Below the pieces are notes generated by a model, which worked only from the letters and a program-made list of their open reading frames with translations, had not been told where the DNA came from and made no database searches. 54,078 nucleotides of DNA. Source: Prevotella sp. Its GTDB lineage: Bacteria; Bacteroidota; Bacteroidia; Bacteroidales; Bacteroidaceae. Shown one piece after another: positions 1 to 54,078 of this stretch. The position numbers and the translations under genes are program-made. Positions within the stretch are counted from its first letter, which is position 1, and each line of letters opens with the position of its first letter. The stretch is taken from assembly GCA_017645905.1 (NCBI GenBank), contig JAGCNO010000112.1:1-54078 (forward strand), read 5' to 3'.

Positions 1-399
1 TACCACGTGAAGGAGCAGGGCGACGTGAAGGCCGTGGCCGACTGCGTCAAGGGACTGCCCTTCGACCAGTGGGCTGAGAAGCTGCGCACCACCTTCAACG
101 GCGACAGCATCATCCGCATCCGTGTCGAGAAGGGAATCTTCAAAGAGGGTGACAATGCCCTCGTCGACAGCATCGTGTTCAAGAAGGACACCATCGTGAA
201 GCACCTTAAGGACTATCCCATCGATGCCGTCTACGGCAAAATCCTCAAGAAAGGTCCCGAGGACTACACCGACGTTCGTGGCCTCGTCGTGGCCGACCTT
301 CAGGAGGAGCTGGAGAAGGCATGGGTTGCTGACCTGCGCCGCCGCTACACCTGGACGGTAGACGACGCTGTACTCAAAACAGTAAACCAGCATGAGTAA
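1..399 (+). CDS. C-terminal part of a periplasmic PPIase-like protein (5' end outside window)
   Basis: The frame is open from base 1 (Tyr-His precede the GTG at 7), so only the last 132 residues are seen. They are charged and rich in K/E/D with alternating beta and helix-like stretches (DSIIRIRVEKGIF, DLQEELEKAWVADLRRRY), as in the tail of parvulin/SurA-like proteins that sit in front of surA in Bacteroidetes. The parvulin core itself would lie upstream, so this is an inference from the tail and from context. The stop overlaps the next start by 8 bases, which suggests translational coupling with the SurA-like gene. No catalytic residue can be judged from this fragment. Confidence 0.6.
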   Translation, partial: YHVKEQGDVKAVADCVKGLPFDQWAEKLRTTFNGDSIIRIRVEKGIFKEGDNALVDSIVFKKDTIVKHLKDYPIDAVYGKILKKGPEDYTDVRGLVVADLQEELEKAWVADLRRRYTWTVDDAVLKTVNQHE

Positions 400-1789
400 G
401 AAGCTAATCATATTTCTCATTTTTCAATTATCATTTGTCCTTTCGCACGCTCAGGTGGTCGACGAGGTGGTCTGGGTAGTCGGTGACGAGGCTATCCTGC
501 GTAGCGACATTGAGGTGACACGCATACAGGCCGCTATGGAAGGTGTGAAGTGGTCGGGCGACCCCGACTGTGCCATCCCTGAGCAGATAGCCGTGCAGAA
601 GCTGTTCCTCCATCAGGCTGCTATTGACAGTATCGATAAGGACGTCACCGAGGCCGATATCACCGCCCAGCTCGACACCCGCATCAACTACATGATAGAG
701 CAGATTGGCTCTCGAGAGAAGTTGGAGGAGTATCGTCGGCAGAGCATCACCCAGATTAAGCAGGCCATGCACGACGACCTTCGCGACCAGATGCTCATCC
801 AGAAGATGAAGCAAAAGCTGGTCAGCGACATCACCGTCACCCCTGCCGAGGTGCGCCGTTACTTCAAGGATGTGCCCCAGGACAGCATCCCCTTTGTGCC
901 CACCGAGGTAGAGGTGCAGATTATTACCCAGACACCGAAGATTTCCATTGAAGAAATCAACCGTGTGAAGGACGAGCTGCGCGAGTATACCGACCGCATC
1001 AACCGTGGCGAGACCTCGTTCCAGACGCTGGCACGCCTTTACAGCGAAGACCCCATCTCCCGCCGTCAGGGAGGAGAGCTCGACTATACCGGCCGTGCTA
1101 TCCTTGACCCCGCCTTTGCTGCCGTGGCCTTCAACCTCACCGACCCGAAGGTTATCTCGAAGGTCGTAGAGTCGGAGTTCGGCTTCCACATCATACAGCT
1201 TATCGACAAGCGTGGCGACAAGATTAAGGTGCGCCACATCTTGCGTAAGCCTGTGGTCAGCGATTCAGCTATCAACGCTACTATCCTTCGCTTAGACACC
1301 ATCGCCACCTCCATCCGAAAGGAGCAGATGCCCGAGGTGCTGAAGGGCTTTTTCCTCGGCGACAAGTTCACCTTCGAGGACGGCGTGTCGTTCTTCTCTG
1401 ACGACAAGGACACACGCAACAACCGCGGACTGATGTCGACAGACCCCATGCAGACGGGACGGCAGACCTCTCGCTTCCGTCTGCAGGATTTGCCGCCGGA
1501 AGTGGCACGTGCTGTCGATACCCTCCAGATAGGGCAGATTTCACGTCCTTTCTCCATGGTCAATAAATCGGGAAAGACCGTCTGCGTCATTGCCAAACTG
1601 AAGAACCGCATCGAAGGCCATAAGGCGTCAGTCACCGAGGACTTCCAGGTGATGAAGGAGGTGGTCATGGAGAAACGTCGCGCCAAGAAGCTTCACGACT
1701 GGGTGGTTGACAAGATTAAGAAGACCTACGTCCGCATTGGCGACGAGTTCAAAGACTGCCAGTTTGAATATGAAGGGTGGGTCAGGTAG
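392..1789 (+). CDS. surA: SurA-like periplasmic peptidylprolyl isomerase
   Basis: 465 residues. An N-terminal signal peptide (KKLIIFLIFQLSFVLSHA, cleavage near AQ at 20-21) is followed by a SurA N-type chaperone domain (VVDEVVWVVGDEAILRSDIE) and parvulin-type segments around residues 170-290 (YSEDPISRRQGGELDYTG, ESEFGFHIIQLIDKRGDKIK, VRHIL). Such proteins act in the periplasm on outer membrane protein folding. The ATG at 392 lies inside the last codons of the preceding gene. The following OstA-like gene supports a role in outer membrane biogenesis. The second parvulin domain is degenerate, so isomerase activity is not certain, but family membership is clear. Confidence 0.88.
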   Translation: MSKKLIIFLIFQLSFVLSHAQVVDEVVWVVGDEAILRSDIEVTRIQAAMEGVKWSGDPDCAIPEQIAVQKLFLHQAAIDSIDKDVTEADITAQLDTRINYMIEQIGSREKLEEYRRQSITQIKQAMHDDLRDQMLIQKMKQKLVSDITVTPAEVRRYFKDVPQDSIPFVPTEVEVQIITQTPKISIEEINRVKDELREYTDRINRGETSFQTLARLYSEDPISRRQGGELDYTGRAILDPAFAAVAFNLTDPKVISKVVESEFGFHIIQLIDKRGDKIKVRHILRKPVVSDSAINATILRLDTIATSIRKEQMPEVLKGFFLGDKFTFEDGVSFFSDDKDTRNNRGLMSTDPMQTGRQTSRFRLQDLPPEVARAVDTLQIGQISRPFSMVNKSGKTVCVIAKLKNRIEGHKASVTEDFQVMKEVVMEKRRAKKLHDWVVDKIKKTYVRIGDEFKDCQFEYEGWVR

Positions 1790-1802
1790 CGGGCTACGCC
1801 CT

Positions 1803-1837
1803 AGTGAAGAGTGAAGAGTGAAAAGTGAACAGTGAAA
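1803..1837 (+). repeat. Exact 7-bp tandem repeat (AGTGAAG-like, 5 units) in the OstA-like leader
   Basis: Five consecutive heptamers AGTGAAG, AGTGAAG, AGTGAAA, AGTGAAC, AGTGAAA. The GTG start of the next gene (1825) lies inside the fourth unit boundary. An inverse copy (ATTCATT, ATTCACT, GTTCACT, ATTCACT) lies at about 1879-1906 inside the signal peptide codons, so the two can pair as a long hairpin. Confidence 0.85.
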
Positions 1838-3450
1838 GAAATTCAACAGGACGGTTATTATGGATAGTGCTTATGGCACTATTCATTATTCACTGTTCAC
1901 TATTCACTAACGCAAAGCGCGACAAGAAGCGCGTCTACCTCATCCACAGCGATGAGCTGCGCTACGACCGCTGGCGCAACAACGACGCCCAGGTGCTCAC
2001 CGGCCACGTACACTTCGAGCACGACGGCGCCCACCTCTATTGTGATAGCGCCAACTTCTTTGAGGGAAGCAACAGCTTTGAGGCATGGTACCACGTGCGC
2101 ATGGTGCAGGGCGACACCCTCTCCCTGACCAGTGACTACGGCTACTACGACGGTGACAACAAGTTCATCGAGGCGAAAATTCTTGACCCCCAAACCACCA
2201 AACGACCAAACGACCAAACCACCAAGAAGGTCGTCCTCCGCAACCGCACCACCACTCTCTACACCGACCAGCTCTACTTTGACCGCTTAGAGAACAAGGG
2301 CTATTACGACACCGGCGGCCGTCTTGTGGACAATACCACCACGCTCACCAGCTATCTCGGCGAGTACCACACCGATACGAAGGATGCCTTCTTCAGCGAC
2401 AATGTGAAGATGGTCGACAAGAAGTTCGAGCTTACCACCGATTCCCTCTACTACAACACCGCCACCCATCAGGCCCACATCGTAGGCCCTTCCGACATCA
2501 TCAGTGGTCGCAGCCACATCTACTCCGAGCAGGGCTATTACAACACCCAGACCGAAGAGGCCGAGCTCCTCGAACGTTCTACGCTTGACAACGGAGGTCG
2601 TACCATCACCGGCGACAGCCTCTGGCATAATGGTCGCACAGGCATCAGCGAAGCCTTTGTCAACGTCATCTTCAAGGACTCCGTCAACAGTAACATGCTC
2701 TTCTGTGACTACGGCTACTACAACGACTCTACGGGCTACGCCATGTGTACCGAGCGAGCTATGGCCGTCGACTTCTCCCAGCGTGACTCCCTCTTCATGC
2801 ACGCCGATACCTTCAAGGTCTTCACCTATAACATCGACACCGACAGCATCTATCGCGTCATGCACGGCTATAACCGCGTGCGTGCCTATCGCGTCGACGT
2901 ACAGGCCGTCTGCGACTCCATGGTCTACAATTCCCAGGACTCCTGTCTCTACCTCTACAACGACCCTATTCTCTGGAACGTCAACCAGCAGCTCCTCGGC
3001 CGTGAGATACAGGTGTTCATGAAAGACTCTGTCATCGACCATGCCCACGTCATCGACGATGCCCTTTCCGTCGAGGAACTCACGGAGCCGGAACTCTACA
3101 ACCAAGTGTCGTCGAAGGAAATGTTTGCCTTCTTCACCAACGGCGAAATCCACGAGGCACAGGCCGTAGACAATGTCCTCGTAGCCTATTATCCCGAGGA
3201 CAATGCCGACTCTTCTTACGTTGGCCTTGTCAGCATGGAGACCACCGAGCTCCGCATGTTCATGGAGAAGAAGAAGTTGCAGCGTATTTGGACGCCCAAG
3301 AGCGAGGGCGTTGTCTATCCCCTCACCCAGATACCGCCTGCCAAGCGCTACCTCGAAGCCTTCCAGTGGTACGACTACGTCCGTCCTCTCTCCAAACAGG
3401 ACATCTTCGTATGGAGGGGAAAGAAGAAGAAAGAGAAGGAGAAAGAATGA
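1825..3450 (+). CDS. OstA-like (LptA/LptD-N related) lipopolysaccharide transport protein
   Basis: 541 residues with a signal peptide (RLLWIVLMALFIIHCSLFTNA) and a long run of short beta repeats of the OstA/LptA type (LTGHVHFEHDGAHLYCDSANFF, GYYDTGGRLVD, YLGEYHTDTKDAFFSDNVKM, ELTTDSLYYNTATHQAHIVGP). The family forms beta-jellyroll slides that carry lipopolysaccharide across the periplasm. The start is GTG at 1825: an in-frame TGA at 1819 excludes anything earlier, and the later ATG at 1873 would leave a signal peptide without a positive N-region. A low-complexity insert (QTTKRPNDQTTKK, about residues 122-134) is encoded by a microsatellite. The C-terminus is strongly basic (KKKKEKEKE). Confidence 0.82.
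   Translation: MNSERNSTGRLLWIVLMALFIIHCSLFTNAKRDKKRVYLIHSDELRYDRWRNNDAQVLTGHVHFEHDGAHLYCDSANFFEGSNSFEAWYHVRMVQGDTLSLTSDYGYYDGDNKFIEAKILDPQTTKRPNDQTTKKVVLRNRTTTLYTDQLYFDRLENKGYYDTGGRLVDNTTTLTSYLGEYHTDTKDAFFSDNVKMVDKKFELTTDSLYYNTATHQAHIVGPSDIISGRSHIYSEQGYYNTQTEEAELLERSTLDNGGRTITGDSLWHNGRTGISEAFVNVIFKDSVNSNMLFCDYGYYNDSTGYAMCTERAMAVDFSQRDSLFMHADTFKVFTYNIDTDSIYRVMHGYNRVRAYRVDVQAVCDSMVYNSQDSCLYLYNDPILWNVNQQLLGREIQVFMKDSVIDHAHVIDDALSVEELTEPELYNQVSSKEMFAFFTNGEIHEAQAVDNVLVAYYPEDNADSSYVGLVSMETTELRMFMEKKKLQRIWTPKSEGVVYPLTQIPPAKRYLEAFQWYDYVRPLSKQDIFVWRGKKKKEKEKE
2188..2228 (+). repeat. In-frame AAACGACC/AAACCACC microsatellite inside the OstA-like gene
   Basis: The stretch alternates CAAACCAC and CAAACGAC units and encodes QTTKRPNDQTTKK between two ordinary OstA beta repeats. 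It looks like a short intergenic-type repeat that was captured in frame. Confidence 0.7.
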
Positions 3451-3490
3451 AAACGGCCCAAACCCATCTGATTTGAGCCGTTTCTTTTTT
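3450..3490. terminator. Bidirectional rho-independent terminator between convergent genes
   Basis: AAACGGC and CAAA pair with TTTG and GCCGTTT around a small loop, followed by TCTTTTTT on the plus strand and a T-rich stretch on the minus strand. It starts at the stop codon of the OstA-like gene and ends 10 bases before the pgi stop, so it can serve both. Confidence 0.85.
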
Positions 3491-3500
3491 GTGGTGTTTG

Positions 3501-4853
3501 TTACTCTGCTGCCAACCGCTCCTTGATGGCCTTCGACTCTGCCTCGTAGCCGGGCTTGTCGAGCAGGGCAAACATATTCTTCTTGTAAGCCTCCACACCA
3601 GGTTGGTTGAAGGGGTTCACAGCGAGGACGTTGCCGCTGATGCCGCAGCCAATCTCGAAGAAGTAGATGAGCTGGCCGAGGTAGTACTCGTTGAGGCGTG
3701 GCACGCTGATACGCAGGTTGGGCACGCCACCGTCGACGTGTGCCAGACGAGTGCCCAGCTCAGCCATCTTGTTCACCTCGTCGACGCGCTTGCCGGCAAG
3801 GAAGTTCAGGCCGTCGAGGTTCTCCTCGTCGGAAGGGAAGAGCAGCTTGCGCTCCGGCTCCTCGATGCTGATGACGGTCTCGAAGATGGTGCGCTCGCCT
3901 TCCTGAATCCATTGTCCCATGGAGTGAAGGTCGGTAGTGAAGTCCACGCTGGCGGGGAAGATGCCCTTGTTGTCCTTGCCCTCGCTCTCGCCGTAGAGCT
4001 GTTTCCACCACTCTGACATGAAGTGGAGCTTGGGCTGGTAGTTCACCATGATCTCAATCTTCTTGCCTTTCTGGTAGAGGGCGTTGCGAATAGCGGCATA
4101 TTGTGCGGCAGGGTTCTCTGAGAAGGGCACGTCCTTGCCACAGGCCTTCTCCATATCCTGAGCACCAGCGACAAGTGCCTTGATGTCAAATCCTGCACAG
4201 GCGATGGGCAGCAGGCCCACAGGAGTGAGCACGGAGAAGCGTCCGCCTACGTTGTCAGGTATTATAAAAGATGTGTAGCCTTCCTTGTCGGCGCAGGTGC
4301 GGGCAGCGCCACGCTTGGCATCGGTGACGGCGACAATAACCTTGCGGGCCTCATCCTTGCCGCGCTGAGCCTCGCATTGCTTCTTCAGCAGGCGGAAGGT
4401 GAGGGCGGTCTCCGTCGTTGTACCGCTCTTCGAGATGTTGATGACACCAAACTTCTTGTCCTTCAGGTACTCGGTCATCTCCGAGAGGTAGTCCTCGCCG
4501 ATGTTGTTTCCGGCAAAGAGGATGACAGGATTCCGTTTGTCCTGAATAAGCCAGCTGAACGAGTTGCCTAAGGCCTCGATGACGGCACGTGCTCCGAGGT
4601 AGGAGCCTCCGATACCGGCCACGACGACTACCTCGCAGTTGTCGCGCAGGGTCTTGGCGCAGGCCTCGATCTGGCCGAGGAACTCAGGGGTGATGCTGCT
4701 GGGCAGATGGAGCCAGCCGAGGAAGTCGTTACCGGGACAGGTGCCCTCCTCAAGGGCTTTCTGGGCGACTTTCACTTGTGGCTCGAAGGCGGCCACGGCA
4801 CCCTCTGCAAGGAAGCAGGAGGCTTTCGTAATGTCTAAACTGATGTTTTTCAT
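3501..4853 (-). CDS. pgi: Glucose-6-phosphate isomerase
   Basis: 450 residues, the length usual for the short bacterial form. The enzyme interconverts glucose-6-phosphate and fructose-6-phosphate in the cytoplasm. Recognisable segments are the sugar isomerase (SIS) motif [16 protein letters not shown] (about residues 82-97), [13 protein letters not shown] (about 139-151) and the C-terminal [16 protein letters not shown]. The start ATG at 4853 gives [12 protein letters not shown]. The upstream DUF3316 gene is 35 bases away on the same strand with no clear promoter between, so the two may be co-transcribed. Confidence 0.97.
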
Positions 4854-4888
4854 TTCTTGTAATGATGTTTATTTGGTTTATAAAAGGG

Positions 4889-5671
4889 TTACATGTTCTT
4901 TGCAATGCCTATCATCACGGCGTGGTCATAGAGGTGCTGCTTCAGGTTGTTCACTCGTTGCTGCTGGTAGTCGCCGAGGTAGCCTATGCTGAAGGTGAAC
5001 TTGGGACTGACGGTATAGAGCAACGACAGCTGCTGCCGGAAGTTGGGAGCCGAGATGAAGGTGGTAGGCACGATGTTGTGGTCGTAGTTGCCTAAGGAGA
5101 ACATCTCGTAGTACGACTGCCCGTAATTGGGACTAAAGACAACACCCACGAGCGGAAGGTCGGCCTGGTAGCGCAGCATTGCAGCGTGGCGGAAGAGCCT
5201 CAGGGGATAGGTGGCCTTTACCGATGGCATGATTTGCAGCCCTAAGCGTGCCTGGACGGGATTGTTGCCGTTGCGCGTATTGTAAATCATTCCGAGGCCG
5301 ACGTTGGCCAGCGCTCCTACGTAGAGTTGAAGGGTACGGGGATTACAAATCCCCTTTGACGATGAGGACGTGAGGCGATAGTAGCATCCGCTATAAAGCT
5401 TATACATGCCCTCTAAGAGCGAAGCGTTGTCGGCACGGTCATCAGCAGTAGAGGTGTGCAGCTGGTGCTGCCACTCGGTGCTCCATCGGCAGCTGTCCTT
5501 ATAATGCTCTCGGGTGTAGAGCATCGAGAGCCCTATGCCGTAAAACTTCTCCTGCGAGAGGTAGGTGTCGAGGATATTTGTAGAGCCGACACCCAACTGG
5601 TAGTGGGACTGGGCAGCAGAGGCAAGAGGTGAAAGGAGTATGGAGACGAGAAGAAATAGTTTATAGCACAT
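4889..5671 (-). CDS. DUF3316-like outer membrane or periplasmic protein
   Basis: 260 residues with a signal peptide (KLFLLVSILLSPLASAAQ). The remainder alternates amphipathic beta strands (LQLYVGALANVGLGMIY, FTFSIGYLGDYQQQR) and ends near an aromatic/hydrophobic residue, as expected for a small beta-barrel-like protein; the pattern YEMFSLGNYDHN is reminiscent of DUF3316 proteins of Bacteroidetes. Function is not known. A perfect palindrome (5338-5354) lies inside the coding region and encodes part of SSSKGICNPRT, which looks like an inserted loop. It is the first gene of a probable unit with pgi. Confidence 0.7.
   Translation of the reverse strand: MCYKLFLLVSILLSPLASAAQSHYQLGVGSTNILDTYLSQEKFYGIGLSMLYTREHYKDSCRWSTEWQHQLHTSTADDRADNASLLEGMYKLYSGCYYRLTSSSSKGICNPRTLQLYVGALANVGLGMIYNTRNGNNPVQARLGLQIMPSVKATYPLRLFRHAAMLRYQADLPLVGVVFSPNYGQSYYEMFSLGNYDHNIVPTTFISAPNFRQQLSLLYTVSPKFTFSIGYLGDYQQQRVNNLKQHLYDHAVMIGIAKNM
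5338..5354. repeat. REP-like palindrome inside the DUF3316 gene
   Basis: GGGGATT-ACA-AATCCCC, a perfect 7-bp stem with a 3-base loop, located in frame inside a coding region. Related palindromes occur at 35292-35308, 46982-46998 and 47545-47561. Confidence 0.8.
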
Positions 5672-5732
5672 GGTTATTTGTTAGGGCTGCGCAAATAGCA
5701 CAGATTACGGGGACAGGGGTTAATGTCGTGTG

Positions 5733-5763
5733 CAAATTTACGGCTTTTTCCGTAAACAGCAAA
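5733..5763 (-). promoter_or_regulatory. Promoter of the DUF3316-pgi unit with a palindrome in its spacer
   Basis: On the minus strand TTTG (5760-5763) is separated by 19 bases from TAAATTTG (5733-5740), the Bacteroidetes consensus. The spacer holds the inverted repeat TTTACGG/CCGTAAA (5737-5743 and 5750-5756), a possible operator. Confidence 0.75.
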
Positions 5764-5810
5764 AGAAAAGTGTAAAAATGTTTGACGGCACGCCTTTTTT
5801 CTCATTTTAT

Positions 5811-5841
5811 TTTGATATTTCAACGGCTTTTAGTACCTTTG
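5811..5841 (+). promoter_or_regulatory. Promoter of the aminotransferase-pgk unit
   Basis: TTTG (5811-5814), 19-base spacer, TACCTTTG (5834-5841). A leader of short AT-rich repeats (AAATAGTAAATAGCAAATTAGTAAATCG) runs to the ATG at 5882. Confidence 0.85.
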
Positions 5842-5881
5842 CAGCCAAATAGTAAATAGCAAATTAGTAAATCGAAATAAT

Positions 5882-7189
5882 ATGACTCCTATCAAGAAAG
5901 AGATTGTAGACGGCCTCATTGCCGGCCTCGGTATCAAGGACTTTGCCAAGGCTACCATCCGCGAGGTGAAGCAGGTGGCAGCGAAGGCTGAGCAGCAGAG
6001 CGGCGTGGAGTTTATCAAGATGGAGATGGGCATCCCTGGACTGCCTGCCGCCCAGGTGGGCGTCGATGCCCAGGTAAAAGCCCTTCAGGACGGCATCGCC
6101 CATTCGTATCCCGACATACAGGGCTACCCAGAGCTGAAGCGCCAGGCCTCACGATTCGTCAAGGCCTTCATTGGCATCGACATCGCCCCTGAGGGCTGTG
6201 TGCCTGTCTGCGGAAGCATGCAGGGCACCTTCGCCTCGTTCCTCACCTGCTCACAGGCCTCGAAAGCCAAGGACACCGTGCTCTTCATCGACCCCGGATT
6301 CCCTGTGCAGAAGATGCAGCTGCAGGTGCTCGGAGTCAAGTACGAGACATTTGATGTGTATGATTATCGCGGCGAGAAGCTCGGCCCGAAATTAGAGAGC
6401 TATCTCTCAAAGGGCAACATCTGCGCCATTGTCTACTCCAACCCCAACAACCCGTCGTGGGTATGCCTCACGGAGCAGGAGCTGCAGCAGATAGGCCAGC
6501 TGGCCACACAGTATGACGCCATCGTGATGGAAGACCTGGCCTACTTCGCTATGGACTTCCGCCAGGACCTGAGCGTGCCCTTCCAGCCGCCTTACCAGCC
6601 CACCGTGGCCCGCTACACCGACAACTACATGCTGCTCATCAGCGGCTCGAAGGCCTTCAGCTATGCCGGCGAGCGCATCGGCGTGACGTGCATCAGCGAC
6701 AAGCTCTTCCACCGTCACTTCCCCGACCTGGCACAGCGCTATGAGGGCCTGCCCTTCGGACTGGTGTTCTCCACCCGCATGCTCTACGCCCTCTCGTCGG
6801 GCACAAGCCATTCAGCACAGTACGCTATGGCCGCCATGCTACGTGCTGCCACCGACGGCGAGTATGACTTCCGCTCGGAGGTGAAGGTCTATGGCGACCG
6901 CGCCCATAAGCTGAAGGAGGTTTTCCTCCGCCACAACTTCTACATTGTCTACGACAAAGACCTCGACCAGCCCGTGGCCGACGGCTTTTACTTCACCATC
7001 GGCTACCCCGGTATGACCAGCGGAGAGCTGGCCCACGAGCTGATGTACTACGGCGTGTCGGCCATCTCGCTCATCACCACCGGCAGCCATCAGGAGGGTC
7101 TGCGCGTCTGTACCTCATTCATAGAAGACCACCAGTACGCCCAGCTGGAGGAGCGCATGACCATCTTTGCCAAGAACAACCCAATTTAA
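5882..7189 (+). CDS. PLP-dependent class I/II aminotransferase
   Basis: 435 residues of the fold-type I aminotransferase family. The Schiff-base lysine is K257 in [14 protein letters not shown]; the YSNPNNPSW motif and the phosphate-binding Arg in SYAGERIG are present; the C-terminal domain carries the substrate Arg (GLRVCTSF). Substrate cannot be read from sequence; aspartate/aromatic or branched-chain transamination are candidates. It has its own promoter. The next gene, pgk, begins 34 bases downstream, so the two may be co-transcribed. Confidence 0.85.
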
Positions 7190-7223
7190 TCCATATTATT
7201 TATTTAACAAAACTCTTAAACTT

Positions 7224-8495
7224 ATGACAATCAACGAATTTAACTTTGCTGGTAAGAAGGCAATCGTGCGCGTTGACTTCAACGTGCCCCTGGACGAGAA
7301 TGGTAAGATTACGGACGACACCCGCATCCGTGGTGCCCTGCCCACGCTGAAGAAGATTCTGGCCGACGGTGGTGCTGTCATCATCATGAGCCACATGGGC
7401 AAGCCCAAGGGCAAGGTGAACCCCAAGATGTCGCTGGGTCAGATTCGTGAGGCTGTGGAGAAGGCCCTCGGCGTTCCCGTGGCATTTGCTCCCGACTGTG
7501 CCAAGGCTGCCGACGCTGCCAAGGCCCTGAAGATGGGCGAGGCCCTGCTGCTGGAGAACCTCCGCTACTATCCCGAGGAGGAAGGCAAGCCCGTGGGTAT
7601 CGATAAGGAAGACCCCGCCTACGACGCCGCCAAGAAGGAGATGAAGGCCCGTCAGAAGGACTTCGCCAAGACGCTGGCTTCGTATGCTGACTGCTACGTG
7701 ATGGATGCCTTTGGCACCGCTCACCGCAAGCATGCCTCTACGGCTGTTATCGCCGACTATTTCGATGCTGACAACAAGATGCTCGGCCTCCTGATGGAGA
7801 AGGAGGTGCAGGCTGTTGACAACGTGCTCAGCAACATCAAGCGCCCGTTCGTAGCCATCATGGGTGGCTCGAAGGTCAGCTCTAAGATTGGCATCATCGA
7901 GAACCTGCTGGGCAAGGTAGACCGTCTTATCCTCTGCGGCGGTATGACCTACACCTTCGCCAAGGCTCACGGCGGCGAGATTGGTAACTCTATCGTGGAG
8001 CTCGACAAGCTCGACGTGGCTCTCGGCGTTGAGGAACTGGCCAAGAAGAACGGCGTAGAGCTGGTGCTCGGTACTGACTGCACCGCCACCAATGGTCTTG
8101 ACTTCGGCACGATGACCGTGAAGCCCGGTTCAGAGATTATCACCTGCCCCAGCAACAAGGTCCCCGAGGGATTTGAGGGTGTCGATGCCGGTCCTGAGAG
8201 CCAGGAGGCTTTCCGCAAGGCTATCGAGGGTGCCAAGACCATCCTGTGGAACGGTCCTGCCGGCGTGTTCGAGTGCGACACCTTCACTCCCGGCTCACGT
8301 GCCATCGGCGATGCCATCGCAAAGGCAACGGCTGAGGGAGCTTTCTCACTCATCGGTGGTGGCGACAGCGTGGCTTGCGTGAACAAGTTCGGACTGGCCG
8401 ACCAGGTGAGCTATATCTCCACCGGCGGTGGCGCTCTGCTCGAGGCTATCGAGGGCAAGGTGCTCCCCGGCGTGGCTGCCATCAAGGGCGAGTAA
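7224..8495 (+). CDS. pgk: Phosphoglycerate kinase
   Basis: 423 residues starting [20 protein letters not shown]. This glycolytic enzyme transfers phosphate between 1,3-bisphosphoglycerate and ADP. The signature [13 protein letters not shown], the MSHMGKPKG segment, the basic-patch residues and the C-terminal nucleotide loop ([25 protein letters not shown]) are all present. The ATG at 7224 is preferred to earlier in-frame codons because those would overlap the stop of the aminotransferase gene and add residues not found in the family. Confidence 0.97.
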
Positions 8496-8498
8496 AGA

Positions 8499-8530
8499 CC
8501 TCACCCCCGACCCCTCTCCGAGAGAGAGGG
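8499..8530. repeat. REP-like palindrome downstream of pgk
   Basis: CCTCACCCCCGACCCCTCTC is followed by CGAGAGAGAGGG, so CCCTCTC can pair with GAGAGGG. The CCTCACCCCCGACCCCTCTC head resembles widely dispersed repetitive extragenic palindromes. Confidence 0.6.
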
Positions 8531-8541
8531 AAGAAAGAGAA

Positions 8542-8575
8542 AGAGGATTCGCAACCGCGAATCCTCTTTTCTTTT
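8542..8575. terminator. Bidirectional terminator between pgk and rprY
   Basis: AGAGGATTCGC-AACC-GCGAATCCTCT, an 11-bp perfect stem with a 4-base loop, followed by TTTCTTTT. It lies between two convergent genes and is T-rich on both sides. Confidence 0.9.
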
Positions 8576-8576
8576 G

Positions 8577-9275
8577 TTAGTCCTCCTCAGGAGTGATGAG
8601 CTTGTAGCCCTTGCCGTGGATATTGATGATTTCAATCTGCGGGTCTTCCTTGAGGTGCTTGCGCAGCTTGGTGATGTAGACGTCCATAGAGCGGGCGTTG
8701 AAGTAGTTGTCATCAATCCAGATGGTCTTCAGGGCGAAGTCGCGCTGCAGAATCTCGTTGGCATGGCTGCAGAGCAGGGCCAGCAACTCGTTCTCCTTCG
8801 TGGTGAGCTTCGTCTGCTTCTCGCCGATGGAGAGCAGCTGCTTCTGGGTGTCGAAGGTGAACTTACCCACGTGATAGAGCGTAGACTCCTTGTTCTTCTT
8901 GCCACGTACGCGGCGCAGGATGGCCTCGATACGGAACACGAGCTCCTCCATGGAGAAGGGCTTGGTGATGTAGTCGTCGGCACCGAGCTTGAAGCCCTCG
9001 AGGATATCGTCCTTCAGCGTCTTGGCGGTGAGGAAGATGATAGGCACCTCGGGATTCGAGCTGCGGATTTCCTGTGCCAGCGTGAAGCCGTCTTTCTTAG
9101 GCATCATCACGTCGAGCACACAGATGTCGAACTTGGTCTTCAGGAAGGCCTTGTAGCCAGCCTCGCCGTCGGGACACAACTCTGCTTCGTAGCCCTTAGC
9201 GGCCAGATACTCACGAAGCAACATTCCGAGGTTCTCATCGTCCTCGCAAAGTAAGATTTTCAGCTTGTCTTCCAT
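8577..9275 (-). CDS. rprY: OmpR-family response regulator, RprY type
   Basis: 232 residues. A receiver domain (1-120) has the acidic pair ED at 11-12, phospho-acceptor D55 in ICVLDVMMPKKDG, T/A switch in FLTAK and K in ITKPFS. A winged-helix DNA-binding domain follows (about 135-230; LTTKENELLALLCSH, DVYITKLRKHL, GKGYKL). It would be phosphorylated by the histidine kinase encoded 51 bases upstream. The leader between the two genes is a short AT-rich tandem repeat rather than a promoter. Confidence 0.93.
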   Translation of the reverse strand: MEDKLKILLCEDDENLGMLLREYLAAKGYEAELCPDGEAGYKAFLKTKFDICVLDVMMPKKDGFTLAQEIRSSNPEVPIIFLTAKTLKDDILEGFKLGADDYITKPFSMEELVFRIEAILRRVRGKKNKESTLYHVGKFTFDTQKQLLSIGEKQTKLTTKENELLALLCSHANEILQRDFALKTIWIDDNYFNARSMDVYITKLRKHLKEDPQIEIINIHGKGYKLITPEED

Positions 9276-9326
9276 AATTCAATTCAATTTACGATTTAAC
9301 GATTTACTATTTACGATTTAATACTA
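9276..9326 (-). repeat. AT-rich 7-8-bp repeat leader of rprY
   Basis: Read toward rprY the 51-bp gap is AAATCGTAAATAGTAAATCG followed by TTAAATCGTAAATTGAATTG and the ATG. Units of 7-8 bases recur and contain no Shine-Dalgarno sequence. Confidence 0.75.
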
Positions 9327-10889
9327 TTAAAGATTGTCTTCCTTCAGCACTGGAATGGTAATAGTGAACTTTGTTCCCTTGCCGAGCTCGCTGTCACATT
9401 TTATCTCTCCATCGTGTAGGTTGATGATTTTCTTCACGTAGGCCAGTCCGAGGCCGAAGCCCTTCACGTCGTGGACGTTGCCGGTATGTACACGGTAGAA
9501 TTTCTCGAAGATTTTCTTCACGTTCTCTTTCTTGATGCCCTGTCCGTTGTCCTCGATGGAGAAGCAGAGGTTCTCGCCCTCGTTCCAGGTACGGATATGG
9601 ATGTTCACCGGCTCGTCGGGCTTGCGATATTTCACGGCGTTGTCCATGAGGTTGGTGATGGCGTTCTGGAAGTGCACCTCGTCGACGTAGATGGCCGAGT
9701 CCACAGCCTCTATCTCGGTAGTTATCTTTCCTCCCGTATGTTCCACTCGCAGAGAGAACGTCGAGGCCGTCTGCTCTAATAGTTCGTTGAGGTCGAGTTC
9801 CTTCTTCTTGAACGAGGCTGTCTTCTGGTCGAACATCGACATCTGCAGCACCTTCTCCACAAGGAAGCGCAGGCGGCGGCTCTCATCGCCGATGACTCCT
9901 CCTAAGTGTTTCATCATCGTCGGGCTCTTGCTCACCGTCTCGTCGTTGAGCATCTGTGCTGCCAGCGAAATGCTCGAGATGGGCGTTTTCAGCTCATGCG
10001 TCATGTTGTTGATGAAGTCGTTCTTTATCTCCGTGTAACGCTTCTGGCGGAAGATGACGAAGATGGTGAAGATGAACGTGATGAGCAGCACGAGAGTGAA
10101 GATGACGGCAGGAATCATGAACCTCACACTGGAGAAGATGTAAGAGCCCATGTCGGGGAAATGTATCGTCACCACGCCTTTCTTCGTCTGCGGGTCGTTG
10201 CGGAAGAGAATCTGCTTGTAGGTCACCTCCGAGCCTTCGTCAGAGTAGTCGGGACAGCGGTACACCTCTCGGCCGTCGGCCGTCGTCACCACAAAGTGGT
10301 AGGGAATGTTGATGCCGTTGTTCTGCAGTTCCTGTCGGAGGTCCTTGTCCAAGAGGTTGAAGTTCACACGTTCCTTCAGGGGTTTCTCGCTCGCCGTATA
10401 TAATATATTGTATATGACTTCGTCGAGCAGCGCCTTCTGGTAGACGTAGCGCTTGCGCACCGTCTCCTGGAGCGACTTGGCTGCTTCCGACATCTGGTCC
10501 TTGTCCGAGCGCATGATCATTGCCTTGGGCACCTGAGCGGGCTTTGTGACGAAGGTCTTCAGCTCGAAAGCGGAGTAGAATGTCCCGTCGTCGGCCGATA
10601 CGGAGAACTGATGCTGGTGCTGTATGCTGCCGTCGAGGCTGTTCACGATGACCGAGTCCTGATTGTAGGCCTTGCGCTCCACTTCCTTAACGTCTTTCTC
10701 CAAGTACTGCTGCGTCTCGTTTATCTCCAGATTGCGAGAGGCCTGATAGAGGGCGCGGTTCACACTCTCGTCGAACTGCTCCTTCTTCATCTTCGCCATC
10801 TCCTCAATGTAGGAAATCTGCACGAAGAGCAGCCCCAGGAACGAGAGTCCCATCACCACCGCAATAATCCATATCGTAGACTTCTTCAT
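9327..10889 (-). CDS. rprX: Sensor histidine kinase, RprX type
   Basis: 520 residues. Membrane segment 1 (residues about 5-27), a periplasmic sensor region to about 255, membrane segment 2 (PAVIFTLVLLITFIFTIFVIF), then a HisKA domain with phospho-acceptor H298 in NNMTHELKTPISS, N box NAITNLMDNAVKY, G1 DNGQGI and G2 GFGLGLAYV. The kinase signals to RprY encoded directly downstream. Its upstream region contains a TATCTTTG box and a conserved palindrome, and is duplicated upstream of the GH3 gene together with part of its own 5' codons. Confidence 0.93.
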   Translation of the reverse strand: MKKSTIWIIAVVMGLSFLGLLFVQISYIEEMAKMKKEQFDESVNRALYQASRNLEINETQQYLEKDVKEVERKAYNQDSVIVNSLDGSIQHQHQFSVSADDGTFYSAFELKTFVTKPAQVPKAMIMRSDKDQMSEAAKSLQETVRKRYVYQKALLDEVIYNILYTASEKPLKERVNFNLLDKDLRQELQNNGINIPYHFVVTTADGREVYRCPDYSDEGSEVTYKQILFRNDPQTKKGVVTIHFPDMGSYIFSSVRFMIPAVIFTLVLLITFIFTIFVIFRQKRYTEIKNDFINNMTHELKTPISSISLAAQMLNDETVSKSPTMMKHLGGVIGDESRRLRFLVEKVLQMSMFDQKTASFKKKELDLNELLEQTASTFSLRVEHTGGKITTEIEAVDSAIYVDEVHFQNAITNLMDNAVKYRKPDEPVNIHIRTWNEGENLCFSIEDNGQGIKKENVKKIFEKFYRVHTGNVHDVKGFGLGLAYVKKIINLHDGEIKCDSELGKGTKFTITIPVLKEDNL

Positions 10890-10930
10890 TTTCGCTTCTT
10901 TAATTTGGCGTCATTTGTTAATTGACGGTG

Positions 10931-10938
10931 CAAAGATA
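10931..10938 (-). promoter_or_regulatory. rprX promoter, -7 box
   Basis: TATCTTTG on the minus strand, 42 bases before the rprX start. A canonical TTTG is not seen at -33. The same box is conserved in the duplicated copy at 13534-13541. Confidence 0.65.
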
Positions 10939-10977
10939 GGGATTATTCCGAAATACGCGATACAATTAAGTTAATTA

Positions 10978-11008
10978 TTTCTGTTAAATTTAACGTTATT
11001 AACAGAAA
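10978..11008. promoter_or_regulatory. Conserved palindrome upstream of rprX (candidate operator)
   Basis: TTTCTGTTAA (10978-10987) and TTAACAGAAA (10999-11008) form perfect 10-bp arms, about 60 bases upstream of the expected transcription start. Both arms are unchanged in copy B (13581-13590 and 13602-13611) although surrounding bases have diverged, which suggests a bound regulator, perhaps RprY itself (inference). Confidence 0.55.
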
Positions 11009-11113
11009 TATAATGATTTAATTAATTATAAACAATTATATTAATAATATGCCTCGGTAAGGATTCTTGCTTGTCTTGTTCCGAAATGGCCAGCCAACGT
11101 AGGCGGGCTCAAA

Positions 11114-11216
11114 GAGAAAGCCGTTCTTTCTACCAGAAAAAGCCGTTCTTTCTGGTAGAAAAAGCCGTTTTTTCTATGAGAAAAAGCCGTTCTTTCTATG
11201 GGTAAAAGCCGTTTTC
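11114..11216. repeat. 22-bp-period array, locus 1 (five units)
   Basis: CCGTT occurs at 11121, 11143, 11165, 11187 and 11209, always 22 bases apart. Each unit is GAAAAAGCCGTTCTTTCT plus four variable bases. The 379-bp gene-free stretch 10890-11268 otherwise holds the rprX promoter, the palindrome and AT-rich sequence. Confidence 0.9.
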
Positions 11217-11268
11217 AGATTGATCCTGGCGGTTGCCAAGAAAGAGTACCAATCGTCTGAGGGAACAT

Positions 11269-13440
11269 TTACAGTTTATAATCTGCTTCTGTCCGGATGT
11301 CGGCCGAGGAAGCTCCTATCTCAAAATGGATACGTCCTGTTTCGGGGATGAAGGCGTGGGCTTCGGGGCTCCAGTAGGTGAGGTCGGCTTTATCGACAGT
11401 CAGGATGACATCACGGTTCTCGCCAGCGGGAATCATCACGCGCTCGAAGGCCTTGAGCTGACGCTTCGGATGCTCCACCTGCGACTCAGGATAGCTGACA
11501 TAGAGTTGCACTACCTCATCGCCATCACGACTGCCGACATTCTTCACCGAAACAGAGACATAGACCTTTTGCTTGTCCTGCTTGAGAATTTTGGCCTCGC
11601 CATACTCAAAACGCGTATAGCTGAGTCCGTAGCCGAAGGGATAGAGCGGCTGTCCCTTGAAATACATATAGGTGCGGCCGTTGCGGATGTCGTAGTCCAT
11701 CATGTGGGGCAGGTCAAGGATGTCGCGAACCCACGTCTGAGTGGTGCGACCAGCGGGGTTCACCTTACCAAAGAGTACATCGGCGACACCGTGACCCTGC
11801 TCCTGCGAACAATGGGTGACGTGAAGGATGGCGGGCAGGTTGGCGTTGCTCCAGTTGATGGCGTATGGGAAACTGCTGACGAGCACCAGTACGGTATTCG
11901 GGTTGATGCTGTAAAGGCGACGTATCTCGTCCTCATCGGGCAACTGTAGCGAATGGCGGTCGTTGGCCTCGCGACCATCGGAGGGCACAGGACAGACTTT
12001 CCATGTACGGTCGGTGCCGTAAGGGTGATTACCTGTGCAGACGAGCACCATATCAGCCTGCTTGGCAAGATCCTCAGCCCGGCCGAACTGGTTATCCTTC
12101 GCATACAGAATCTCGATGCCCCGTTCACGTCCAGCTTCCTGCATGGCCTTGAGGATGGTATTCACGTAAGGTGCCGTGCCGCTATACCAGTCGTAGATAA
12201 TCTGGTCGGCATACGGTCCCACGACAGCAATCTTTTTCACCTTATTACTAATAGGCAGCGTCTGACGTTCGTTCTTCAGCAGCACGATACTCTTGGCAGT
12301 CACCTCGCGTACGAACTGTTTGACTTCCTCACGCTCATAGGGCGGCATCGCAGTAGAGTCCTTGCCTATCTCAGCGTATGGGCACTTGTCGTCGAGCAGG
12401 CCCAGCTTCAGAGCCACGAAGATATTGCCTTTGATGACCTTGTCAATCTCGGCCTCCGTCACCAGCCCCTTCTCGACAGCCTCCTTCAGATAAGGCTGGT
12501 AGCGGTCGAGGAACTGGCTGGTACCCGCCTTTACCACACCTGCAGCTGCAGAGGGGAAGTCGGGATAATAATGGTGGGCATTGACCAGGAAAGCATACGC
12601 ACCGCCGTCGGTACAGATGATACCGTTGTTGCCCCACTCGTTGCGGGTAATCTCGTTCAGGCAGGGATGTACGGCCATTGGGATGCCGTTCCAACTGTTA
12701 TACGATGCCATGAAGGCGCGACTGCCACCCTCGGTGATGCCTTTGTAGAACGGATAGGAGTAGTATTCGCGGAACAGGCGCTCGTCGAAGTTGCTCGACG
12801 TAGAGTCGCGACCGTCCTCATTACTGTTGGCGAGGAAATGCTTCATCAGGGAAGCGGTCTTCCAATAGCGTGCATCGTCGCCCTGCAGACCCTTCACCAT
12901 TGCCACAGCGAGCTGCCCAACGAGGTAAGGGTCCTCACCATAACTCTCCTCCGTACGCCCCCATCGCGGGTCGCGGGCGAGGTCAGCATTAGGCGCAAAG
13001 ACAATGAGACCCTTGCGGCGGGCAATATTGCCCTGAGCATACCAGCGCACCTCTTCAGCCTCAATCTGACCGATATGTTGGATGAGTGAGCGGTCCCACG
13101 TGCATCCCATTCCGTACGCCTGTGGGAAGATGGTCGTCGGCAGGTCATTGGGTACCTCCTTTCCATCAACGGTCTTCACGCCATTGTTGCGCGAAGGGCC
13201 GCCAAGAGCGAGGCCATGAAGACCCTCGTAACAGCTGGTGATGGGAATGCCTAAGCGTGGAGAGCCAAGCATAGGCGCCATCCATTGCATCTTCTCGTCG
13301 AGGGTTAGATGCTTTAAGAAGAGTTCTACACGTTTGTCGTCCTTCAGCTTTGTATTCTGAAAGTCGTAGGGTTGTGCACAGGCGGCTGTCTTCCCCATCA
13401 GAAAGAGTACCGCGGTCAGGAAAAGCTGATAATACTTCAT
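11269..13440 (-). CDS. Glycoside hydrolase family 3 beta-glycosidase, secreted
   Basis: 723 residues with a signal peptide (YQLFLTAVLFLMGKTAACAQ). The N-terminal (beta/alpha)8 domain shows EKMQWMAP, PNADLARDPRWGR, EESYGEDPYL and KHFLANSNEDGRD; the nucleophile is probably D278 in IICTDGGAYAF. The alpha/beta sandwich (VGPYADQ, DDKCPYAE) and a C-terminal fibronectin-like domain (GDEVVQLYVSYPES) complete the usual three-domain layout. Such enzymes remove terminal beta-glucosyl or xylosyl units; specificity cannot be read. It is a single gene behind a promoter that is a diverged copy of the rprX promoter. Confidence 0.9.
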   Translation of the reverse strand: MKYYQLFLTAVLFLMGKTAACAQPYDFQNTKLKDDKRVELFLKHLTLDEKMQWMAPMLGSPRLGIPITSCYEGLHGLALGGPSRNNGVKTVDGKEVPNDLPTTIFPQAYGMGCTWDRSLIQHIGQIEAEEVRWYAQGNIARRKGLIVFAPNADLARDPRWGRTEESYGEDPYLVGQLAVAMVKGLQGDDARYWKTASLMKHFLANSNEDGRDSTSSNFDERLFREYYSYPFYKGITEGGSRAFMASYNSWNGIPMAVHPCLNEITRNEWGNNGIICTDGGAYAFLVNAHHYYPDFPSAAAGVVKAGTSQFLDRYQPYLKEAVEKGLVTEAEIDKVIKGNIFVALKLGLLDDKCPYAEIGKDSTAMPPYEREEVKQFVREVTAKSIVLLKNERQTLPISNKVKKIAVVGPYADQIIYDWYSGTAPYVNTILKAMQEAGRERGIEILYAKDNQFGRAEDLAKQADMVLVCTGNHPYGTDRTWKVCPVPSDGREANDRHSLQLPDEDEIRRLYSINPNTVLVLVSSFPYAINWSNANLPAILHVTHCSQEQGHGVADVLFGKVNPAGRTTQTWVRDILDLPHMMDYDIRNGRTYMYFKGQPLYPFGYGLSYTRFEYGEAKILKQDKQKVYVSVSVKNVGSRDGDEVVQLYVSYPESQVEHPKRQLKAFERVMIPAGENRDVILTVDKADLTYWSPEAHAFIPETGRIHFEIGASSADIRTEADYKL

Positions 13441-13465
13441 TAGTTCTGTTTTTTATGCCTTATTA

Positions 13466-13635
13466 CTGCACGAAGAGCAGCCCCAGTAACGAGCGTCCTA
13501 CCACCCCAGCAATAATCCTTATATATCACAGTGCAAAGATAGGGATTATTCCGTGAAACGCGATGTATTTAAGTTAATTGTTTCTGTTAAATTTAACGTT
13601 GTTAACAGAAATTCCATTTAATTAATCACAAACAA
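13466..13635. repeat. Direct repeat copy B upstream of the GH3 gene
   Basis: This carries a diverged remnant of rprX codons (13466-13518) now acting as the GH3 leader, a TATCTTTG box (13534-13541) and the intact palindrome (13581-13611). Relative to copy A, 57 bases including the rprX start codon are replaced by 12 bases (13519-13530). Confidence 0.9.
13534..13541 (-). promoter_or_regulatory. GH3 promoter, -7 box (copy of rprX promoter)
   Basis: TATCTTTG on the minus strand, followed by CACTG and about 90 bases of leader containing the rprX remnant before the GH3 ATG at 13440. Confidence 0.6.
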
Positions 13636-13672
13636 CAAAAAAGAGAAGGAAGGCCTTTTGTAACCTTCCTTC
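13636..13672 (-). terminator. Terminator of the tRNA-Ser transcript
   Basis: On the minus strand GAAGGAAGG and CCTTCCTTC form a 9-bp stem around a short loop, followed by TCTTTTTTG. It lies 20 bases beyond the tRNA 3' end. Confidence 0.85.
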
Positions 13673-13691
13673 TTTGTGGGTTGTCTTTTCC

Positions 13692-13781
13692 TGGCGGAAG
13701 CTGGGGGATTCGAACCCCCGGTACGGTTACCCGTACGGCAGTTTAGCAAACTGCTGGTTTCAGCCACTCACCCAAACTTCC
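13692..13781 (-). tRNA. tRNA-Ser (anticodon GCT)
   Basis: On the minus strand the gene begins GGAAGTTTGGGTGAGTGGC and ends CCCAGCTTCCGCCA. The anticodon stem-loop is GCAGT-TTGCTAA-ACTGC, giving anticodon GCT for AGC/AGT serine codons. There is a long variable arm (CCGTACGGGTAACCGTACCG) typical of class II tRNAs, a T loop GTTCGAATC, and an encoded CCA end at 13692-13694. Confidence 0.95.
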
Positions 13782-13827
13782 TCACGGCTTTACCGCCCTG
13801 AAAAGCACTTTCTCTCAAATGCGGGTG

Positions 13828-13859
13828 CAAAAGTACTAACATTTTTCTTAACCGCCAAA
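13828..13859 (-). promoter_or_regulatory. Promoter of tRNA-Ser
   Basis: TTTG (13856-13859), 20-base spacer, TACTTTTG (13828-13835) on the minus strand, about 45 bases before the mature tRNA 5' end. Confidence 0.8.
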
Positions 13860-13926
13860 TAATTATACAATATTTCACACATTTATTTTCCTTTTTCCTG
13901 CATTTGTGTTATTTTCTAATAAAAAA

Positions 13927-13958
13927 TTTGGCTGCGCCGGGCATTTTCCGTACCTTTG
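13927..13958 (+). promoter_or_regulatory. carB promoter
   Basis: TTTG (13927-13930), 20-base spacer, TACCTTTG (13951-13958), 35 bases before the carB ATG. Confidence 0.88.
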
Positions 13959-13993
13959 CAGGCGATTAATACATTAAATCTTCAATAGCAATT

Positions 13994-16900
13994 ATGGCAA
14001 AACTGAATCTCAAGAAGGTGCTCGTGCTGGGCTCGGGTGCTCTGAAAATCGGACAGGCAGGTGAATTTGACTACTCTGGCTCACAAGCCCTGAAGGCCTT
14101 GCGTGAGGAGGGCATCAAGAGCGTGTTGGTAAACCCCAACATCGCCACCATCCAGACATCGGAGGGTATAGCCGACAAGGTCTATTTCCAGCCTGTTAAC
14201 ACACACTTCGTCACCGAGATTATCAAGAAGGAGCGTCCTGACGGCATCCTGCTTGCCTTTGGCGGACAGACGGCCCTGAACTGCGGAACCGAGCTTTACC
14301 AGACAGGTGTTCTGAAAGAGTATGGTGTCCAGGTGCTTGGCACCAGCGTCGAGGCTATCATGAACACCGAGGACAGAGACCTTTTCGTGAAGAAGCTGGG
14401 CGAGATTAGCCTGAAGGTGCCCGTGAGCCATGCTGTGGAGAACATGGACGACGCCTTGAAGGCCGCTCACGAGATTGGCTTCCCCATCATGATTCGCTCG
14501 GCCTACGCACTTGGGGGCCTGGGTTCAGGTATTTGTCCTGACGAGAAGACCTTCCGTGAATTGGCAGAATCGGCCTTCACGTTTGCTCCCCAGATTCTTG
14601 TCGAGGAGAGCCTGAAGGGCTGGAAGGAGATAGAGTTTGAGACTATCCGCGATGCCAATGACCATTGCTTTACCGTAGCCTCGATGGAGAACTTCGATCC
14701 GCTGGGCATACATACCGGCGAGAGTATCGTCGTGGCTCCCACCTGTTCGCTGACCGAAGGGCAGGTGAAGATGCTCCAGGAGATTACCATCAAGTGTGTG
14801 CGCCACCTGAACATCGTTGGTGAGTGCAACATTCAGTTTGCCTTCAATGCCGAGACTAACGACTACCGTATTATTGAGATAAATGCTCGCCTGAGCCGAA
14901 GCAGCGCACTTGCCTCAAAAGCAACAGGTTATCCTCTTGCTTTCGTGGCAGCAAAGATTGCCTTGGGCTACACCCTTGACCAGATTGGAGAGATGGGAAC
15001 CACCTCGTCTGCATACGTTGCACCGAGCCTTGACTACATGATTTGCAAGATACCACGTTGGGACTTGACAAAGTTCGTAGGCGTCTCCCGCCAGATAGGC
15101 TCCAGCATGAAGTCCGTAGGTGAGATAATGTCTATCGGCCGCAGCTTCGAGGAGATGATTCAGAAGGGCCTGCGCATGATAGGGCAGGGGATGCACGGTT
15201 TCGTGGGCAACGACCATACGAAGTTCTCCGACCTCGACGATGCCCTGCAGAATCCTACCGACTTGCGTATCTTCGCTATAGCACAAGCTTTGGAGGAGGG
15301 CTATACCGTTGAGCGTATTGAGGAGCTGACGAAGATTGATGTATGGTTCCTCGAGCGTCTGAAGCATATTGTAGACCTGAAGCATAAGCTGCAGACGTAC
15401 AATAGTTTGGAAGAATTACCTGATGCTTTCCTTTTAGAGGTGAAGCGTTGTGGATTCTCCGACTTCCAGATAGCCCGCTTCGTTCTCAAGCCTCAGGGCG
15501 GTAACATGGAGAAGGAGAACCTGGCTGTGCGCAGCTTGCGTAAGGAGCGTGGCATACTGCCCTCCGTGAAGCGCATACCTACTGTTGCCTCAGAGAATCC
15601 CGAACTGACCAATTACCTTTATTTCACATACTCGCACGTGCCTGCCTTTGGCAATCAGGAGGGTGAGCATTATAAGCCCAAGCACGACATCAACTATTAT
15701 AATAATGAGAAGTCTGTCGTAGTTCTTGGCTCAGGTGCCTACCGTATCGGCTCGAGTGTGGAGTTCGACTGGTGTTCTGTCAATGCCATCCAGACGGCAC
15801 GCAAGCTGGGCTATAAGTCCATCATGATCAACTACAACCCCGAGACTGTTTCTACCGACTATGACATGTGCGACAGGCTTTACTTCGACGAGTTGTCGTT
15901 GGAGCGTGTTCTTGACGTTATTGACTTGGAGCAGCCGCGTGGTGTGATTGTAAGCGTGGGCGGACAGATACCTAACAACCTCGCTATGAAGCTGCATCGT
16001 CAGGGCGTTCCTGTGCTGGGCACCAGTCCTGTGGATATTGACCGAGCCGAGAACCGTGACAAGTTCTCTGCCATGCTTGACAAGCTTGGCGTAGATCAGC
16101 CAGCCTGGCGAGCGCTGACCTCGTTCGATGACATCAAGGAATTTGTTGCTGAAGTGGGTTATCCTGTGCTGGTGCGTCCCTCGTATGTGCTTTCAGGAGC
16201 TGCTATGAACGTGTGCTACGACGAAGAGGAGTTGCATCGCTTCCTCAACATGGCTACCGAGGTGTCGAAGGAGTTCCCCGTCGTTGTCTCGAAGTTCATG
16301 ACCGAGACAAAGGAGATAGAGTTCGATGCCGTTGCCGATAAGGGTGAGGTGGTCGAGTATGCCATTTCCGAGCATGTGGAGTATGCTGGTGTGCACTCTG
16401 GCGATGCCACGATGGTGTTCCCTGCCCAGCACATCTATTTCTCCACCATCCGTCAGATTAAGAAGATAGCCCGCAAGATAGCTGCCGAGCTGAACATCAG
16501 CGGCCCGTTTAACATTCAGTTCCTGGCCAAGAACCGCGAAGTGAAGGTCATCGAGTGCAACCTGCGTGCCTCGCGCTCCTTCCCCTTCGTGAGCAAGATT
16601 CTGAAGCGCAACTTCATCGAGACAGCCACGAAGATAATGCTTGACGCACCCTATGAGCGTCCCGACCGTTCGGAGTTTGACATTGACCGTATTGGTGTGA
16701 AAGCCAGCCAGTTCTCTTTTGCCCGCTTGCAGAATGCCGACCCCGTCTTAGGCGTAGACATGAGCTCTACGGGTGAGGTAGGTTGCCTGGGCGACGACCT
16801 GAACGAAGCCCTGCTCAACGCCCTCATAGCTACCGGCTACCGGCTGCCAAAGTCCGGACGTGCCATTCTCGTCTCATCGGGTGGTGCAAAGGGTAAGGTA

Positions 16901-17263
16901 AGCCTGCTTGAGCCCGCTAAGGAACTGGTGAAGAAGGGCTACAAGGTCTATGCTACTGGAGGCACAGCCAAGTTCTTCAACGATAACGGTGTGGAGGCAA
17001 CGCCTGTGAAGTGGCCCGACGAGGAAGGCGAGAACAACGTGATGGACATGATTGCTGCTCACCAGTTTGACCTTATCATCAACGTGCCCAAGAACCACAC
17101 CAAGCGAGAGCTCACCAACGGATACCGCATCCGTCGTGGAGCCATCGACCACAACATCCCTCTCATGACTAACGTACGTCTTGCAAAAGCCTTCATTGAG
17201 GCCTTCACAGCTATGAGCCTCGACGATGTCAAGATTAAGAGCTGGCAGGAATATAACGCTTAA
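13994..17263 (+). CDS. carB: Carbamoyl-phosphate synthase large subunit
   Basis: 1089 residues, full length. Two homologous ATP-grasp halves are visible, the first beginning KKVLVLGSGALKIGQAGEFD with GIHTGESIVVAPTCSL and IIEINARLSRSSALASKATG, the second beginning SVVVLGSGAYRIGSSVEFDW with HSGDATMVFPAQ and VIECNLRASRSFPFVSK. A C-terminal methylglyoxal-synthase-like regulatory domain (about residues 960-1089; VYATGGTAKFFNDNGVEATP) is present. It makes carbamoyl phosphate for pyrimidines and arginine with the small subunit CarA, which is not in this window. It is the first gene behind its own promoter. Confidence 0.95.
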   Translation: MAKLNLKKVLVLGSGALKIGQAGEFDYSGSQALKALREEGIKSVLVNPNIATIQTSEGIADKVYFQPVNTHFVTEIIKKERPDGILLAFGGQTALNCGTELYQTGVLKEYGVQVLGTSVEAIMNTEDRDLFVKKLGEISLKVPVSHAVENMDDALKAAHEIGFPIMIRSAYALGGLGSGICPDEKTFRELAESAFTFAPQILVEESLKGWKEIEFETIRDANDHCFTVASMENFDPLGIHTGESIVVAPTCSLTEGQVKMLQEITIKCVRHLNIVGECNIQFAFNAETNDYRIIEINARLSRSSALASKATGYPLAFVAAKIALGYTLDQIGEMGTTSSAYVAPSLDYMICKIPRWDLTKFVGVSRQIGSSMKSVGEIMSIGRSFEEMIQKGLRMIGQGMHGFVGNDHTKFSDLDDALQNPTDLRIFAIAQALEEGYTVERIEELTKIDVWFLERLKHIVDLKHKLQTYNSLEELPDAFLLEVKRCGFSDFQIARFVLKPQGGNMEKENLAVRSLRKERGILPSVKRIPTVASENPELTNYLYFTYSHVPAFGNQEGEHYKPKHDINYYNNEKSVVVLGSGAYRIGSSVEFDWCSVNAIQTARKLGYKSIMINYNPETVSTDYDMCDRLYFDELSLERVLDVIDLEQPRGVIVSVGGQIPNNLAMKLHRQGVPVLGTSPVDIDRAENRDKFSAMLDKLGVDQPAWRALTSFDDIKEFVAEVGYPVLVRPSYVLSGAAMNVCYDEEELHRFLNMATEVSKEFPVVVSKFMTETKEIEFDAVADKGEVVEYAISEHVEYAGVHSGDATMVFPAQHIYFSTIRQIKKIARKIAAELNISGPFNIQFLAKNREVKVIECNLRASRSFPFVSKILKRNFIETATKIMLDAPYERPDRSEFDIDRIGVKASQFSFARLQNADPVLGVDMSSTGEVGCLGDDLNEALLNALIATGYRLPKSGRAILVSSGGAKGKVSLLEPAKELVKKGYKVYATGGTAKFFNDNGVEATPVKWPDEEGENNVMDMIAAHQFDLIINVPKNHTKRELTNGYRIRRGAIDHNIPLMTNVRLAKAFIEAFTAMSLDDVKIKSWQEYNA

Positions 17264-17303
17264 AAGATTGAAGATTGAAGATTGAAGATTGAAAATTGAG
17301 AAT
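17264..17303 (+). repeat. GATTGAA heptamer repeat leader of the LRR gene
   Basis: After the carB stop, GATTGAA recurs four to five times (17267-17297, last unit AAATTGA) directly before the ATG at 17304. It provides an A-rich leader without a Shine-Dalgarno sequence. Confidence 0.85.
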
Positions 17304-18266
17304 ATGGAAGAAAGAACTCCCTTTTACAAAGCACCTTGGTTCATTGGCGGACTGGTAGCTTTGGCCGTATTCGTGCTCTGTTTCAAAGCCATCGACTACA
17401 TAGGTAGCCCTGACGACCCCGACAAGATTGACGTCGAGGAGGAAGTTATTGCCACCGCCCAGACCAATCCCGAGCTGCTTGCCCTTGCCCGCAGTCAGGG
17501 GTGGATAGCAGCCGACGCACAGGAGATGACCAGTATTGATGCCGCCAATGTGAAAACCCTCGGCACAGCCCTTCAGAACAGCCCTCTGAAGCATTTCGAC
17601 GAGCTGCGCCACTTTCTGGCCGTCAAGGAGCTGCCTGCCGGAACCTTCGCAGGAAGCAACATCCTGGAGAGCATTGTCGTGCCCCGTAGTGTCGTTACTA
17701 TCGAGTACGGAGCCTTCGCCGACTGCCCCGCGCTGACATCTCTGAGTGTAGATACTGCCAACACCCACTATGACTCGCGTGAGGACTGTAACGGCGTTGT
17801 CTGCACGTGGAAAGGCAAGCTCATGCTTGTTGCAGGATGCCGCACCACACGCATCGTCGACGGCATACGCTACATCGCGCCACAGGCCTTCCGAGGTACC
17901 ACAGGCCTTGCTGAGATAGCTCTGCCTGAGAAGATGGACGAGATAGGCGTACAGGCTTTCCGTGACTGTTCTGCGCTCACCTCTTTTGCCGTACCGCAGG
18001 GCGTGCGCTTCGTTGAGGACAGCACCTTCATGGGCTGCACCTCTCTGCAGACTGTCACTCTGCCCAAGAGTGTGGAGCGTCTGCGCAAAGATGCCTTCAA
18101 GGGCTGTAGCGCCCTCAGCCGCATTGTCTGTATCAAGAAGTATCCGCCTATTGTCGAGGACGCCTTCGATGGCCGTACCGCCACTCTCGTCGTCCCCAAG
18201 GGCATGCGCAACACCTACCGCGACAGCAAGTACTGGAAAGGATTTTCCAACGTTGTTGAGGACTAA
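17304..18266 (+). CDS. Membrane-anchored leucine-rich repeat (LRR_5/BspA-like) protein
   Basis: 320 residues from MEERTPFYKAPW. A single membrane segment (FIGGLVALAVFVLCF, about residues 12-28) is followed by an acidic linker and LRR_5 repeats (LESIVVPRSVVTIEYGAFAD, IALPEKMDEIGVQAFRDCSA, VTLPKSVERLRKDAFKGCSA). Such repeats usually mediate protein binding; a partner is not known. The in-frame TTG at 17289 lies inside the heptamer repeat and is not preferred. The CotH-domain gene starts 9 bases later, so the two are probably co-translated. Confidence 0.8.
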   Translation: MEERTPFYKAPWFIGGLVALAVFVLCFKAIDYIGSPDDPDKIDVEEEVIATAQTNPELLALARSQGWIAADAQEMTSIDAANVKTLGTALQNSPLKHFDELRHFLAVKELPAGTFAGSNILESIVVPRSVVTIEYGAFADCPALTSLSVDTANTHYDSREDCNGVVCTWKGKLMLVAGCRTTRIVDGIRYIAPQAFRGTTGLAEIALPEKMDEIGVQAFRDCSALTSFAVPQGVRFVEDSTFMGCTSLQTVTLPKSVERLRKDAFKGCSALSRIVCIKKYPPIVEDAFDGRTATLVVPKGMRNTYRDSKYWKGFSNVVED

Positions 18267-18275
18267 GCCTTTGAG

Positions 18276-21200
18276 ATGGTAACTGCTTTACTTTCAGCTG
18301 CTTTGGTCATCAACGAACTGATGGCCAGTAATGCGGGGATTGTGATGAGCCCTGCTACTAATTTTGATAGTTGGATAGAAGTTTATAATCCCGGCGAAGA
18401 GGCTGTTAATCTTGGCGGCATGTATCTGAGCAACGATGCCCAGAATCTGAAGCTATGGCAGCTCCCTTCGAACATCGGTATGGTGCCGGCAAAGGGTTTC
18501 AAAGTCTTGTGGCTCGGTTCCAACGACATTCTTTCAACCCATGCTCCTTTTAAGCTCGACTGTGATGGCGACACTATCTTCCTGAGTGACCGTCAGGGGG
18601 AACTGGTTGTAAGCCAGGACTATCCTGCCAGCATCAGCCGCTCATCCTACGCACGCACCAGCGACGGAGGCGAGGATTGGGGCTGGACGGCCGATGTCAC
18701 GCCTGGCGAGAGCAACGCCACTTCACACTTTGCCAGCACCTGCCTGAGCGCACCCGAAGTGAGTGTGGGCAGTTGTCTGTTTGATAGGTCGATTGTTGTC
18801 AATGTAGACATTCCCGAAGGTGCCATACTGATGTACACCACCGATGGCAGCCTGCCCGTGAGTACGGTGGAGGGAGAGGGTACGGCCAAGCAAAGCACCA
18901 CGGGAAAGTTCAACGTAAGCAGTACCAAGAGCTACGTGTTCCGACTGTTTAAGGACGGCTATCTGCCGAGTCCTCCCGTGACGCGCAGCTATATCAGGCG
19001 CGACAAGAATTTCACCATCCCCATCATTTCCATTGTGGGCGATGACCGTTACTTCAACGATTCGATGTGGGGCATTGACGTGAAAGGCGAGAACGGTATT
19101 CCAGGCAATGGCCGTGATGATGCCGTGAACTGGAACCAGCCTTGGAATCGTCCTGTGAACTTCAGCTACATCAGCCCCGATGGCAAGATGCTGTTCAATC
19201 AGGACGTGAACATCAGCGTCTCGGGTGGCTGGTCGCGCAAGGATGCTCCCCGCTCCTTCAAGCTGAAAAGCAGTAAGGAGTTCGACGGGCTTAACCATCT
19301 GGACTATCCCTTCTTCCCCCAGAAACCCTATATCCGCAGCAAGGCACTCCTTATACGCAATGGCGGCAACGACTCCTGGTGCCGGTTCAAAGACCCTACG
19401 CTGACAACTATGGTACAGCGCTCCGGTATCGACCTTGACGTGCAGAGCACCGTTCAGGTGGCTGAATACGTCAACGGGAAATTCAAGGGCGTTCTGAACC
19501 TGCGTGAGCCTAACAATGACAAATTTGTCTACGCCAACTGGGGCTATGACGACGAAGAGATTGATGCCTTCGAGAACGACGAGTTCAAGAATGGCACCGC
19601 CGAGGCCTACTATTATCTTATAAGGCGGAGCTCGCACATCAACGATGAAGGTATCTATGATGAAGTGAAGACGCTGCTGGACATCGATGAGTTCACCAAC
19701 TACATGGCTGCAGAGTTGTATTTAGGCAACAGCGACTGGCCCAACAACAATGTCAAGGGCTATCGCAGCAGGAATGACGGCCGCTTCCGCTTCGTGCTCT
19801 TCGACCTCGACCAGGTGTTCAACTATTATTGTCCCATGACCAGCATCTCCACGCTCGAAACGAACCAGGAGTTTGCCAACACTCCCTTGGTGCGCCTGTT
19901 CAAGAACCTCCTCGGCCACGATGAGTATCGCAAGAAGTTTCTCGACACCTTCTGCCTCATGGGTGGCAGCGTGTTTGAGCGTCAGCGTGTCACGTCGATG
20001 GTCAACGAGCTTGCCGACAAGTGGCGCCCCATGCTGCAGCTCGATGGCCGCAATCCCGACAATACTGCCAACGAGATAAAGACCAGGCTGGATTCCCGCT
20101 TGGATGTGGCCTTCAACCAGCTACAGGAGTATAAGCCTGCTCAGACAAAAGGTCTCAAGAAACAAAACGTCCAGCTCAGCGTCGATACCGATGGTGCCAA
20201 GCTGCTGGTCAACGGTTTGAATGTACCCTACGCTTCGTTCAAGGGCTATCTCTTCCCACCCGTGACGCTCGAGGCGAAGGCTCCTGCCGGCTACACTTTT
20301 GCGGGATGGAAGAAGGGCAACACATCGCTCACCACGATAATAAAGTACTCATCCCAATGGCGCTTCTATGACGCTGGCGAGGCACCAAGCGGCTGGCAAA
20401 CCGCCGGCTTCGACGACAGGGGCTGGACTCCGGGTAAGGCACCGCTGGGCTACACCATGAATGGTGTCGTTACCACCGTCAGCTATGGCAATGACAGCCA
20501 GCAGAAGCATCCCACCACCTACTTCCGCCAGAGCATCACCCTTAGCAAGGAACCTGCTGCTGACGACATTTTTGTCTTGAACTATCAGGTGGACGACGGT
20601 TTTGTAGTCTATGTCAACGGGCGGGAAGCCGGACGCGTGAACATGCCCGATGGTACCGTGCGCTATGACACCTTCTCGCAGACATACGCTGGCGACACGC
20701 CGATGGAAGGCGATATTGAGCTGCCCGCCACGCTCTTCCATGCAGGCAGTAATATAGTGGCTGTCGAAGTCCACAACACGAGCTACACCTCGAGCGACCT
20801 CTACTGGGCTGCCTCGTTGCAGACCACTAATAGCGATGCCGAGGTAGAAATAACGTCCACAGACCCCGTTATCAGCCTGCCTGACGATGATAGGCTGTCG
20901 CTTGTGGCAATGTTCCAGCCCATGTCCGACGAAGAACGTGCTGCAGACAATATCGTGCCCGTGCGCATCAACGAGGTGAGTGCTGCCAACGGCATCTACG
21001 TCAACGAGTACTTCAAGCGCAGCGACTGGGTGGAGCTCTACAACACCACCGACCAGCCCGTCGATGTGGAGGGAATGTATCTTTCCGACGACCCCAGCGA
21101 CCCTCAGAAATATCAAATCGAGGCTCCCTTCTTTACGTCCGAAGAGCTTTGGGGATTCACCCCCTACGGCCTGGAGAATCAGGGCTCAACAGTCATACCG

Positions 21201-21647
21201 CCTCACGGCTTCCTTATCGTCTGGTGCGACAGCCGTGAGGCGCTGACACAGCTTCATACCACCTTCAAGATTGCTGCCGACGGTGGAAACGTGCTCCTGA
21301 CGTCAAGCGACGAAACGTGGAGCGACCAGCTTACCTACACGGCAATGAACGAGGTTCAGACCGTAGGACGCTTTCCCGACGGAGCCTCCGATGTCTACCT
21401 GATGGATGTCCCCACCATCAGCAAACCGAATAACACGTCGAGCTATGCTACTATTCCTTCTGTCGCTATCCTCATTGGCGACGTCAACTGTGACGGAGTC
21501 GTCGATGTGGCCGACGTCTCGGCTGTTATCTCCTTCATGGCAGGAGACGACACAGGAGTGGAAGAGGTACGTGCCGATGTGAACGGAGACGGAGCCGTCG
21601 ATGTGGCTGACATCTCGGCCATCATCAGCATCATGGCAGGAGAGTGA
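18276..21647 (+). CDS. Large lamin-tail/CotH-kinase-like surface protein with C-terminal dockerin-like module
   Basis: 1123 residues. In order: lamin tail domain (VINELMASNAG, DSWIEVYNPGEEAVNLGGMY, residues about 10-120), a chitobiase C-type beta domain (ILMYTTDGSLPVS, about 180-240), a CotH kinase-like domain (NISVSGGWSRKDAPRSFKLK, VLNLREPNNDKFV, FVLFDLDQVFNYY, about 250-600), a galactose-binding-like region (about 690-880), a second lamin tail domain (VRINEVSAANGIYVNEYF, about 900-1060), and two dockerin-like loops (DVNCDGVVDVADVSAVISFM and DVNGDGAVDVADISAIISIM). The start is forced by an in-frame stop just upstream; the resulting signal peptide (MVTALLSAALV) is short and lacks positive charge. 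Confidence 0.82.
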   Translation: MVTALLSAALVINELMASNAGIVMSPATNFDSWIEVYNPGEEAVNLGGMYLSNDAQNLKLWQLPSNIGMVPAKGFKVLWLGSNDILSTHAPFKLDCDGDTIFLSDRQGELVVSQDYPASISRSSYARTSDGGEDWGWTADVTPGESNATSHFASTCLSAPEVSVGSCLFDRSIVVNVDIPEGAILMYTTDGSLPVSTVEGEGTAKQSTTGKFNVSSTKSYVFRLFKDGYLPSPPVTRSYIRRDKNFTIPIISIVGDDRYFNDSMWGIDVKGENGIPGNGRDDAVNWNQPWNRPVNFSYISPDGKMLFNQDVNISVSGGWSRKDAPRSFKLKSSKEFDGLNHLDYPFFPQKPYIRSKALLIRNGGNDSWCRFKDPTLTTMVQRSGIDLDVQSTVQVAEYVNGKFKGVLNLREPNNDKFVYANWGYDDEEIDAFENDEFKNGTAEAYYYLIRRSSHINDEGIYDEVKTLLDIDEFTNYMAAELYLGNSDWPNNNVKGYRSRNDGRFRFVLFDLDQVFNYYCPMTSISTLETNQEFANTPLVRLFKNLLGHDEYRKKFLDTFCLMGGSVFERQRVTSMVNELADKWRPMLQLDGRNPDNTANEIKTRLDSRLDVAFNQLQEYKPAQTKGLKKQNVQLSVDTDGAKLLVNGLNVPYASFKGYLFPPVTLEAKAPAGYTFAGWKKGNTSLTTIIKYSSQWRFYDAGEAPSGWQTAGFDDRGWTPGKAPLGYTMNGVVTTVSYGNDSQQKHPTTYFRQSITLSKEPAADDIFVLNYQVDDGFVVYVNGREAGRVNMPDGTVRYDTFSQTYAGDTPMEGDIELPATLFHAGSNIVAVEVHNTSYTSSDLYWAASLQTTNSDAEVEITSTDPVISLPDDDRLSLVAMFQPMSDEERAADNIVPVRINEVSAANGIYVNEYFKRSDWVELYNTTDQPVDVEGMYLSDDPSDPQKYQIEAPFFTSEELWGFTPYGLENQGSTVIPPHGFLIVWCDSREALTQLHTTFKIAADGGNVLLTSSDETWSDQLTYTAMNEVQTVGRFPDGASDVYLMDVPTISKPNNTSSYATIPSVAILIGDVNCDGVVDVADVSAVISFMAGDDTGVEEVRADVNGDGAVDVADISAIISIMAGE

Positions 21648-21830
21648 CCGTTCTTTCTGGCAGAGAAATCCGTTTTGTCTGGTAGAGAGAACGGCTTTTT
21701 CTCTTAGAAAGAACGGCTTTTTCTTGTAAATTCTCGAGAGAATTGACGAGAAAGAACGGCTTATTCTCATAGTAAGAACGGCTTATTCGAATCGTAAAAA
21801 CGTCTTTTTCTCATAGTAAGAACGGCTCAT
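21648..21830. repeat. 22-bp-period array, locus 2 (both orientations)
   Basis: Starts at the base after the CotH-gene stop. Forward cores CCGTT at 21648 and 21670; inverted cores CGG at 21692, 21714, 21757, 21779 and 21823, with a degenerate core near 21801. All steps are 22 except one of 43, where the palindrome AATTCTC-GA-GAGAATT is inserted. Confidence 0.88.
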
Positions 21831-21850
21831 ACTATTTAATAGTAAAAAAA

Positions 21851-21898
21851 CTCTCCGAATCGCTTGGCAGTTCGGATTTTTGTTTGTAACTTTGCACC
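21851..21898 (+). promoter_or_regulatory. Duplicated promoter cassette, copy 1 (toxin-antitoxin operon)
   Basis: A dyad CCGAAtCGC-ttg-GCaGTTCGG, a T run, and TAACTTTG (21887-21894). It matches 22600-22647 at 47 of 48 positions. The dyad overlaps the expected -33 position, so it could act as operator or as upstream terminator. Confidence 0.85.
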
Positions 21899-21918
21899 CG
21901 ACACTTAAGCAAACCTTT

Positions 21919-22167
21919 ATGGCAAGACAGAACACAATGACTTTATCCCCCAATGTAGCAGAAATATCACCCGTTGACGCTCTGTGGGTACTTATTCAGG
22001 GTCAGACTAAAGCAGTACGTAAGTCTTTGACTAAACGCCTGATTGAGGAAGAACAGAAAGCCAAAGCCAGGCAGGAAGTCATGGTGAAAGAAACCTTGAC
22101 CAGAGCTTTCGACGAGCTCCATGCTGGCAAGGTATATGATAACGCACGTTCTTTATTTGAAGATTAG
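21919..22167 (+). CDS. Putative antitoxin of a RelE/ParE-type toxin-antitoxin pair
   Basis: 82 residues from MARQNTMTLSPNVAEI. The protein is short, mostly helical and charged (LTKRLIEEEQKAKARQEVMV), ending in an acidic tail (NARSLFED), as in small antitoxins. The start at 21919 is chosen because the promoter box lies at 21887-21894, so the longer frame from 21880 cannot be transcribed whole. The toxin-like gene begins 12 bases downstream. Assignment rests on size and on the neighbour. Confidence 0.7.
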   Translation: MARQNTMTLSPNVAEISPVDALWVLIQGQTKAVRKSLTKRLIEEEQKAKARQEVMVKETLTRAFDELHAGKVYDNARSLFED

Positions 22168-22179
22168 GCTTGCAGATTC

Positions 22180-22521
22180 ATGAAAGTTACGTTTAAATAC
22201 CTTTCAGAGTTTGAAAGACTGGCAAAGGACTTGAGGAAAAAGTACAACTCTTTCAAGGATGACTATAACGCGTTCCTTGATGAGCTTGAGCAAAATCCTT
22301 TTGGAGGTGACCCCCTGGGGCATCATACTTACAAAAATCGAATGGCCATTGCTTCTAAAGGGAAGGGGAAAAGTGGAGGTGCCCGCGTTATCACCTATAA
22401 TATTCAGGAAATATCAGATGACGAAATCGTGATAACACTTATGACCATCTATGACAAAAGTGACATCGCCAACGTCTCAGATGCTTACCTCCGTAGCTTA
22501 GTACAATTAATTGAGAAATAA
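22180..22521 (+). CDS. RelE/ParE-family toxin
   Basis: 113 residues: N-terminal helix pair (YLSEFERLAKDLRKKYNSFKDDY), then LEQNPFGGDPLGHHTYKNRMAIASKGKGKSGG split by the conserved R/K-rich strand, ARVITYNIQEI, and the final ITLMTIYDKSDIANVS strand. This is the RelE/ParE fold used to block translation (mRNA cleavage) or gyrase; the target cannot be told. It is co-transcribed with the upstream antitoxin. Confidence 0.85.
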   Translation: MKVTFKYLSEFERLAKDLRKKYNSFKDDYNAFLDELEQNPFGGDPLGHHTYKNRMAIASKGKGKSGGARVITYNIQEISDDEIVITLMTIYDKSDIANVSDAYLRSLVQLIEK

Positions 22522-22599
22522 ACCGTTGAACTCAAAAACCAAGATATGCGTTTGCCACCATAGCCTTTAACAGCTATATTTCGCAGTATATCGAAAAAT

Positions 22600-22647
22600 C
22601 TCTCCGAATCGCTTGGCGGTTCGGATTTTTGTTTGTAACTTTGCACC
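22600..22647 (+). promoter_or_regulatory. Duplicated promoter cassette, copy 2 (structured RNA)
   Basis: Same 48-bp cassette as at 21851-21898 with one change in the dyad (CCGAAtCGC-ttg-GCGgTTCGG). The -7 box is TAACTTTG at 22636-22643. No ATG-led gene follows at a normal distance. Confidence 0.85.
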
Positions 22648-22649
22648 GT

Positions 22650-22970
22650 CTTCATTCCGAAGCCTCGCTTGCGGGCGGGACTGCCTGAGGGTGGAGACCT
22701 ATATATAGGAAAAAGCGTTACTTGCGCTTTGTCTTGACACTCTGGAATCTGGCAGTTCCTAATTTCCGTCAAGAACAAGGCAACAATGACGCTCATGGGT
22801 ATGTATATATCCGTACGACAAAATGCCGATAGCCACCTTATGCTATCTGCTTTTAACGACGCATATGCATACAGGCGTGGGCTTCGGCGTTGCTCGTTCA
22901 ACGGAAAGGGCGATGCCAGAGCCTCAGAGTGTGGGACGAGTAACAGGTAGACTCCCACGCTTCTTTTTTG
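22650..22970 (+). ncRNA. Probable structured non-coding RNA of about 320 nt
   Basis: It starts just after the TAACTTTG box and ends at a terminator (22929-22969). No plausible gene is seen on the plus strand. Helices visible by eye: GGGACTGCC (22677) with GGCAGTTCC, AAAGCG/CGCTTT, CTTGAC/GTCAAG (crossing the first, so a pseudoknot is possible), GATAGC/GCTATC and GTTG/CAAC. I do not recognise it as tmRNA, RNase P, SRP or a known riboswitch. This fills most of the 468-bp gap between the toxin and the DUF2971 gene. Confidence 0.5.
22929..22969 (+). terminator. Terminator of the structured RNA
   Basis: GTGTGGGA pairs with TCCCACGC (22929-22936 and 22953-22960, one G-U), followed by TTCTTTTTT. 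Confidence 0.8.
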
Positions 22971-22989
22971 TATATCAGCAAAACTATTT

Positions 22990-23889
22990 ATGAATCACAG
23001 GTTATGGGAGGCCTTGTTAAAAGTATCCTTTATGGATTTATTGTCTCATTACACTAAATTTGAACACTTCGAGAACATGCTAAAGCCTAATGGTGATTCT
23101 TCAGAAGAACGTTATCTTACTATTTGGGCAAGCAGTGCTTACAATATGGATGACCAAACAGAAATGAATTTTGGGTTTCCTTTTATTCAGTATGTTCTGC
23201 GTGAATATGAAAACACCCCTGGGTTGACCCATGAACAACGAGTGCTGAAAATCATCAACACTTTACCTGAAATCATAAAAGGGCCAAGTGAAACGCATTT
23301 TCTTCCTAAAACAAAGACTCCCTTTGTTATCTCTTTTTCACAGGCTTATGAAGATAATTACATGTGGGAAAAATATGGTGATAAAGGAAAAGGAATTTGC
23401 CTTTATTTTGATACTATCAAAATTGAAGAGATGGCAGACAAAAGTGGAAAAACATTTCTTGCCAATATAGCCTATTTGGCTGAGAAAGGATATGATTTTG
23501 AGGTATGGAAATCACTTTACGAGATTGTAATAAATGAAGCCGACAAATGCCATGTTTTGACAAGCATCTTTAAATATAAAAGTGACATACCACGCTATAA
23601 AAAAGTGCTTATGGACAACATGTGTCCTATTATAAGCGCATTAATAAAGGACTCCCAATATTTTCCCGAGCGGGAGGTTCGTTTAGCTTGTATCAGAGAC
23701 GAAAGCATATCTAAGCAAAGAGAAACGGAAAATGGAAAGATTATTAATTACATTGAAATCAAAATACCGCTTAACTACCTTGCGGGAGTTACTATTGGTT
23801 CGAACTTTGAAAGAAAGAACGAACTCAAAGAAATATGCAAAAAGAATAATATTAGAATCATTGACAAATCAGAAATAGACTGGATTTAA
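22990..23889 (+). CDS. DUF2971 domain protein
   Basis: 299 residues from the first ATG; a second ATG at 23032 (MDLLSHYTKFEHFENML) is the more typical family start and may be the real one. Family features are LSHYTKFEHFENML near the start, PFVISFSQAYEDNYMWEKYG followed by DKGKGICLYFD, and YFPEREVRLACI near the C-terminus. DUF2971 proteins are common in accessory regions and some are linked to phage defence, but no activity is established for this one. Codon use is more AT-rich than in the housekeeping genes. It lies just after the terminator of the structured RNA. Confidence 0.8.
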   Translation: MNHRLWEALLKVSFMDLLSHYTKFEHFENMLKPNGDSSEERYLTIWASSAYNMDDQTEMNFGFPFIQYVLREYENTPGLTHEQRVLKIINTLPEIIKGPSETHFLPKTKTPFVISFSQAYEDNYMWEKYGDKGKGICLYFDTIKIEEMADKSGKTFLANIAYLAEKGYDFEVWKSLYEIVINEADKCHVLTSIFKYKSDIPRYKKVLMDNMCPIISALIKDSQYFPEREVRLACIRDESISKQRETENGKIINYIEIKIPLNYLAGVTIGSNFERKNELKEICKKNNIRIIDKSEIDWI

Positions 23890-23894
23890 ACACT

Positions 23895-25898
23895 ATGTTT
23901 ATGAAAAAACTATTATTATTATTCGTATTACAATTGCTGCCTTTATTAGCAGGTGCGGATGCCATAGAAATTAATGGTATCTATTACAACTTAGTATCGA
24001 AGGTAAAAACGGCTGAAGTGACAAAAAAGCCCAGTGGTTATTATTCAGGTGTTGTCAATATTCCAAAGACGGTTACCTATGGTGGTATAACGTATGATGT
24101 CATCATGATAGGCGATAATGCATTCTTCAATTGCCTAAGCCTAACTTCCGTAACGATTCCAAATAGTGTGACTAGCATAGGAAGCCATGCTTTCGCTGGA
24201 TGCGAAAGTCTGACCTCCGTAACGATTCCCAATAGCGTGACTAGCATAGGAAGCAACGCTTTCCAAAGTTGCACTGGACTTACTTCCTTCACTATTCCCA
24301 ATAGTGTGACGAGCATTGGAAGTCAGGTCTTTTTGAATTGTAGCGGCCTAACTTCTGTAACAATTCCAAACAGCGTGACGGAGATAGGAATGTCTGTTTT
24401 CTGGGGTTGCAGTGGCCTAAACTCCGTAACGATTCCCAACAGTGTGACGAAAATAGGATTCGGCGCTTTCAGGTATTGCAGCGGCCTGACCTCCGTCACG
24501 ATTCTCAACAATGTGACTAGCATAGGAGAGTCTGCTTTCAGAGACTGCAGTGGCTTGACCTCCGTCACGATTCCCAACAGTGTGACGAGCATAGGAGTGT
24601 CTGCATTCAGAGACTGTAGCAGCTTGACCTCCATCACAATCGGAAGTGGAGTGAAGAAAATATATAGTTTTGCTTTTGCCTCATGCAAGGAACTTACTGA
24701 TGTATATTGCCTGGCAGATGAGGTGCCAGCGATGTATGACTATAATTATAATACTGGTTGTACTGATGCATTCCAAGACTCCTACATTGAATACGCTACT
24801 CTTCACGTACCAGCTTCTACTTTGAACGATTATAAAACAACTGAACCTTGGAGTTCTTTTAGGAGTATTGTAAGTCTACCCGGGACTTCCTCATATACTC
24901 TTACCTATATGATTGACGGAGAAATATATAAGACTTACAAATTGTCTGCGGGAAGTACGATTACTCCAGAACCTGAACCTAAGAAGGAAGGTTATACATT
25001 CTCTGGCTGGAGCACGATACCCAAGACTATGCCTGAACATGATGTGACAGTATATGGTTCATTCGTCAAGAATACCAATTATATGCCAGGTGACGTGAAC
25101 AATGATGGGTCGGTAAGTGTGACCGACGTGGGTTGTGCCATTAACTACATTCTGGAACAGGTGCCATCGGTATTTGTGTTCGATGCCGCTGACATGAATG
25201 GCGACAAGAGCGTATCAGTGACCGACGTGGGAATGATTATTAATCTCGTCCTGAGCGAAGGGGTTGGCAGTCGTAAATACGGGAAAACTATGGAAACAAA
25301 CGACCATGATTTCCATAGTATTATTCTTCCCAATGTTTCATTGGCTTCGACAGCCGACAGCAACTTAGAGTTGATGTTGGAGGACAAGGATGCCTTCATC
25401 GGATTCCAGTTTGATGTGGATAATGCAGAGGGTGCGGGCTGGCACGGGGCCTGCCCCTACATCAGTATGCAACTGTCAGATGGCGACGACCATGTGCTGA
25501 CCAGCAGACAGCTGAGCAATGGGAAATGGCGCGTGGTGTGCTACTCTCCTTCAAATAGCACGTTCAGCCCCAACAGTGGAGGCTCCCTGGTGTCTATCAA
25601 CACTGAGCACAACATTTCGCTCAGCAATATACTCCTCACCACTGCAGGGTTTGACGAGCTGCGACTTGCCACCATAGTCAGCACTCCGACTGACATCGCC
25701 AGTGTAGAGCAGGGCGTGAAGATTAATGCTGAAGGTGGAATCCTCCGTATCATTTCCGACCGTAATATCACCCTGCGGCTATACTCCCTTGGAGGAAGTG
25801 CTTATAGAATACTCCAAGTGAAAAAGGGCATGAACAGCTTTGAAGGTCTGCGTGCCGGTATATATATGATTAATAACAAAAAAGTAATACTGCGATGA
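23895..25898 (+). CDS. BspA-like leucine-rich repeat protein with dockerin-like module and T9SS-type tail
   Basis: 667 residues; the start could also be ATG 23901 (MKKLLLLFVLQLLPLLAGADA, a good signal peptide). About eight near-identical 23-residue LRR_5 repeats follow (SLTSVTIPNSVTSIGSHAF, residues 70-260), then a MucBP/InlB-like repeat (YKLSAGSTITPEPEPKKEG), two dockerin-like loops (DVNNDGSVSVTDVGCAINYI, DMNGDKSVSVTDVGMIINLV, about 397-455), a possible cohesin-like sandwich (about 475-610) and a C-terminal tail (LRLYSLGGSAYRI, GLRAGIYMINNKKVIL) resembling the type A sorting domain of the type 9 secretion system. The last codons overlap the next gene (ATGA). Confidence 0.85.
   Translation: MFMKKLLLLFVLQLLPLLAGADAIEINGIYYNLVSKVKTAEVTKKPSGYYSGVVNIPKTVTYGGITYDVIMIGDNAFFNCLSLTSVTIPNSVTSIGSHAFAGCESLTSVTIPNSVTSIGSNAFQSCTGLTSFTIPNSVTSIGSQVFLNCSGLTSVTIPNSVTEIGMSVFWGCSGLNSVTIPNSVTKIGFGAFRYCSGLTSVTILNNVTSIGESAFRDCSGLTSVTIPNSVTSIGVSAFRDCSSLTSITIGSGVKKIYSFAFASCKELTDVYCLADEVPAMYDYNYNTGCTDAFQDSYIEYATLHVPASTLNDYKTTEPWSSFRSIVSLPGTSSYTLTYMIDGEIYKTYKLSAGSTITPEPEPKKEGYTFSGWSTIPKTMPEHDVTVYGSFVKNTNYMPGDVNNDGSVSVTDVGCAINYILEQVPSVFVFDAADMNGDKSVSVTDVGMIINLVLSEGVGSRKYGKTMETNDHDFHSIILPNVSLASTADSNLELMLEDKDAFIGFQFDVDNAEGAGWHGACPYISMQLSDGDDHVLTSRQLSNGKWRVVCYSPSNSTFSPNSGGSLVSINTEHNISLSNILLTTAGFDELRLATIVSTPTDIASVEQGVKINAEGGILRIISDRNITLRLYSLGGSAYRILQVKKGMNSFEGLRAGIYMINNKKVILR
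24120..24640 (+). repeat. 69-bp coding repeats of the LRR region
   Basis: The unit around TCCGTAACGATTCCCAATAG plus TGTGACGAGCATAGGA recurs every 69 bases, about eight times. DNA identity is high at synonymous sites, which points to recent duplication or conversion. Confidence 0.85.
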
Positions 25899-28234
25899 AA
25901 AAGAATCGTTTTCTTGTAATAGCATTAATCCTGATTCCTCTACTGTCGTCGGCAGAAGAGCGTAGCGAGCAGCAGATGCAACAGGCAGCCCTGCGTGTGT
26001 TGAATTCTGTTGGAACACATGGCAACAGGGTTGCGCGCCAATCGTCAGCCTTGAAGTTGAAGATGAAAAAGCCAAAGCTGTCCGTCTATGGCTATGAATG
26101 CGGTGGCTTTGCCGTCGTTACAAGCGACGACCGTTACAATGATGTGATAGGCTATTCTGATACGGAATACAACGACACTGTCATGCCTTGTGGTTTCAAG
26201 TGGTGGATAGAGACAGCTAATGCTACGATGGAGCAGACGGACAATCAGGAAATGACCTATTCAAGCATAAAAAAAACAAAAGCCAGCGTGACGCCTTTCC
26301 TCGCTACCAAGTGGGGGCAGGGTAATCCGTTTAACGCACTGCTTTATTGCACCATTGGAAGCAATTCATACCAGTTTGTCACAGGGTGTGTTGCTACAGC
26401 TATGGCCCAAGTAATGAAGTACTATGAGTATCCCGAGAAGGGTACGGGGTCGGTGTCGTATGTAGTCCCGAATTACTTGGCAAGGATGGAACACACCTTT
26501 GGCGATTATTACGACTGGAGCAATATGCTCGATGTTTACAACTATCAGGAATGGGGAAGCATGAGCGCAGCAACTAAGGCTGTAGCGACGCTGATGCGTG
26601 ACTGCGGCATGGCTGTGGAGATGAACTATGGCACTGAGTCGAGTGGTGCAACTTCTTCCACCATAGCACCTGCCCTGAAAAACTATTTCTCCTATGGTGA
26701 TAAGACCGCCTTGTATAAACGCTCGAATTATAGCAAGACCAGATGGATGGAGCTGATTTATGAAGAATTGAGCAACAACAGGCCCATTATTTACCTAGGT
26801 GTTGACAAGAGTGACGAGGAGAATACTTCGGGTCATGCCTTTGTGCTTCACGGATATAATTCTTCTGGTGCTGTTTATGTAAACTGGGGATGGAAGGGGG
26901 CCTGTGACGGTTATTACGATATAGACCTGCTCAATCCTGAAACTTACCAATACAGTGAAGGTCAGGAGATGGTGCTTGTAGAGCCTGTTACTGTGTCGCC
27001 AGTTCCTACCGACAATAAGATGAACGTTCAAGGAGTAGCAGTCGCTCCCGGCGAGAGTGTGTCCCTGTGTGTCGAACTGGAAAATGAAGCCACTAATCTG
27101 ATGGGCTGGCAGTGCGATATCGTGCTGCCAGAAGGTCTGTCATTGGAACTTAAGCCTAATGGAAAGCCCACCGTAACGCTTGGCGAGCGTTTTGCAACTA
27201 CTGGACACACCATCTCATCAAGCCGACTGGCCAATGGAGCTTACCGCTTCGTCGCCACGTCGATGGATGGAGAAACTATTCCTGGAAGTAAGGGAATGTT
27301 ATTCACCGTTACTTTGAAAGCAAATAGCGAGATAAATACTGGGACATCACTGATGGGAGATGTGACAAACATTGAATTCAATACGCTGGATAACCAAAAA
27401 AAGTCATTCGATGACATTACCTTTAGCATCAAGATCCCTGCTAATGGCGACAATTCAGCAAATGATGTGTTAAAGGTGCAAGATGTAAGTCTAGCTCCCG
27501 GAGAGATTATGGAACTTAATATAGAACTGGATAATAAGACTACGAACCTGATGGGGTGGCAGTGCGACATAGTGTTACCAGCAGGTCTCTCGTTGGCATT
27601 GAAAGCCAACGGAAAGCCCGCTGCGACACTTGGTAGCCGTTTCTCAACAACAGAACACTCCATCTCGTCTAGTCGACTGGCCAACGGAGCATACCGCTTT
27701 ATTGCTACGTCGATAGATGGCGAAGCAATTCCTGGCAACAGTGGACCTCTGTTCAAGGTGACATTGCAAGCCGATGATTCTGTCACACCTGGCGCTAATC
27801 TAACAGGCAAAGTAACAAACGTTGAGTTCAACAAGCAGGACAATCAGAAGCTGACGTTCGACGACGTGACGTTCTTGGTTACAATTCCTGGCAGTGTGGA
27901 AAAGAAATGCGCCACACCAACCATTACCTTTAATAATGGTAAGCTGAAGTTTACCTGTGAGACAGTGGGCGTGAAGTATTTCTACGAGGTCACTAATGCT
28001 GACGTAAAAAAAGGCAATACGAGCGAGGTGGCTATAAATGGCAAGTATAAAGTCTTTGTCTATGCAACGAAAGAAGGCTACGAAGACAGCGATATGGCCA
28101 CGATGGAGTTCACCCTTGGCAGCAACGGCAATGTATGTGACGTAAACAATGATGGCACAGTAGATGTGGCTGATATCGCTTCCATCATTGACGAGATGGC
28201 AGCAAATGCAAGGAGAATGAAGAGTGGGGACTGA
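25895..28234 (+). CDS. C10 (streptopain-type) cysteine protease with two cohesin-like repeats and a dockerin-like module
   Basis: 779 residues. Signal peptide (RFLVIALILIPLLSSAEE), propeptide, then the C10 catalytic domain with nucleophile C165 in VTGCVATAMAQVMKYY, H314 in SGHAFVLHGY and the NWGWKG motif. Two tandem about 150-residue sandwich repeats follow (VAPGESVSLCVELENE, NLMGWQCDIVLPEGLSLEL and their second copies, residues about 375-660) that resemble cohesin-type modules, then a short Ig-like linker and one dockerin-like loop (DVNNDGTVDVADIASIIDEM) at the C-terminus. It is secreted; substrates are unknown. The gene is translationally coupled (ATGA) to the BspA-like gene. Confidence 0.88.
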   Translation: MKKNRFLVIALILIPLLSSAEERSEQQMQQAALRVLNSVGTHGNRVARQSSALKLKMKKPKLSVYGYECGGFAVVTSDDRYNDVIGYSDTEYNDTVMPCGFKWWIETANATMEQTDNQEMTYSSIKKTKASVTPFLATKWGQGNPFNALLYCTIGSNSYQFVTGCVATAMAQVMKYYEYPEKGTGSVSYVVPNYLARMEHTFGDYYDWSNMLDVYNYQEWGSMSAATKAVATLMRDCGMAVEMNYGTESSGATSSTIAPALKNYFSYGDKTALYKRSNYSKTRWMELIYEELSNNRPIIYLGVDKSDEENTSGHAFVLHGYNSSGAVYVNWGWKGACDGYYDIDLLNPETYQYSEGQEMVLVEPVTVSPVPTDNKMNVQGVAVAPGESVSLCVELENEATNLMGWQCDIVLPEGLSLELKPNGKPTVTLGERFATTGHTISSSRLANGAYRFVATSMDGETIPGSKGMLFTVTLKANSEINTGTSLMGDVTNIEFNTLDNQKKSFDDITFSIKIPANGDNSANDVLKVQDVSLAPGEIMELNIELDNKTTNLMGWQCDIVLPAGLSLALKANGKPAATLGSRFSTTEHSISSSRLANGAYRFIATSIDGEAIPGNSGPLFKVTLQADDSVTPGANLTGKVTNVEFNKQDNQKLTFDDVTFLVTIPGSVEKKCATPTITFNNGKLKFTCETVGVKYFYEVTNADVKKGNTSEVAINGKYKVFVYATKEGYEDSDMATMEFTLGSNGNVCDVNNDGTVDVADIASIIDEMAANARRMKSGD

Positions 28235-28241
28235 ATACTAC

Positions 28242-28291
28242 GGACAGCAGGCCTTCGAAGATAGCTTCGAAATGGAGAAGTCTGCTGGCCA
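28242..28291. other. Nested inverted repeat after the C10 protease gene
   Basis: GGACAGCAG (28242-28250) pairs with CTGCTGGCC (28283-28291, one mismatch), and inside it TTCGAAG-ATAG-CTTCGAA (28254-28271) is a perfect hairpin. It begins 7 bases after the stop codon. There is no T run, so it may be a 3' end stabiliser or REP-like unit. Confidence 0.5.
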
Positions 28292-28335
28292 GAAAATCGA
28301 AAAACGAAAATTCGTAAATTGTAAATAGACAAAAG

Positions 28336-28372
28336 CTTCCGACCACAGGAAAGTGTGGCCGGAAGTTTTTTT
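28336..28372 (+). terminator. Terminator after the C10 protease gene
   Basis: CTTCCGACCACA and TGTGGCCGGAAG form a 12-bp stem with one mismatch and a GGAAAG loop, followed by TTTTTTT. It could also serve the opposite strand weakly. Confidence 0.92.
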
Positions 28373-28411
28373 GCTGTCTGCGCGATGCAGCTATTATTAA
28401 TTGTGTTTGTG

Positions 28412-28615
28412 TTACACAATGCCCTGTGAGCATCATTGTGTTAGACCTTGGCTTCGCCGAGCTTACACAATGCCCTATGGTTATCATTGTGTAAGACCTT
28501 GGCTTCGCTGAGCTTACACAATGCCCTGTGGGCATCATTGTGTAGGACCTTGGCTTCGCCGAGCTTACACAATGCCCTGTGGGCATCATTGTGTAGGACC
28601 TTGGCTTCGCCGAGC
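28412..28615. repeat. 51-bp tandem repeat, four units, seeded by the gdhA 3' end
   Basis: TTACACAATGCCC starts at 28412, 28463, 28514, 28565 and 28616; the fifth is the gdhA stop and last codons. Each unit holds CACAATG.../...CATTGTG and CTTGGC-TTC-GCCGAG inverted repeats. The array fills most of the 381-bp gap between the C10 gene and gdhA; 51 is a multiple of three, so shadow frames stay open. Confidence 0.93.
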
Positions 28616-29953
28616 TTACACAATGCCCTGTGCCATCATGGCCTTGGCAACCTTCATGAAGCCGGCAACGTTGGCGCCCTTCACGTAGTTGATGTAGCCG
28701 TCGGGCTGTGTGCCGTACTTCACGCAGTTCTCGTGAATGTCGTTCATGATGCGCTTCAGGTAGTCGTCGACCTCCTTGGCTGTCCAGGAGAGGCGCTCCG
28801 AGTTCTGAGACATCTCGAGTCCGGATACGCTCACGCCGCCTGCATTCGAGGCCTTGCCCGGTGAGTAAAGCAGCTTGGCATCCTGGAAAATCTTGATAGC
28901 CTCGGGCAGGGTAGGCATGTTGGCACCCTCGGCGACGGCGATGACACCATTGTTGACAAGTGCCTGGGCCTCCTCAGCGTTAATCTCGTTCTGAGTGGCG
29001 CAAGGCAGGGCGATGTCGGCCTTCTCGTACCAGGGGCGCATACCCTCATGATAGACGGCTGTGGGATATTCCTCAACATACTCCTTGATACGTCCGCGCT
29101 CTACGTTCTTCAGCTCCATGATGTAGTCGAGCTTTGCACGGTCAATGCCGTCGGGGTCGTAGATGTAGCCGTCGGAGTCGGACATCGTCATGGGAATGGC
29201 TCCCAGCTGGATGCACTTCTCGGCAGCATACTGAGCCACGTTTCCTGCACCTGAGATGAGCACCTTCTTGCCCTTCAGCTCTATGCCGCGTGTGGCAAGC
29301 ATGGAGGTGAGGAAGTAAACGGTACCATACCCCGTAGCCTCAGGACGGATGAGCGAGCCTCCGAAGGGGATTCCCTTACCGGTGAGCACGCCCTGGAACT
29401 GGTGGGTGAGCTTCTTGTACTGTCCGAAGAGATAGCCTACCTCACGTCCGCCAACACCGATGTCGCCTGCGGGAACGTCCTCATCGGGTCCGATAACGCG
29501 GTATAATTCGTTCATGAATGCCTGGCAGAAACGCATCACCTCGGCGTCGCTCTTGCCACGGGGCGAGAAGTCTGAACCGCCCTTTGCACCGCCCATAGGA
29601 AGCGTGGTGAGTGAGTTCTTGAAGGTCTGCTCGAAGGCGAGGAACTTCAGGATACCGAGGTTGACACTCTTGTGGTAGCGCAGTCCGCCTTTGTACGGGC
29701 CAATGGCGTTGTTGTGCTGGATGCGGTAGCCCATGTTGGTCTGAACCTTCCCTTGGTCGTCGGTCCAGGTGATGCGGAACTCACAAATCCTGTCGGGGAT
29801 GCAAAGACGCTCGATAAGGTTAGCCTTCTCAAACTCGGGATGCTTGTTGTACTCCTCCTCGATGGTGGGAAGAACCTGACTCACGGCCTGGATGTACTCC
29901 GGCTCGTTGGGAAAGCGCTGTTTCAGCTGCTCTACTACTTGTGCTGCATTCAT
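28616..29953 (-). CDS. gdhA: NADP-type glutamate dehydrogenase
   Basis: 445 residues from MNAAQVVEQLKQRFPNE, the usual length of the hexameric bacterial enzyme that makes glutamate from 2-oxoglutarate and ammonia. Substrate and catalytic segments are GPYKGGLRYH, LPMGGAKGGSDFSPRG (catalytic Lys) and PAGDIGVGGREVGYL; the nucleotide fold is GKKVLISGAGNVAQYAAEK. The start at 29953 is preferred since the frame upstream runs through the leader behind the promoter. The gene stands alone between a promoter at 30014-30044 and the 51-bp array. Confidence 0.96.
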   Translation of the reverse strand: MNAAQVVEQLKQRFPNEPEYIQAVSQVLPTIEEEYNKHPEFEKANLIERLCIPDRICEFRITWTDDQGKVQTNMGYRIQHNNAIGPYKGGLRYHKSVNLGILKFLAFEQTFKNSLTTLPMGGAKGGSDFSPRGKSDAEVMRFCQAFMNELYRVIGPDEDVPAGDIGVGGREVGYLFGQYKKLTHQFQGVLTGKGIPFGGSLIRPEATGYGTVYFLTSMLATRGIELKGKKVLISGAGNVAQYAAEKCIQLGAIPMTMSDSDGYIYDPDGIDRAKLDYIMELKNVERGRIKEYVEEYPTAVYHEGMRPWYEKADIALPCATQNEINAEEAQALVNNGVIAVAEGANMPTLPEAIKIFQDAKLLYSPGKASNAGGVSVSGLEMSQNSERLSWTAKEVDDYLKRIMNDIHENCVKYGTQPDGYINYVKGANVAGFMKVAKAMMAQGIV

Positions 29954-30013
29954 AATCTTTTGTTTTAAAGGTTTAATAATATAATTAATGTGTAATATTT
30001 TCCTTTTCGCTTG

Positions 30014-30044
30014 CAAAGGTAAAGCAAAAAATTATATTACCAAA
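30014..30044 (-). promoter_or_regulatory. gdhA promoter
   Basis: TTTG (30041-30044), 19-base spacer, TACCTTTG (30014-30021) on the minus strand, about 60 bases before the gdhA start. Confidence 0.9.
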
Positions 30045-30119
30045 CATTTTATCATAAAAAAGTGCTAAAAAGTGTCGTTTTGTTACTAAAATCTTGTTTT
30101 ATGTCAATTATTGATAATA

Positions 30120-30155
30120 AATAAAGGCTGCTATGACGGTCGTCATGCAGCCTTG
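30120..30155 (-). terminator. Terminator of the metG-M28-lysC operon
   Basis: On the minus strand AAGGCTGC and GCAGCCTT bracket a loop that itself pairs (ATGACG/CGTCAT), followed by TATTTATT. Confidence 0.85.
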
Positions 30156-30175
30156 AAGGGGTGTGAAGGGTGTGC

Positions 30176-31501
30176 CTAAGCGTTGAACAGATGGTCGCTC
30201 AGCGACTGGAGGGCACGTCGCTTGTCCTCCTCACGGATGAGGAAGGAGATGTTGTAGTTGGAGCCGCCGTAGCTGATCATGCGTACTGGGACGTCCTTCA
30301 TGGCGTCCATGACGCGGGTCTCGAAGCCGATGTTCGACCAGTCGAGGTCTCCCACGACGCAGATGATGCACATGCCGGTATCGACGGTGACCGTGCCATA
30401 CTTCTTCAGCTCGTCCATAATCTCGCCAAGGTGGGCGGAGTTGTCGATGGACATGGAGACACCGACCTCGGAGGTGCAGACCATGTCGATGGGCGTCTGG
30501 TAGCTCTCGAAGATTTCAAAGACCTTGCGCAGGAAGCCAGTGGCGAGGAGCATGCGCGAGGACTTAATCTTGATAGCCGTGATGTTGTCCTTGGCGGCTA
30601 CGGCTTTTATCTTGCCATACTCGGTGGCGTTCGAGATGGTCGTGCCCTCGGCATCGGGCTGCATGGTGTTGAGCAGACGCACGGGTATACCTGCATACTT
30701 AGCAGGCTGCACGCAGGTGGGGTGCAGAATCTTTGCTCCGAAGTAGGCCAGCTCGGCAGCCTCCTCAAACTGCAGCTGGTGTACGGGCTGCGTGTTGTCT
30801 ACGATACGCGGGTCGTTGTTGTGCATACCGTCGATGTCTGTCCAGATCTGAATCTCCTCAGCTCCGAGAGCGGCACCAATAAGCGAAGCAGTATAGTCAG
30901 AACCGCCACGCAGCAGGTTGTCTACCTCGCCGTAGGCATTACGGCAGATGAAGCCCTGAGTAATGAATACCTGGGGAGCCTCTTCTGCATAACTCTCGAT
31001 GATAGCAGCAAGCTTCTGCTTGATGTAAATGGGGTCAGGCTCGGCGTTCTTGTCGGTACGCATGAAGTCGAGGGCGTTGAGCAGCACGGCGTTGATGCCT
31101 TGCTCCTTCATGTAGTTCACCATCATGTTCGTTGACATGATTTCTCCCTGAGCCACGATGCTCTTCTCCTCAAAGCTGGTGAAGAGTTCCTTGGTGAACG
31201 AGCGCAGGTAGTTGAACTCCTCCTTGAGGAAGTCGGTGGTCTGCTTGCGGTACTCTTCGGTCTCGAGCAGCTCGTTGACGTGGCGCATATACTTGCGTTC
31301 GAGCATGTTGATTACTTCGTGTGCGCCGTCGGGGTTCTTCTTGTAGAGGTAGTCGCTGATCTCCACAAGCGAGTTAGTAGTGCCGCTCATGGCCGAGAGA
31401 ACTAAAAACACGGGCTGTCCCGACTTCGTGACCAAAGCGGCCACGTCCTTCATTCGCTGGGGCGTACCTACGGAGGTGCCGCCGAATTTCATTACTTTCA
31501 T
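30176..31501 (-). CDS. lysC: Aspartokinase
   Basis: 441 residues starting MKVMKFGGTSVG, the kinase signature. LRGGSDYTASLIGAALGAEE and the ILHPTC motif complete the amino-acid kinase domain (1-290), and two ACT domains follow (about 300-440; ITAIKIKSSRMLLATGF, CIICVVGDLDWSN), typical of monofunctional, feedback-controlled enzymes of the lysine/threonine/methionine pathway. It is the third gene of metG-M28-lysC, 13 bases behind the peptidase gene. The short gap is an AT-rich repeat. Confidence 0.95.
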   Translation of the reverse strand: MKVMKFGGTSVGTPQRMKDVAALVTKSGQPVFLVLSAMSGTTNSLVEISDYLYKKNPDGAHEVINMLERKYMRHVNELLETEEYRKQTTDFLKEEFNYLRSFTKELFTSFEEKSIVAQGEIMSTNMMVNYMKEQGINAVLLNALDFMRTDKNAEPDPIYIKQKLAAIIESYAEEAPQVFITQGFICRNAYGEVDNLLRGGSDYTASLIGAALGAEEIQIWTDIDGMHNNDPRIVDNTQPVHQLQFEEAAELAYFGAKILHPTCVQPAKYAGIPVRLLNTMQPDAEGTTISNATEYGKIKAVAAKDNITAIKIKSSRMLLATGFLRKVFEIFESYQTPIDMVCTSEVGVSMSIDNSAHLGEIMDELKKYGTVTVDTGMCIICVVGDLDWSNIGFETRVMDAMKDVPVRMISYGGSNYNISFLIREEDKRRALQSLSDHLFNA

Positions 31502-31545
31502 GATTATTTTCGATTTACGGATTTTCGATTTTCGATTTGTTTGCT
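31502..31545 (-). repeat. AAATCGA repeat leader of lysC
   Basis: Read toward lysC the junction is AAATCGAAAATCGAAAATCC, GTAAATCGAAAATAATC and ATG. The stop of the M28 gene lies within it. Confidence 0.75.
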
Positions 31546-32594
31546 TCTGAGAAGATGACTTGTATGAGTGTTTGACCTACGGCCTTGAGCGTGTTGGGGT
31601 CTATGTGTGCCATATCGTCATTGACAGTATGCCACGTAGGGCCGAAGCTGCTCTCGCGGCAGTCGGGGTAGTAGGGAATGATGTCGATACAGGGAATACC
31701 TGCAACATTGTTCACGGGGCCGTGATCGTCGGTAATGGTGCCTCCGTCCTTCTGCACGAAGATTGAGCCGTAACCCAAGTCATCGGCAGCACGCCACACC
31801 TTCTTCACAATCTTCGGAGCATAGTACATCGAGAAACCCTCACAGAAGAAACGTGCCCCTTGGCCGCCCACCATATCGAGGAGGATGCCGTAGCGGGCAG
31901 TATAGCCCTCACGATGCGGATGGGCAGCCCAGTATTGTGCACCCAAGGCCCAGGAGTCGGGATATCCGTCGTTACCCCAGTCCTCAGCATCGAAGCAGAT
32001 GAAGTCAACTCCGAAAGCCCCGAAGGGGAGGCTTGCAGTAGCAGAGTCTCCTGACTCAATAGCCTCTCCTCCTTGGGGGAGGTTGGTGGGGGCCAAAATT
32101 CTTGCAATCTCCAGCATGACAGCTACTCCGCTTGCTCCATCGTTGGCAGCCAAGACAGGCTTCGTCCAGTTGGCCTCGTCAGGGTCATTGTCGGCCCAAG
32201 GACGGCTGTCCCAATGGGCGCAGATGAGGATACGTTCTTTCAGTTCAGGGCGATAAGAAGCGATGATGTTGTTCGAGAGTAGGGGAGTACCGTCGAAACC
32301 CTTCAGCGTAGCCCGTTGCTCGATAACCTCGAGACCATAGCTGGCGAACTTCTGGGCTATCCATTGTCCACACTTCTCGTGGGCCTCGCTGTTCATCGTC
32401 CGAGGGCCGAAGTCGCATTGCTTCTGGCAGAAGGCATAGGCAGAGTCGGCTGAGAATGTTGGGCCGACCTGTTCTATAGCTGCTTTAGTCTTGGTTTCAC
32501 CAGCAGAAGTCCCGCCCTTACTGTTACCGCAAGAGAGCAAGGCAGTTGCAATGACAGCAACGGCTAAAGACGGAAATATGGACTTAATGGTCAT
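31515..32594 (-). CDS. M28-family zinc peptidase / glutaminyl cyclase-like lipoprotein
   Basis: 359 residues from MTIKSIFPSLAVAVIATA, with a lipobox LLSC placing it as a lipoprotein. Metal ligands are visible in ICAHWDSRPWAD, AANDGASGVAVMLE, ICFDAEDWGNDG and PTWHTVNDDMAHID, as in M28 aminopeptidases and bacterial glutaminyl cyclases. The TTG at 32618 is rejected as a start because it precedes a better signal peptide. An insert of about 28 residues (NLPQGGEAIESGDSATAS and on) between APT and the FGVDFICFD strand comes from a palindromic repeat (32009-32095). It is the middle gene of metG-M28-lysC. Confidence 0.87.
   Translation of the reverse strand: MTIKSIFPSLAVAVIATALLSCGNSKGGTSAGETKTKAAIEQVGPTFSADSAYAFCQKQCDFGPRTMNSEAHEKCGQWIAQKFASYGLEVIEQRATLKGFDGTPLLSNNIIASYRPELKERILICAHWDSRPWADNDPDEANWTKPVLAANDGASGVAVMLEIARILAPTNLPQGGEAIESGDSATASLPFGAFGVDFICFDAEDWGNDGYPDSWALGAQYWAAHPHREGYTARYGILLDMVGGQGARFFCEGFSMYYAPKIVKKVWRAADDLGYGSIFVQKDGGTITDDHGPVNNVAGIPCIDIIPYYPDCRESSFGPTWHTVNDDMAHIDPNTLKAVGQTLIQVIFSEANKSKIENP
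32009..32095. repeat. Structured palindromic repeat inside the M28 gene
   Basis: Nested pairs: AGCC-CC with GG-GGCT, GAGTC-TCCT-GACTC, GAGGCT with AGCCTC, and CCTCC-TTGG-GGGAGG. The block is in frame and encodes a Gly/Ser/Ala-rich loop. Confidence 0.65.
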
Positions 32595-32610
32595 TGTCGT
32601 ACTATTCAAC

Positions 32611-34677
32611 TTATCCAACCTGCGAGCCGGGCTTCACGTCCTTCGTAGTGGTGACCACGCTGAGACTCTCGTCGCTGTCTACGGCAGAGAGTATCATGCC
32701 CTGACTCTCGATGCCCATCATCTTGCGTGGTGCGAAGTTGGCCACGAAGAGGATGCGCTTGCCTATCAGCTCGGCAGGGTTCTCGTAGAACTGGGCGATG
32801 CCGGAGCAGATGGTGCGGTCGGTACCTGTTCCGTCGTCGATAGTGAACTGGAGCAGCTTCTTCGACTTCTTAACGGCCTGGCAGTCCTTGACTAAGCCCA
32901 CTCGGATATCGAGCTTCTCGAAGTCCTCAAAGCTTACTTCATCTTTGATGGCGGCTGGCTGCCACTGAGCGGCTTCGTTCTGCTTCTTTGCTGCTTCCAA
33001 CTTGTCGAGCTGCTTCTGGATAGCCTCGTCGTCAATCTTTTCGAAGAGCAGCTGCGGCTCGTTCAGCTGATGACCGGCGGGCAGCAAGTCGATACTGCCA
33101 AGCTGTTCCCAGTCAAGATCATTTGTGTTAATAAGCGAGCGCAGACGATTGCTTGAGAAGGGCAGGAACGGGCCGAAAGCAATCGAGAGGTTGGCAACGA
33201 TTTGCAGACAGATGTTCAGAATGGTTTCGCAACGCTTCGGGTCGGTCTTCCACACCTTCCAAGGTTCACACTCGGTAATGTAGCGGTTGCCGATGCGGGC
33301 AAGGTTCATGGCCTCGAACTGAGCATCGCGGAACTTGAACTGCTCCAGCAACTCTTCAATTTTGTTTTTTACATTTTTAAATTCTTCGATGGCTGCCTTG
33401 TCCACGTCGAGCAGTTCGCCACGGACGGGCACCACACCCTGCCAGTACTTCTGCGTGAGCTGCAGGGCACGGTTCACGAAGTTACCGTAGACGGCCACCA
33501 GCTCGTTGTTGTTGCGGTCCTGGAAGTCCTTCCAGGTGAAGTTGTTGTCTTTCGTCTCCGGGGCGTTGGCCGTGAGCACATAGCGCAGCACGTCCTGCTT
33601 GCCGGGGAAGTCCACAAGGTATTCGTGCAGCCAGACAGCCCAGTTGCGCGAGGTCGAAATCTTGTCGTTCTCAAGGTTCAGGAACTCGTTGGCAGGCACG
33701 TTGTCGGGCATGATATACTTGCCGTGAGCCTTCATCATCACGGGGAAGATGATGCAATGGAAGACGATGTTGTCCTTGCCGATGAAGTGGATGAGGCGTG
33801 TGTCCTCGTCCTGCCACCACTTCTGCCAAGTTCCCCAGCGCTCCGGATCGCGCTCACACAGTTCCTTCGTGTTCGACACATAGCCGATAGGCGCGTCGAA
33901 CCAAACGTAGAGCACCTTGCCGTCGGCACCCTCCACGGGCACGGGGATGCCCCAGTCCAGGTCGCGAGTCATGGCGCGGGGCTGCAGGTCCATGTCGAGC
34001 CAGCTCTTGCACTGGCCGTAGACGTTGGGGCGCCACTCCTTGTGCTCCTCCAGAATCCATTGCTTCAGCCAGTCCTGATACTCGTTCAGGGGCAGGTACC
34101 AGTTCTTCGTCTCCTTCAGCACGGGTGTAGAGCCGCTGATGGTCGACTTCGGGTTAATCAGTTCGGTGGGCGAAAGGTCGCGTCCGCACTTCTCACACTG
34201 GTCTCCATAAGCACCCTGGTTGTGACAATGGGGGCACTCGCCAGTCACATAGCGGTCGGCGAGGAACTGCTTAGCCTCCTCGTCGTAGAGCTGCGTGGTG
34301 GTCTCCTCGGTCAGCTTGCCCTCGTCGTAAAGCTTGCGGAACCACTCGGCGGCGAACTGATGGTGGGTCTTAGAAGTTGTGCGGCTGTAGATATCAAAGG
34401 ATATGCCGAACTCGTCGAACGAGTCACGAATCATAGCGTGGTAGCGGTTCACCACGTCCTGCGGGGTGATGCCCTCCTTGCGTGCTCGTATAGTAATAGG
34501 TACGCCGTGCTCATCAGAGCCGCCGATGAACATCACCTCACGCTTCTTGGCGCGAAGGTAGCGGACGTAGATGTCGGCCGGGACATACACACCGGCCAGA
34601 TGCCCTATATGGACACCGCCATTGGCGTAGGGCAGCGCCGAGGTGACGGTGTAGCGTTTGTAGTTCTTCTGTTCCAT
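32611..34677 (-). CDS. metG: Methionyl-tRNA synthetase
   Basis: 688 residues. Class I catalytic core with HIGH at 23-26 ([10 protein letters not shown]), a zinc knuckle ([15 protein letters not shown]), the KMSKS-loop position occupied by KISTS (339-343), an anticodon-binding helical domain and a C-terminal tRNA-binding OB domain (about 575-688; [35 protein letters not shown]). The KISTS variant is probably normal for this lineage. It is the first gene of a three-gene operon. Confidence 0.96.
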
Positions 34678-34726
34678 TCTATATTATTTTTCAATTATCT
34701 GTCTTAGCGTATAAAGAATTTGGCTG

Positions 34727-34734
34727 CAAAATTA
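34727..34734 (-). promoter_or_regulatory. metG promoter, -7 box
   Basis: TAATTTTG on the minus strand, 50 bases before the metG ATG. No clear TTTG at -33. Confidence 0.65.
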
Positions 34735-34828
34735 CGAAATATTACCGATATAACGTACAGTTTTGGGAAGATTAACGAAAAAAACGGATACAGACCCCCT
34801 CCTGGCTTGTTGAGGAGACGTGGAAGGG

Positions 34829-37678
34829 TCATGTTTCGGCCATCAGGGATATCACCTTGGCTATGTCGGCCACGTCGACAGCTCCGTCTCCGTTTACGTC
34901 GGCATTGCCCGATGCTGACGCATCGGGAACGGTGGCCATAACGTCGATGATGGCAGCTATGTCGGCCACATCGACGGTGCCGTCGCCATTCACATCGCCG
35001 TCCTTCGTCTTTTGTAAGGGGATGAGCCGAAAGGGAAAAGCGGTAAGCTGGGCGTTTGTGGTGAGTAGGGTTCCGTCGTTATCGACTGTCCAGTATTTGT
35101 TTGTTGCCGATGATGTTCCGGAGTGAATGGCATAGCGGTCGGTACCTACAGCGGAGTCAAGGTAGAAAGAGTAATAGAGGCTGCCGAACAGCCTTGTCGT
35201 AGTGCCCAGGCCCAGGCTGTCGGGCAGGCTGATAAGGGCGCAGCGCGTGCCGTTGGTGTCGATGAACCACGTCTGCCCTTCGCCGGGAACTGGGGACTGC
35301 AAATCCCCTCCAGCCATGAGGCCTTCCTCGAAGGTGACGGGCTGACTCTTCCCGTGACCGGTGAGCAAGCGTCCGTTCTCGGCCTCTTGAATGAGATAAT
35401 CGCCTGGCTGGATGATAGTTGCGGCAGCTTTGACATAGATGTTGAAGGTGAAAGCGTAGTCTGTGCCGCCAAGGTTAAAGGTTGCTGTGTATTGGCCGCT
35501 GGTCTGCAGGTTTTCCAGGGTGAGCGTCTTGCCGTGATAGTCAGCTAAGTCGGCGGAGCCTTTGCCGTCACTCCACGACACCTTCGAGGCGGTGATGATA
35601 GTGGGTGTGGTCAGGCCGAGCGTCACGCTGGCGCCCTGTTCCACTATGATGTCCGTGCCTTCGGTGGTCTTTTCGCCAATGGCGTAATAGGGCGAGGCCA
35701 TGATGACATGGATGTGGAACGACTGGGTGGTGACGGCTCCTCCCTGGTTGGTGAAGGTGACGCTGATGTCTCGGTCTTCCTTGATGTTAGTGATGTTGAT
35801 ATTCTCTGTGGTGGCTCCGGTGGTCCATTTGTAGGTGCCCCATCCCACGGTGGGCTTTACGCTGAGGGTGGCCGTCTTGCCATAGAGTACCGAAATCTCA
35901 GAGGTGGCTTCATATACCGTACCGTCGTAGGTGATGCTTGGCGTGAGTCCGTCGGGTGTGCAGTCGCCTTTCGCGGCGATGGGGAAGCATAACTGACTCT
36001 GGATGCCGTTCCGGTTGGTGTAGGTGACGCGGTAGACGAAGCTCTTGTCGGTGGTGACGGTGATGTCGCGCGTCGTCTCGCCTGTGTTCCAGAGCCAGTG
36101 GCCCGTGTCCTCTTCGCCGTCGGGCAGCTGCGGCATGAGCTTCAGCGTCTGTCCAGAGGGCGGGCACGTGTTGTTGTTAATGGCGAAGGTGTTGACGAGG
36201 CCTCCCAGTTCGTTGTGCAGGAGGGTCTGGCCGTTGACCATTCCGCGGGCTTTCTCTTTGGCAAGACTGGGGATGAGGCTGGCCGTGAGCGCCTGACTGT
36301 ATTCCATCTTCGGCGACAGTTCTGTGGGAACCTTGTCGGCAGGACAGAGCTGTTCGTCGCGGGTGTTCATCAGCACGCTGTAGCCCATGTGGTCGTAGCT
36401 TCCGCTGGTGCTGCCCAGAGCGCCCTCGTCGATGCCCATCTGGGTATAAGATATTTCGGAGAAAGGCATTCTAACGCCCTTCACCCCCTCGTAGATGCCG
36501 ATGACGGTGCCCCAGTAGGGACGCGTCTGTGCGCCGAGAGCAGGGCCGGTCATCAGCCAGGCACGCCCGTCGCTGTAGAAATAGCCGTTGCTTCCGTACA
36601 TATAGTTAGTCCACGGAAGCCCTTCCAAGCTCTGGGTCTGTGCCGCCACAAACTCGATGCCAGAGGCCAGCCGATGGTCCAGATAGGCGAAGAGGTCGTC
36701 GCCCTGGTTCCAGCCCATCTTTGCCAAATCGATGGCCAGTCCCAGCGCCATAGCTGAATGGCCCGTGTCTCGTCCGCTCTCGTTCATCTGCCCCAGACGT
36801 CCGTAGGCAGCTTTCTCCAGAGGGCTCTCCACGTCGGTCACCACGAGGTTGCCGAGAAACTCCGTCAGTCCGTCGTTGTGGATGCACAGGGTGCCGTCGG
36901 TTTCGCCATGGCCCGTCACCTCGTGCATCGTCGGGGGATTGGTGAAGTTGCCCACTTGGTCATACTTGAAGAACGACAGCCCTTGGTTGTAGATGAACAC
37001 GTCGTCGCAGAGCACACCGATGCTGACGAGGCAGAGCGCGTTGCACAGCCCCCAGTTGCTCCAGTAGTGTCCCGGGGCCTGCCACCACTTGCCGTTGTTC
37101 TCCCACGTACCGTTACGCCCACGCAGAAACCCCAGGCTGGAGGGATACCACACGGTGAGCATCCACTCCTGGAAGGTCTTAAAGTCCTCGCGGCTCCAGC
37201 CCTCGTAGTCGCGCATCAGTTCGGCAGCCTGGGCAAACTGGTAGCCATAGAGTCCTGCGGCCAGGGCGTAGTTAGTGTCGCCGCCAATGGCTTTTGTCGT
37301 CCTGGCCCAGGCCATGAGTATGCGTACGGCGGCCTTGGCACATTGGGCGTTATCCTCAATCTTCCATCGCAAAGCGTTTTGATAGGCCATGGCAGCCCCT
37401 CGGGCGGCGTTCATGTAGTTCTCGCCGCTTCCGCCTCCGCGAACGATGGTCTCCACGGGGTTAGTCTGGACTGATGGCTGGGCGTAGGCTGCGGCCTTCA
37501 GCTTGGCGTAGGCCTGCACAACTTTCTCGTTCCCGTTGGCCAGCTGAGCCTTAACACGCTCGAAGTCGGCCTGGGTATGCAGTCCGCCGGGGTGGATAAA
37601 GCCACGGTCGACAGGCTGTGATGAAAGGGAAAGCGAAATACTCAGGAAGCAGAATGCGATAGTGAGGAAACGTTTCAT
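34829..37678 (-). CDS. Alginate-lyase-superfamily secreted enzyme with dockerin-like module
   Basis: 949 residues. Signal peptide (RFLTIAFCFLSISLSLSSQ), then an alpha-helical toroid of the alginate lyase type (about 25-420; HPGGLHTQADFERVKAQLAN, GHYWSNWGLCNALCLVSIG, MNESGRDTGHSAMALGLAID). The middle (about 430-790) holds Ig-like beta repeats (WLWNTGETTRDITV, YKWTTGATTENINIT). A beta-trefoil-like or ricin-like stretch and two dockerin-like loops (DVNGDGTVDVADIAAIIDVM, DVNGDGAVDVADIAKVISLM) end the protein. The substrate is a uronic polysaccharide by family analogy only. It is a single gene with its own promoter. Confidence 0.8.
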   Translation of the reverse strand: MKRFLTIAFCFLSISLSLSSQPVDRGFIHPGGLHTQADFERVKAQLANGNEKVVQAYAKLKAAAYAQPSVQTNPVETIVRGGGSGENYMNAARGAAMAYQNALRWKIEDNAQCAKAAVRILMAWARTTKAIGGDTNYALAAGLYGYQFAQAAELMRDYEGWSREDFKTFQEWMLTVWYPSSLGFLRGRNGTWENNGKWWQAPGHYWSNWGLCNALCLVSIGVLCDDVFIYNQGLSFFKYDQVGNFTNPPTMHEVTGHGETDGTLCIHNDGLTEFLGNLVVTDVESPLEKAAYGRLGQMNESGRDTGHSAMALGLAIDLAKMGWNQGDDLFAYLDHRLASGIEFVAAQTQSLEGLPWTNYMYGSNGYFYSDGRAWLMTGPALGAQTRPYWGTVIGIYEGVKGVRMPFSEISYTQMGIDEGALGSTSGSYDHMGYSVLMNTRDEQLCPADKVPTELSPKMEYSQALTASLIPSLAKEKARGMVNGQTLLHNELGGLVNTFAINNNTCPPSGQTLKLMPQLPDGEEDTGHWLWNTGETTRDITVTTDKSFVYRVTYTNRNGIQSQLCFPIAAKGDCTPDGLTPSITYDGTVYEATSEISVLYGKTATLSVKPTVGWGTYKWTTGATTENINITNIKEDRDISVTFTNQGGAVTTQSFHIHVIMASPYYAIGEKTTEGTDIIVEQGASVTLGLTTPTIITASKVSWSDGKGSADLADYHGKTLTLENLQTSGQYTATFNLGGTDYAFTFNIYVKAAATIIQPGDYLIQEAENGRLLTGHGKSQPVTFEEGLMAGGDLQSPVPGEGQTWFIDTNGTRCALISLPDSLGLGTTTRLFGSLYYSFYLDSAVGTDRYAIHSGTSSATNKYWTVDNDGTLLTTNAQLTAFPFRLIPLQKTKDGDVNGDGTVDVADIAAIIDVMATVPDASASGNADVNGDGAVDVADIAKVISLMAET
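35292..35308. repeat. REP-like palindrome inside the alginate-lyase-like gene
   Basis: GGGGACT-GCA-AATCCCC, 7-bp arms with one mismatch, in frame; encodes GDLQSP in the sense strand. Confidence 0.6.
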
Positions 37679-37713
37679 AGCCAGTCTTTTCTTGAAATAT
37701 GGTTTTGTCGCTG

Positions 37714-37721
37714 CAAAGTTA
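37714..37721 (-). promoter_or_regulatory. Promoter of the alginate-lyase-like gene, -7 box
   Basis: TAACTTTG on the minus strand, 36 bases before the ATG. Confidence 0.65.
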
Positions 37722-37802
37722 CGAACTTTTTCTCACTTACGTGTAGTTATCGGCAAAAATAAATGCATTTTGAACTGACATTCAACACAAAAACATCCGT
37801 TG

Positions 37803-37829
37803 TGACTGACAAAAGGATACGGTCAGTCA
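37803..37829. other. Inverted repeat TGACTGAC/GTCAGTCA
   Basis: 8-bp arms around an 11-base loop in the 345-bp gap 37679-38023. No T run follows on the minus strand within a few bases, so terminator function is uncertain. Confidence 0.45.
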
Positions 37830-37850
37830 TAGAGAATAACCGGACTATAA

Positions 37851-37943
37851 AAAAGTAAAACAAGTTGTTTTACCTGAGAAAAGTCCGTCCAAACCCATAG
37901 AAAGAACGGCTTTTTCTCGACCAAAACAACTTGTTTTACTTTT
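37851..37943. repeat. Perfect 21-bp inverted repeat enclosing one unit of the 22-bp family
   Basis: 37851-37871 (AAAAGTAAAACAAGTTGTTT + T) and 37923-37943 are exact reverse complements. Each arm also contains a self-complementary core (GTAAAACAA-G-TTGTTTTAC in the left arm). The 51-base loop carries AAAGAACGGCTTTTTCTC, the inverted form of the 22-bp array unit. This is the main content of the gap between the lyase gene and DUF3108. Confidence 0.85.
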
Positions 37944-38023
37944 GCAATGCCGGATGTTGCTGAAAGAGAATACGTTAGTCCCGCTGACTTAGGATAGTTC
38001 AAACCGGCCGGAACAGTGACGTG

Positions 38024-38840
38024 TTAGTTTATCTTCGACGTCAACTCTGAGCGTACACCCTCGTAGCTTTTCAGGAAAGCCTTGGCTGAGCCGAAAGAGA
38101 GGAACATGTCGAGGCGAACGGGGATGTGGTTCTGGTCGTCGGTGACGAAGAATCGGATAAGCTCGTGTGTCTTGCCGTTCTCATGCTCATAGAAAGAGAA
38201 TACGAGGCAGCGGAACTTCTCCTTTGTGCTGCTGACCTTGAAGGTGTCGCGGCCGCGAAACTCCATCCACGAGTTGGATAGGCGCTTGGCATCGCTGATA
38301 GGCAGGGCCACAATGTCGCCTTTCTTCATCTTCGAGGCATCGAAGTTGCGGGCACGGAGGAAGATGCTCATCATGTCGTAGATACACGAGGCGTATTCCT
38401 TCTCCTGCCACTTGTGCTCACCCTCGTCTGTGATGCGGTGCATCTTCAGGTGGCAGTTGCTGCGCGGGTAAGTGTACCATAGCTCGTCGACGTAATAGCG
38501 CTTGCCTTCGCGGGCACCCTTGCGGAAATAAAGGGGCGCAAGGTCGTCTTTGGAACAAAGCGAGAGCAACGTGTCGCGCATCATGAATACATTGTCGAGC
38601 TTGTTGTTGCCGCGTGTAATGAGGCTGGCCTTATAGACAGGCTTTCCCTCGTAGGTGCTCTGGGTGGTTTGCATGGTGGCACTTCCCACCTTCAGCCAAA
38701 CGAACTTCCAATTGAAGTGGAGGTCGTATTCCAGTTTCTCGCCAGCCTGGAACGCTGTGTTCTCGATGCCGCACTGCGCACTTGCGCTGGCGCTAAATAA
38801 AAATGAGAAAATGAAAAAATGAAATAGCTATCAGTCTCAT
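38024..38840 (-). CDS. DUF3108 protein, frameshifted within its signal peptide
   Basis: From residue ATMQTTQSTYEGKPVYKASL onward the protein is an intact DUF3108 domain (DELWYTYPRSNCHLKMHR, ELIRFFVTDDQNHIPVRLDM). The frame stays open upstream to FFIFSFLFSASASAQCGIEN but finds no ATG before a TAG at 38828-38830. An ATG at 38840 (MRLIAISFF), with AGGAATT just before it, is one base out of frame; removing one T from the T6 or T5 run (38814-38819 or 38799-38803) restores a full signal peptide. It could be slippage-controlled, a fresh mutation or a sequencing error. It is the last gene behind topA-aroK-Ig-like. Confidence 0.78.
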
Positions 38841-38909
38841 AATTCCTAATTCTTAATTCCTAACTCTAAACTCTTAACTCCTAACTCTTAACTCCTAACT
38901 CCTAACTCA
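38841..38909 (-). repeat. Ten-unit heptamer repeat filling the Ig-like/DUF3108 junction
   Basis: On the plus strand ATTCCTA, ATTCTTA, ATTCCTA, ACTCTAA, ACTCTTA, ACTCCTA, ACTCTTA, ACTCCTA, ACTCCTA, exactly 7-bp period. In the sense of the genes it reads GGAGTTA-like, so each unit resembles a ribosome binding site. It fills the entire gap between the stop of one gene and the ATG of the next. Confidence 0.93.
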
Positions 38910-40868
38910 TCAAAGGTTCACTCCTTTTTCCTTCATGTATTCTTTTCCCAGCTTCTTTGCCCTTTCCAGGTTGAGGCTTTTCTGTTTCTTGGCAACTTCG
39001 GGCTTCTGCTTGATAATCGCTTCGGGCTTCTGCTTGTAGCGGGGCTTGGCGGTGAGGTTCCATTGCCGCTTAACGTCCCATTTCTGCTTGCACTCAACTT
39101 CCTCGTTGAAGTAGAACACCTCCTCTGGCTGGCGGTCTTCGTCATAGCATCCTGTGTCCCAGATGTCGTTGTCGTTCATGTCGATGAAGGCCCGCAGATA
39201 GTATTTCCCTGGCTTTACGTAGTTGAATTTCACCTTTCCTGCGGCATCGGCTTTCATTTGCTTAGCTATCTTGTCAGACCCGTCGATAAGCATCACGCAG
39301 ACCTTGGTGGGGTCGGCGTTCTTGGGTATGCCGCTGAGCTCCACGTCCAGGGTGCTGAAATCTTCCTCGCCCTTTACCTTGATGCCCACCTTCTTCTTGT
39401 CGGAGCAGAGGCCGTAGATGCTTTCAAAGGCTGCCGAGTCTATTTCTAAGCTGAGCGTCATCTTCGGCTGCGTGTCGACCTTTATCTCATACTTTCGTGT
39501 GGAGATTTGTTGCAGTTCGTGCGGACAGTTGTACCATGCGGAGTCTATTTCCTGATAAAGATGTATGCCATCTTCGTTTAGTCTGGCCAACGGTTCAGGC
39601 ACCTCGATGAAGATACGTTGCTTAGGTTCTATGTTGCCGTTGGCGCTGATGTCCACTTGGAGCATCTTCGGCGGAATGATGCTGTCGTAGGCTTCGCCAG
39701 ATTTCTTTTTCTTCTCCTGCTCTTTCTGCCATTGTTCCAGTTCCTTCTGCTTCTCCTTCATTCGCTTCTCGTAGCTCACTTTGGCATAGCCGGCGATAGT
39801 GTCTACCTTCTCCACCAACTGTCCGAGGGTGTCGGTGGCGAGGTAGGTCATTTCTATATCCAGCGTGTCTAGGTTGATGAGCGTGGTGTCGGCAATCCAG
39901 TAGAGAAGCGTGTCTTTCTTTTCTGAGGCTTCGAGCACGAAGGAGTCGGTACTGTCGAAGTTCAGACCGCGCAGCTTAGGCAGCGAGTCGCAGCCGTAAG
40001 TGAAGAAGATCCCCAGTTTGTTGGGCTCGTTGCGCTCAATCTTCAGGAACGAACGGTCGGTGTTGGGCTCCTGGAAACAGAGCAGGGTAACGTCGTCAGG
40101 CAGGAAGTGGGTGTAGCCTATCCGCTTGATGTCGAGGATGTGGAGCGAGTCGCGCCAGATGGTGTCGGGTCGTGTGTCGGGCTTGCACGAAGGCTCAATC
40201 TTGTCGCGTGAGAAGCCCAACTGCTCGCTCTTCTGGCTGAGCACGAAGTCGCCGTCGGCATCTTGCAGGGCAAAGGCGCGGTAGGCTCCAGGGGCTACGC
40301 CCTTGATGGTGAACTTTCCGCTACTGTTCGTTCGCGAGATACGAATCATAGGCTCCTTGCGGAAGATGCTGTCGGGCGCATCGTAAGGATAGAGTCCCAC
40401 GCTGATGCCTTTGATGGGCTCCAGGTTTTCGGCGTTCAGACAGTAGCCCGAGACCTCGAGGGTGTCTATCTGGTCGCCTGTGGAGAACGAGAAGGTGTAG
40501 TTACCCATAGGGTTACTCTCGTTGTTGTCGACGATGGCATCGCTGAAGTCAACGGTATAGGTGGTATTGTCTTTCAGCGAGTCCTTCAGTTCTACAATGA
40601 TGCGCTTGCCTGCAGCCTTTATCTCGGCCTGCTCTATCTGTGGCGGCGATACGATGACCTTTTCCTGAGCGTTCTCAATCTTGATGAATTCGTCGAAGTT
40701 GATGGTGATCTTCTTCGCCCTCACATTAGTTCCTTTGTCCTCGGGGGTGGAGCTGACAACCTTCGGCGGATTCTCGTCGTACCATCCGCCGTCGGGGCTG
40801 CCCATACGGGCACAGGCCGAAAGAAATAAGAGCAATATCAATGAAAAGTATTTAGCCATTTCTTTCAT
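38910..40868 (-). CDS. Ig-like domain lipoprotein
   Basis: 652 residues; start MKEMAKYFS or the ATG 9 bases later. A lipobox LFLSAC gives lipid anchoring. The first domain is Ig-like (SbsA/Ig_5 type; PPKVVSSTPEDKGTNVRAKK, YTVDFSDAIVDNNESNPMGN), followed by a carboxypeptidase-regulatory-like beta domain (GYCLNAENLEPIKGISVGLY), a lysine/glutamate coiled segment (MKEKQKELEQWQKEQEKKKK) and a basic C-terminus. It sits between aroK and DUF3108, an arrangement that recurs in Bacteroidetes. Role unknown, presumably envelope-related. Confidence 0.82.
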   Translation of the reverse strand: MKEMAKYFSLILLLFLSACARMGSPDGGWYDENPPKVVSSTPEDKGTNVRAKKITINFDEFIKIENAQEKVIVSPPQIEQAEIKAAGKRIIVELKDSLKDNTTYTVDFSDAIVDNNESNPMGNYTFSFSTGDQIDTLEVSGYCLNAENLEPIKGISVGLYPYDAPDSIFRKEPMIRISRTNSSGKFTIKGVAPGAYRAFALQDADGDFVLSQKSEQLGFSRDKIEPSCKPDTRPDTIWRDSLHILDIKRIGYTHFLPDDVTLLCFQEPNTDRSFLKIERNEPNKLGIFFTYGCDSLPKLRGLNFDSTDSFVLEASEKKDTLLYWIADTTLINLDTLDIEMTYLATDTLGQLVEKVDTIAGYAKVSYEKRMKEKQKELEQWQKEQEKKKKSGEAYDSIIPPKMLQVDISANGNIEPKQRIFIEVPEPLARLNEDGIHLYQEIDSAWYNCPHELQQISTRKYEIKVDTQPKMTLSLEIDSAAFESIYGLCSDKKKVGIKVKGEEDFSTLDVELSGIPKNADPTKVCVMLIDGSDKIAKQMKADAAGKVKFNYVKPGKYYLRAFIDMNDNDIWDTGCYDEDRQPEEVFYFNEEVECKQKWDVKRQWNLTAKPRYKQKPEAIIKQKPEVAKKQKSLNLERAKKLGKEYMKEKGVNL

Positions 40869-40883
40869 CCTCCAACTCCAAAT

Positions 40884-41411
40884 CTACACTCCCAGTAGCT
40901 GACGCAACTGTTCGATGGTGGTCTTTATCTTCTCGTAGTTGTCCATGAGCGACACGTCGAAGATGTATCGTGCCTTATTATAATATGTTTCGCGTGCGTG
41001 AACCTGCTCCTTGATGAAAGCCTCCAGTTCCTCCGGACTCTTACCCTTGAGTAGCGGTCGCTCTGTTCGGGCCATTCGAAGATGGTCAATGAGCACATGT
41101 GGCTCGGCCTTGAGGTAGACCACCTGTCCCTGCTCGTTCATGTAGTCCATGTTGTCGAAGAAACAAGGCGTTCCTCCGCCGCAGCTGATGACCACATCCT
41201 CAAACTCGGCCACTTCGTGGAGCATGTTGTGCTCTATGCGGCGGAAAGCCTCCTCGCCCTCTTCTGCAAAGAGCTGTGCGACGGTCTTGTGGCGGCGGCT
41301 CTCTATGTACCAGTCGAGGTCGTAAAAGGTTACGCCCAGCTCCTTTGCCAGTGCCCGACCGATAGTGGTCTTGCCGGCGCCCATGTAGCCTATGAGTAAG
41401 ATTCTAATCAC
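40884..41411 (-). CDS. aroK: Shikimate kinase
   Basis: 175 residues from GTG (VIRILLIGYMGAGKTTIG); the GTG overlaps the topA stop as GTGA, so translation is coupled. Walker A GYMGAGKTT (8-16), shikimate-binding D in DLDWYIESR and the GGG motif (ISCGGGTPCF), the lid R (RTERPLL) and adenine-binding region are present. It phosphorylates shikimate on the way to aromatic amino acids. The longer frame from 41447 is excluded because it lies wholly inside topA. Confidence 0.94.
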   Translation of the reverse strand: MIRILLIGYMGAGKTTIGRALAKELGVTFYDLDWYIESRRHKTVAQLFAEEGEEAFRRIEHNMLHEVAEFEDVVISCGGGTPCFFDNMDYMNEQGQVVYLKAEPHVLIDHLRMARTERPLLKGKSPEELEAFIKEQVHARETYYNKARYIFDVSLMDNYEKIKTTIEQLRQLLGV

Positions 41412-43717
41412 TCTGCTTTCACTCCCTTTTTCACGAGGTTCATGCACTCTTCGTAAGTCATGTCCTTGGCCCGTTCGTGCATGGATTTCGGTATGCGGAA
41501 ATTCTTGCCGTCGTAGTTCAGGTAGGGTCCGAAACGGCCGTTGAGTATCTCCAGCTTCGGGTCTTCCTCAAACACCTTCAGATGCTTCTGTGCGTCGGTC
41601 TTGCGCTTCTCCTCGATGAGCTTAGCGGCCTCCACGATACTGATTTCCAGCGGGTCCATGTCCTTGGGAATCGGGGTGTAGATTTTCTTGTGGAGCACAT
41701 AAGGACCGAAGCGTCCTGAGCCCACGGTAACGGGTTCGCCCTCATACTCTCCCAGCATACGTGGCAGCTTGAACAGCTCAAGGGCCTGCTCCAGCGTGAC
41801 GCTATCCATGCCAATCTCTTTCGGCAGATGGGCAAAGAGCGGCTTGTTCTTCTCGTCGGCGGTACCAATCTGTATGACAGGGCCGTAGCGGCCAATCTTC
41901 ACGAACACCGGGCGTCCGCTCTTCGGGTCGTTGCCCAGCTGACGCTCGCCGGCCTTGTGCTCTGAACGGGCATTGATGGTCTTCTCTACCGTAGGCTCGA
42001 AGGTCTTGTAAAAGCTTTGCATCATCTTCTCCCAATGCGTCTTGCCCTCGGCTATCTGGTCAAAGTCCTGCTCCACCTTGGCGGTGAAGTTGTAGTCCAT
42101 GATAGTAGGGAAATTCTCCATGAGGAAGTCATTGACCACAGTTCCTATGTCTGTAGGAAGTAGCTTGCCTTTCTCGTTGCCCACGGTCTCCACACGCTGT
42201 TTGCTGGTGATGACCTTTCCCTTCAGGCTGATGACCTCATACTGGTGTTCTTCGCCCTTCTTGTCACCCTTGATGACATAATCGCGCTGCTGAATGGTGG
42301 AGATGGTCGGAGCGTAGGTTGAAGGACGGCCAATGCCCAGCTCCTCGAGCTTGTGCACCAGCGATGCCTCAGTATACCGCTGTGGTCCCTGGGTGTTGCG
42401 CTCGGTGGCAAGAATCTCACGTCGGATGAGTTCCTGACCTTCGCTGAGCGGCGGAAGCACGTGGCTCTGCTCCTCGTGGTTTTCATCTTCGTCATCAACG
42501 CTCTCACGATAGACCTTCAGGAAACCGTCAAAGCGGATAACCTCGCCTTGGGCGATGAAGCTGGAAGTCTGGGGTGAGGTGATTTCTACCGTTGTCTTCT
42601 CAATCTCTGCGTCGGCCATCTGGCTGGCGGCCGTGCGCTTCCAGATGAGGTCGTAAAGTCGCTTCTCCTGCATGGTGCCGTCGATGCTCGTCTGATCCAT
42701 GTACGTCGGGCGGATAGCCTCATGGGCTTCCTGGGCACCCTTAGAGCTTGTCTGGTACTGACGCACTTTAGAGTAGTCGGTTCCGTAGAGTTCAATGACC
42801 TTAGCCTTCGAGGCATTGATGCACAATGAGCTCAGGTTCACCGAGTCGGTACGCATGTAGGTGATGCGTCCATTCTCGTAAAGGTGCTGGGCCACCATCA
42901 TTGTCTGGCTGACAGTAAATCCCAGTTTGCGGGCGGCCTCCTGCTGAAGTGTCGAAGTGGTAAAGGGAGGTGCCGGTGTACGCTTCATGGGTTTCTTCTG
43001 TATGCTACTGATAGTGAACGTAGCATCCTTGCATTCCTCCAAAAATGCATTTACCTCTTCCTTGGTCTTCAGACGCTGTGCCAGCATGGCTTTCACCTCA
43101 CTCTGCGATCCGTCGGCATTCTGCACACCGAAGATGCCCTGCACGCTGTAATAGGTTTCGCTCTGGAAAGCCTGAATCTCGCGTTCGCGCTCCACGATAA
43201 GACGTACTGCCACGCTCTGCACACGACCGGCAGAGAGGGCTGGCTTCACCTTGCGCCACAATACCGGCGACAGCTTGAAACCCACCAGACGGTCGAGAAC
43301 ACGACGGGCCTGCTGGGCGTTCACCAGGTCCATGTTCAGCGTACGAGGATGCTCTATGGCCTCCATAATGGCCGGCTTCGTAATCTCATGGAACACGATG
43401 CGCTTGGTGTGCTGCTCGTCAAGACCCAGCACCTCGCACAGGTGCCAGGAGATAGCTTCTCCCTCGCGGTCTTCATCGCTCGCAAGCCATACCTGCGAGG
43501 CTTTGTTCGCATTTGAGCGAAGTTCGCCCACCAGCTTTTTCTTCTCATCGGGAATTTCGTATTCAGGCTCCAGCGTATGTTCGTTGATGCTCAGCTCCTT
43601 CTTCTTCAGGTCGCGAATGTGACCGTAGCTCGACATCACCTTGTAGTCTGAGCCAAGGAATTTCTCAATGGTTTTCGCCTTTGCCGGCGACTCCACTATA
43701 ACCAGGTTTTTCTGCAT
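41408..43717 (-). CDS. topA: DNA topoisomerase I
   Basis: 769 residues from MQKNLVIVESPAKAKTIEKF. TOPRIM domain with E8 and DEDREGE (about 80-86), the active-site tyrosine Y287 in GRITYMRTDSVNL, and C-terminal repeats GRFGPYV/GRFGPYLNYDGKNFRIP in place of zinc ribbons, as in Bacteroidetes. It relaxes negative supercoils. The start at 43717 is the conserved one; upstream in-frame codons lie in the leader. First gene of topA-aroK-Ig-like-DUF3108. Confidence 0.96.
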   Translation of the reverse strand: MQKNLVIVESPAKAKTIEKFLGSDYKVMSSYGHIRDLKKKELSINEHTLEPEYEIPDEKKKLVGELRSNANKASQVWLASDEDREGEAISWHLCEVLGLDEQHTKRIVFHEITKPAIMEAIEHPRTLNMDLVNAQQARRVLDRLVGFKLSPVLWRKVKPALSAGRVQSVAVRLIVEREREIQAFQSETYYSVQGIFGVQNADGSQSEVKAMLAQRLKTKEEVNAFLEECKDATFTISSIQKKPMKRTPAPPFTTSTLQQEAARKLGFTVSQTMMVAQHLYENGRITYMRTDSVNLSSLCINASKAKVIELYGTDYSKVRQYQTSSKGAQEAHEAIRPTYMDQTSIDGTMQEKRLYDLIWKRTAASQMADAEIEKTTVEITSPQTSSFIAQGEVIRFDGFLKVYRESVDDEDENHEEQSHVLPPLSEGQELIRREILATERNTQGPQRYTEASLVHKLEELGIGRPSTYAPTISTIQQRDYVIKGDKKGEEHQYEVISLKGKVITSKQRVETVGNEKGKLLPTDIGTVVNDFLMENFPTIMDYNFTAKVEQDFDQIAEGKTHWEKMMQSFYKTFEPTVEKTINARSEHKAGERQLGNDPKSGRPVFVKIGRYGPVIQIGTADEKNKPLFAHLPKEIGMDSVTLEQALELFKLPRMLGEYEGEPVTVGSGRFGPYVLHKKIYTPIPKDMDPLEISIVEAAKLIEEKRKTDAQKHLKVFEEDPKLEILNGRFGPYLNYDGKNFRIPKSMHERAKDMTYEECMNLVKKGVKAE

Positions 43718-43747
43718 AATTCTCCTTATGTTATTACTTTTGGGGTG

Positions 43748-43755
43748 CAAAAGTA
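43748..43755 (-). promoter_or_regulatory. topA promoter, -7 box
   Basis: TACTTTTG on the minus strand, 31 bases before the topA ATG. No TTTG at -33. Confidence 0.65.
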
Positions 43756-43847
43756 CATAAAAAGAATATTACCACATTATTTATATATACCTTTTTGTGT
43801 TTTCTTAACGATTCTAAAATAATGTGGCCTCTGAATTTCTGCAGTCT

Positions 43848-44783
43848 TTATTCCCCCGGGTGGTAGTCCTCCACGAGGTAGATAGGCCGGCGTTTTGACT
43901 CGTTGAAAACACGTCCGAGGTACTCGCCAATGATGCCGAGGCAGATGAGCTGCACGGCACCGAGGAAGAGCATGACGCAGATGAGTGTGGGGTATCCGGC
44001 CACGGGGTCGCCGTAGATGATGGCCTTGACTAAGGTATAGAAAAGGTAGACAAAGGCTCCGGCACCCGTGATAAATCCCAGAAGTGTGGCCAGCCGTAGC
44101 GGGGCTGTGGTAAAGCTGGTGATGCCCTCGATGGCGAAGCCCGTGAGCTGAAGAAGACTCCAATGGCTCTCCCCGAAGCGCCGCTCCTCCTGATTGAAGA
44201 GTATTTCTTTCTTGCGGAAACCTATCCAGCAGAACAGTCCCTTGGTGTAGCGCTCACTCTCACGTAGCTGGCGAAGGGCGTTGATGCACTTGCGGTCCAG
44301 CAGACGGAAGTCACCCACGTTCTGAAGCATCTCGAAGCGGGTGGAACGGGCCAATATGCGGTAGAAGAGCATAGTCAGACGGCGGCGCAGCCATCCTTCC
44401 TTGCCTCGGGTGCGACGGCGGGCATATACATCCTCGTAACCCTGCTCCCACCATTGCAACATCTCGGCGATGACGTGGGGAGGATGCTGCAGGTCGGCAT
44501 CGATGACTACGGCGCAATCGCCTGTAGCATGGTCGAAGCCGGCAAGCATGGCTGCCTCCTTGCCAAAATTGCGCGACAGATTGACGAAGGCCACGCGGCG
44601 GTCTATTTCTGCCAGCGAGGCGATGATGGCCTGGGTGGAGTCCGTGCTTCCGTCGTTGACGAACAGCAGTTCCAGGTCGTAGGCCGGCAGACTGTCGGCT
44701 AACTGGCAGAGGCTCTCATAGAGCTTCTGCAACGATGCCTCCTCGTTGTAGGCAGGGACGATGATGCTAATTCTCTTCTTCAT
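43848..44783 (-). CDS. GtrB/DPM-like family 2 glycosyltransferase
   Basis: 311 residues. GT2 domain with IIVPAYNEEASL, FVNDGSTDST, DADLQHPP (metal site) and FRLLDRKCINALRQL; two C-terminal membrane segments (LATLLGFITGAGAFVYLFYT, LICVMLFLGAVQLICLGIIG) anchor it. Such enzymes load a sugar onto bactoprenol phosphate, the partner job of GtrA flippases, and a GtrA domain is encoded two genes upstream. The start overlaps the phosphatase gene by 17 bases. Confidence 0.9.
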   Translation of the reverse strand: MKKRISIIVPAYNEEASLQKLYESLCQLADSLPAYDLELLFVNDGSTDSTQAIIASLAEIDRRVAFVNLSRNFGKEAAMLAGFDHATGDCAVVIDADLQHPPHVIAEMLQWWEQGYEDVYARRRTRGKEGWLRRRLTMLFYRILARSTRFEMLQNVGDFRLLDRKCINALRQLRESERYTKGLFCWIGFRKKEILFNQEERRFGESHWSLLQLTGFAIEGITSFTTAPLRLATLLGFITGAGAFVYLFYTLVKAIIYGDPVAGYPTLICVMLFLGAVQLICLGIIGEYLGRVFNESKRRPIYLVEDYHPGE

Positions 44784-46098
44784 AGGGTGTGACCTCTTGA
44801 TATTCTGTCTTGTCTCTTATCTTCCTGGCAGTAGTGGCCATGACGTCGATGACAGAGCCGATGTCGGCCACGTCGACCGCGCCGTCGAGGTTGACGTCGG
44901 CATTACGGGCTGACACGGGGTCTGCCCCTACACCGGTCATTACATCGATGATACAGCCGATGTCGGCCACGTCGACCGCGCCGTCGAGGTTGACGTCGGC
45001 GTCGGCGTCGGTGAGGTCGTATTCCTCCAGCATCATCCTGCGGAAATAGTCCACGTTAGCTTGAGCTACGTTGCAGGAGTCTACTAAGAAAGAGTTGAAC
45101 TTCTCCTGCTGGGTATCACCTTCGAGTGTCATGATGTAATTGTACAACGTGTCGATGATTTCCTTCTTGTTGTAGCTGTTGTAGAAGTAGGTCAGTTCGT
45201 AGTCCTTTATCATGTTTTCGTAGTCCACTCCCAACAGTCCTTCCAGCAACAAGGAGAAGTAGCCCGTCCGGTCGGCACCTGAGACACAATGGAAATAGAC
45301 ATTGCGCTCTTTGACGAAATTCTGTATGATAAAGTCAAACTCTCTCTTCCACTTCAGTTTGTATGTTTTGTTTTGGAGATGATCCGGGATCTGTCCGCTG
45401 TTTCTGGTGTAATAATATGGCGGATAGGATGAATTTCCCCACATGTTGGACTTGAATCCGAAGGCCGACTCACCATTACCGACATTGTAAGTGGCACGCA
45501 TGTCTATCTCGGCCTGTATCTCCAGGTCTTCAGTCAGGATGGCCAGACTGGCAGAGTCTACGCTGTGATTTCCGTTCAGCTCGCTGCCCCGGAACAGCTT
45601 TCCGTATTTTATGCGCCTTCCGTCCGTCGTAGGCCATCCTCCCAGGTCGCGGATGTTATTAGCCCCAGGCACGTAAATCATGCGCACCTGGCCCTTGGTG
45701 TGTATCTTGCCGCTGGCCACGCACTCACCGTCAGCCTCAATCATGTAGTAGTAGACGCGCTGGGGTATGAGGTTGTAGAGCTCATATTCATTGGTGCCTT
45801 TGGCAATGACCTTGGTGTGCACGCCCTCGCTGAAGTCGGCATTCTCGGCGTAAGTGAGCAGCAGCGAATCGGCATCGTTGTCGGGGATGGCGATGACTGC
45901 AGGCTGCGGGATGTCGCGTCGCTCGGGAGGTGCCACGTTGTAGGCCGCTACCTGGCTGGAGTCCTCGCTCGAGGTGTAGGTCACCTCTTGCAGGAAACGC
46001 GTCACGGCATCGTTCTCAACGTTCACTGTGATGATGTTGCCGATCTGCGCTGAGGCGCATAGCGCAAAGGCAAATAACACGGGAAAGAATTGCTTCAT
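44767..46098 (-). CDS. Secreted tyrosine-phosphatase-like protein with dockerin-like modules
   Basis: 443 residues. Signal peptide (QFFPVLFAFALCASAQ), a fibronectin-like N-domain (about 25-130), then a Y_phosphatase3-type domain with NNIRDLGGWPTTDGRRIKYG, LFRGSEL and the P-loop HCVSGADRTG (C271, D274, R275). Two dockerin-like loops follow (DVNLDGAVDVADIGCIIDVM, DVNLDGAVDVADIGSVIDVM) and a short charged tail that overlaps the GT2 start. Its substrate is unknown; between a GtrA fusion and a GT2, phosphate on lipid carriers, sugars or proteins are possible. Confidence 0.87.
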   Translation of the reverse strand: MKQFFPVLFAFALCASAQIGNIITVNVENDAVTRFLQEVTYTSSEDSSQVAAYNVAPPERRDIPQPAVIAIPDNDADSLLLTYAENADFSEGVHTKVIAKGTNEYELYNLIPQRVYYYMIEADGECVASGKIHTKGQVRMIYVPGANNIRDLGGWPTTDGRRIKYGKLFRGSELNGNHSVDSASLAILTEDLEIQAEIDMRATYNVGNGESAFGFKSNMWGNSSYPPYYYTRNSGQIPDHLQNKTYKLKWKREFDFIIQNFVKERNVYFHCVSGADRTGYFSLLLEGLLGVDYENMIKDYELTYFYNSYNKKEIIDTLYNYIMTLEGDTQQEKFNSFLVDSCNVAQANVDYFRRMMLEEYDLTDADADVNLDGAVDVADIGCIIDVMTGVGADPVSARNADVNLDGAVDVADIGSVIDVMATTARKIRDKTEYQEVTPYEEEN

Positions 46099-46162
46099 AT
46101 CTAATTCATATAATTCATATAATTCGTATAATTAATTCGTTTAATTCGTCTAATTCGTGGTT
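46099..46162 (-). repeat. 9-bp AT-rich repeat leader of the phosphatase gene
   Basis: On the plus strand TAATTCATA, TAATTCATA, TAATTCGTA and further degenerate units to AATTCGTGG. It fills the 74-bp gap between the GtrA-fusion stop and the phosphatase ATG. Confidence 0.85.
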
Positions 46163-46172
46163 CCACTCTCGT

Positions 46173-48269
46173 TTAATTCGTGGTCACTCTCTTTATTCTC
46201 CTATGAATATTTGTGGTGGGCTTCGTAAACACCAGGAATGGTTTGCCGTCTACTTTTACCACCTCGAAGTTAAAGTCGTCCAGTTCGTATTCGTTGCCTT
46301 GATAGGCCACGAGCCGTTGGTGGGGCATCAGTTTTGACAGGTCCTCGTCGTTGAGCACGAAGGTCACGTTCTTCACGTCCCGGTCATTGTTCATGCGCCA
46401 CACGTAGAGGTCTCTGTTGCGGTCGAGTGTGCAGGTGGTAAAGGCGGTGCTGTCGCTCTCGATGCGCTCTATGACGTCTTCTGGGAGGAATGTCAGCCGC
46501 TCCTTGCCGTATAGTCGGGCGGCACAGCGCATATTGATGTCGTTGGCGTCGAATCCCATGTAGGAACAATAGAACCCGAAGTCGAACGAGCTGTTCACGT
46601 AGTGCTCACGGAAAAAGTCCATCACCTTGTTCTCTCCTTCCCGGGGTATGCGCACGCTTATCAGTTCACGGCCTGGCTCCTTCATCTGCTGTTCGGCTTG
46701 TTGCCAGTTGTCGGCGTTCTCAGCCCTTACCATGTATGCCGGGATATAGGCCAGCAACATGATGCCGCAGCATACACAGGTCATTATCCGTTTCGCACGT
46801 CCGGACATAGCCACCATCAGAATCCTTGCAAGCAGGAGCATGGCGATGAAGTCGGCAAAGAAGGCCACGCGCTCCAGCGTCGTACCGCAAAGCAGCGTGA
46901 TGGCTAAGGCCACAGTCAGGGCAATATATTCATATCGGTGGTTGGAAAGGTGAGCCCGCAGAAACTCCGTACGCCGTTGGAGGGGATTTGTAATCCCCGA
47001 CCGTCGCCACATCACTATCAGGACTATGACAAGCACCCACGTCACCCTCACGTTGGTAATCGCGTTCACCGCCCCGTTCACCATTCGGCTCGTCAGGCTC
47101 ATGCCCTCGCCGGCACGGTTCCAGATGCCGGGAGACAGCATGCAGAGTGCCGTCCCCGCCATGAACAGGAACATGCAGGCCAGCGTCCACCTATGCTTAT
47201 GCAGGCTTTTCCTGTTAACGACAATCCACGCGACGAAGGCTATGCTCACCGGCAGCGACAGCGCCTCGTGGGTCCATCCCGCCAGTAGCGCCAACAGGAG
47301 CAGCAAATAATGACGTGGGTCATGGGGACAGGAACGCTGACCCAGCATTGGGTCAGGTGCCTGTCCCCATGACCCTACCAAAAGCGCCATCACAGCCACC
47401 GTCGGCCAAAGGTAGTTGAACGACCCTAAGCCCCACACCATTGTCGTGCGGAAGCCCCTGAACACCACAAACAGCAGCATTGTCACCATCACGGCCACAT
47501 GCAGGCAGTCCCGCTTGTCTGTCCCCGTCGTCCCGTCATTTCTCAGGGATTTGTCATCCCCGCCCTCCCTGCTACACACCCACTTCGTGCTCAGGTGTAT
47601 CAGCAGCACGAACATCAGCGTGTTAGCTACCTGCAGCACCACCGGCGGCGCAAACACCAGCATGGCCTGAGCCAGCAGGTGAGGGATGAACCGCCCGTTG
47701 ACGCTCATGTAGTGAGCCCATTGCGAGCGCAGCAGGTCGCCCAGCCCGCCGATGGTCTCCACAGGAGCCGTGTCGTCCGTCTGCCAGGCAAACCGGTAGA
47801 TCATGTCGTCGCTCAGCGTCGGCACGTCCATCAGGTTCAACCACAGCATAGCAAAGCCCACCACCATGAGGAAAAGCCAGTAGCCATCGCCCTCACGGCT
47901 TGTTCGTGTCAGGGCGAAACGCACCATCAGGTAGTTCACCGGCACGGCCACCACATAGACCGGCAGCGGTGCCAGCTGCTCCGAAACGCCAAGGCCGATG
48001 AACAGGTTGAGCAATATAATCTGTATGAAGTAGTTCGTCGCGTGGCTCAGCCCGAAGCTCACGAACCGCTGCACCGAAGTGCCTACCCGGAAGGTGAACT
48101 TCGACGAAAGTCCATAGTTGCACAGGAAGCTCACCACATAGCCCACGGTGAACGCCGCGTTGTGGCTCATATAGGGAAGGAGCACATAGTAGATGGCATA
48201 ATGGATGGCCGTGGCCAATAGGCCCACCACCACGAAACGGCTCATCTCTTTCATGCGCTCTTTATCCAT
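46173..48269 (-). CDS. GtrA-domain / multi-pass membrane protein fusion (DUF6056-like)
   Basis: 698 residues from MDKERMKEMSRFVVVGLL. The N-terminal 120 residues are a GtrA flippase domain (FVVVGLLATAIHYAIYYVLL, CNYGLSSKFTF, VPVNYLMVRFA). The rest is a polytopic domain with SDDMIYRFAW, WTHEALSLPVSIAFVAW and a soluble C-terminal domain, similar to DUF6056 membrane proteins. The ATG at 48269 is chosen because the -7 box (48279-48286) overlaps the earlier TTG. Three REP-like palindromes lie in frame in the membrane domain (46982-46998, 47317-47375, 47545-47561). First gene of a unit with the phosphatase and GT2. Confidence 0.8.
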   Translation of the reverse strand: MDKERMKEMSRFVVVGLLATAIHYAIYYVLLPYMSHNAAFTVGYVVSFLCNYGLSSKFTFRVGTSVQRFVSFGLSHATNYFIQIILLNLFIGLGVSEQLAPLPVYVVAVPVNYLMVRFALTRTSREGDGYWLFLMVVGFAMLWLNLMDVPTLSDDMIYRFAWQTDDTAPVETIGGLGDLLRSQWAHYMSVNGRFIPHLLAQAMLVFAPPVVLQVANTLMFVLLIHLSTKWVCSREGGDDKSLRNDGTTGTDKRDCLHVAVMVTMLLFVVFRGFRTTMVWGLGSFNYLWPTVAVMALLVGSWGQAPDPMLGQRSCPHDPRHYLLLLLALLAGWTHEALSLPVSIAFVAWIVVNRKSLHKHRWTLACMFLFMAGTALCMLSPGIWNRAGEGMSLTSRMVNGAVNAITNVRVTWVLVIVLIVMWRRSGITNPLQRRTEFLRAHLSNHRYEYIALTVALAITLLCGTTLERVAFFADFIAMLLLARILMVAMSGRAKRIMTCVCCGIMLLAYIPAYMVRAENADNWQQAEQQMKEPGRELISVRIPREGENKVMDFFREHYVNSSFDFGFYCSYMGFDANDINMRCAARLYGKERLTFLPEDVIERIESDSTAFTTCTLDRNRDLYVWRMNNDRDVKNVTFVLNDEDLSKLMPHQRLVAYQGNEYELDDFNFEVVKVDGKPFLVFTKPTTNIHRRIKRVTTN
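46982..46998. repeat. REP-like palindrome in the GtrA-fusion gene
   Basis: GGGGATT-TGT-AATCCCC, perfect 7-bp stem; encodes SGITNPL. Confidence 0.8.
47317..47375. repeat. Nested REP/BIME-like hairpin in the GtrA-fusion gene
   Basis: Outer arms GGGTCATGGGGACAGG and CCTGTCCCCATGACCC are a perfect 16-bp pair (47317-47332, 47360-47375); the inside holds CTGACCCA-GCAT-TGGGTCAG. It encodes GQAPDPMLGQRSCPHDP between two hydrophobic segments. Confidence 0.92.
47545..47561. repeat. Degenerate REP-like palindrome in the GtrA-fusion gene
   Basis: GGGATTTGTCATCCC, arms with one mismatch, encoding GDDKSL; related to the copies at 5338 and 46982. Confidence 0.55.
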
Positions 48270-48278
48270 AACAGCTTG

Positions 48279-48310
48279 CAAAGTTACTCATAATTCTCCT
48301 TACCGCCAAA
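48279..48310 (-). promoter_or_regulatory. Promoter of the GtrA-phosphatase-GT2 unit
   Basis: TTTG (48307-48310), 20-base spacer, TAACTTTG (48279-48286). The ATG at 48269 is only 9 bases after the box, so the mRNA is almost leaderless. Confidence 0.82.
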
Positions 48311-48375
48311 TTTTCCCGCCATTTTCTTTCCCGCCCATTCTTTTTCGGAATCAGACAAGCGAAACTCCCTGCGGA

Positions 48376-48465
48376 GAATAAGCCGTTCTTTCTCCTCGAA
48401 TAAGCCGTTCTTTCTCCTCGAATAAGCCGTTCTTTCTCCTGGAAAAAGCCGTTCTTTCTCACAAC
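48376..48465. repeat. 22-bp-period array, locus 4 (four units)
   Basis: CCGTTCTTTCT starts at 48383, 48405, 48427 and 48449. It lies between the two divergent promoters at 48279-48310 and 48488-48518. (Locus 3 is the single unit in the loop at 37898-37918.). Confidence 0.92.
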
Positions 48466-48487
48466 CTGCAAATTTTCCCCCTTTTTC

Positions 48488-48518
48488 TTTGCCAGTTCCC
48501 AACTATTTAGTAATTTTG
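48488..48518 (+). promoter_or_regulatory. Promoter of the small-protein/retropepsin pair
   Basis: TTTG (48488-48491), 19-base spacer, TAATTTTG (48511-48518), 35 bases before the ATG at 48554. Confidence 0.88.
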
Positions 48519-48553
48519 CAGCCAATAATACTAAATATAACAAAAACACTACC

Positions 48554-48784
48554 ATGTTAGACAAAGAATTCAGGTATTACCTCGACCATCAAGAGGAATT
48601 GCTGCCAATTTACAACGGGAAATACGTTATGATAGTTGGCAACGAGGTTGTTGGGGCTTGTAACACTATCAGCGAAGCCTATTATAAAGGAAAACACGAG
48701 TACGGACTTGGAAATTTCCTTGTACAGTTATGTACCCCTGGCGACAGCGCATATACAGTTACATATCATACCCGTTACAAATGA
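48554..48784 (+). CDS. Small DUF5678-like protein, partner of the retropepsin-like gene
   Basis: 76 residues, MLDKEFRYYLDHQEELLPIY followed by NGKYVMIVGNEVVGACNTIS and EAYYKGKHEYGLGNFLVQ. The pattern of a G-K/W-Y-V-x-I strand, a glycine turn and a helix resembles small DUF5678 proteins. No signal peptide or membrane segment. Its stop overlaps the next start (ATGA), so the two proteins are made together and probably act together. Function is not known. Confidence 0.68.
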   Translation: MLDKEFRYYLDHQEELLPIYNGKYVMIVGNEVVGACNTISEAYYKGKHEYGLGNFLVQLCTPGDSAYTVTYHTRYK

Positions 48785-49233
48785 AACCTGTTCCATATAC
48801 ACAAACATACGTAAAACCGGCGTTATGCATATCTACTGCTTGCAAAATTAGTGAGCCGTATGATGCCAATATGGATTCAAATGACCATCCGCCTTATATT
48901 GAGTTGAAAGCGATATGGGACACAGGAGCTATGCGGTCTACCATTTCCACACAAATAGCAAATAAGTTGAACCTGATTCCTCTCGGACAAACGCGTGTTT
49001 GCCATGCTGATGGAGAGAGCATCTGCAACTACTATGTTGTCAATCTTCTTTTACCAAACAAAATAGAGATAAAGATGCTCATGGTTAACGACGGTAAACT
49101 TACAGACACAGACATGTTAATAGGCATGGACGTTATTTCACTTTGTGACTTCACTATTACTAATCCAGGGGCAGAGACGAAGTTCTCTTTCCAAGTACCC
49201 AGTTCACTTGATATAGACTTCGAGAAATATTGA
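48781..49233 (+). CDS. Retropepsin-like aspartic protease
   Basis: 150 residues from MKPVPYTQTYVKPALCIST. The retropepsin signature WDTGAMRSTIS has catalytic D47-T48-G49, followed by flap-like strands (NYYVVNLLLPNKIEIKMLMV) and the second hydrophobic-hydrophobic-G motif (DMLIGMDVISLCDF). One such domain is half of a pepsin, so activity would need a dimer. No signal peptide, so cytoplasmic. The frame upstream of 48781 lies in the small partner gene and is not used. Confidence 0.85.
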   Translation: MKPVPYTQTYVKPALCISTACKISEPYDANMDSNDHPPYIELKAIWDTGAMRSTISTQIANKLNLIPLGQTRVCHADGESICNYYVVNLLLPNKIEIKMLMVNDGKLTDTDMLIGMDVISLCDFTITNPGAETKFSFQVPSSLDIDFEKY

Positions 49234-49366
49234 TATAACTCTTAAAAGGATGAACTATGACGTAGACCGAAAGACGGAGAACGGCTTGCACCTATTTCAT
49301 TTTGTTCCAAATACCAATCGAATAACTAATTTCAAAAATACCATTAACTTAAAACAAATCAGTATT

Positions 49367-50284
49367 ATGATCAAGAAAATGTTTATTCTATGTGTGGCCA
49401 TGTTGTGGACAGTAACCCTTATGGCCCAGCAAATCGCAGTGGTGTCAGGCGGCAACACAAGTATCTACAGTACACTCAAGGATGCCATCGAGGCAGCACC
49501 GGCAGGAAGCGTCATCTACCTGCCCGGCGGAGGATTCCCCATTTCAGATGACGTGAAGATAACCAAGAAGCTCAACATCATTGGCATCGGCTATTGGGTA
49601 AAGGGCGATAATGTCGACGGATATACCTCCATACTGGGTAACCTGTTCTTCAACGAGGGCTCAGACGGCAGCTCCGTGATGGGCGTTTACATGACGGGTA
49701 ATATATATATCGGCAACGATGGCAAGAAGGTGGACAACGTGCTGGTGCGATATAACTGGATTAATGCAGTGGATGTGAATAACAATGCTTGTATGGGAAC
49801 GGTAGTGAACCAGAACTATTTACGAGGTACTTCAAATTTCCACGGGGCACCAGGCGAGTTTACCAATAATAGAGCCAATGTTGTTCATGACCTTGACAAT
49901 GGTAACATAGAATATAATATTTTAGATCGAATACAAAATTGTAATAATACGTCTATTAATGGTAATGTTTTATCTAACTATAGTGGTAATGATGATTGTC
50001 AGGTATGGAATAATATATGTTTCTGGGTATGGGGCGAAGATTGTATCGTTACTGGAAATTGGAATGAAATTTTCGTGAACAATTCCGGCATCGACCCCAA
50101 AAGCGACTTTCACTTCAAGGGCGACTGGGCGCAGTACAACGGCCATGTGGGCATTTATGGTGGTTCCGGTTTCAGCTCCTCCACCCTGCCTCCCGTTCCC
50201 TACATCGTGGCCAAGCAGATTCCCGAGCAGACCGATGCCAACGGCAAGCTGAACATCAAGATCCGCGTCCGTGCCGGGGAGTAA
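49367..50284 (+). CDS. Secreted right-handed beta-helix-like protein
   Basis: 305 residues from MIKKMFILCVAMLWTVTLMA with cleavage near AQQ. The chain reads as short parallel beta-helix rungs (TSIYSTLKDAIEAAPAGSVI, NIEYNILDRIQNCNNTSING, NVLSNYSGNDDCQVWNNICF). No catalytic signature is seen; polysaccharide binding or lyase relatives share the fold. Bases 49234-49366 before it hold no clear promoter. The gene ends directly before a 57-bp hairpin array. Confidence 0.75.
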   Translation: MIKKMFILCVAMLWTVTLMAQQIAVVSGGNTSIYSTLKDAIEAAPAGSVIYLPGGGFPISDDVKITKKLNIIGIGYWVKGDNVDGYTSILGNLFFNEGSDGSSVMGVYMTGNIYIGNDGKKVDNVLVRYNWINAVDVNNNACMGTVVNQNYLRGTSNFHGAPGEFTNNRANVVHDLDNGNIEYNILDRIQNCNNTSINGNVLSNYSGNDDCQVWNNICFWVWGEDCIVTGNWNEIFVNNSGIDPKSDFHFKGDWAQYNGHVGIYGGSGFSSSTLPPVPYIVAKQIPEQTDANGKLNIKIRVRAGE

Positions 50285-50291
50285 AACTAAT

Positions 50292-50519
50292 ATCGTTCCC
50301 ATGACGGCACGTAACCACTTGACGCTGAAAGCTTCATCGCTCAGTAACATCGTTCCCATGACGACCCGTAACCACTTGACGCTGAAAGCGTCATCGCTGA
50401 GTAACATCGTTCCCATGACGACCCGTAACCACTTGACGCTGAAAGCGTCATCGCTCAGTAACATCGTTCCCATGACGACCCGTAACCACTTGACGCTGAA
50501 AGCTTCATCGCTCAGTAAC
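50292..50519. repeat. 57-bp tandem repeat, four units, each with a GAA-loop hairpin
   Basis: ATCGTTCCCATGACG starts at 50292, 50349, 50406 and 50463. Each unit carries TGACGCT-GAA-AGCGTCA; units 1 and 4 have one stem mismatch (AGCTTCA). The length is 19 codons, so shadow frames stay open. Confidence 0.93.
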
Positions 50520-50694
50520 CGTAGGTCGTTTCGACCTGCGGAGAGCAGGGTGTACGGGGTGTGCACTCTGAAAGAGTGCCCCATCACCTGTCTGGGCGAC
50601 CCCGTTAGGGTCGGTCTGCGTTGACAGCTCTATCCGCAGGTCCGTCAGACGCTGCGGTTATGGAGCGACGACACTTTCAGCGTCTATTCGTGTC
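50519..50694. repeat. Cluster of different perfect hairpins after the 57-bp array
   Basis: CCGTAGGTCG-TTT-CGACCTGCGG (50519-50541, one G-U), GCACTCT-GAA-AGAGTGC (50563-50579), CGACCC-CGTTA-GGGTCG (50597-50613) and distant arms GACGCTG/CAGCGTC (50648-50654, 50688-50694). With the array it fills the 449-bp gap 50285-50733. No promoter box is clear. Confidence 0.8.
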
Positions 50695-50733
50695 ATTCTA
50701 TTATTATACGTATTTCCTATTAATACTACATTC

Positions 50734-53700
50734 ATGAAACGACATATATTATTCATACTCACCCTTCTTTTGGCGGTACCGCTAAGCATCTATTCTGTGC
50801 CCGCAAAGCCAGGCGTGAAGAAAACCCTGACGCTACCAGATGGCACCAAGGTCGTGGCCGAGCTGGTGGGCGACGAGTTTGGCAGCTACTGGCGTGGCAC
50901 CGACGGCAAGGCATATAGTCTATTGCCAGGAAAAGATGTATATAAAGTGGTCGATGCCAAACAAATTATGCAATTTTCCAAAGAGCGGCGAACTCTGGCA
51001 AATAAAGAGAGCAGCATGAGACGTCTGGCACGTCAAAACATGCGCAAGGTAAGCAGTAGTATTACCGGGCAAAAGAAAAGCTTGATCATTTTGGTTAATT
51101 TTAAAGATGTGAAGTTCCAAGAAAGCAACAACAAGGAACTTTATGAAAAAATTACCAATAAGGTTGGTTTTTCCGAGGGACCTTTTAAAGGGTCTGTACA
51201 TGATTATTTCTATGATCAGAGTTTAGGTGCCAGTGAGCGCTTCGAACTGAGTTTCGATGTTGTGGGACCATATACATTATCTAAAGAGATGGCATATTAT
51301 GGCGAGCAATACGAGATAGATAAGAAAAAAATAGATGACAGGCATCCAGGAGAAATGGTGACAGAAGCCATTAAACTGGCTGAAGCTGATAAGTCTGCGA
51401 ATGTTAACTTCGCTGACTACGTATGGAACAGCGGAAATAAAGAAGTTGAACTTGTGTTTGTCATATACGCTGGAACAAACCAGGCCGAATACGGCGGTGA
51501 AAATACCATCTGGCCACATAAATCCTCTCTTTCTAATGAAAAAAAATTTAGAAACGATGGATCAGGTGCCCTGACAATAGATGGTGTTACTATTGACACC
51601 TATGCATGTAGCAGTGAACTCAATGGTGACGGAAATATTGCTGGCATAGGTACCATTTGTCACGAATTCAGTCATTGTCTGGGGCTTCCAGACACATATG
51701 ACACAGAATATAATGGTGGACAGGGTATGGGCTATTGGGATTTGATGAGTAAAGGTAATTACAATGGCGATGGTTATCAGCCTGCAGGATATACCAGCTT
51801 TGAACGATGGTTTATAGGATGGAAGGAACCCGTGGAACTCAGTAGTGACAGATCCGTGAATGGGATGAATCCGCTACAAGAGAGTGGCGAGAGCTACGTT
51901 ATTTATAATTCTGGCCACGCTAACGAGTTTTTTCTTTTGGAAAATCGGCAGAAGACCGGATGGGATGCCAGTCTGCCAGGGAAAGGGTTGCTTATTACAC
52001 ATGTTGATTACGATAAGAATGCATGGGACAGGAATGATATAAACGTTGTTCCCACCCATCAGCGCCAGACATGGATTCCCGCAGACAATGTCTATAATTC
52101 AATAGTAAATGAAGAGAACAAGATAAGTCACACTTTTGATGGCATGGCTACAGATACGTATCCATACGACGATAACGACTTCTTCAATAGATATTCCAAA
52201 CCTGCTGCATCACTCTATAATGCTAATATCTATGGAGAGAGATTTCTGGAGTCGTCAGTAGAAAATATCACTCAAAACTATGACGGCACGATGTCTTTCG
52301 ATTATCATGAATCTGCTGATTACTTAAAAGTCACCTCGTACGGCTTTGAGGAATGGGACCTTATTGAAGGATGTTTTCATGGAACGACTTTAAAGGGTAG
52401 TGTCACTCTGCAGAATAACTCAGACATTAATGTTAAGAAAACCATTAAGGTGTGGCTGATAGATTTGGATGGTTTTGACAATTCAATGATAATGAGGTAT
52501 TATCCTATCAACATTGATATTCCTCCCCATGAAATTATTGAATACGAATTCCAGTTCATGAATCTTATAGAAGAGCATACCTATTATGTGTCTATATACG
52601 ATAACAATGGTGAGTTAGTTAAGTCAGAGTTGATGCTCTGTAAGGATGACGTGGACATCGACGAGACTATAGAGGGTAATGAGAACCTGGCGTCCTTCGA
52701 ATACTGGTTTGATGATAACTCCGACACTCGCGTGGAAGTGATGCTGAACAATAATAGGGCGACGGTGAAGGAAAGCATCTACCCTGACTTCCTCGATGAT
52801 GGTGTACACCGTCTGAACTTCCGCGTGAAGCGTAACGACGGAATGTACTCATCAGTGAGCAGCTCTTCTTTCTTGAAACTACCGAGGGAACAGGAAAGTC
52901 GCGTGGACTATTGGCTTGACGACGATTTGGACAACAAGCAGACGCTGGAAATTGAGAATACTGAGGACGAGCAGCTGCTGACCCTTGACTTCAGCGACAA
53001 CGCGAAGTTCTCCTATGGTTTTCATAAGCTGAACATGAAGATGACGTTGAAGGGTAGCTTGTCGGGCACCGTCATCTCGCAAGGCCTAATGAAGCTGCCG
53101 ACAGGTTTCGCTAATGAACTGGAATACTGGTTCGACAATGACATTGCCCATGCACAGCGACTGACAGGCAAGAGAGCCGAGACGGGCGAGGCAGGATTTA
53201 TCTATGTCAATGAACTTGACCTTAGTGCCTTGCCGGTCGGCATTCATACGCTAAACATGCGTGCTGTCAGCCCGTCGGGACTTATTAAGAGTAGCGTCTT
53301 CAGCTATCCCGTTATGAAACTGCCCATGGGTCAGGCCACTCAGGTGGAATACTGGTTCGACAATGATATTGCTAATCCACAGCGACTGAATGGCAAAAGG
53401 GCTGAGGCGGGCGAGCCGGGATTTATCTATGTCAACGAACTTGACCTTAGTGCCCTGCCCATAGGTATTCATACCCTGAACTTCCGTGCCGTCAGTCCCT
53501 CTGGAACTATCAAGAGCAGTATCATCAGCCAACCTGTGATGAAACTGCCCATGTCTCAGGTCGGCCAGCTGGAATACTGGTTCGACGGCGACATTGCCCA
53601 TAGCCACACGCTGAGCGGCAGCGGCGATGCCATGAGCCTCACAGGCTGCCTCTTTACTGGAGACCTCGACCTTACCGGCATCACTCCCGGCCACCACCGG

Positions 53701-54078
53701 CTGTACTACCGAGCCAAAAGCAGCAACGGACAGACAGCAACGTCCATCGGTAGCGCGGCCATCATGGTGAAATCGCAATATGGTGCTGACGGCGAGGCTA
53801 CGATGGCCTCCTACAGCGTCATCGTTGACGATGAGCTGGTGAGCTATGGTCCGTTGGCTGCCAGGCAGGAAGTGACGTTCTCCTACGCGCTTGACACTAA
53901 GGATTTGACCCCCGGAGTTCATAAATTGAAGACTACTTTCTGGAACTCCTTCGGCCTGAGCGTTACGGAGCAGGTACCCTTCAAGGTGGTGGAAGGCATT
54001 CATGGCGACGTGAACTGTGACGGTGGCGTAGACGTGGCCGACATCGCGACCATCATTGATGTGATGGCAGGCAATGCA
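50734..54078 (+). CDS. M6-family metalloprotease with tandem repeats and dockerin-like module (3' end outside window)
   Basis: Open from ATG 50734 to the window end, 1115 codons. Signal peptide (KRHILFILTLLLAVPLSIYS), an M6 peptidase domain with zinc site ICHEFSHCLGLPD (H310, E311, H314), the MGYWDLMSKG Met-turn-like segment, then from about residue 650 tandem 70-75-residue beta modules beginning EYWFD/DYWLD (DNA starts near 52698, 52905, 53121, 53346, 53571). The last visible part is a dockerin-like loop (DVNCDGGVDVADIATIIDVM). Relatives digest host or matrix proteins. The window ends before the stop. Confidence 0.88.
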   Translation, partial: MKRHILFILTLLLAVPLSIYSVPAKPGVKKTLTLPDGTKVVAELVGDEFGSYWRGTDGKAYSLLPGKDVYKVVDAKQIMQFSKERRTLANKESSMRRLARQNMRKVSSSITGQKKSLIILVNFKDVKFQESNNKELYEKITNKVGFSEGPFKGSVHDYFYDQSLGASERFELSFDVVGPYTLSKEMAYYGEQYEIDKKKIDDRHPGEMVTEAIKLAEADKSANVNFADYVWNSGNKEVELVFVIYAGTNQAEYGGENTIWPHKSSLSNEKKFRNDGSGALTIDGVTIDTYACSSELNGDGNIAGIGTICHEFSHCLGLPDTYDTEYNGGQGMGYWDLMSKGNYNGDGYQPAGYTSFERWFIGWKEPVELSSDRSVNGMNPLQESGESYVIYNSGHANEFFLLENRQKTGWDASLPGKGLLITHVDYDKNAWDRNDINVVPTHQRQTWIPADNVYNSIVNEENKISHTFDGMATDTYPYDDNDFFNRYSKPAASLYNANIYGERFLESSVENITQNYDGTMSFDYHESADYLKVTSYGFEEWDLIEGCFHGTTLKGSVTLQNNSDINVKKTIKVWLIDLDGFDNSMIMRYYPINIDIPPHEIIEYEFQFMNLIEEHTYYVSIYDNNGELVKSELMLCKDDVDIDETIEGNENLASFEYWFDDNSDTRVEVMLNNNRATVKESIYPDFLDDGVHRLNFRVKRNDGMYSSVSSSSFLKLPREQESRVDYWLDDDLDNKQTLEIENTEDEQLLTLDFSDNAKFSYGFHKLNMKMTLKGSLSGTVISQGLMKLPTGFANELEYWFDNDIAHAQRLTGKRAETGEAGFIYVNELDLSALPVGIHTLNMRAVSPSGLIKSSVFSYPVMKLPMGQATQVEYWFDNDIANPQRLNGKRAEAGEPGFIYVNELDLSALPIGIHTLNFRAVSPSGTIKSSIISQPVMKLPMSQVGQLEYWFDGDIAHSHTLSGSGDAMSLTGCLFTGDLDLTGITPGHHRLYYRAKSSNGQTATSIGSAAIMVKSQYGADGEATMASYSVIVDDELVSYGPLAARQEVTFSYALDTKDLTPGVHKLKTTFWNSFGLSVTEQVPFKVVEGIHGDVNCDGGVDVADIATIIDVMAGNA
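53121..53570 (+). repeat. 225-bp coding repeats in the M6 protease gene
   Basis: GGAATACTGGTTCGAC starts at 53121, 53346 and 53571, exactly 225 bases apart; the first two units are nearly identical in DNA, the upstream ones (52698, 52905) more diverged. Confidence 0.88.

What the first reader, a model, noticed from the sequence alone, without database searches (positions are those of the whole stretch)
18276..54078. Six unrelated secreted proteins with dockerin-like modules, one or two also carrying cohesin-like modules
DVNGDGxVDVADI-type loops occur in the CotH protein, BspA-like protein, C10 protease, alginate-lyase-like protein, secreted phosphatase and M6 protease. The C10 protease also has two tandem sandwich repeats (APGESVSLCVELENE, GWQCDIVLPEGLSLEL) that resemble cohesins, and the BspA-like protein has a weaker one after its dockerin loop. 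In cellulosomes cohesin binds dockerin; here the set is mainly proteases, LRR and phosphatase proteins, so a non-cellulosomal surface complex or a sorting/maturation signal is possible.
Basis: partly seen in the sequence, partly recalled or inferred. Interest (0 to 1): 0.75.

Follow-up and report, generated by a model that had tools for sequence, protein, structure and literature searches.

The report
Surface docking system in rumen Prevotella
A gut bacterium related to Prevotella appears to fit about a hundred secreted proteins with the same calcium-loop plug (dockerin) and to make a few cell-surface sockets (cohesins) for them, which would be a cellulosome-like assembly built on an unrelated secretion system in a group where the role of such plugs was unclear.

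Summary
Five of six window proteins carry two dockerin loops (the M6 second loop lies past the contig end); the C10 protease carries one. The C10 sandwich repeats are cohesins by Pfam, AlphaFold2 and Foldseek; the BspA-like protein has a third. The window is a corner of a genome-wide system: about 98 dockerin proteins, nine cohesin modules in six genes. In this genome four cohesin genes end in a T9SS-type tail (anchors) and two in a dockerin (adaptors). Dockerin-only proteins mostly have Sec signal peptides and no such tail. Fifteen of 101 dockerins are N-terminal or internal, so they are not simply a sorting signal. Across 150 genus genomes cohesin and dockerin occur together in 69, neither in 69, one alone in 12. 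Recognition positions 10-11 are nearly uniform within most genomes examined and differ between them. Best reading: a T9SS-anchored, cellulosome-like surface complex of mixed function. Binding, the cognate cohesin and the outer-membrane route are not shown. T9SS anchoring of a scaffoldin was inferred before in Cloacimonadota, and a Bacteroidetes bin with both modules has been listed: a new variant of a known kind.

The parts
21477..21647 (+). C-terminal dockerin (two loops, code VA/VA) of the CotH/LTD protein 18276-21647
   Evidence: (E 9.1e-10), translation
23895..25898 (+). BspA-like LRR protein, proposed anchor: LRR - Flg_new - dockerin - cohesin - T9SS-type C-terminal domain
   Evidence: LRR_5, Flg_new, Dockerin_1; cohesin and C-terminal domain
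25086..25253 (+). Internal dockerin of the BspA-like protein, code VT/VT (VSVTDV), unlike the other five
   Evidence: E 4.1e-12; near-identical in L166/L325 (one record), L328 and L341
25314..25721 (+). Cohesin of the BspA-like protein
   Evidence: E 1.6e-39; query included it; AF2; 2w1n, 2jh2, 2vo8
25719..25898 (+). T9SS-type C-terminal domain of the BspA-like protein (...LRAGIYMINNKKVILR)
   Evidence: seven predicted strands, residues 216-274 of the model; weak Foldseek match to gingipain RgpB C-terminal domain 5ag8_A, rank 16, E 1.3e-3; not hit by TIGR04183 or by A6
25895..28234 (+). C10 (streptopain-like) protease with two cohesins, an Ig-like domain and a single-loop dockerin; proposed adaptor scaffoldin; start codon overlaps the BspA-like stop codon by 4 bases
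27014..27436 (+). Cohesin 1 of C10
   Evidence: (E 2.2e-7, 32.3 bits)
27467..27886 (+). Cohesin 2 of C10
   Evidence: (E 4.0e-5, 25.0 bits); 79% identical to the L166 adaptor cohesin
28139..28234 (+). Single-loop (half) dockerin at the C10 C-terminus, code VA
   Evidence: also single-loop in the L166 adaptor; low-confidence in AF2 (pLDDT 51-65)
34829..34999 (-). C-terminal dockerin of the alginate-lyase-like protein 34829-37678
   Evidence: (E 1.7e-10); PDB match to a C. thermocellum cellulosome GH9 chain 4fl4_A, E 9.3e-6
44767..45000 (-). C-terminal dockerin (VA/VA) of the secreted tyrosine-phosphatase-like protein 44767-46098
   Evidence: 24.4 bits; 19.5 bits, below cut-off
54007..54078 (+). 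First dockerin loop of the M6 protease 50734-54078, cut by the contig end; second loop on the contig of L038
   Evidence: 141-base exact overlap

Best explanation
The dockerins and cohesins are the two halves of a cell-surface assembly system. About 98 mostly Sec-secreted proteins (pectin lyases, proteases, nucleases, lectin-like, LRR and CotH proteins) carry a dockerin with one shared recognition code. A handful of cohesin proteins carry a T9SS-type C-terminal tail that would attach them to the cell surface. A second kind, with cohesins plus a dockerin, acts as an adaptor between enzymes and anchors. In the window the BspA-like gene is such an anchor and the overlapping C10 gene such an adaptor, here fused to a protease. 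Steps shown by computation: the module identities, the domain layouts, near-exclusion of dockerin and T9SS-type tail, genome co-occurrence, and species-specific codes in most genomes looked at. Steps inferred: that cohesin binds dockerin in trans, that the tail anchors the cohesins on the surface, which cohesin takes which dockerin, and how dockerin proteins cross the outer membrane.
For: Cohesins confirmed by Pfam, AF2 and Foldseek. Own genome: 103 dockerin matches, nine cohesin matches, T9SS translocon SprA at 2536 bits. Two single-cohesin proteins with signal peptide and T9SS-type tail (C70). Tails: 80 at E<=1e-3 in the genome, the best 30 all followed by a stop codon within 4 codons; one lies inside a dockerin ORF, and that ORF also carries cohesins. 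Named loci: tail in 21 of 49 cohesin ORFs and 0 of 54 dockerin-only ORFs (the loci were drawn with a query holding dockerin, cohesin and tail, which favours the 21). Co-occurrence in the genus: both 69, dockerin only 3, cohesin only 9, neither 69 of 150; all 20 genomes with ten or more dockerins have cohesin. Family: both 46, dockerin only 20, cohesin only 2, neither 53 of 121; 47 of 48 cohesin genomes and 12 of 12 dockerin-rich genomes have SprA. Positions 10-11, called well-established specificity determinants in PMC8063739 (passages): VA in both loops in 84 of 86 own two-loop dockerins; identity 0.81 within and 0.27 between nine genomes (up to 10 dockerins each), 0 of 300 permutations as large. 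An anchor gene with a coh-dockerin gene behind it recurs in eight named loci by my reading.
Against: No binding data. In a number of low-dockerin genomes the listed places put dockerin and cohesin in the same ORF or locus (seen by eye, not counted), which explains part of the co-occurrence, and no correction for ancestry was made. G115 has 28 dockerins and no cohesin found with model A2. In the family sample 19 further genomes have one or two dockerin matches and no cohesin. The T9SS-type tails of the cohesin proteins are not hit by TIGR04183 or any Pfam family and rest on model A6, which I built from 14 tails of cohesin proteins. In G068 and G183 the codes are mixed and the two loops mostly differ; G121 has two codes. 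Nine cohesins for about 98 dockerins is few.
Confidence: 0.68

Rival explanations
1. The dockerin is a sorting or maturation tag read by a secretion or processing machine, not a cohesin ligand; it replaces the T9SS tail on a second cargo class.
For: 82 of 101 dockerins are C-terminal. Dockerin and T9SS-type tail almost exclude each other (1 of 80 tails in a dockerin ORF; 0 of 54 in named loci). The two classes are of similar size.
Against: 5 of 101 lie directly after the signal peptide and 10 inside the protein. Both loops repeat the same residues at the cohesin-contact positions in most genomes looked at, and the residues change from species to species, which a tag for a conserved machine does not predict. 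Dockerins follow cohesins across genomes.
Confidence: 0.08
2. Cohesin and dockerin pair within one protein or between the two products of one locus, as a folding or polymerising device for adhesins; the about 98 dockerin proteins use their calcium loops for stability or for some other ligand.
For: coh-doc in one chain is a recurrent layout (29 of 49 cohesin ORFs in named loci also hold a two-loop dockerin; the query held both modules, which favours this). The anchor dockerin (VSVTDV) is near-identical in four genomes.
Against: Does not explain one uniform code on more than 80 largely unrelated proteins, nor the two single-cohesin proteins that carry no dockerin.
Confidence: 0.14
3. A true cellulosome for plant fibre: cohesin scaffolds collecting cellulases.
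For: Many named relatives come from ruminant-gut records (red deer, sheep, goat, water buffalo); dockerins sit on rhamnogalacturonan lyases (RGL11_C in 5 of 98), pectate lyases (2), CBM26 proteins (2), GH2, GH53 and Cthe_2159 (1 each).
Against: LRR, CotH, protease and nuclease proteins carry the same dockerin, as does the window phosphatase. No GH5, GH9 or GH48 is among the 50 family rows shown (58 further families not shown). Pfam reported no CBM in the six own cohesin proteins, only a below-cut-off NPCBM_assoc match over a cohesin.
Confidence: 0.1

Closest known systems
Cellulosome of clostridia and Ruminococcus (type I cohesin-dockerin)
   Same: Two-loop dockerins with like residues at positions 10-11 of both loops; cohesin fold; many dockerin enzymes and few scaffolds; adaptor proteins with both modules (cellulosome side recalled, except positions 10-11).
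   Different: Gram-negative host; T9SS-type tail in place of SLH or sortase anchor; mixed cargo (proteases, nucleases, LRR, CotH); no CBM found on the cohesin proteins scanned; binding untested.
Ca. Stygibacter (Cloacimonadota) cellulosome-like complex, PMC8542988 (section 7 read)
   Same: Inferred attachment of a cohesin scaffoldin by a conserved C-terminal domain (a T9SS review is cited there), collecting C-terminal-dockerin hydrolases and peptidases.
   Different: There one 3,755-aa scaffoldin with CBMs and four named kinds of enzyme; here small mono- and oligo-cohesin proteins, anchor-adaptor gene pairs, a protease-scaffoldin fusion and about 98 dockerin proteins.
Dockerins and cohesins reported in rumen Bacteroidetes (PMC6071333 passages; PMC7480376 passages)
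   Same: Same phylum and habitat. PMC6071333 lists Bacteroidetes bins 49 and 58 with 11 dockerins and no cohesin, and names bin 136 both among dockerin-rich Bacteroidetes bins and among bins with two to four tandem cohesins.
   Different: No anchor, tail, code or gene-pair analysis in the passages seen; PMC7480376 says of dockerins in rumen Bacteroidetes PULs that the role in this context is not defined yet. Here divergent cohesins are found that Pfam misses: the C70 pair has no Pfam hit at E<=1.
Non-cellulosomal cohesin modules of Clostridium perfringens glycoside hydrolases (PDB 2w1n, 2jh2, 2vo8)
   Same: Closest cohesin folds to the BspA-like cohesin; modules on secreted hydrolases.
   Different: There the cohesin sits on hydrolases (2w1n from GH84C, 2vo8 from a GH33; the dockerin side is recalled); no T9SS and no genome-wide code known to me.

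Membership tests
Type I dockerin (PF00404) | Profile match over the curated cut-off | tested here: met
   Genome-wide 103 matches at E<=1e-3, all but five rows marked over the cut-off; in the window three proteins over cut-off, three not (half, truncated or weak)
Type I dockerin (PF00404) | Two F-hand loop repeats | tested here: met
   91 of 101 ORFs have two loops, 9 one, 1 none by the pattern used (the one with none, BspA-like, shows two when read); C10 has one and so fails
Type I dockerin (PF00404) | Symmetric recognition residues at positions 10-11 | tested here: met
   Loops identical at 10-11 in 85 of 86 own two-loop dockerins (positions left free in the pattern)
Type I dockerin (PF00404) | Calcium-dependent binding to a cohesin | not testable with these tools
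   No complex prediction or binding assay available
Cohesin (PF00963) | Profile match over cut-off | tested here: met
   Met by C10 (45.7 bits) and the three-cohesin protein of L001 (26.5); not met by the L001 coh-doc protein (18.5), the BspA-like protein and the C70 pair
Cohesin (PF00963) | Cohesin fold | tested here: met
   C10: AF2 pLDDT mostly 85-97 and best PDB match 3l8q cohesin dyad; BspA-like: 2w1n, 2jh2; C70 and C23 proteins not modelled
T9SS cargo | T9SS in the genome | tested here: met
   SprA, 2536 bits; other components not searched
T9SS cargo | C-terminal domain recognised by the curated model | tested here: not met
   TIGR04183 does not hit the cohesin proteins; only model A6 and a weak fold match to the RgpB C-terminal domain support it
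Cellulosome | Non-catalytic scaffoldin with several cohesins | tested here: inconclusive
   Largest own scaffoldin has three cohesins (L001); C10 has two but is fused to a protease
Cellulosome | Dockerin-bearing cellulases | tested here: inconclusive
   None in the 50 family rows shown; 58 families not shown
Sorting signal (T9SS tail, PEP-CTERM kind) | Always at the C-terminus | tested here: not met
   15 of 101 are N-terminal or internal

The most novel reading that the evidence does not exclude
The small cohesin-plus-T9SS-tail proteins are general export adaptors: dockerin proteins dock to them in the periplasm and the folded complexes leave together through the T9SS pore, so that one tail serves about a hundred cargo proteins. 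The species-specific code at positions 10-11 keeps the system private. The conserved VSVTDV dockerin of the anchor and the cohesins of its operon partner form a second, species-independent tier that holds the scaffold together.
Probability: 0.22. Interest if true: 0.88.

Novelty: new variant of a known kind. Interest (0 to 1): 0.7.

Why it matters
Dockerins have been counted in rumen Bacteroidetes without a settled role: PMC7480376 says that in PULs the role is not defined yet (passage), and PMC5831590 says of its genome that, consistent with other Bacteroidetes genomes, no cohesins or dockerins were identified (passage). This work gives candidate partners, a recognition code per species and a layout rule (T9SS-type tail on the socket, none on the plug), which makes the question testable with a few purified modules. 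If right, it would be a way for a Gram-negative gut bacterium to put many enzymes on its surface without giving each its own export tail, and a source of orthogonal cohesin-dockerin pairs.

Tried and rejected
Sorting-signal reading: disfavoured because 15 of 101 dockerins are N-terminal or internal. Lipoprotein anchoring of dockerin proteins: 81 of 89 readable N-termini look like Sec signal peptides, 2 hit a loose lipobox pattern, 6 neither; 12 of 101 could not be read (crude heuristic). PDB search with the C10 cohesins alone found nothing at E<=1. The profile A1 hit only scaffoldins, and weakly (best 5n5p, E 0.0055). Whether dockerin and cohesin pack together in the AF2 models could not be read, as coordinates are not given; pTM 0.65 and 0.53 give no support. 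Matching codes to one cohesin family by covariation was not decidable: C10-type cohesins are 63-79% identical to those of three relatives (L166/L325, L328, L341) while enzyme codes vary. Most C-terminal 'single-loop' hits show a second loop upstream when read; C10 does not. Two ORFs (L070, L074) matched the loop pattern inside what look like TonB-receptor proteins (name recalled) and were dropped before counts. Three more ORFs (L050 34 aa, L047 102 aa, L038 end of M6) were left out of the Pfam census, which used 98 of 103. In one search one dockerin (L286) was dropped and only own ORFs with exactly two loops were used (86 of 101). One search stopped with an error after printing its rows and was redone. 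One search read minus-strand tails in the wrong orientation and was redone.
Full report
What is in the window. Six secreted proteins carry dockerin loops. Four have a C-terminal dockerin of the form DVNxDGxVDVAD[IV]: CotH/LTD, alginate-lyase-like, phosphatase and M6. M6 is cut by the contig end, and its second loop lies on the end of another contig that overlaps the window by 141 identical bases. C10 ends in a single loop; no second one is seen in the three forward frames to about 170 bases past the stop. The BspA-like protein has an internal two-loop dockerin with different residues (VSVTDV), then a cohesin, then a C-terminal domain. C10 has two tandem cohesins, an Ig-like stretch and the half-dockerin. 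The BspA-like stop and C10 start overlap by four bases (ATGA), so the two genes are probably co-translated.

Are the sandwich repeats cohesins? Yes. Pfam PF00963 matches C10 over its cut-off. An AlphaFold2 model of C10 residues 372-779 (55 rows, all window or the search for related loci sequences) has pLDDT mostly 85-97 over the two repeats but 44-74 over the rest. Its four best PDB matches are chains of 3l8q, a type II cohesin dyad from an Acetivibrio adaptor scaffoldin; adhesin, integrin and further cohesin matches follow, as expected for sandwich folds. The BspA-like region (275 aa, 18 rows) gives dockerin blocks of pLDDT 82-93 and a sandwich whose best matches are C. perfringens cohesin modules 2w1n and 2jh2. 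Its last 60 residues form seven strands, and one match in the list is the C-terminal domain of gingipain RgpB (5ag8_A, rank 16, E 1.3e-3), a known T9SS signal (recalled). Sequence-only PDB searches were weak: profile A1 hit three scaffoldin entries, best E 0.0055, and C10 alone hit none.

The genome. G000 (3.40 Mb, 181 contigs, 87.5% complete, 5.6% contaminated) has 103 Dockerin_1 matches at E<=1e-3. I fetched stretches around them and found 103 distinct ORFs with the loop pattern; two were dropped as chance matches. Of 98 scanned with Pfam, 91 hit Dockerin_1. The rest of these proteins are diverse: LRR_5 10, rhamnogalacturonan lyase RGL11_C 5, CotH 4, peptidase M6 4, Laminin_G_3 4, RGI_lyase 3, and C10, pectate lyase, endonuclease I and CBM26 2 each, plus GH2, GH53, Cthe_2159 and others. 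These are floors, as only 25 of 57 and 25 of 51 families are shown. Cohesins are few: the strict Pfam search finds 3, my profiles find 9 matches in six genes. These are C10 (2), BspA-like (1), a two-gene locus on contig C23 (3 and 1) and two tandem 234-235 aa proteins on C70 that are signal peptide, cohesin and a T9SS-type tail and nothing else.

Tail on the socket, none on the plug. The short tail (Y-N-L-x-G ... KG-x-x-I-x-x-GKK) was modelled as A6 from 14 cohesin proteins. It occurs 80 times in the genome at E<=1e-3, and the best 30 all run into a stop codon. TIGR04183 itself finds 7 places; one overlaps an A6 hit (C62) and one lies next to an A6 hit in the same frame (C86). Only one of the 80 tails lies in a dockerin ORF, the three-cohesin protein of C23. 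In 80 named loci, 21 of 49 cohesin ORFs and 0 of 54 dockerin-only ORFs carry the tail, p 1e-8. These loci were drawn with a query that contains dockerin, cohesin and tail, so the 21 and the p-value are inflated; the 0 of 54 is not helped by that. Of the other 28 cohesin ORFs some end in a dockerin and some in other tail-like ends. T9SS is present in G000 (SprA).

Not a plain sorting signal. Of 101 dockerin ORFs, 82 have it C-terminal, 5 straight after the signal peptide, 10 internal, and 4 are cut by the stretch. N-termini look like Sec signal peptides in 81 of 89 readable cases, plus 2 that hit a loose lipobox pattern.

Co-occurrence. In 121 genomes of the family: dockerin and cohesin 46, dockerin only 20, cohesin only 2, neither 53. 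SprA is in 85; 47 of 48 cohesin genomes and 12 of 12 dockerin-rich genomes have it; within the 85, both 45, dockerin only 7, cohesin only 2, neither 31. In 150 genomes of the genus with a better cohesin model: both 69, dockerin only 3 (one match each), cohesin only 9, neither 69; all 20 genomes with ten or more dockerins have cohesin, rank correlation 0.88. These tests ignore ancestry, at most 48 or 40 dockerin candidates per genome were scored, thresholds differ between the two families, and proteins carrying both modules contribute. In the family sample G115 has 28 dockerins and no cohesin found.

A code. PMC8063739 (passages) calls positions 10 and 11 of each dockerin repeat well-established specificity determinants. 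In G000 these are V-A in both loops in 84 of 86 two-loop dockerins. Eight other dockerin-rich genomes, 9 or 10 dockerins each, give IA (G110, 10 of 10), GT (G229, 9 of 9), VA (G192, 9 of 10), VS (G030, 8 of 9), TA (G096, 7 of 10), MA or MS (G121, 5 and 4 of 10) and mixed sets (G068, G183). Identity at these positions is 0.81 within and 0.27 between genomes, against 0.63 and 0.43 at other loop positions, and 0 of 300 label shuffles reach it (G000 entered with 10 drawn at random). The dockerins sampled from the other genomes were the best-scoring ones, which may favour uniformity.

Anchor and adaptor pair. In eight named loci (L166, L168, L171, L173, L174, L175, L190, L244) I read an anchor gene ending in coh-doc-coh or doc-coh and a tail-like end, followed by a short secreted gene of one to three cohesins and a dockerin loop or pair; the query favours such loci. 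L166 (uncultured Prevotella sp., red deer) has the BspA-like counterpart followed by a 286-aa cohesin, Ig-like, half-dockerin protein with no protease, whose cohesin is 70-79% identical to the C10 cohesins. L325 (G192) appears to be the same record, with equal contig length and ORFs, and is not counted apart. So the window C10 gene looks like this adaptor fused to a protease, and the single-loop dockerin is shared with L166 rather than decayed here alone. The adaptor dockerin has the enzyme code of its genome in G000 and G192; in G160 the first loops agree (VA), with only two other G160 proteins seen. The anchor dockerin (VSVTDVGCAINYILEQ) is near-identical in G000, G192, G160 and G145. This suggests two tiers; which cohesin binds which dockerin is open.

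How it works, and how sure. Most likely a T9SS-anchored cohesin-dockerin surface complex with mixed hydrolytic and adhesive cargo (0.68). Shown by computation: modules, layouts, co-occurrence, code. Inferred: trans binding, surface anchoring, route across the outer membrane.

What is known. The listings of my searches and the passages read do not describe such a T9SS-tailed cohesin system in Prevotella, but the library holds open-licence papers only, no bioRxiv, and most listed papers were not opened. Two precedents limit novelty. Ca. Stygibacter (PMC8542988, section 7) already has an inferred scaffoldin held by a conserved C-terminal domain. PMC6071333 (passages) names Bacteroidetes bin 136 both among dockerin-rich bins and among bins with two to four tandem cohesins. 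On rereading I lowered interest from 0.72 to 0.70 for the second. Hence 'new variant', not 'categorically new'. PMC8542988 also cites a 'planctosome' complex, seen here only through that citation and a listing.

Noticed in passing
L001 (C23:107000-114500), L326, L339: A second scaffoldin locus in the own genome, secreted coh-doc (263 aa) next to coh-coh-doc-coh-tail (594 aa); counterparts of 290 and 711 aa in L326 (best cohesin matches 47-67% identical), and a related pair in L339.
   Followed up: partly
L012, L013, L060, L065, L068, L069, L071-L073, L075: A family of proteins with an internal or N-terminal dockerin followed by a repeated IDLGLPSGTKWA-type domain, with the dockerin in the middle instead of the end.
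   Followed up: no
window 18276 and L029: The two CotH/LTD dockerin proteins start right at their lamin-tail domain with no clear signal peptide from the first ATG; the start codon may lie elsewhere.
   Followed up: no
G115 (family sample): 28 dockerins but no cohesin found with model A2 in an 81% complete genome: either a missed divergent cohesin, an assembly gap or a true orphan set.
   Followed up: no
L050 34-aa ORF and L047 102-aa ORF: Dockerin ORFs with little or nothing in front, perhaps gene fragments or frame breaks.
   Followed up: no
G068, G183: Dockerin-rich genomes in which positions 10-11 are not uniform and the two loops mostly differ, which suggests several dockerin specificities in one species.
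   Followed up: no
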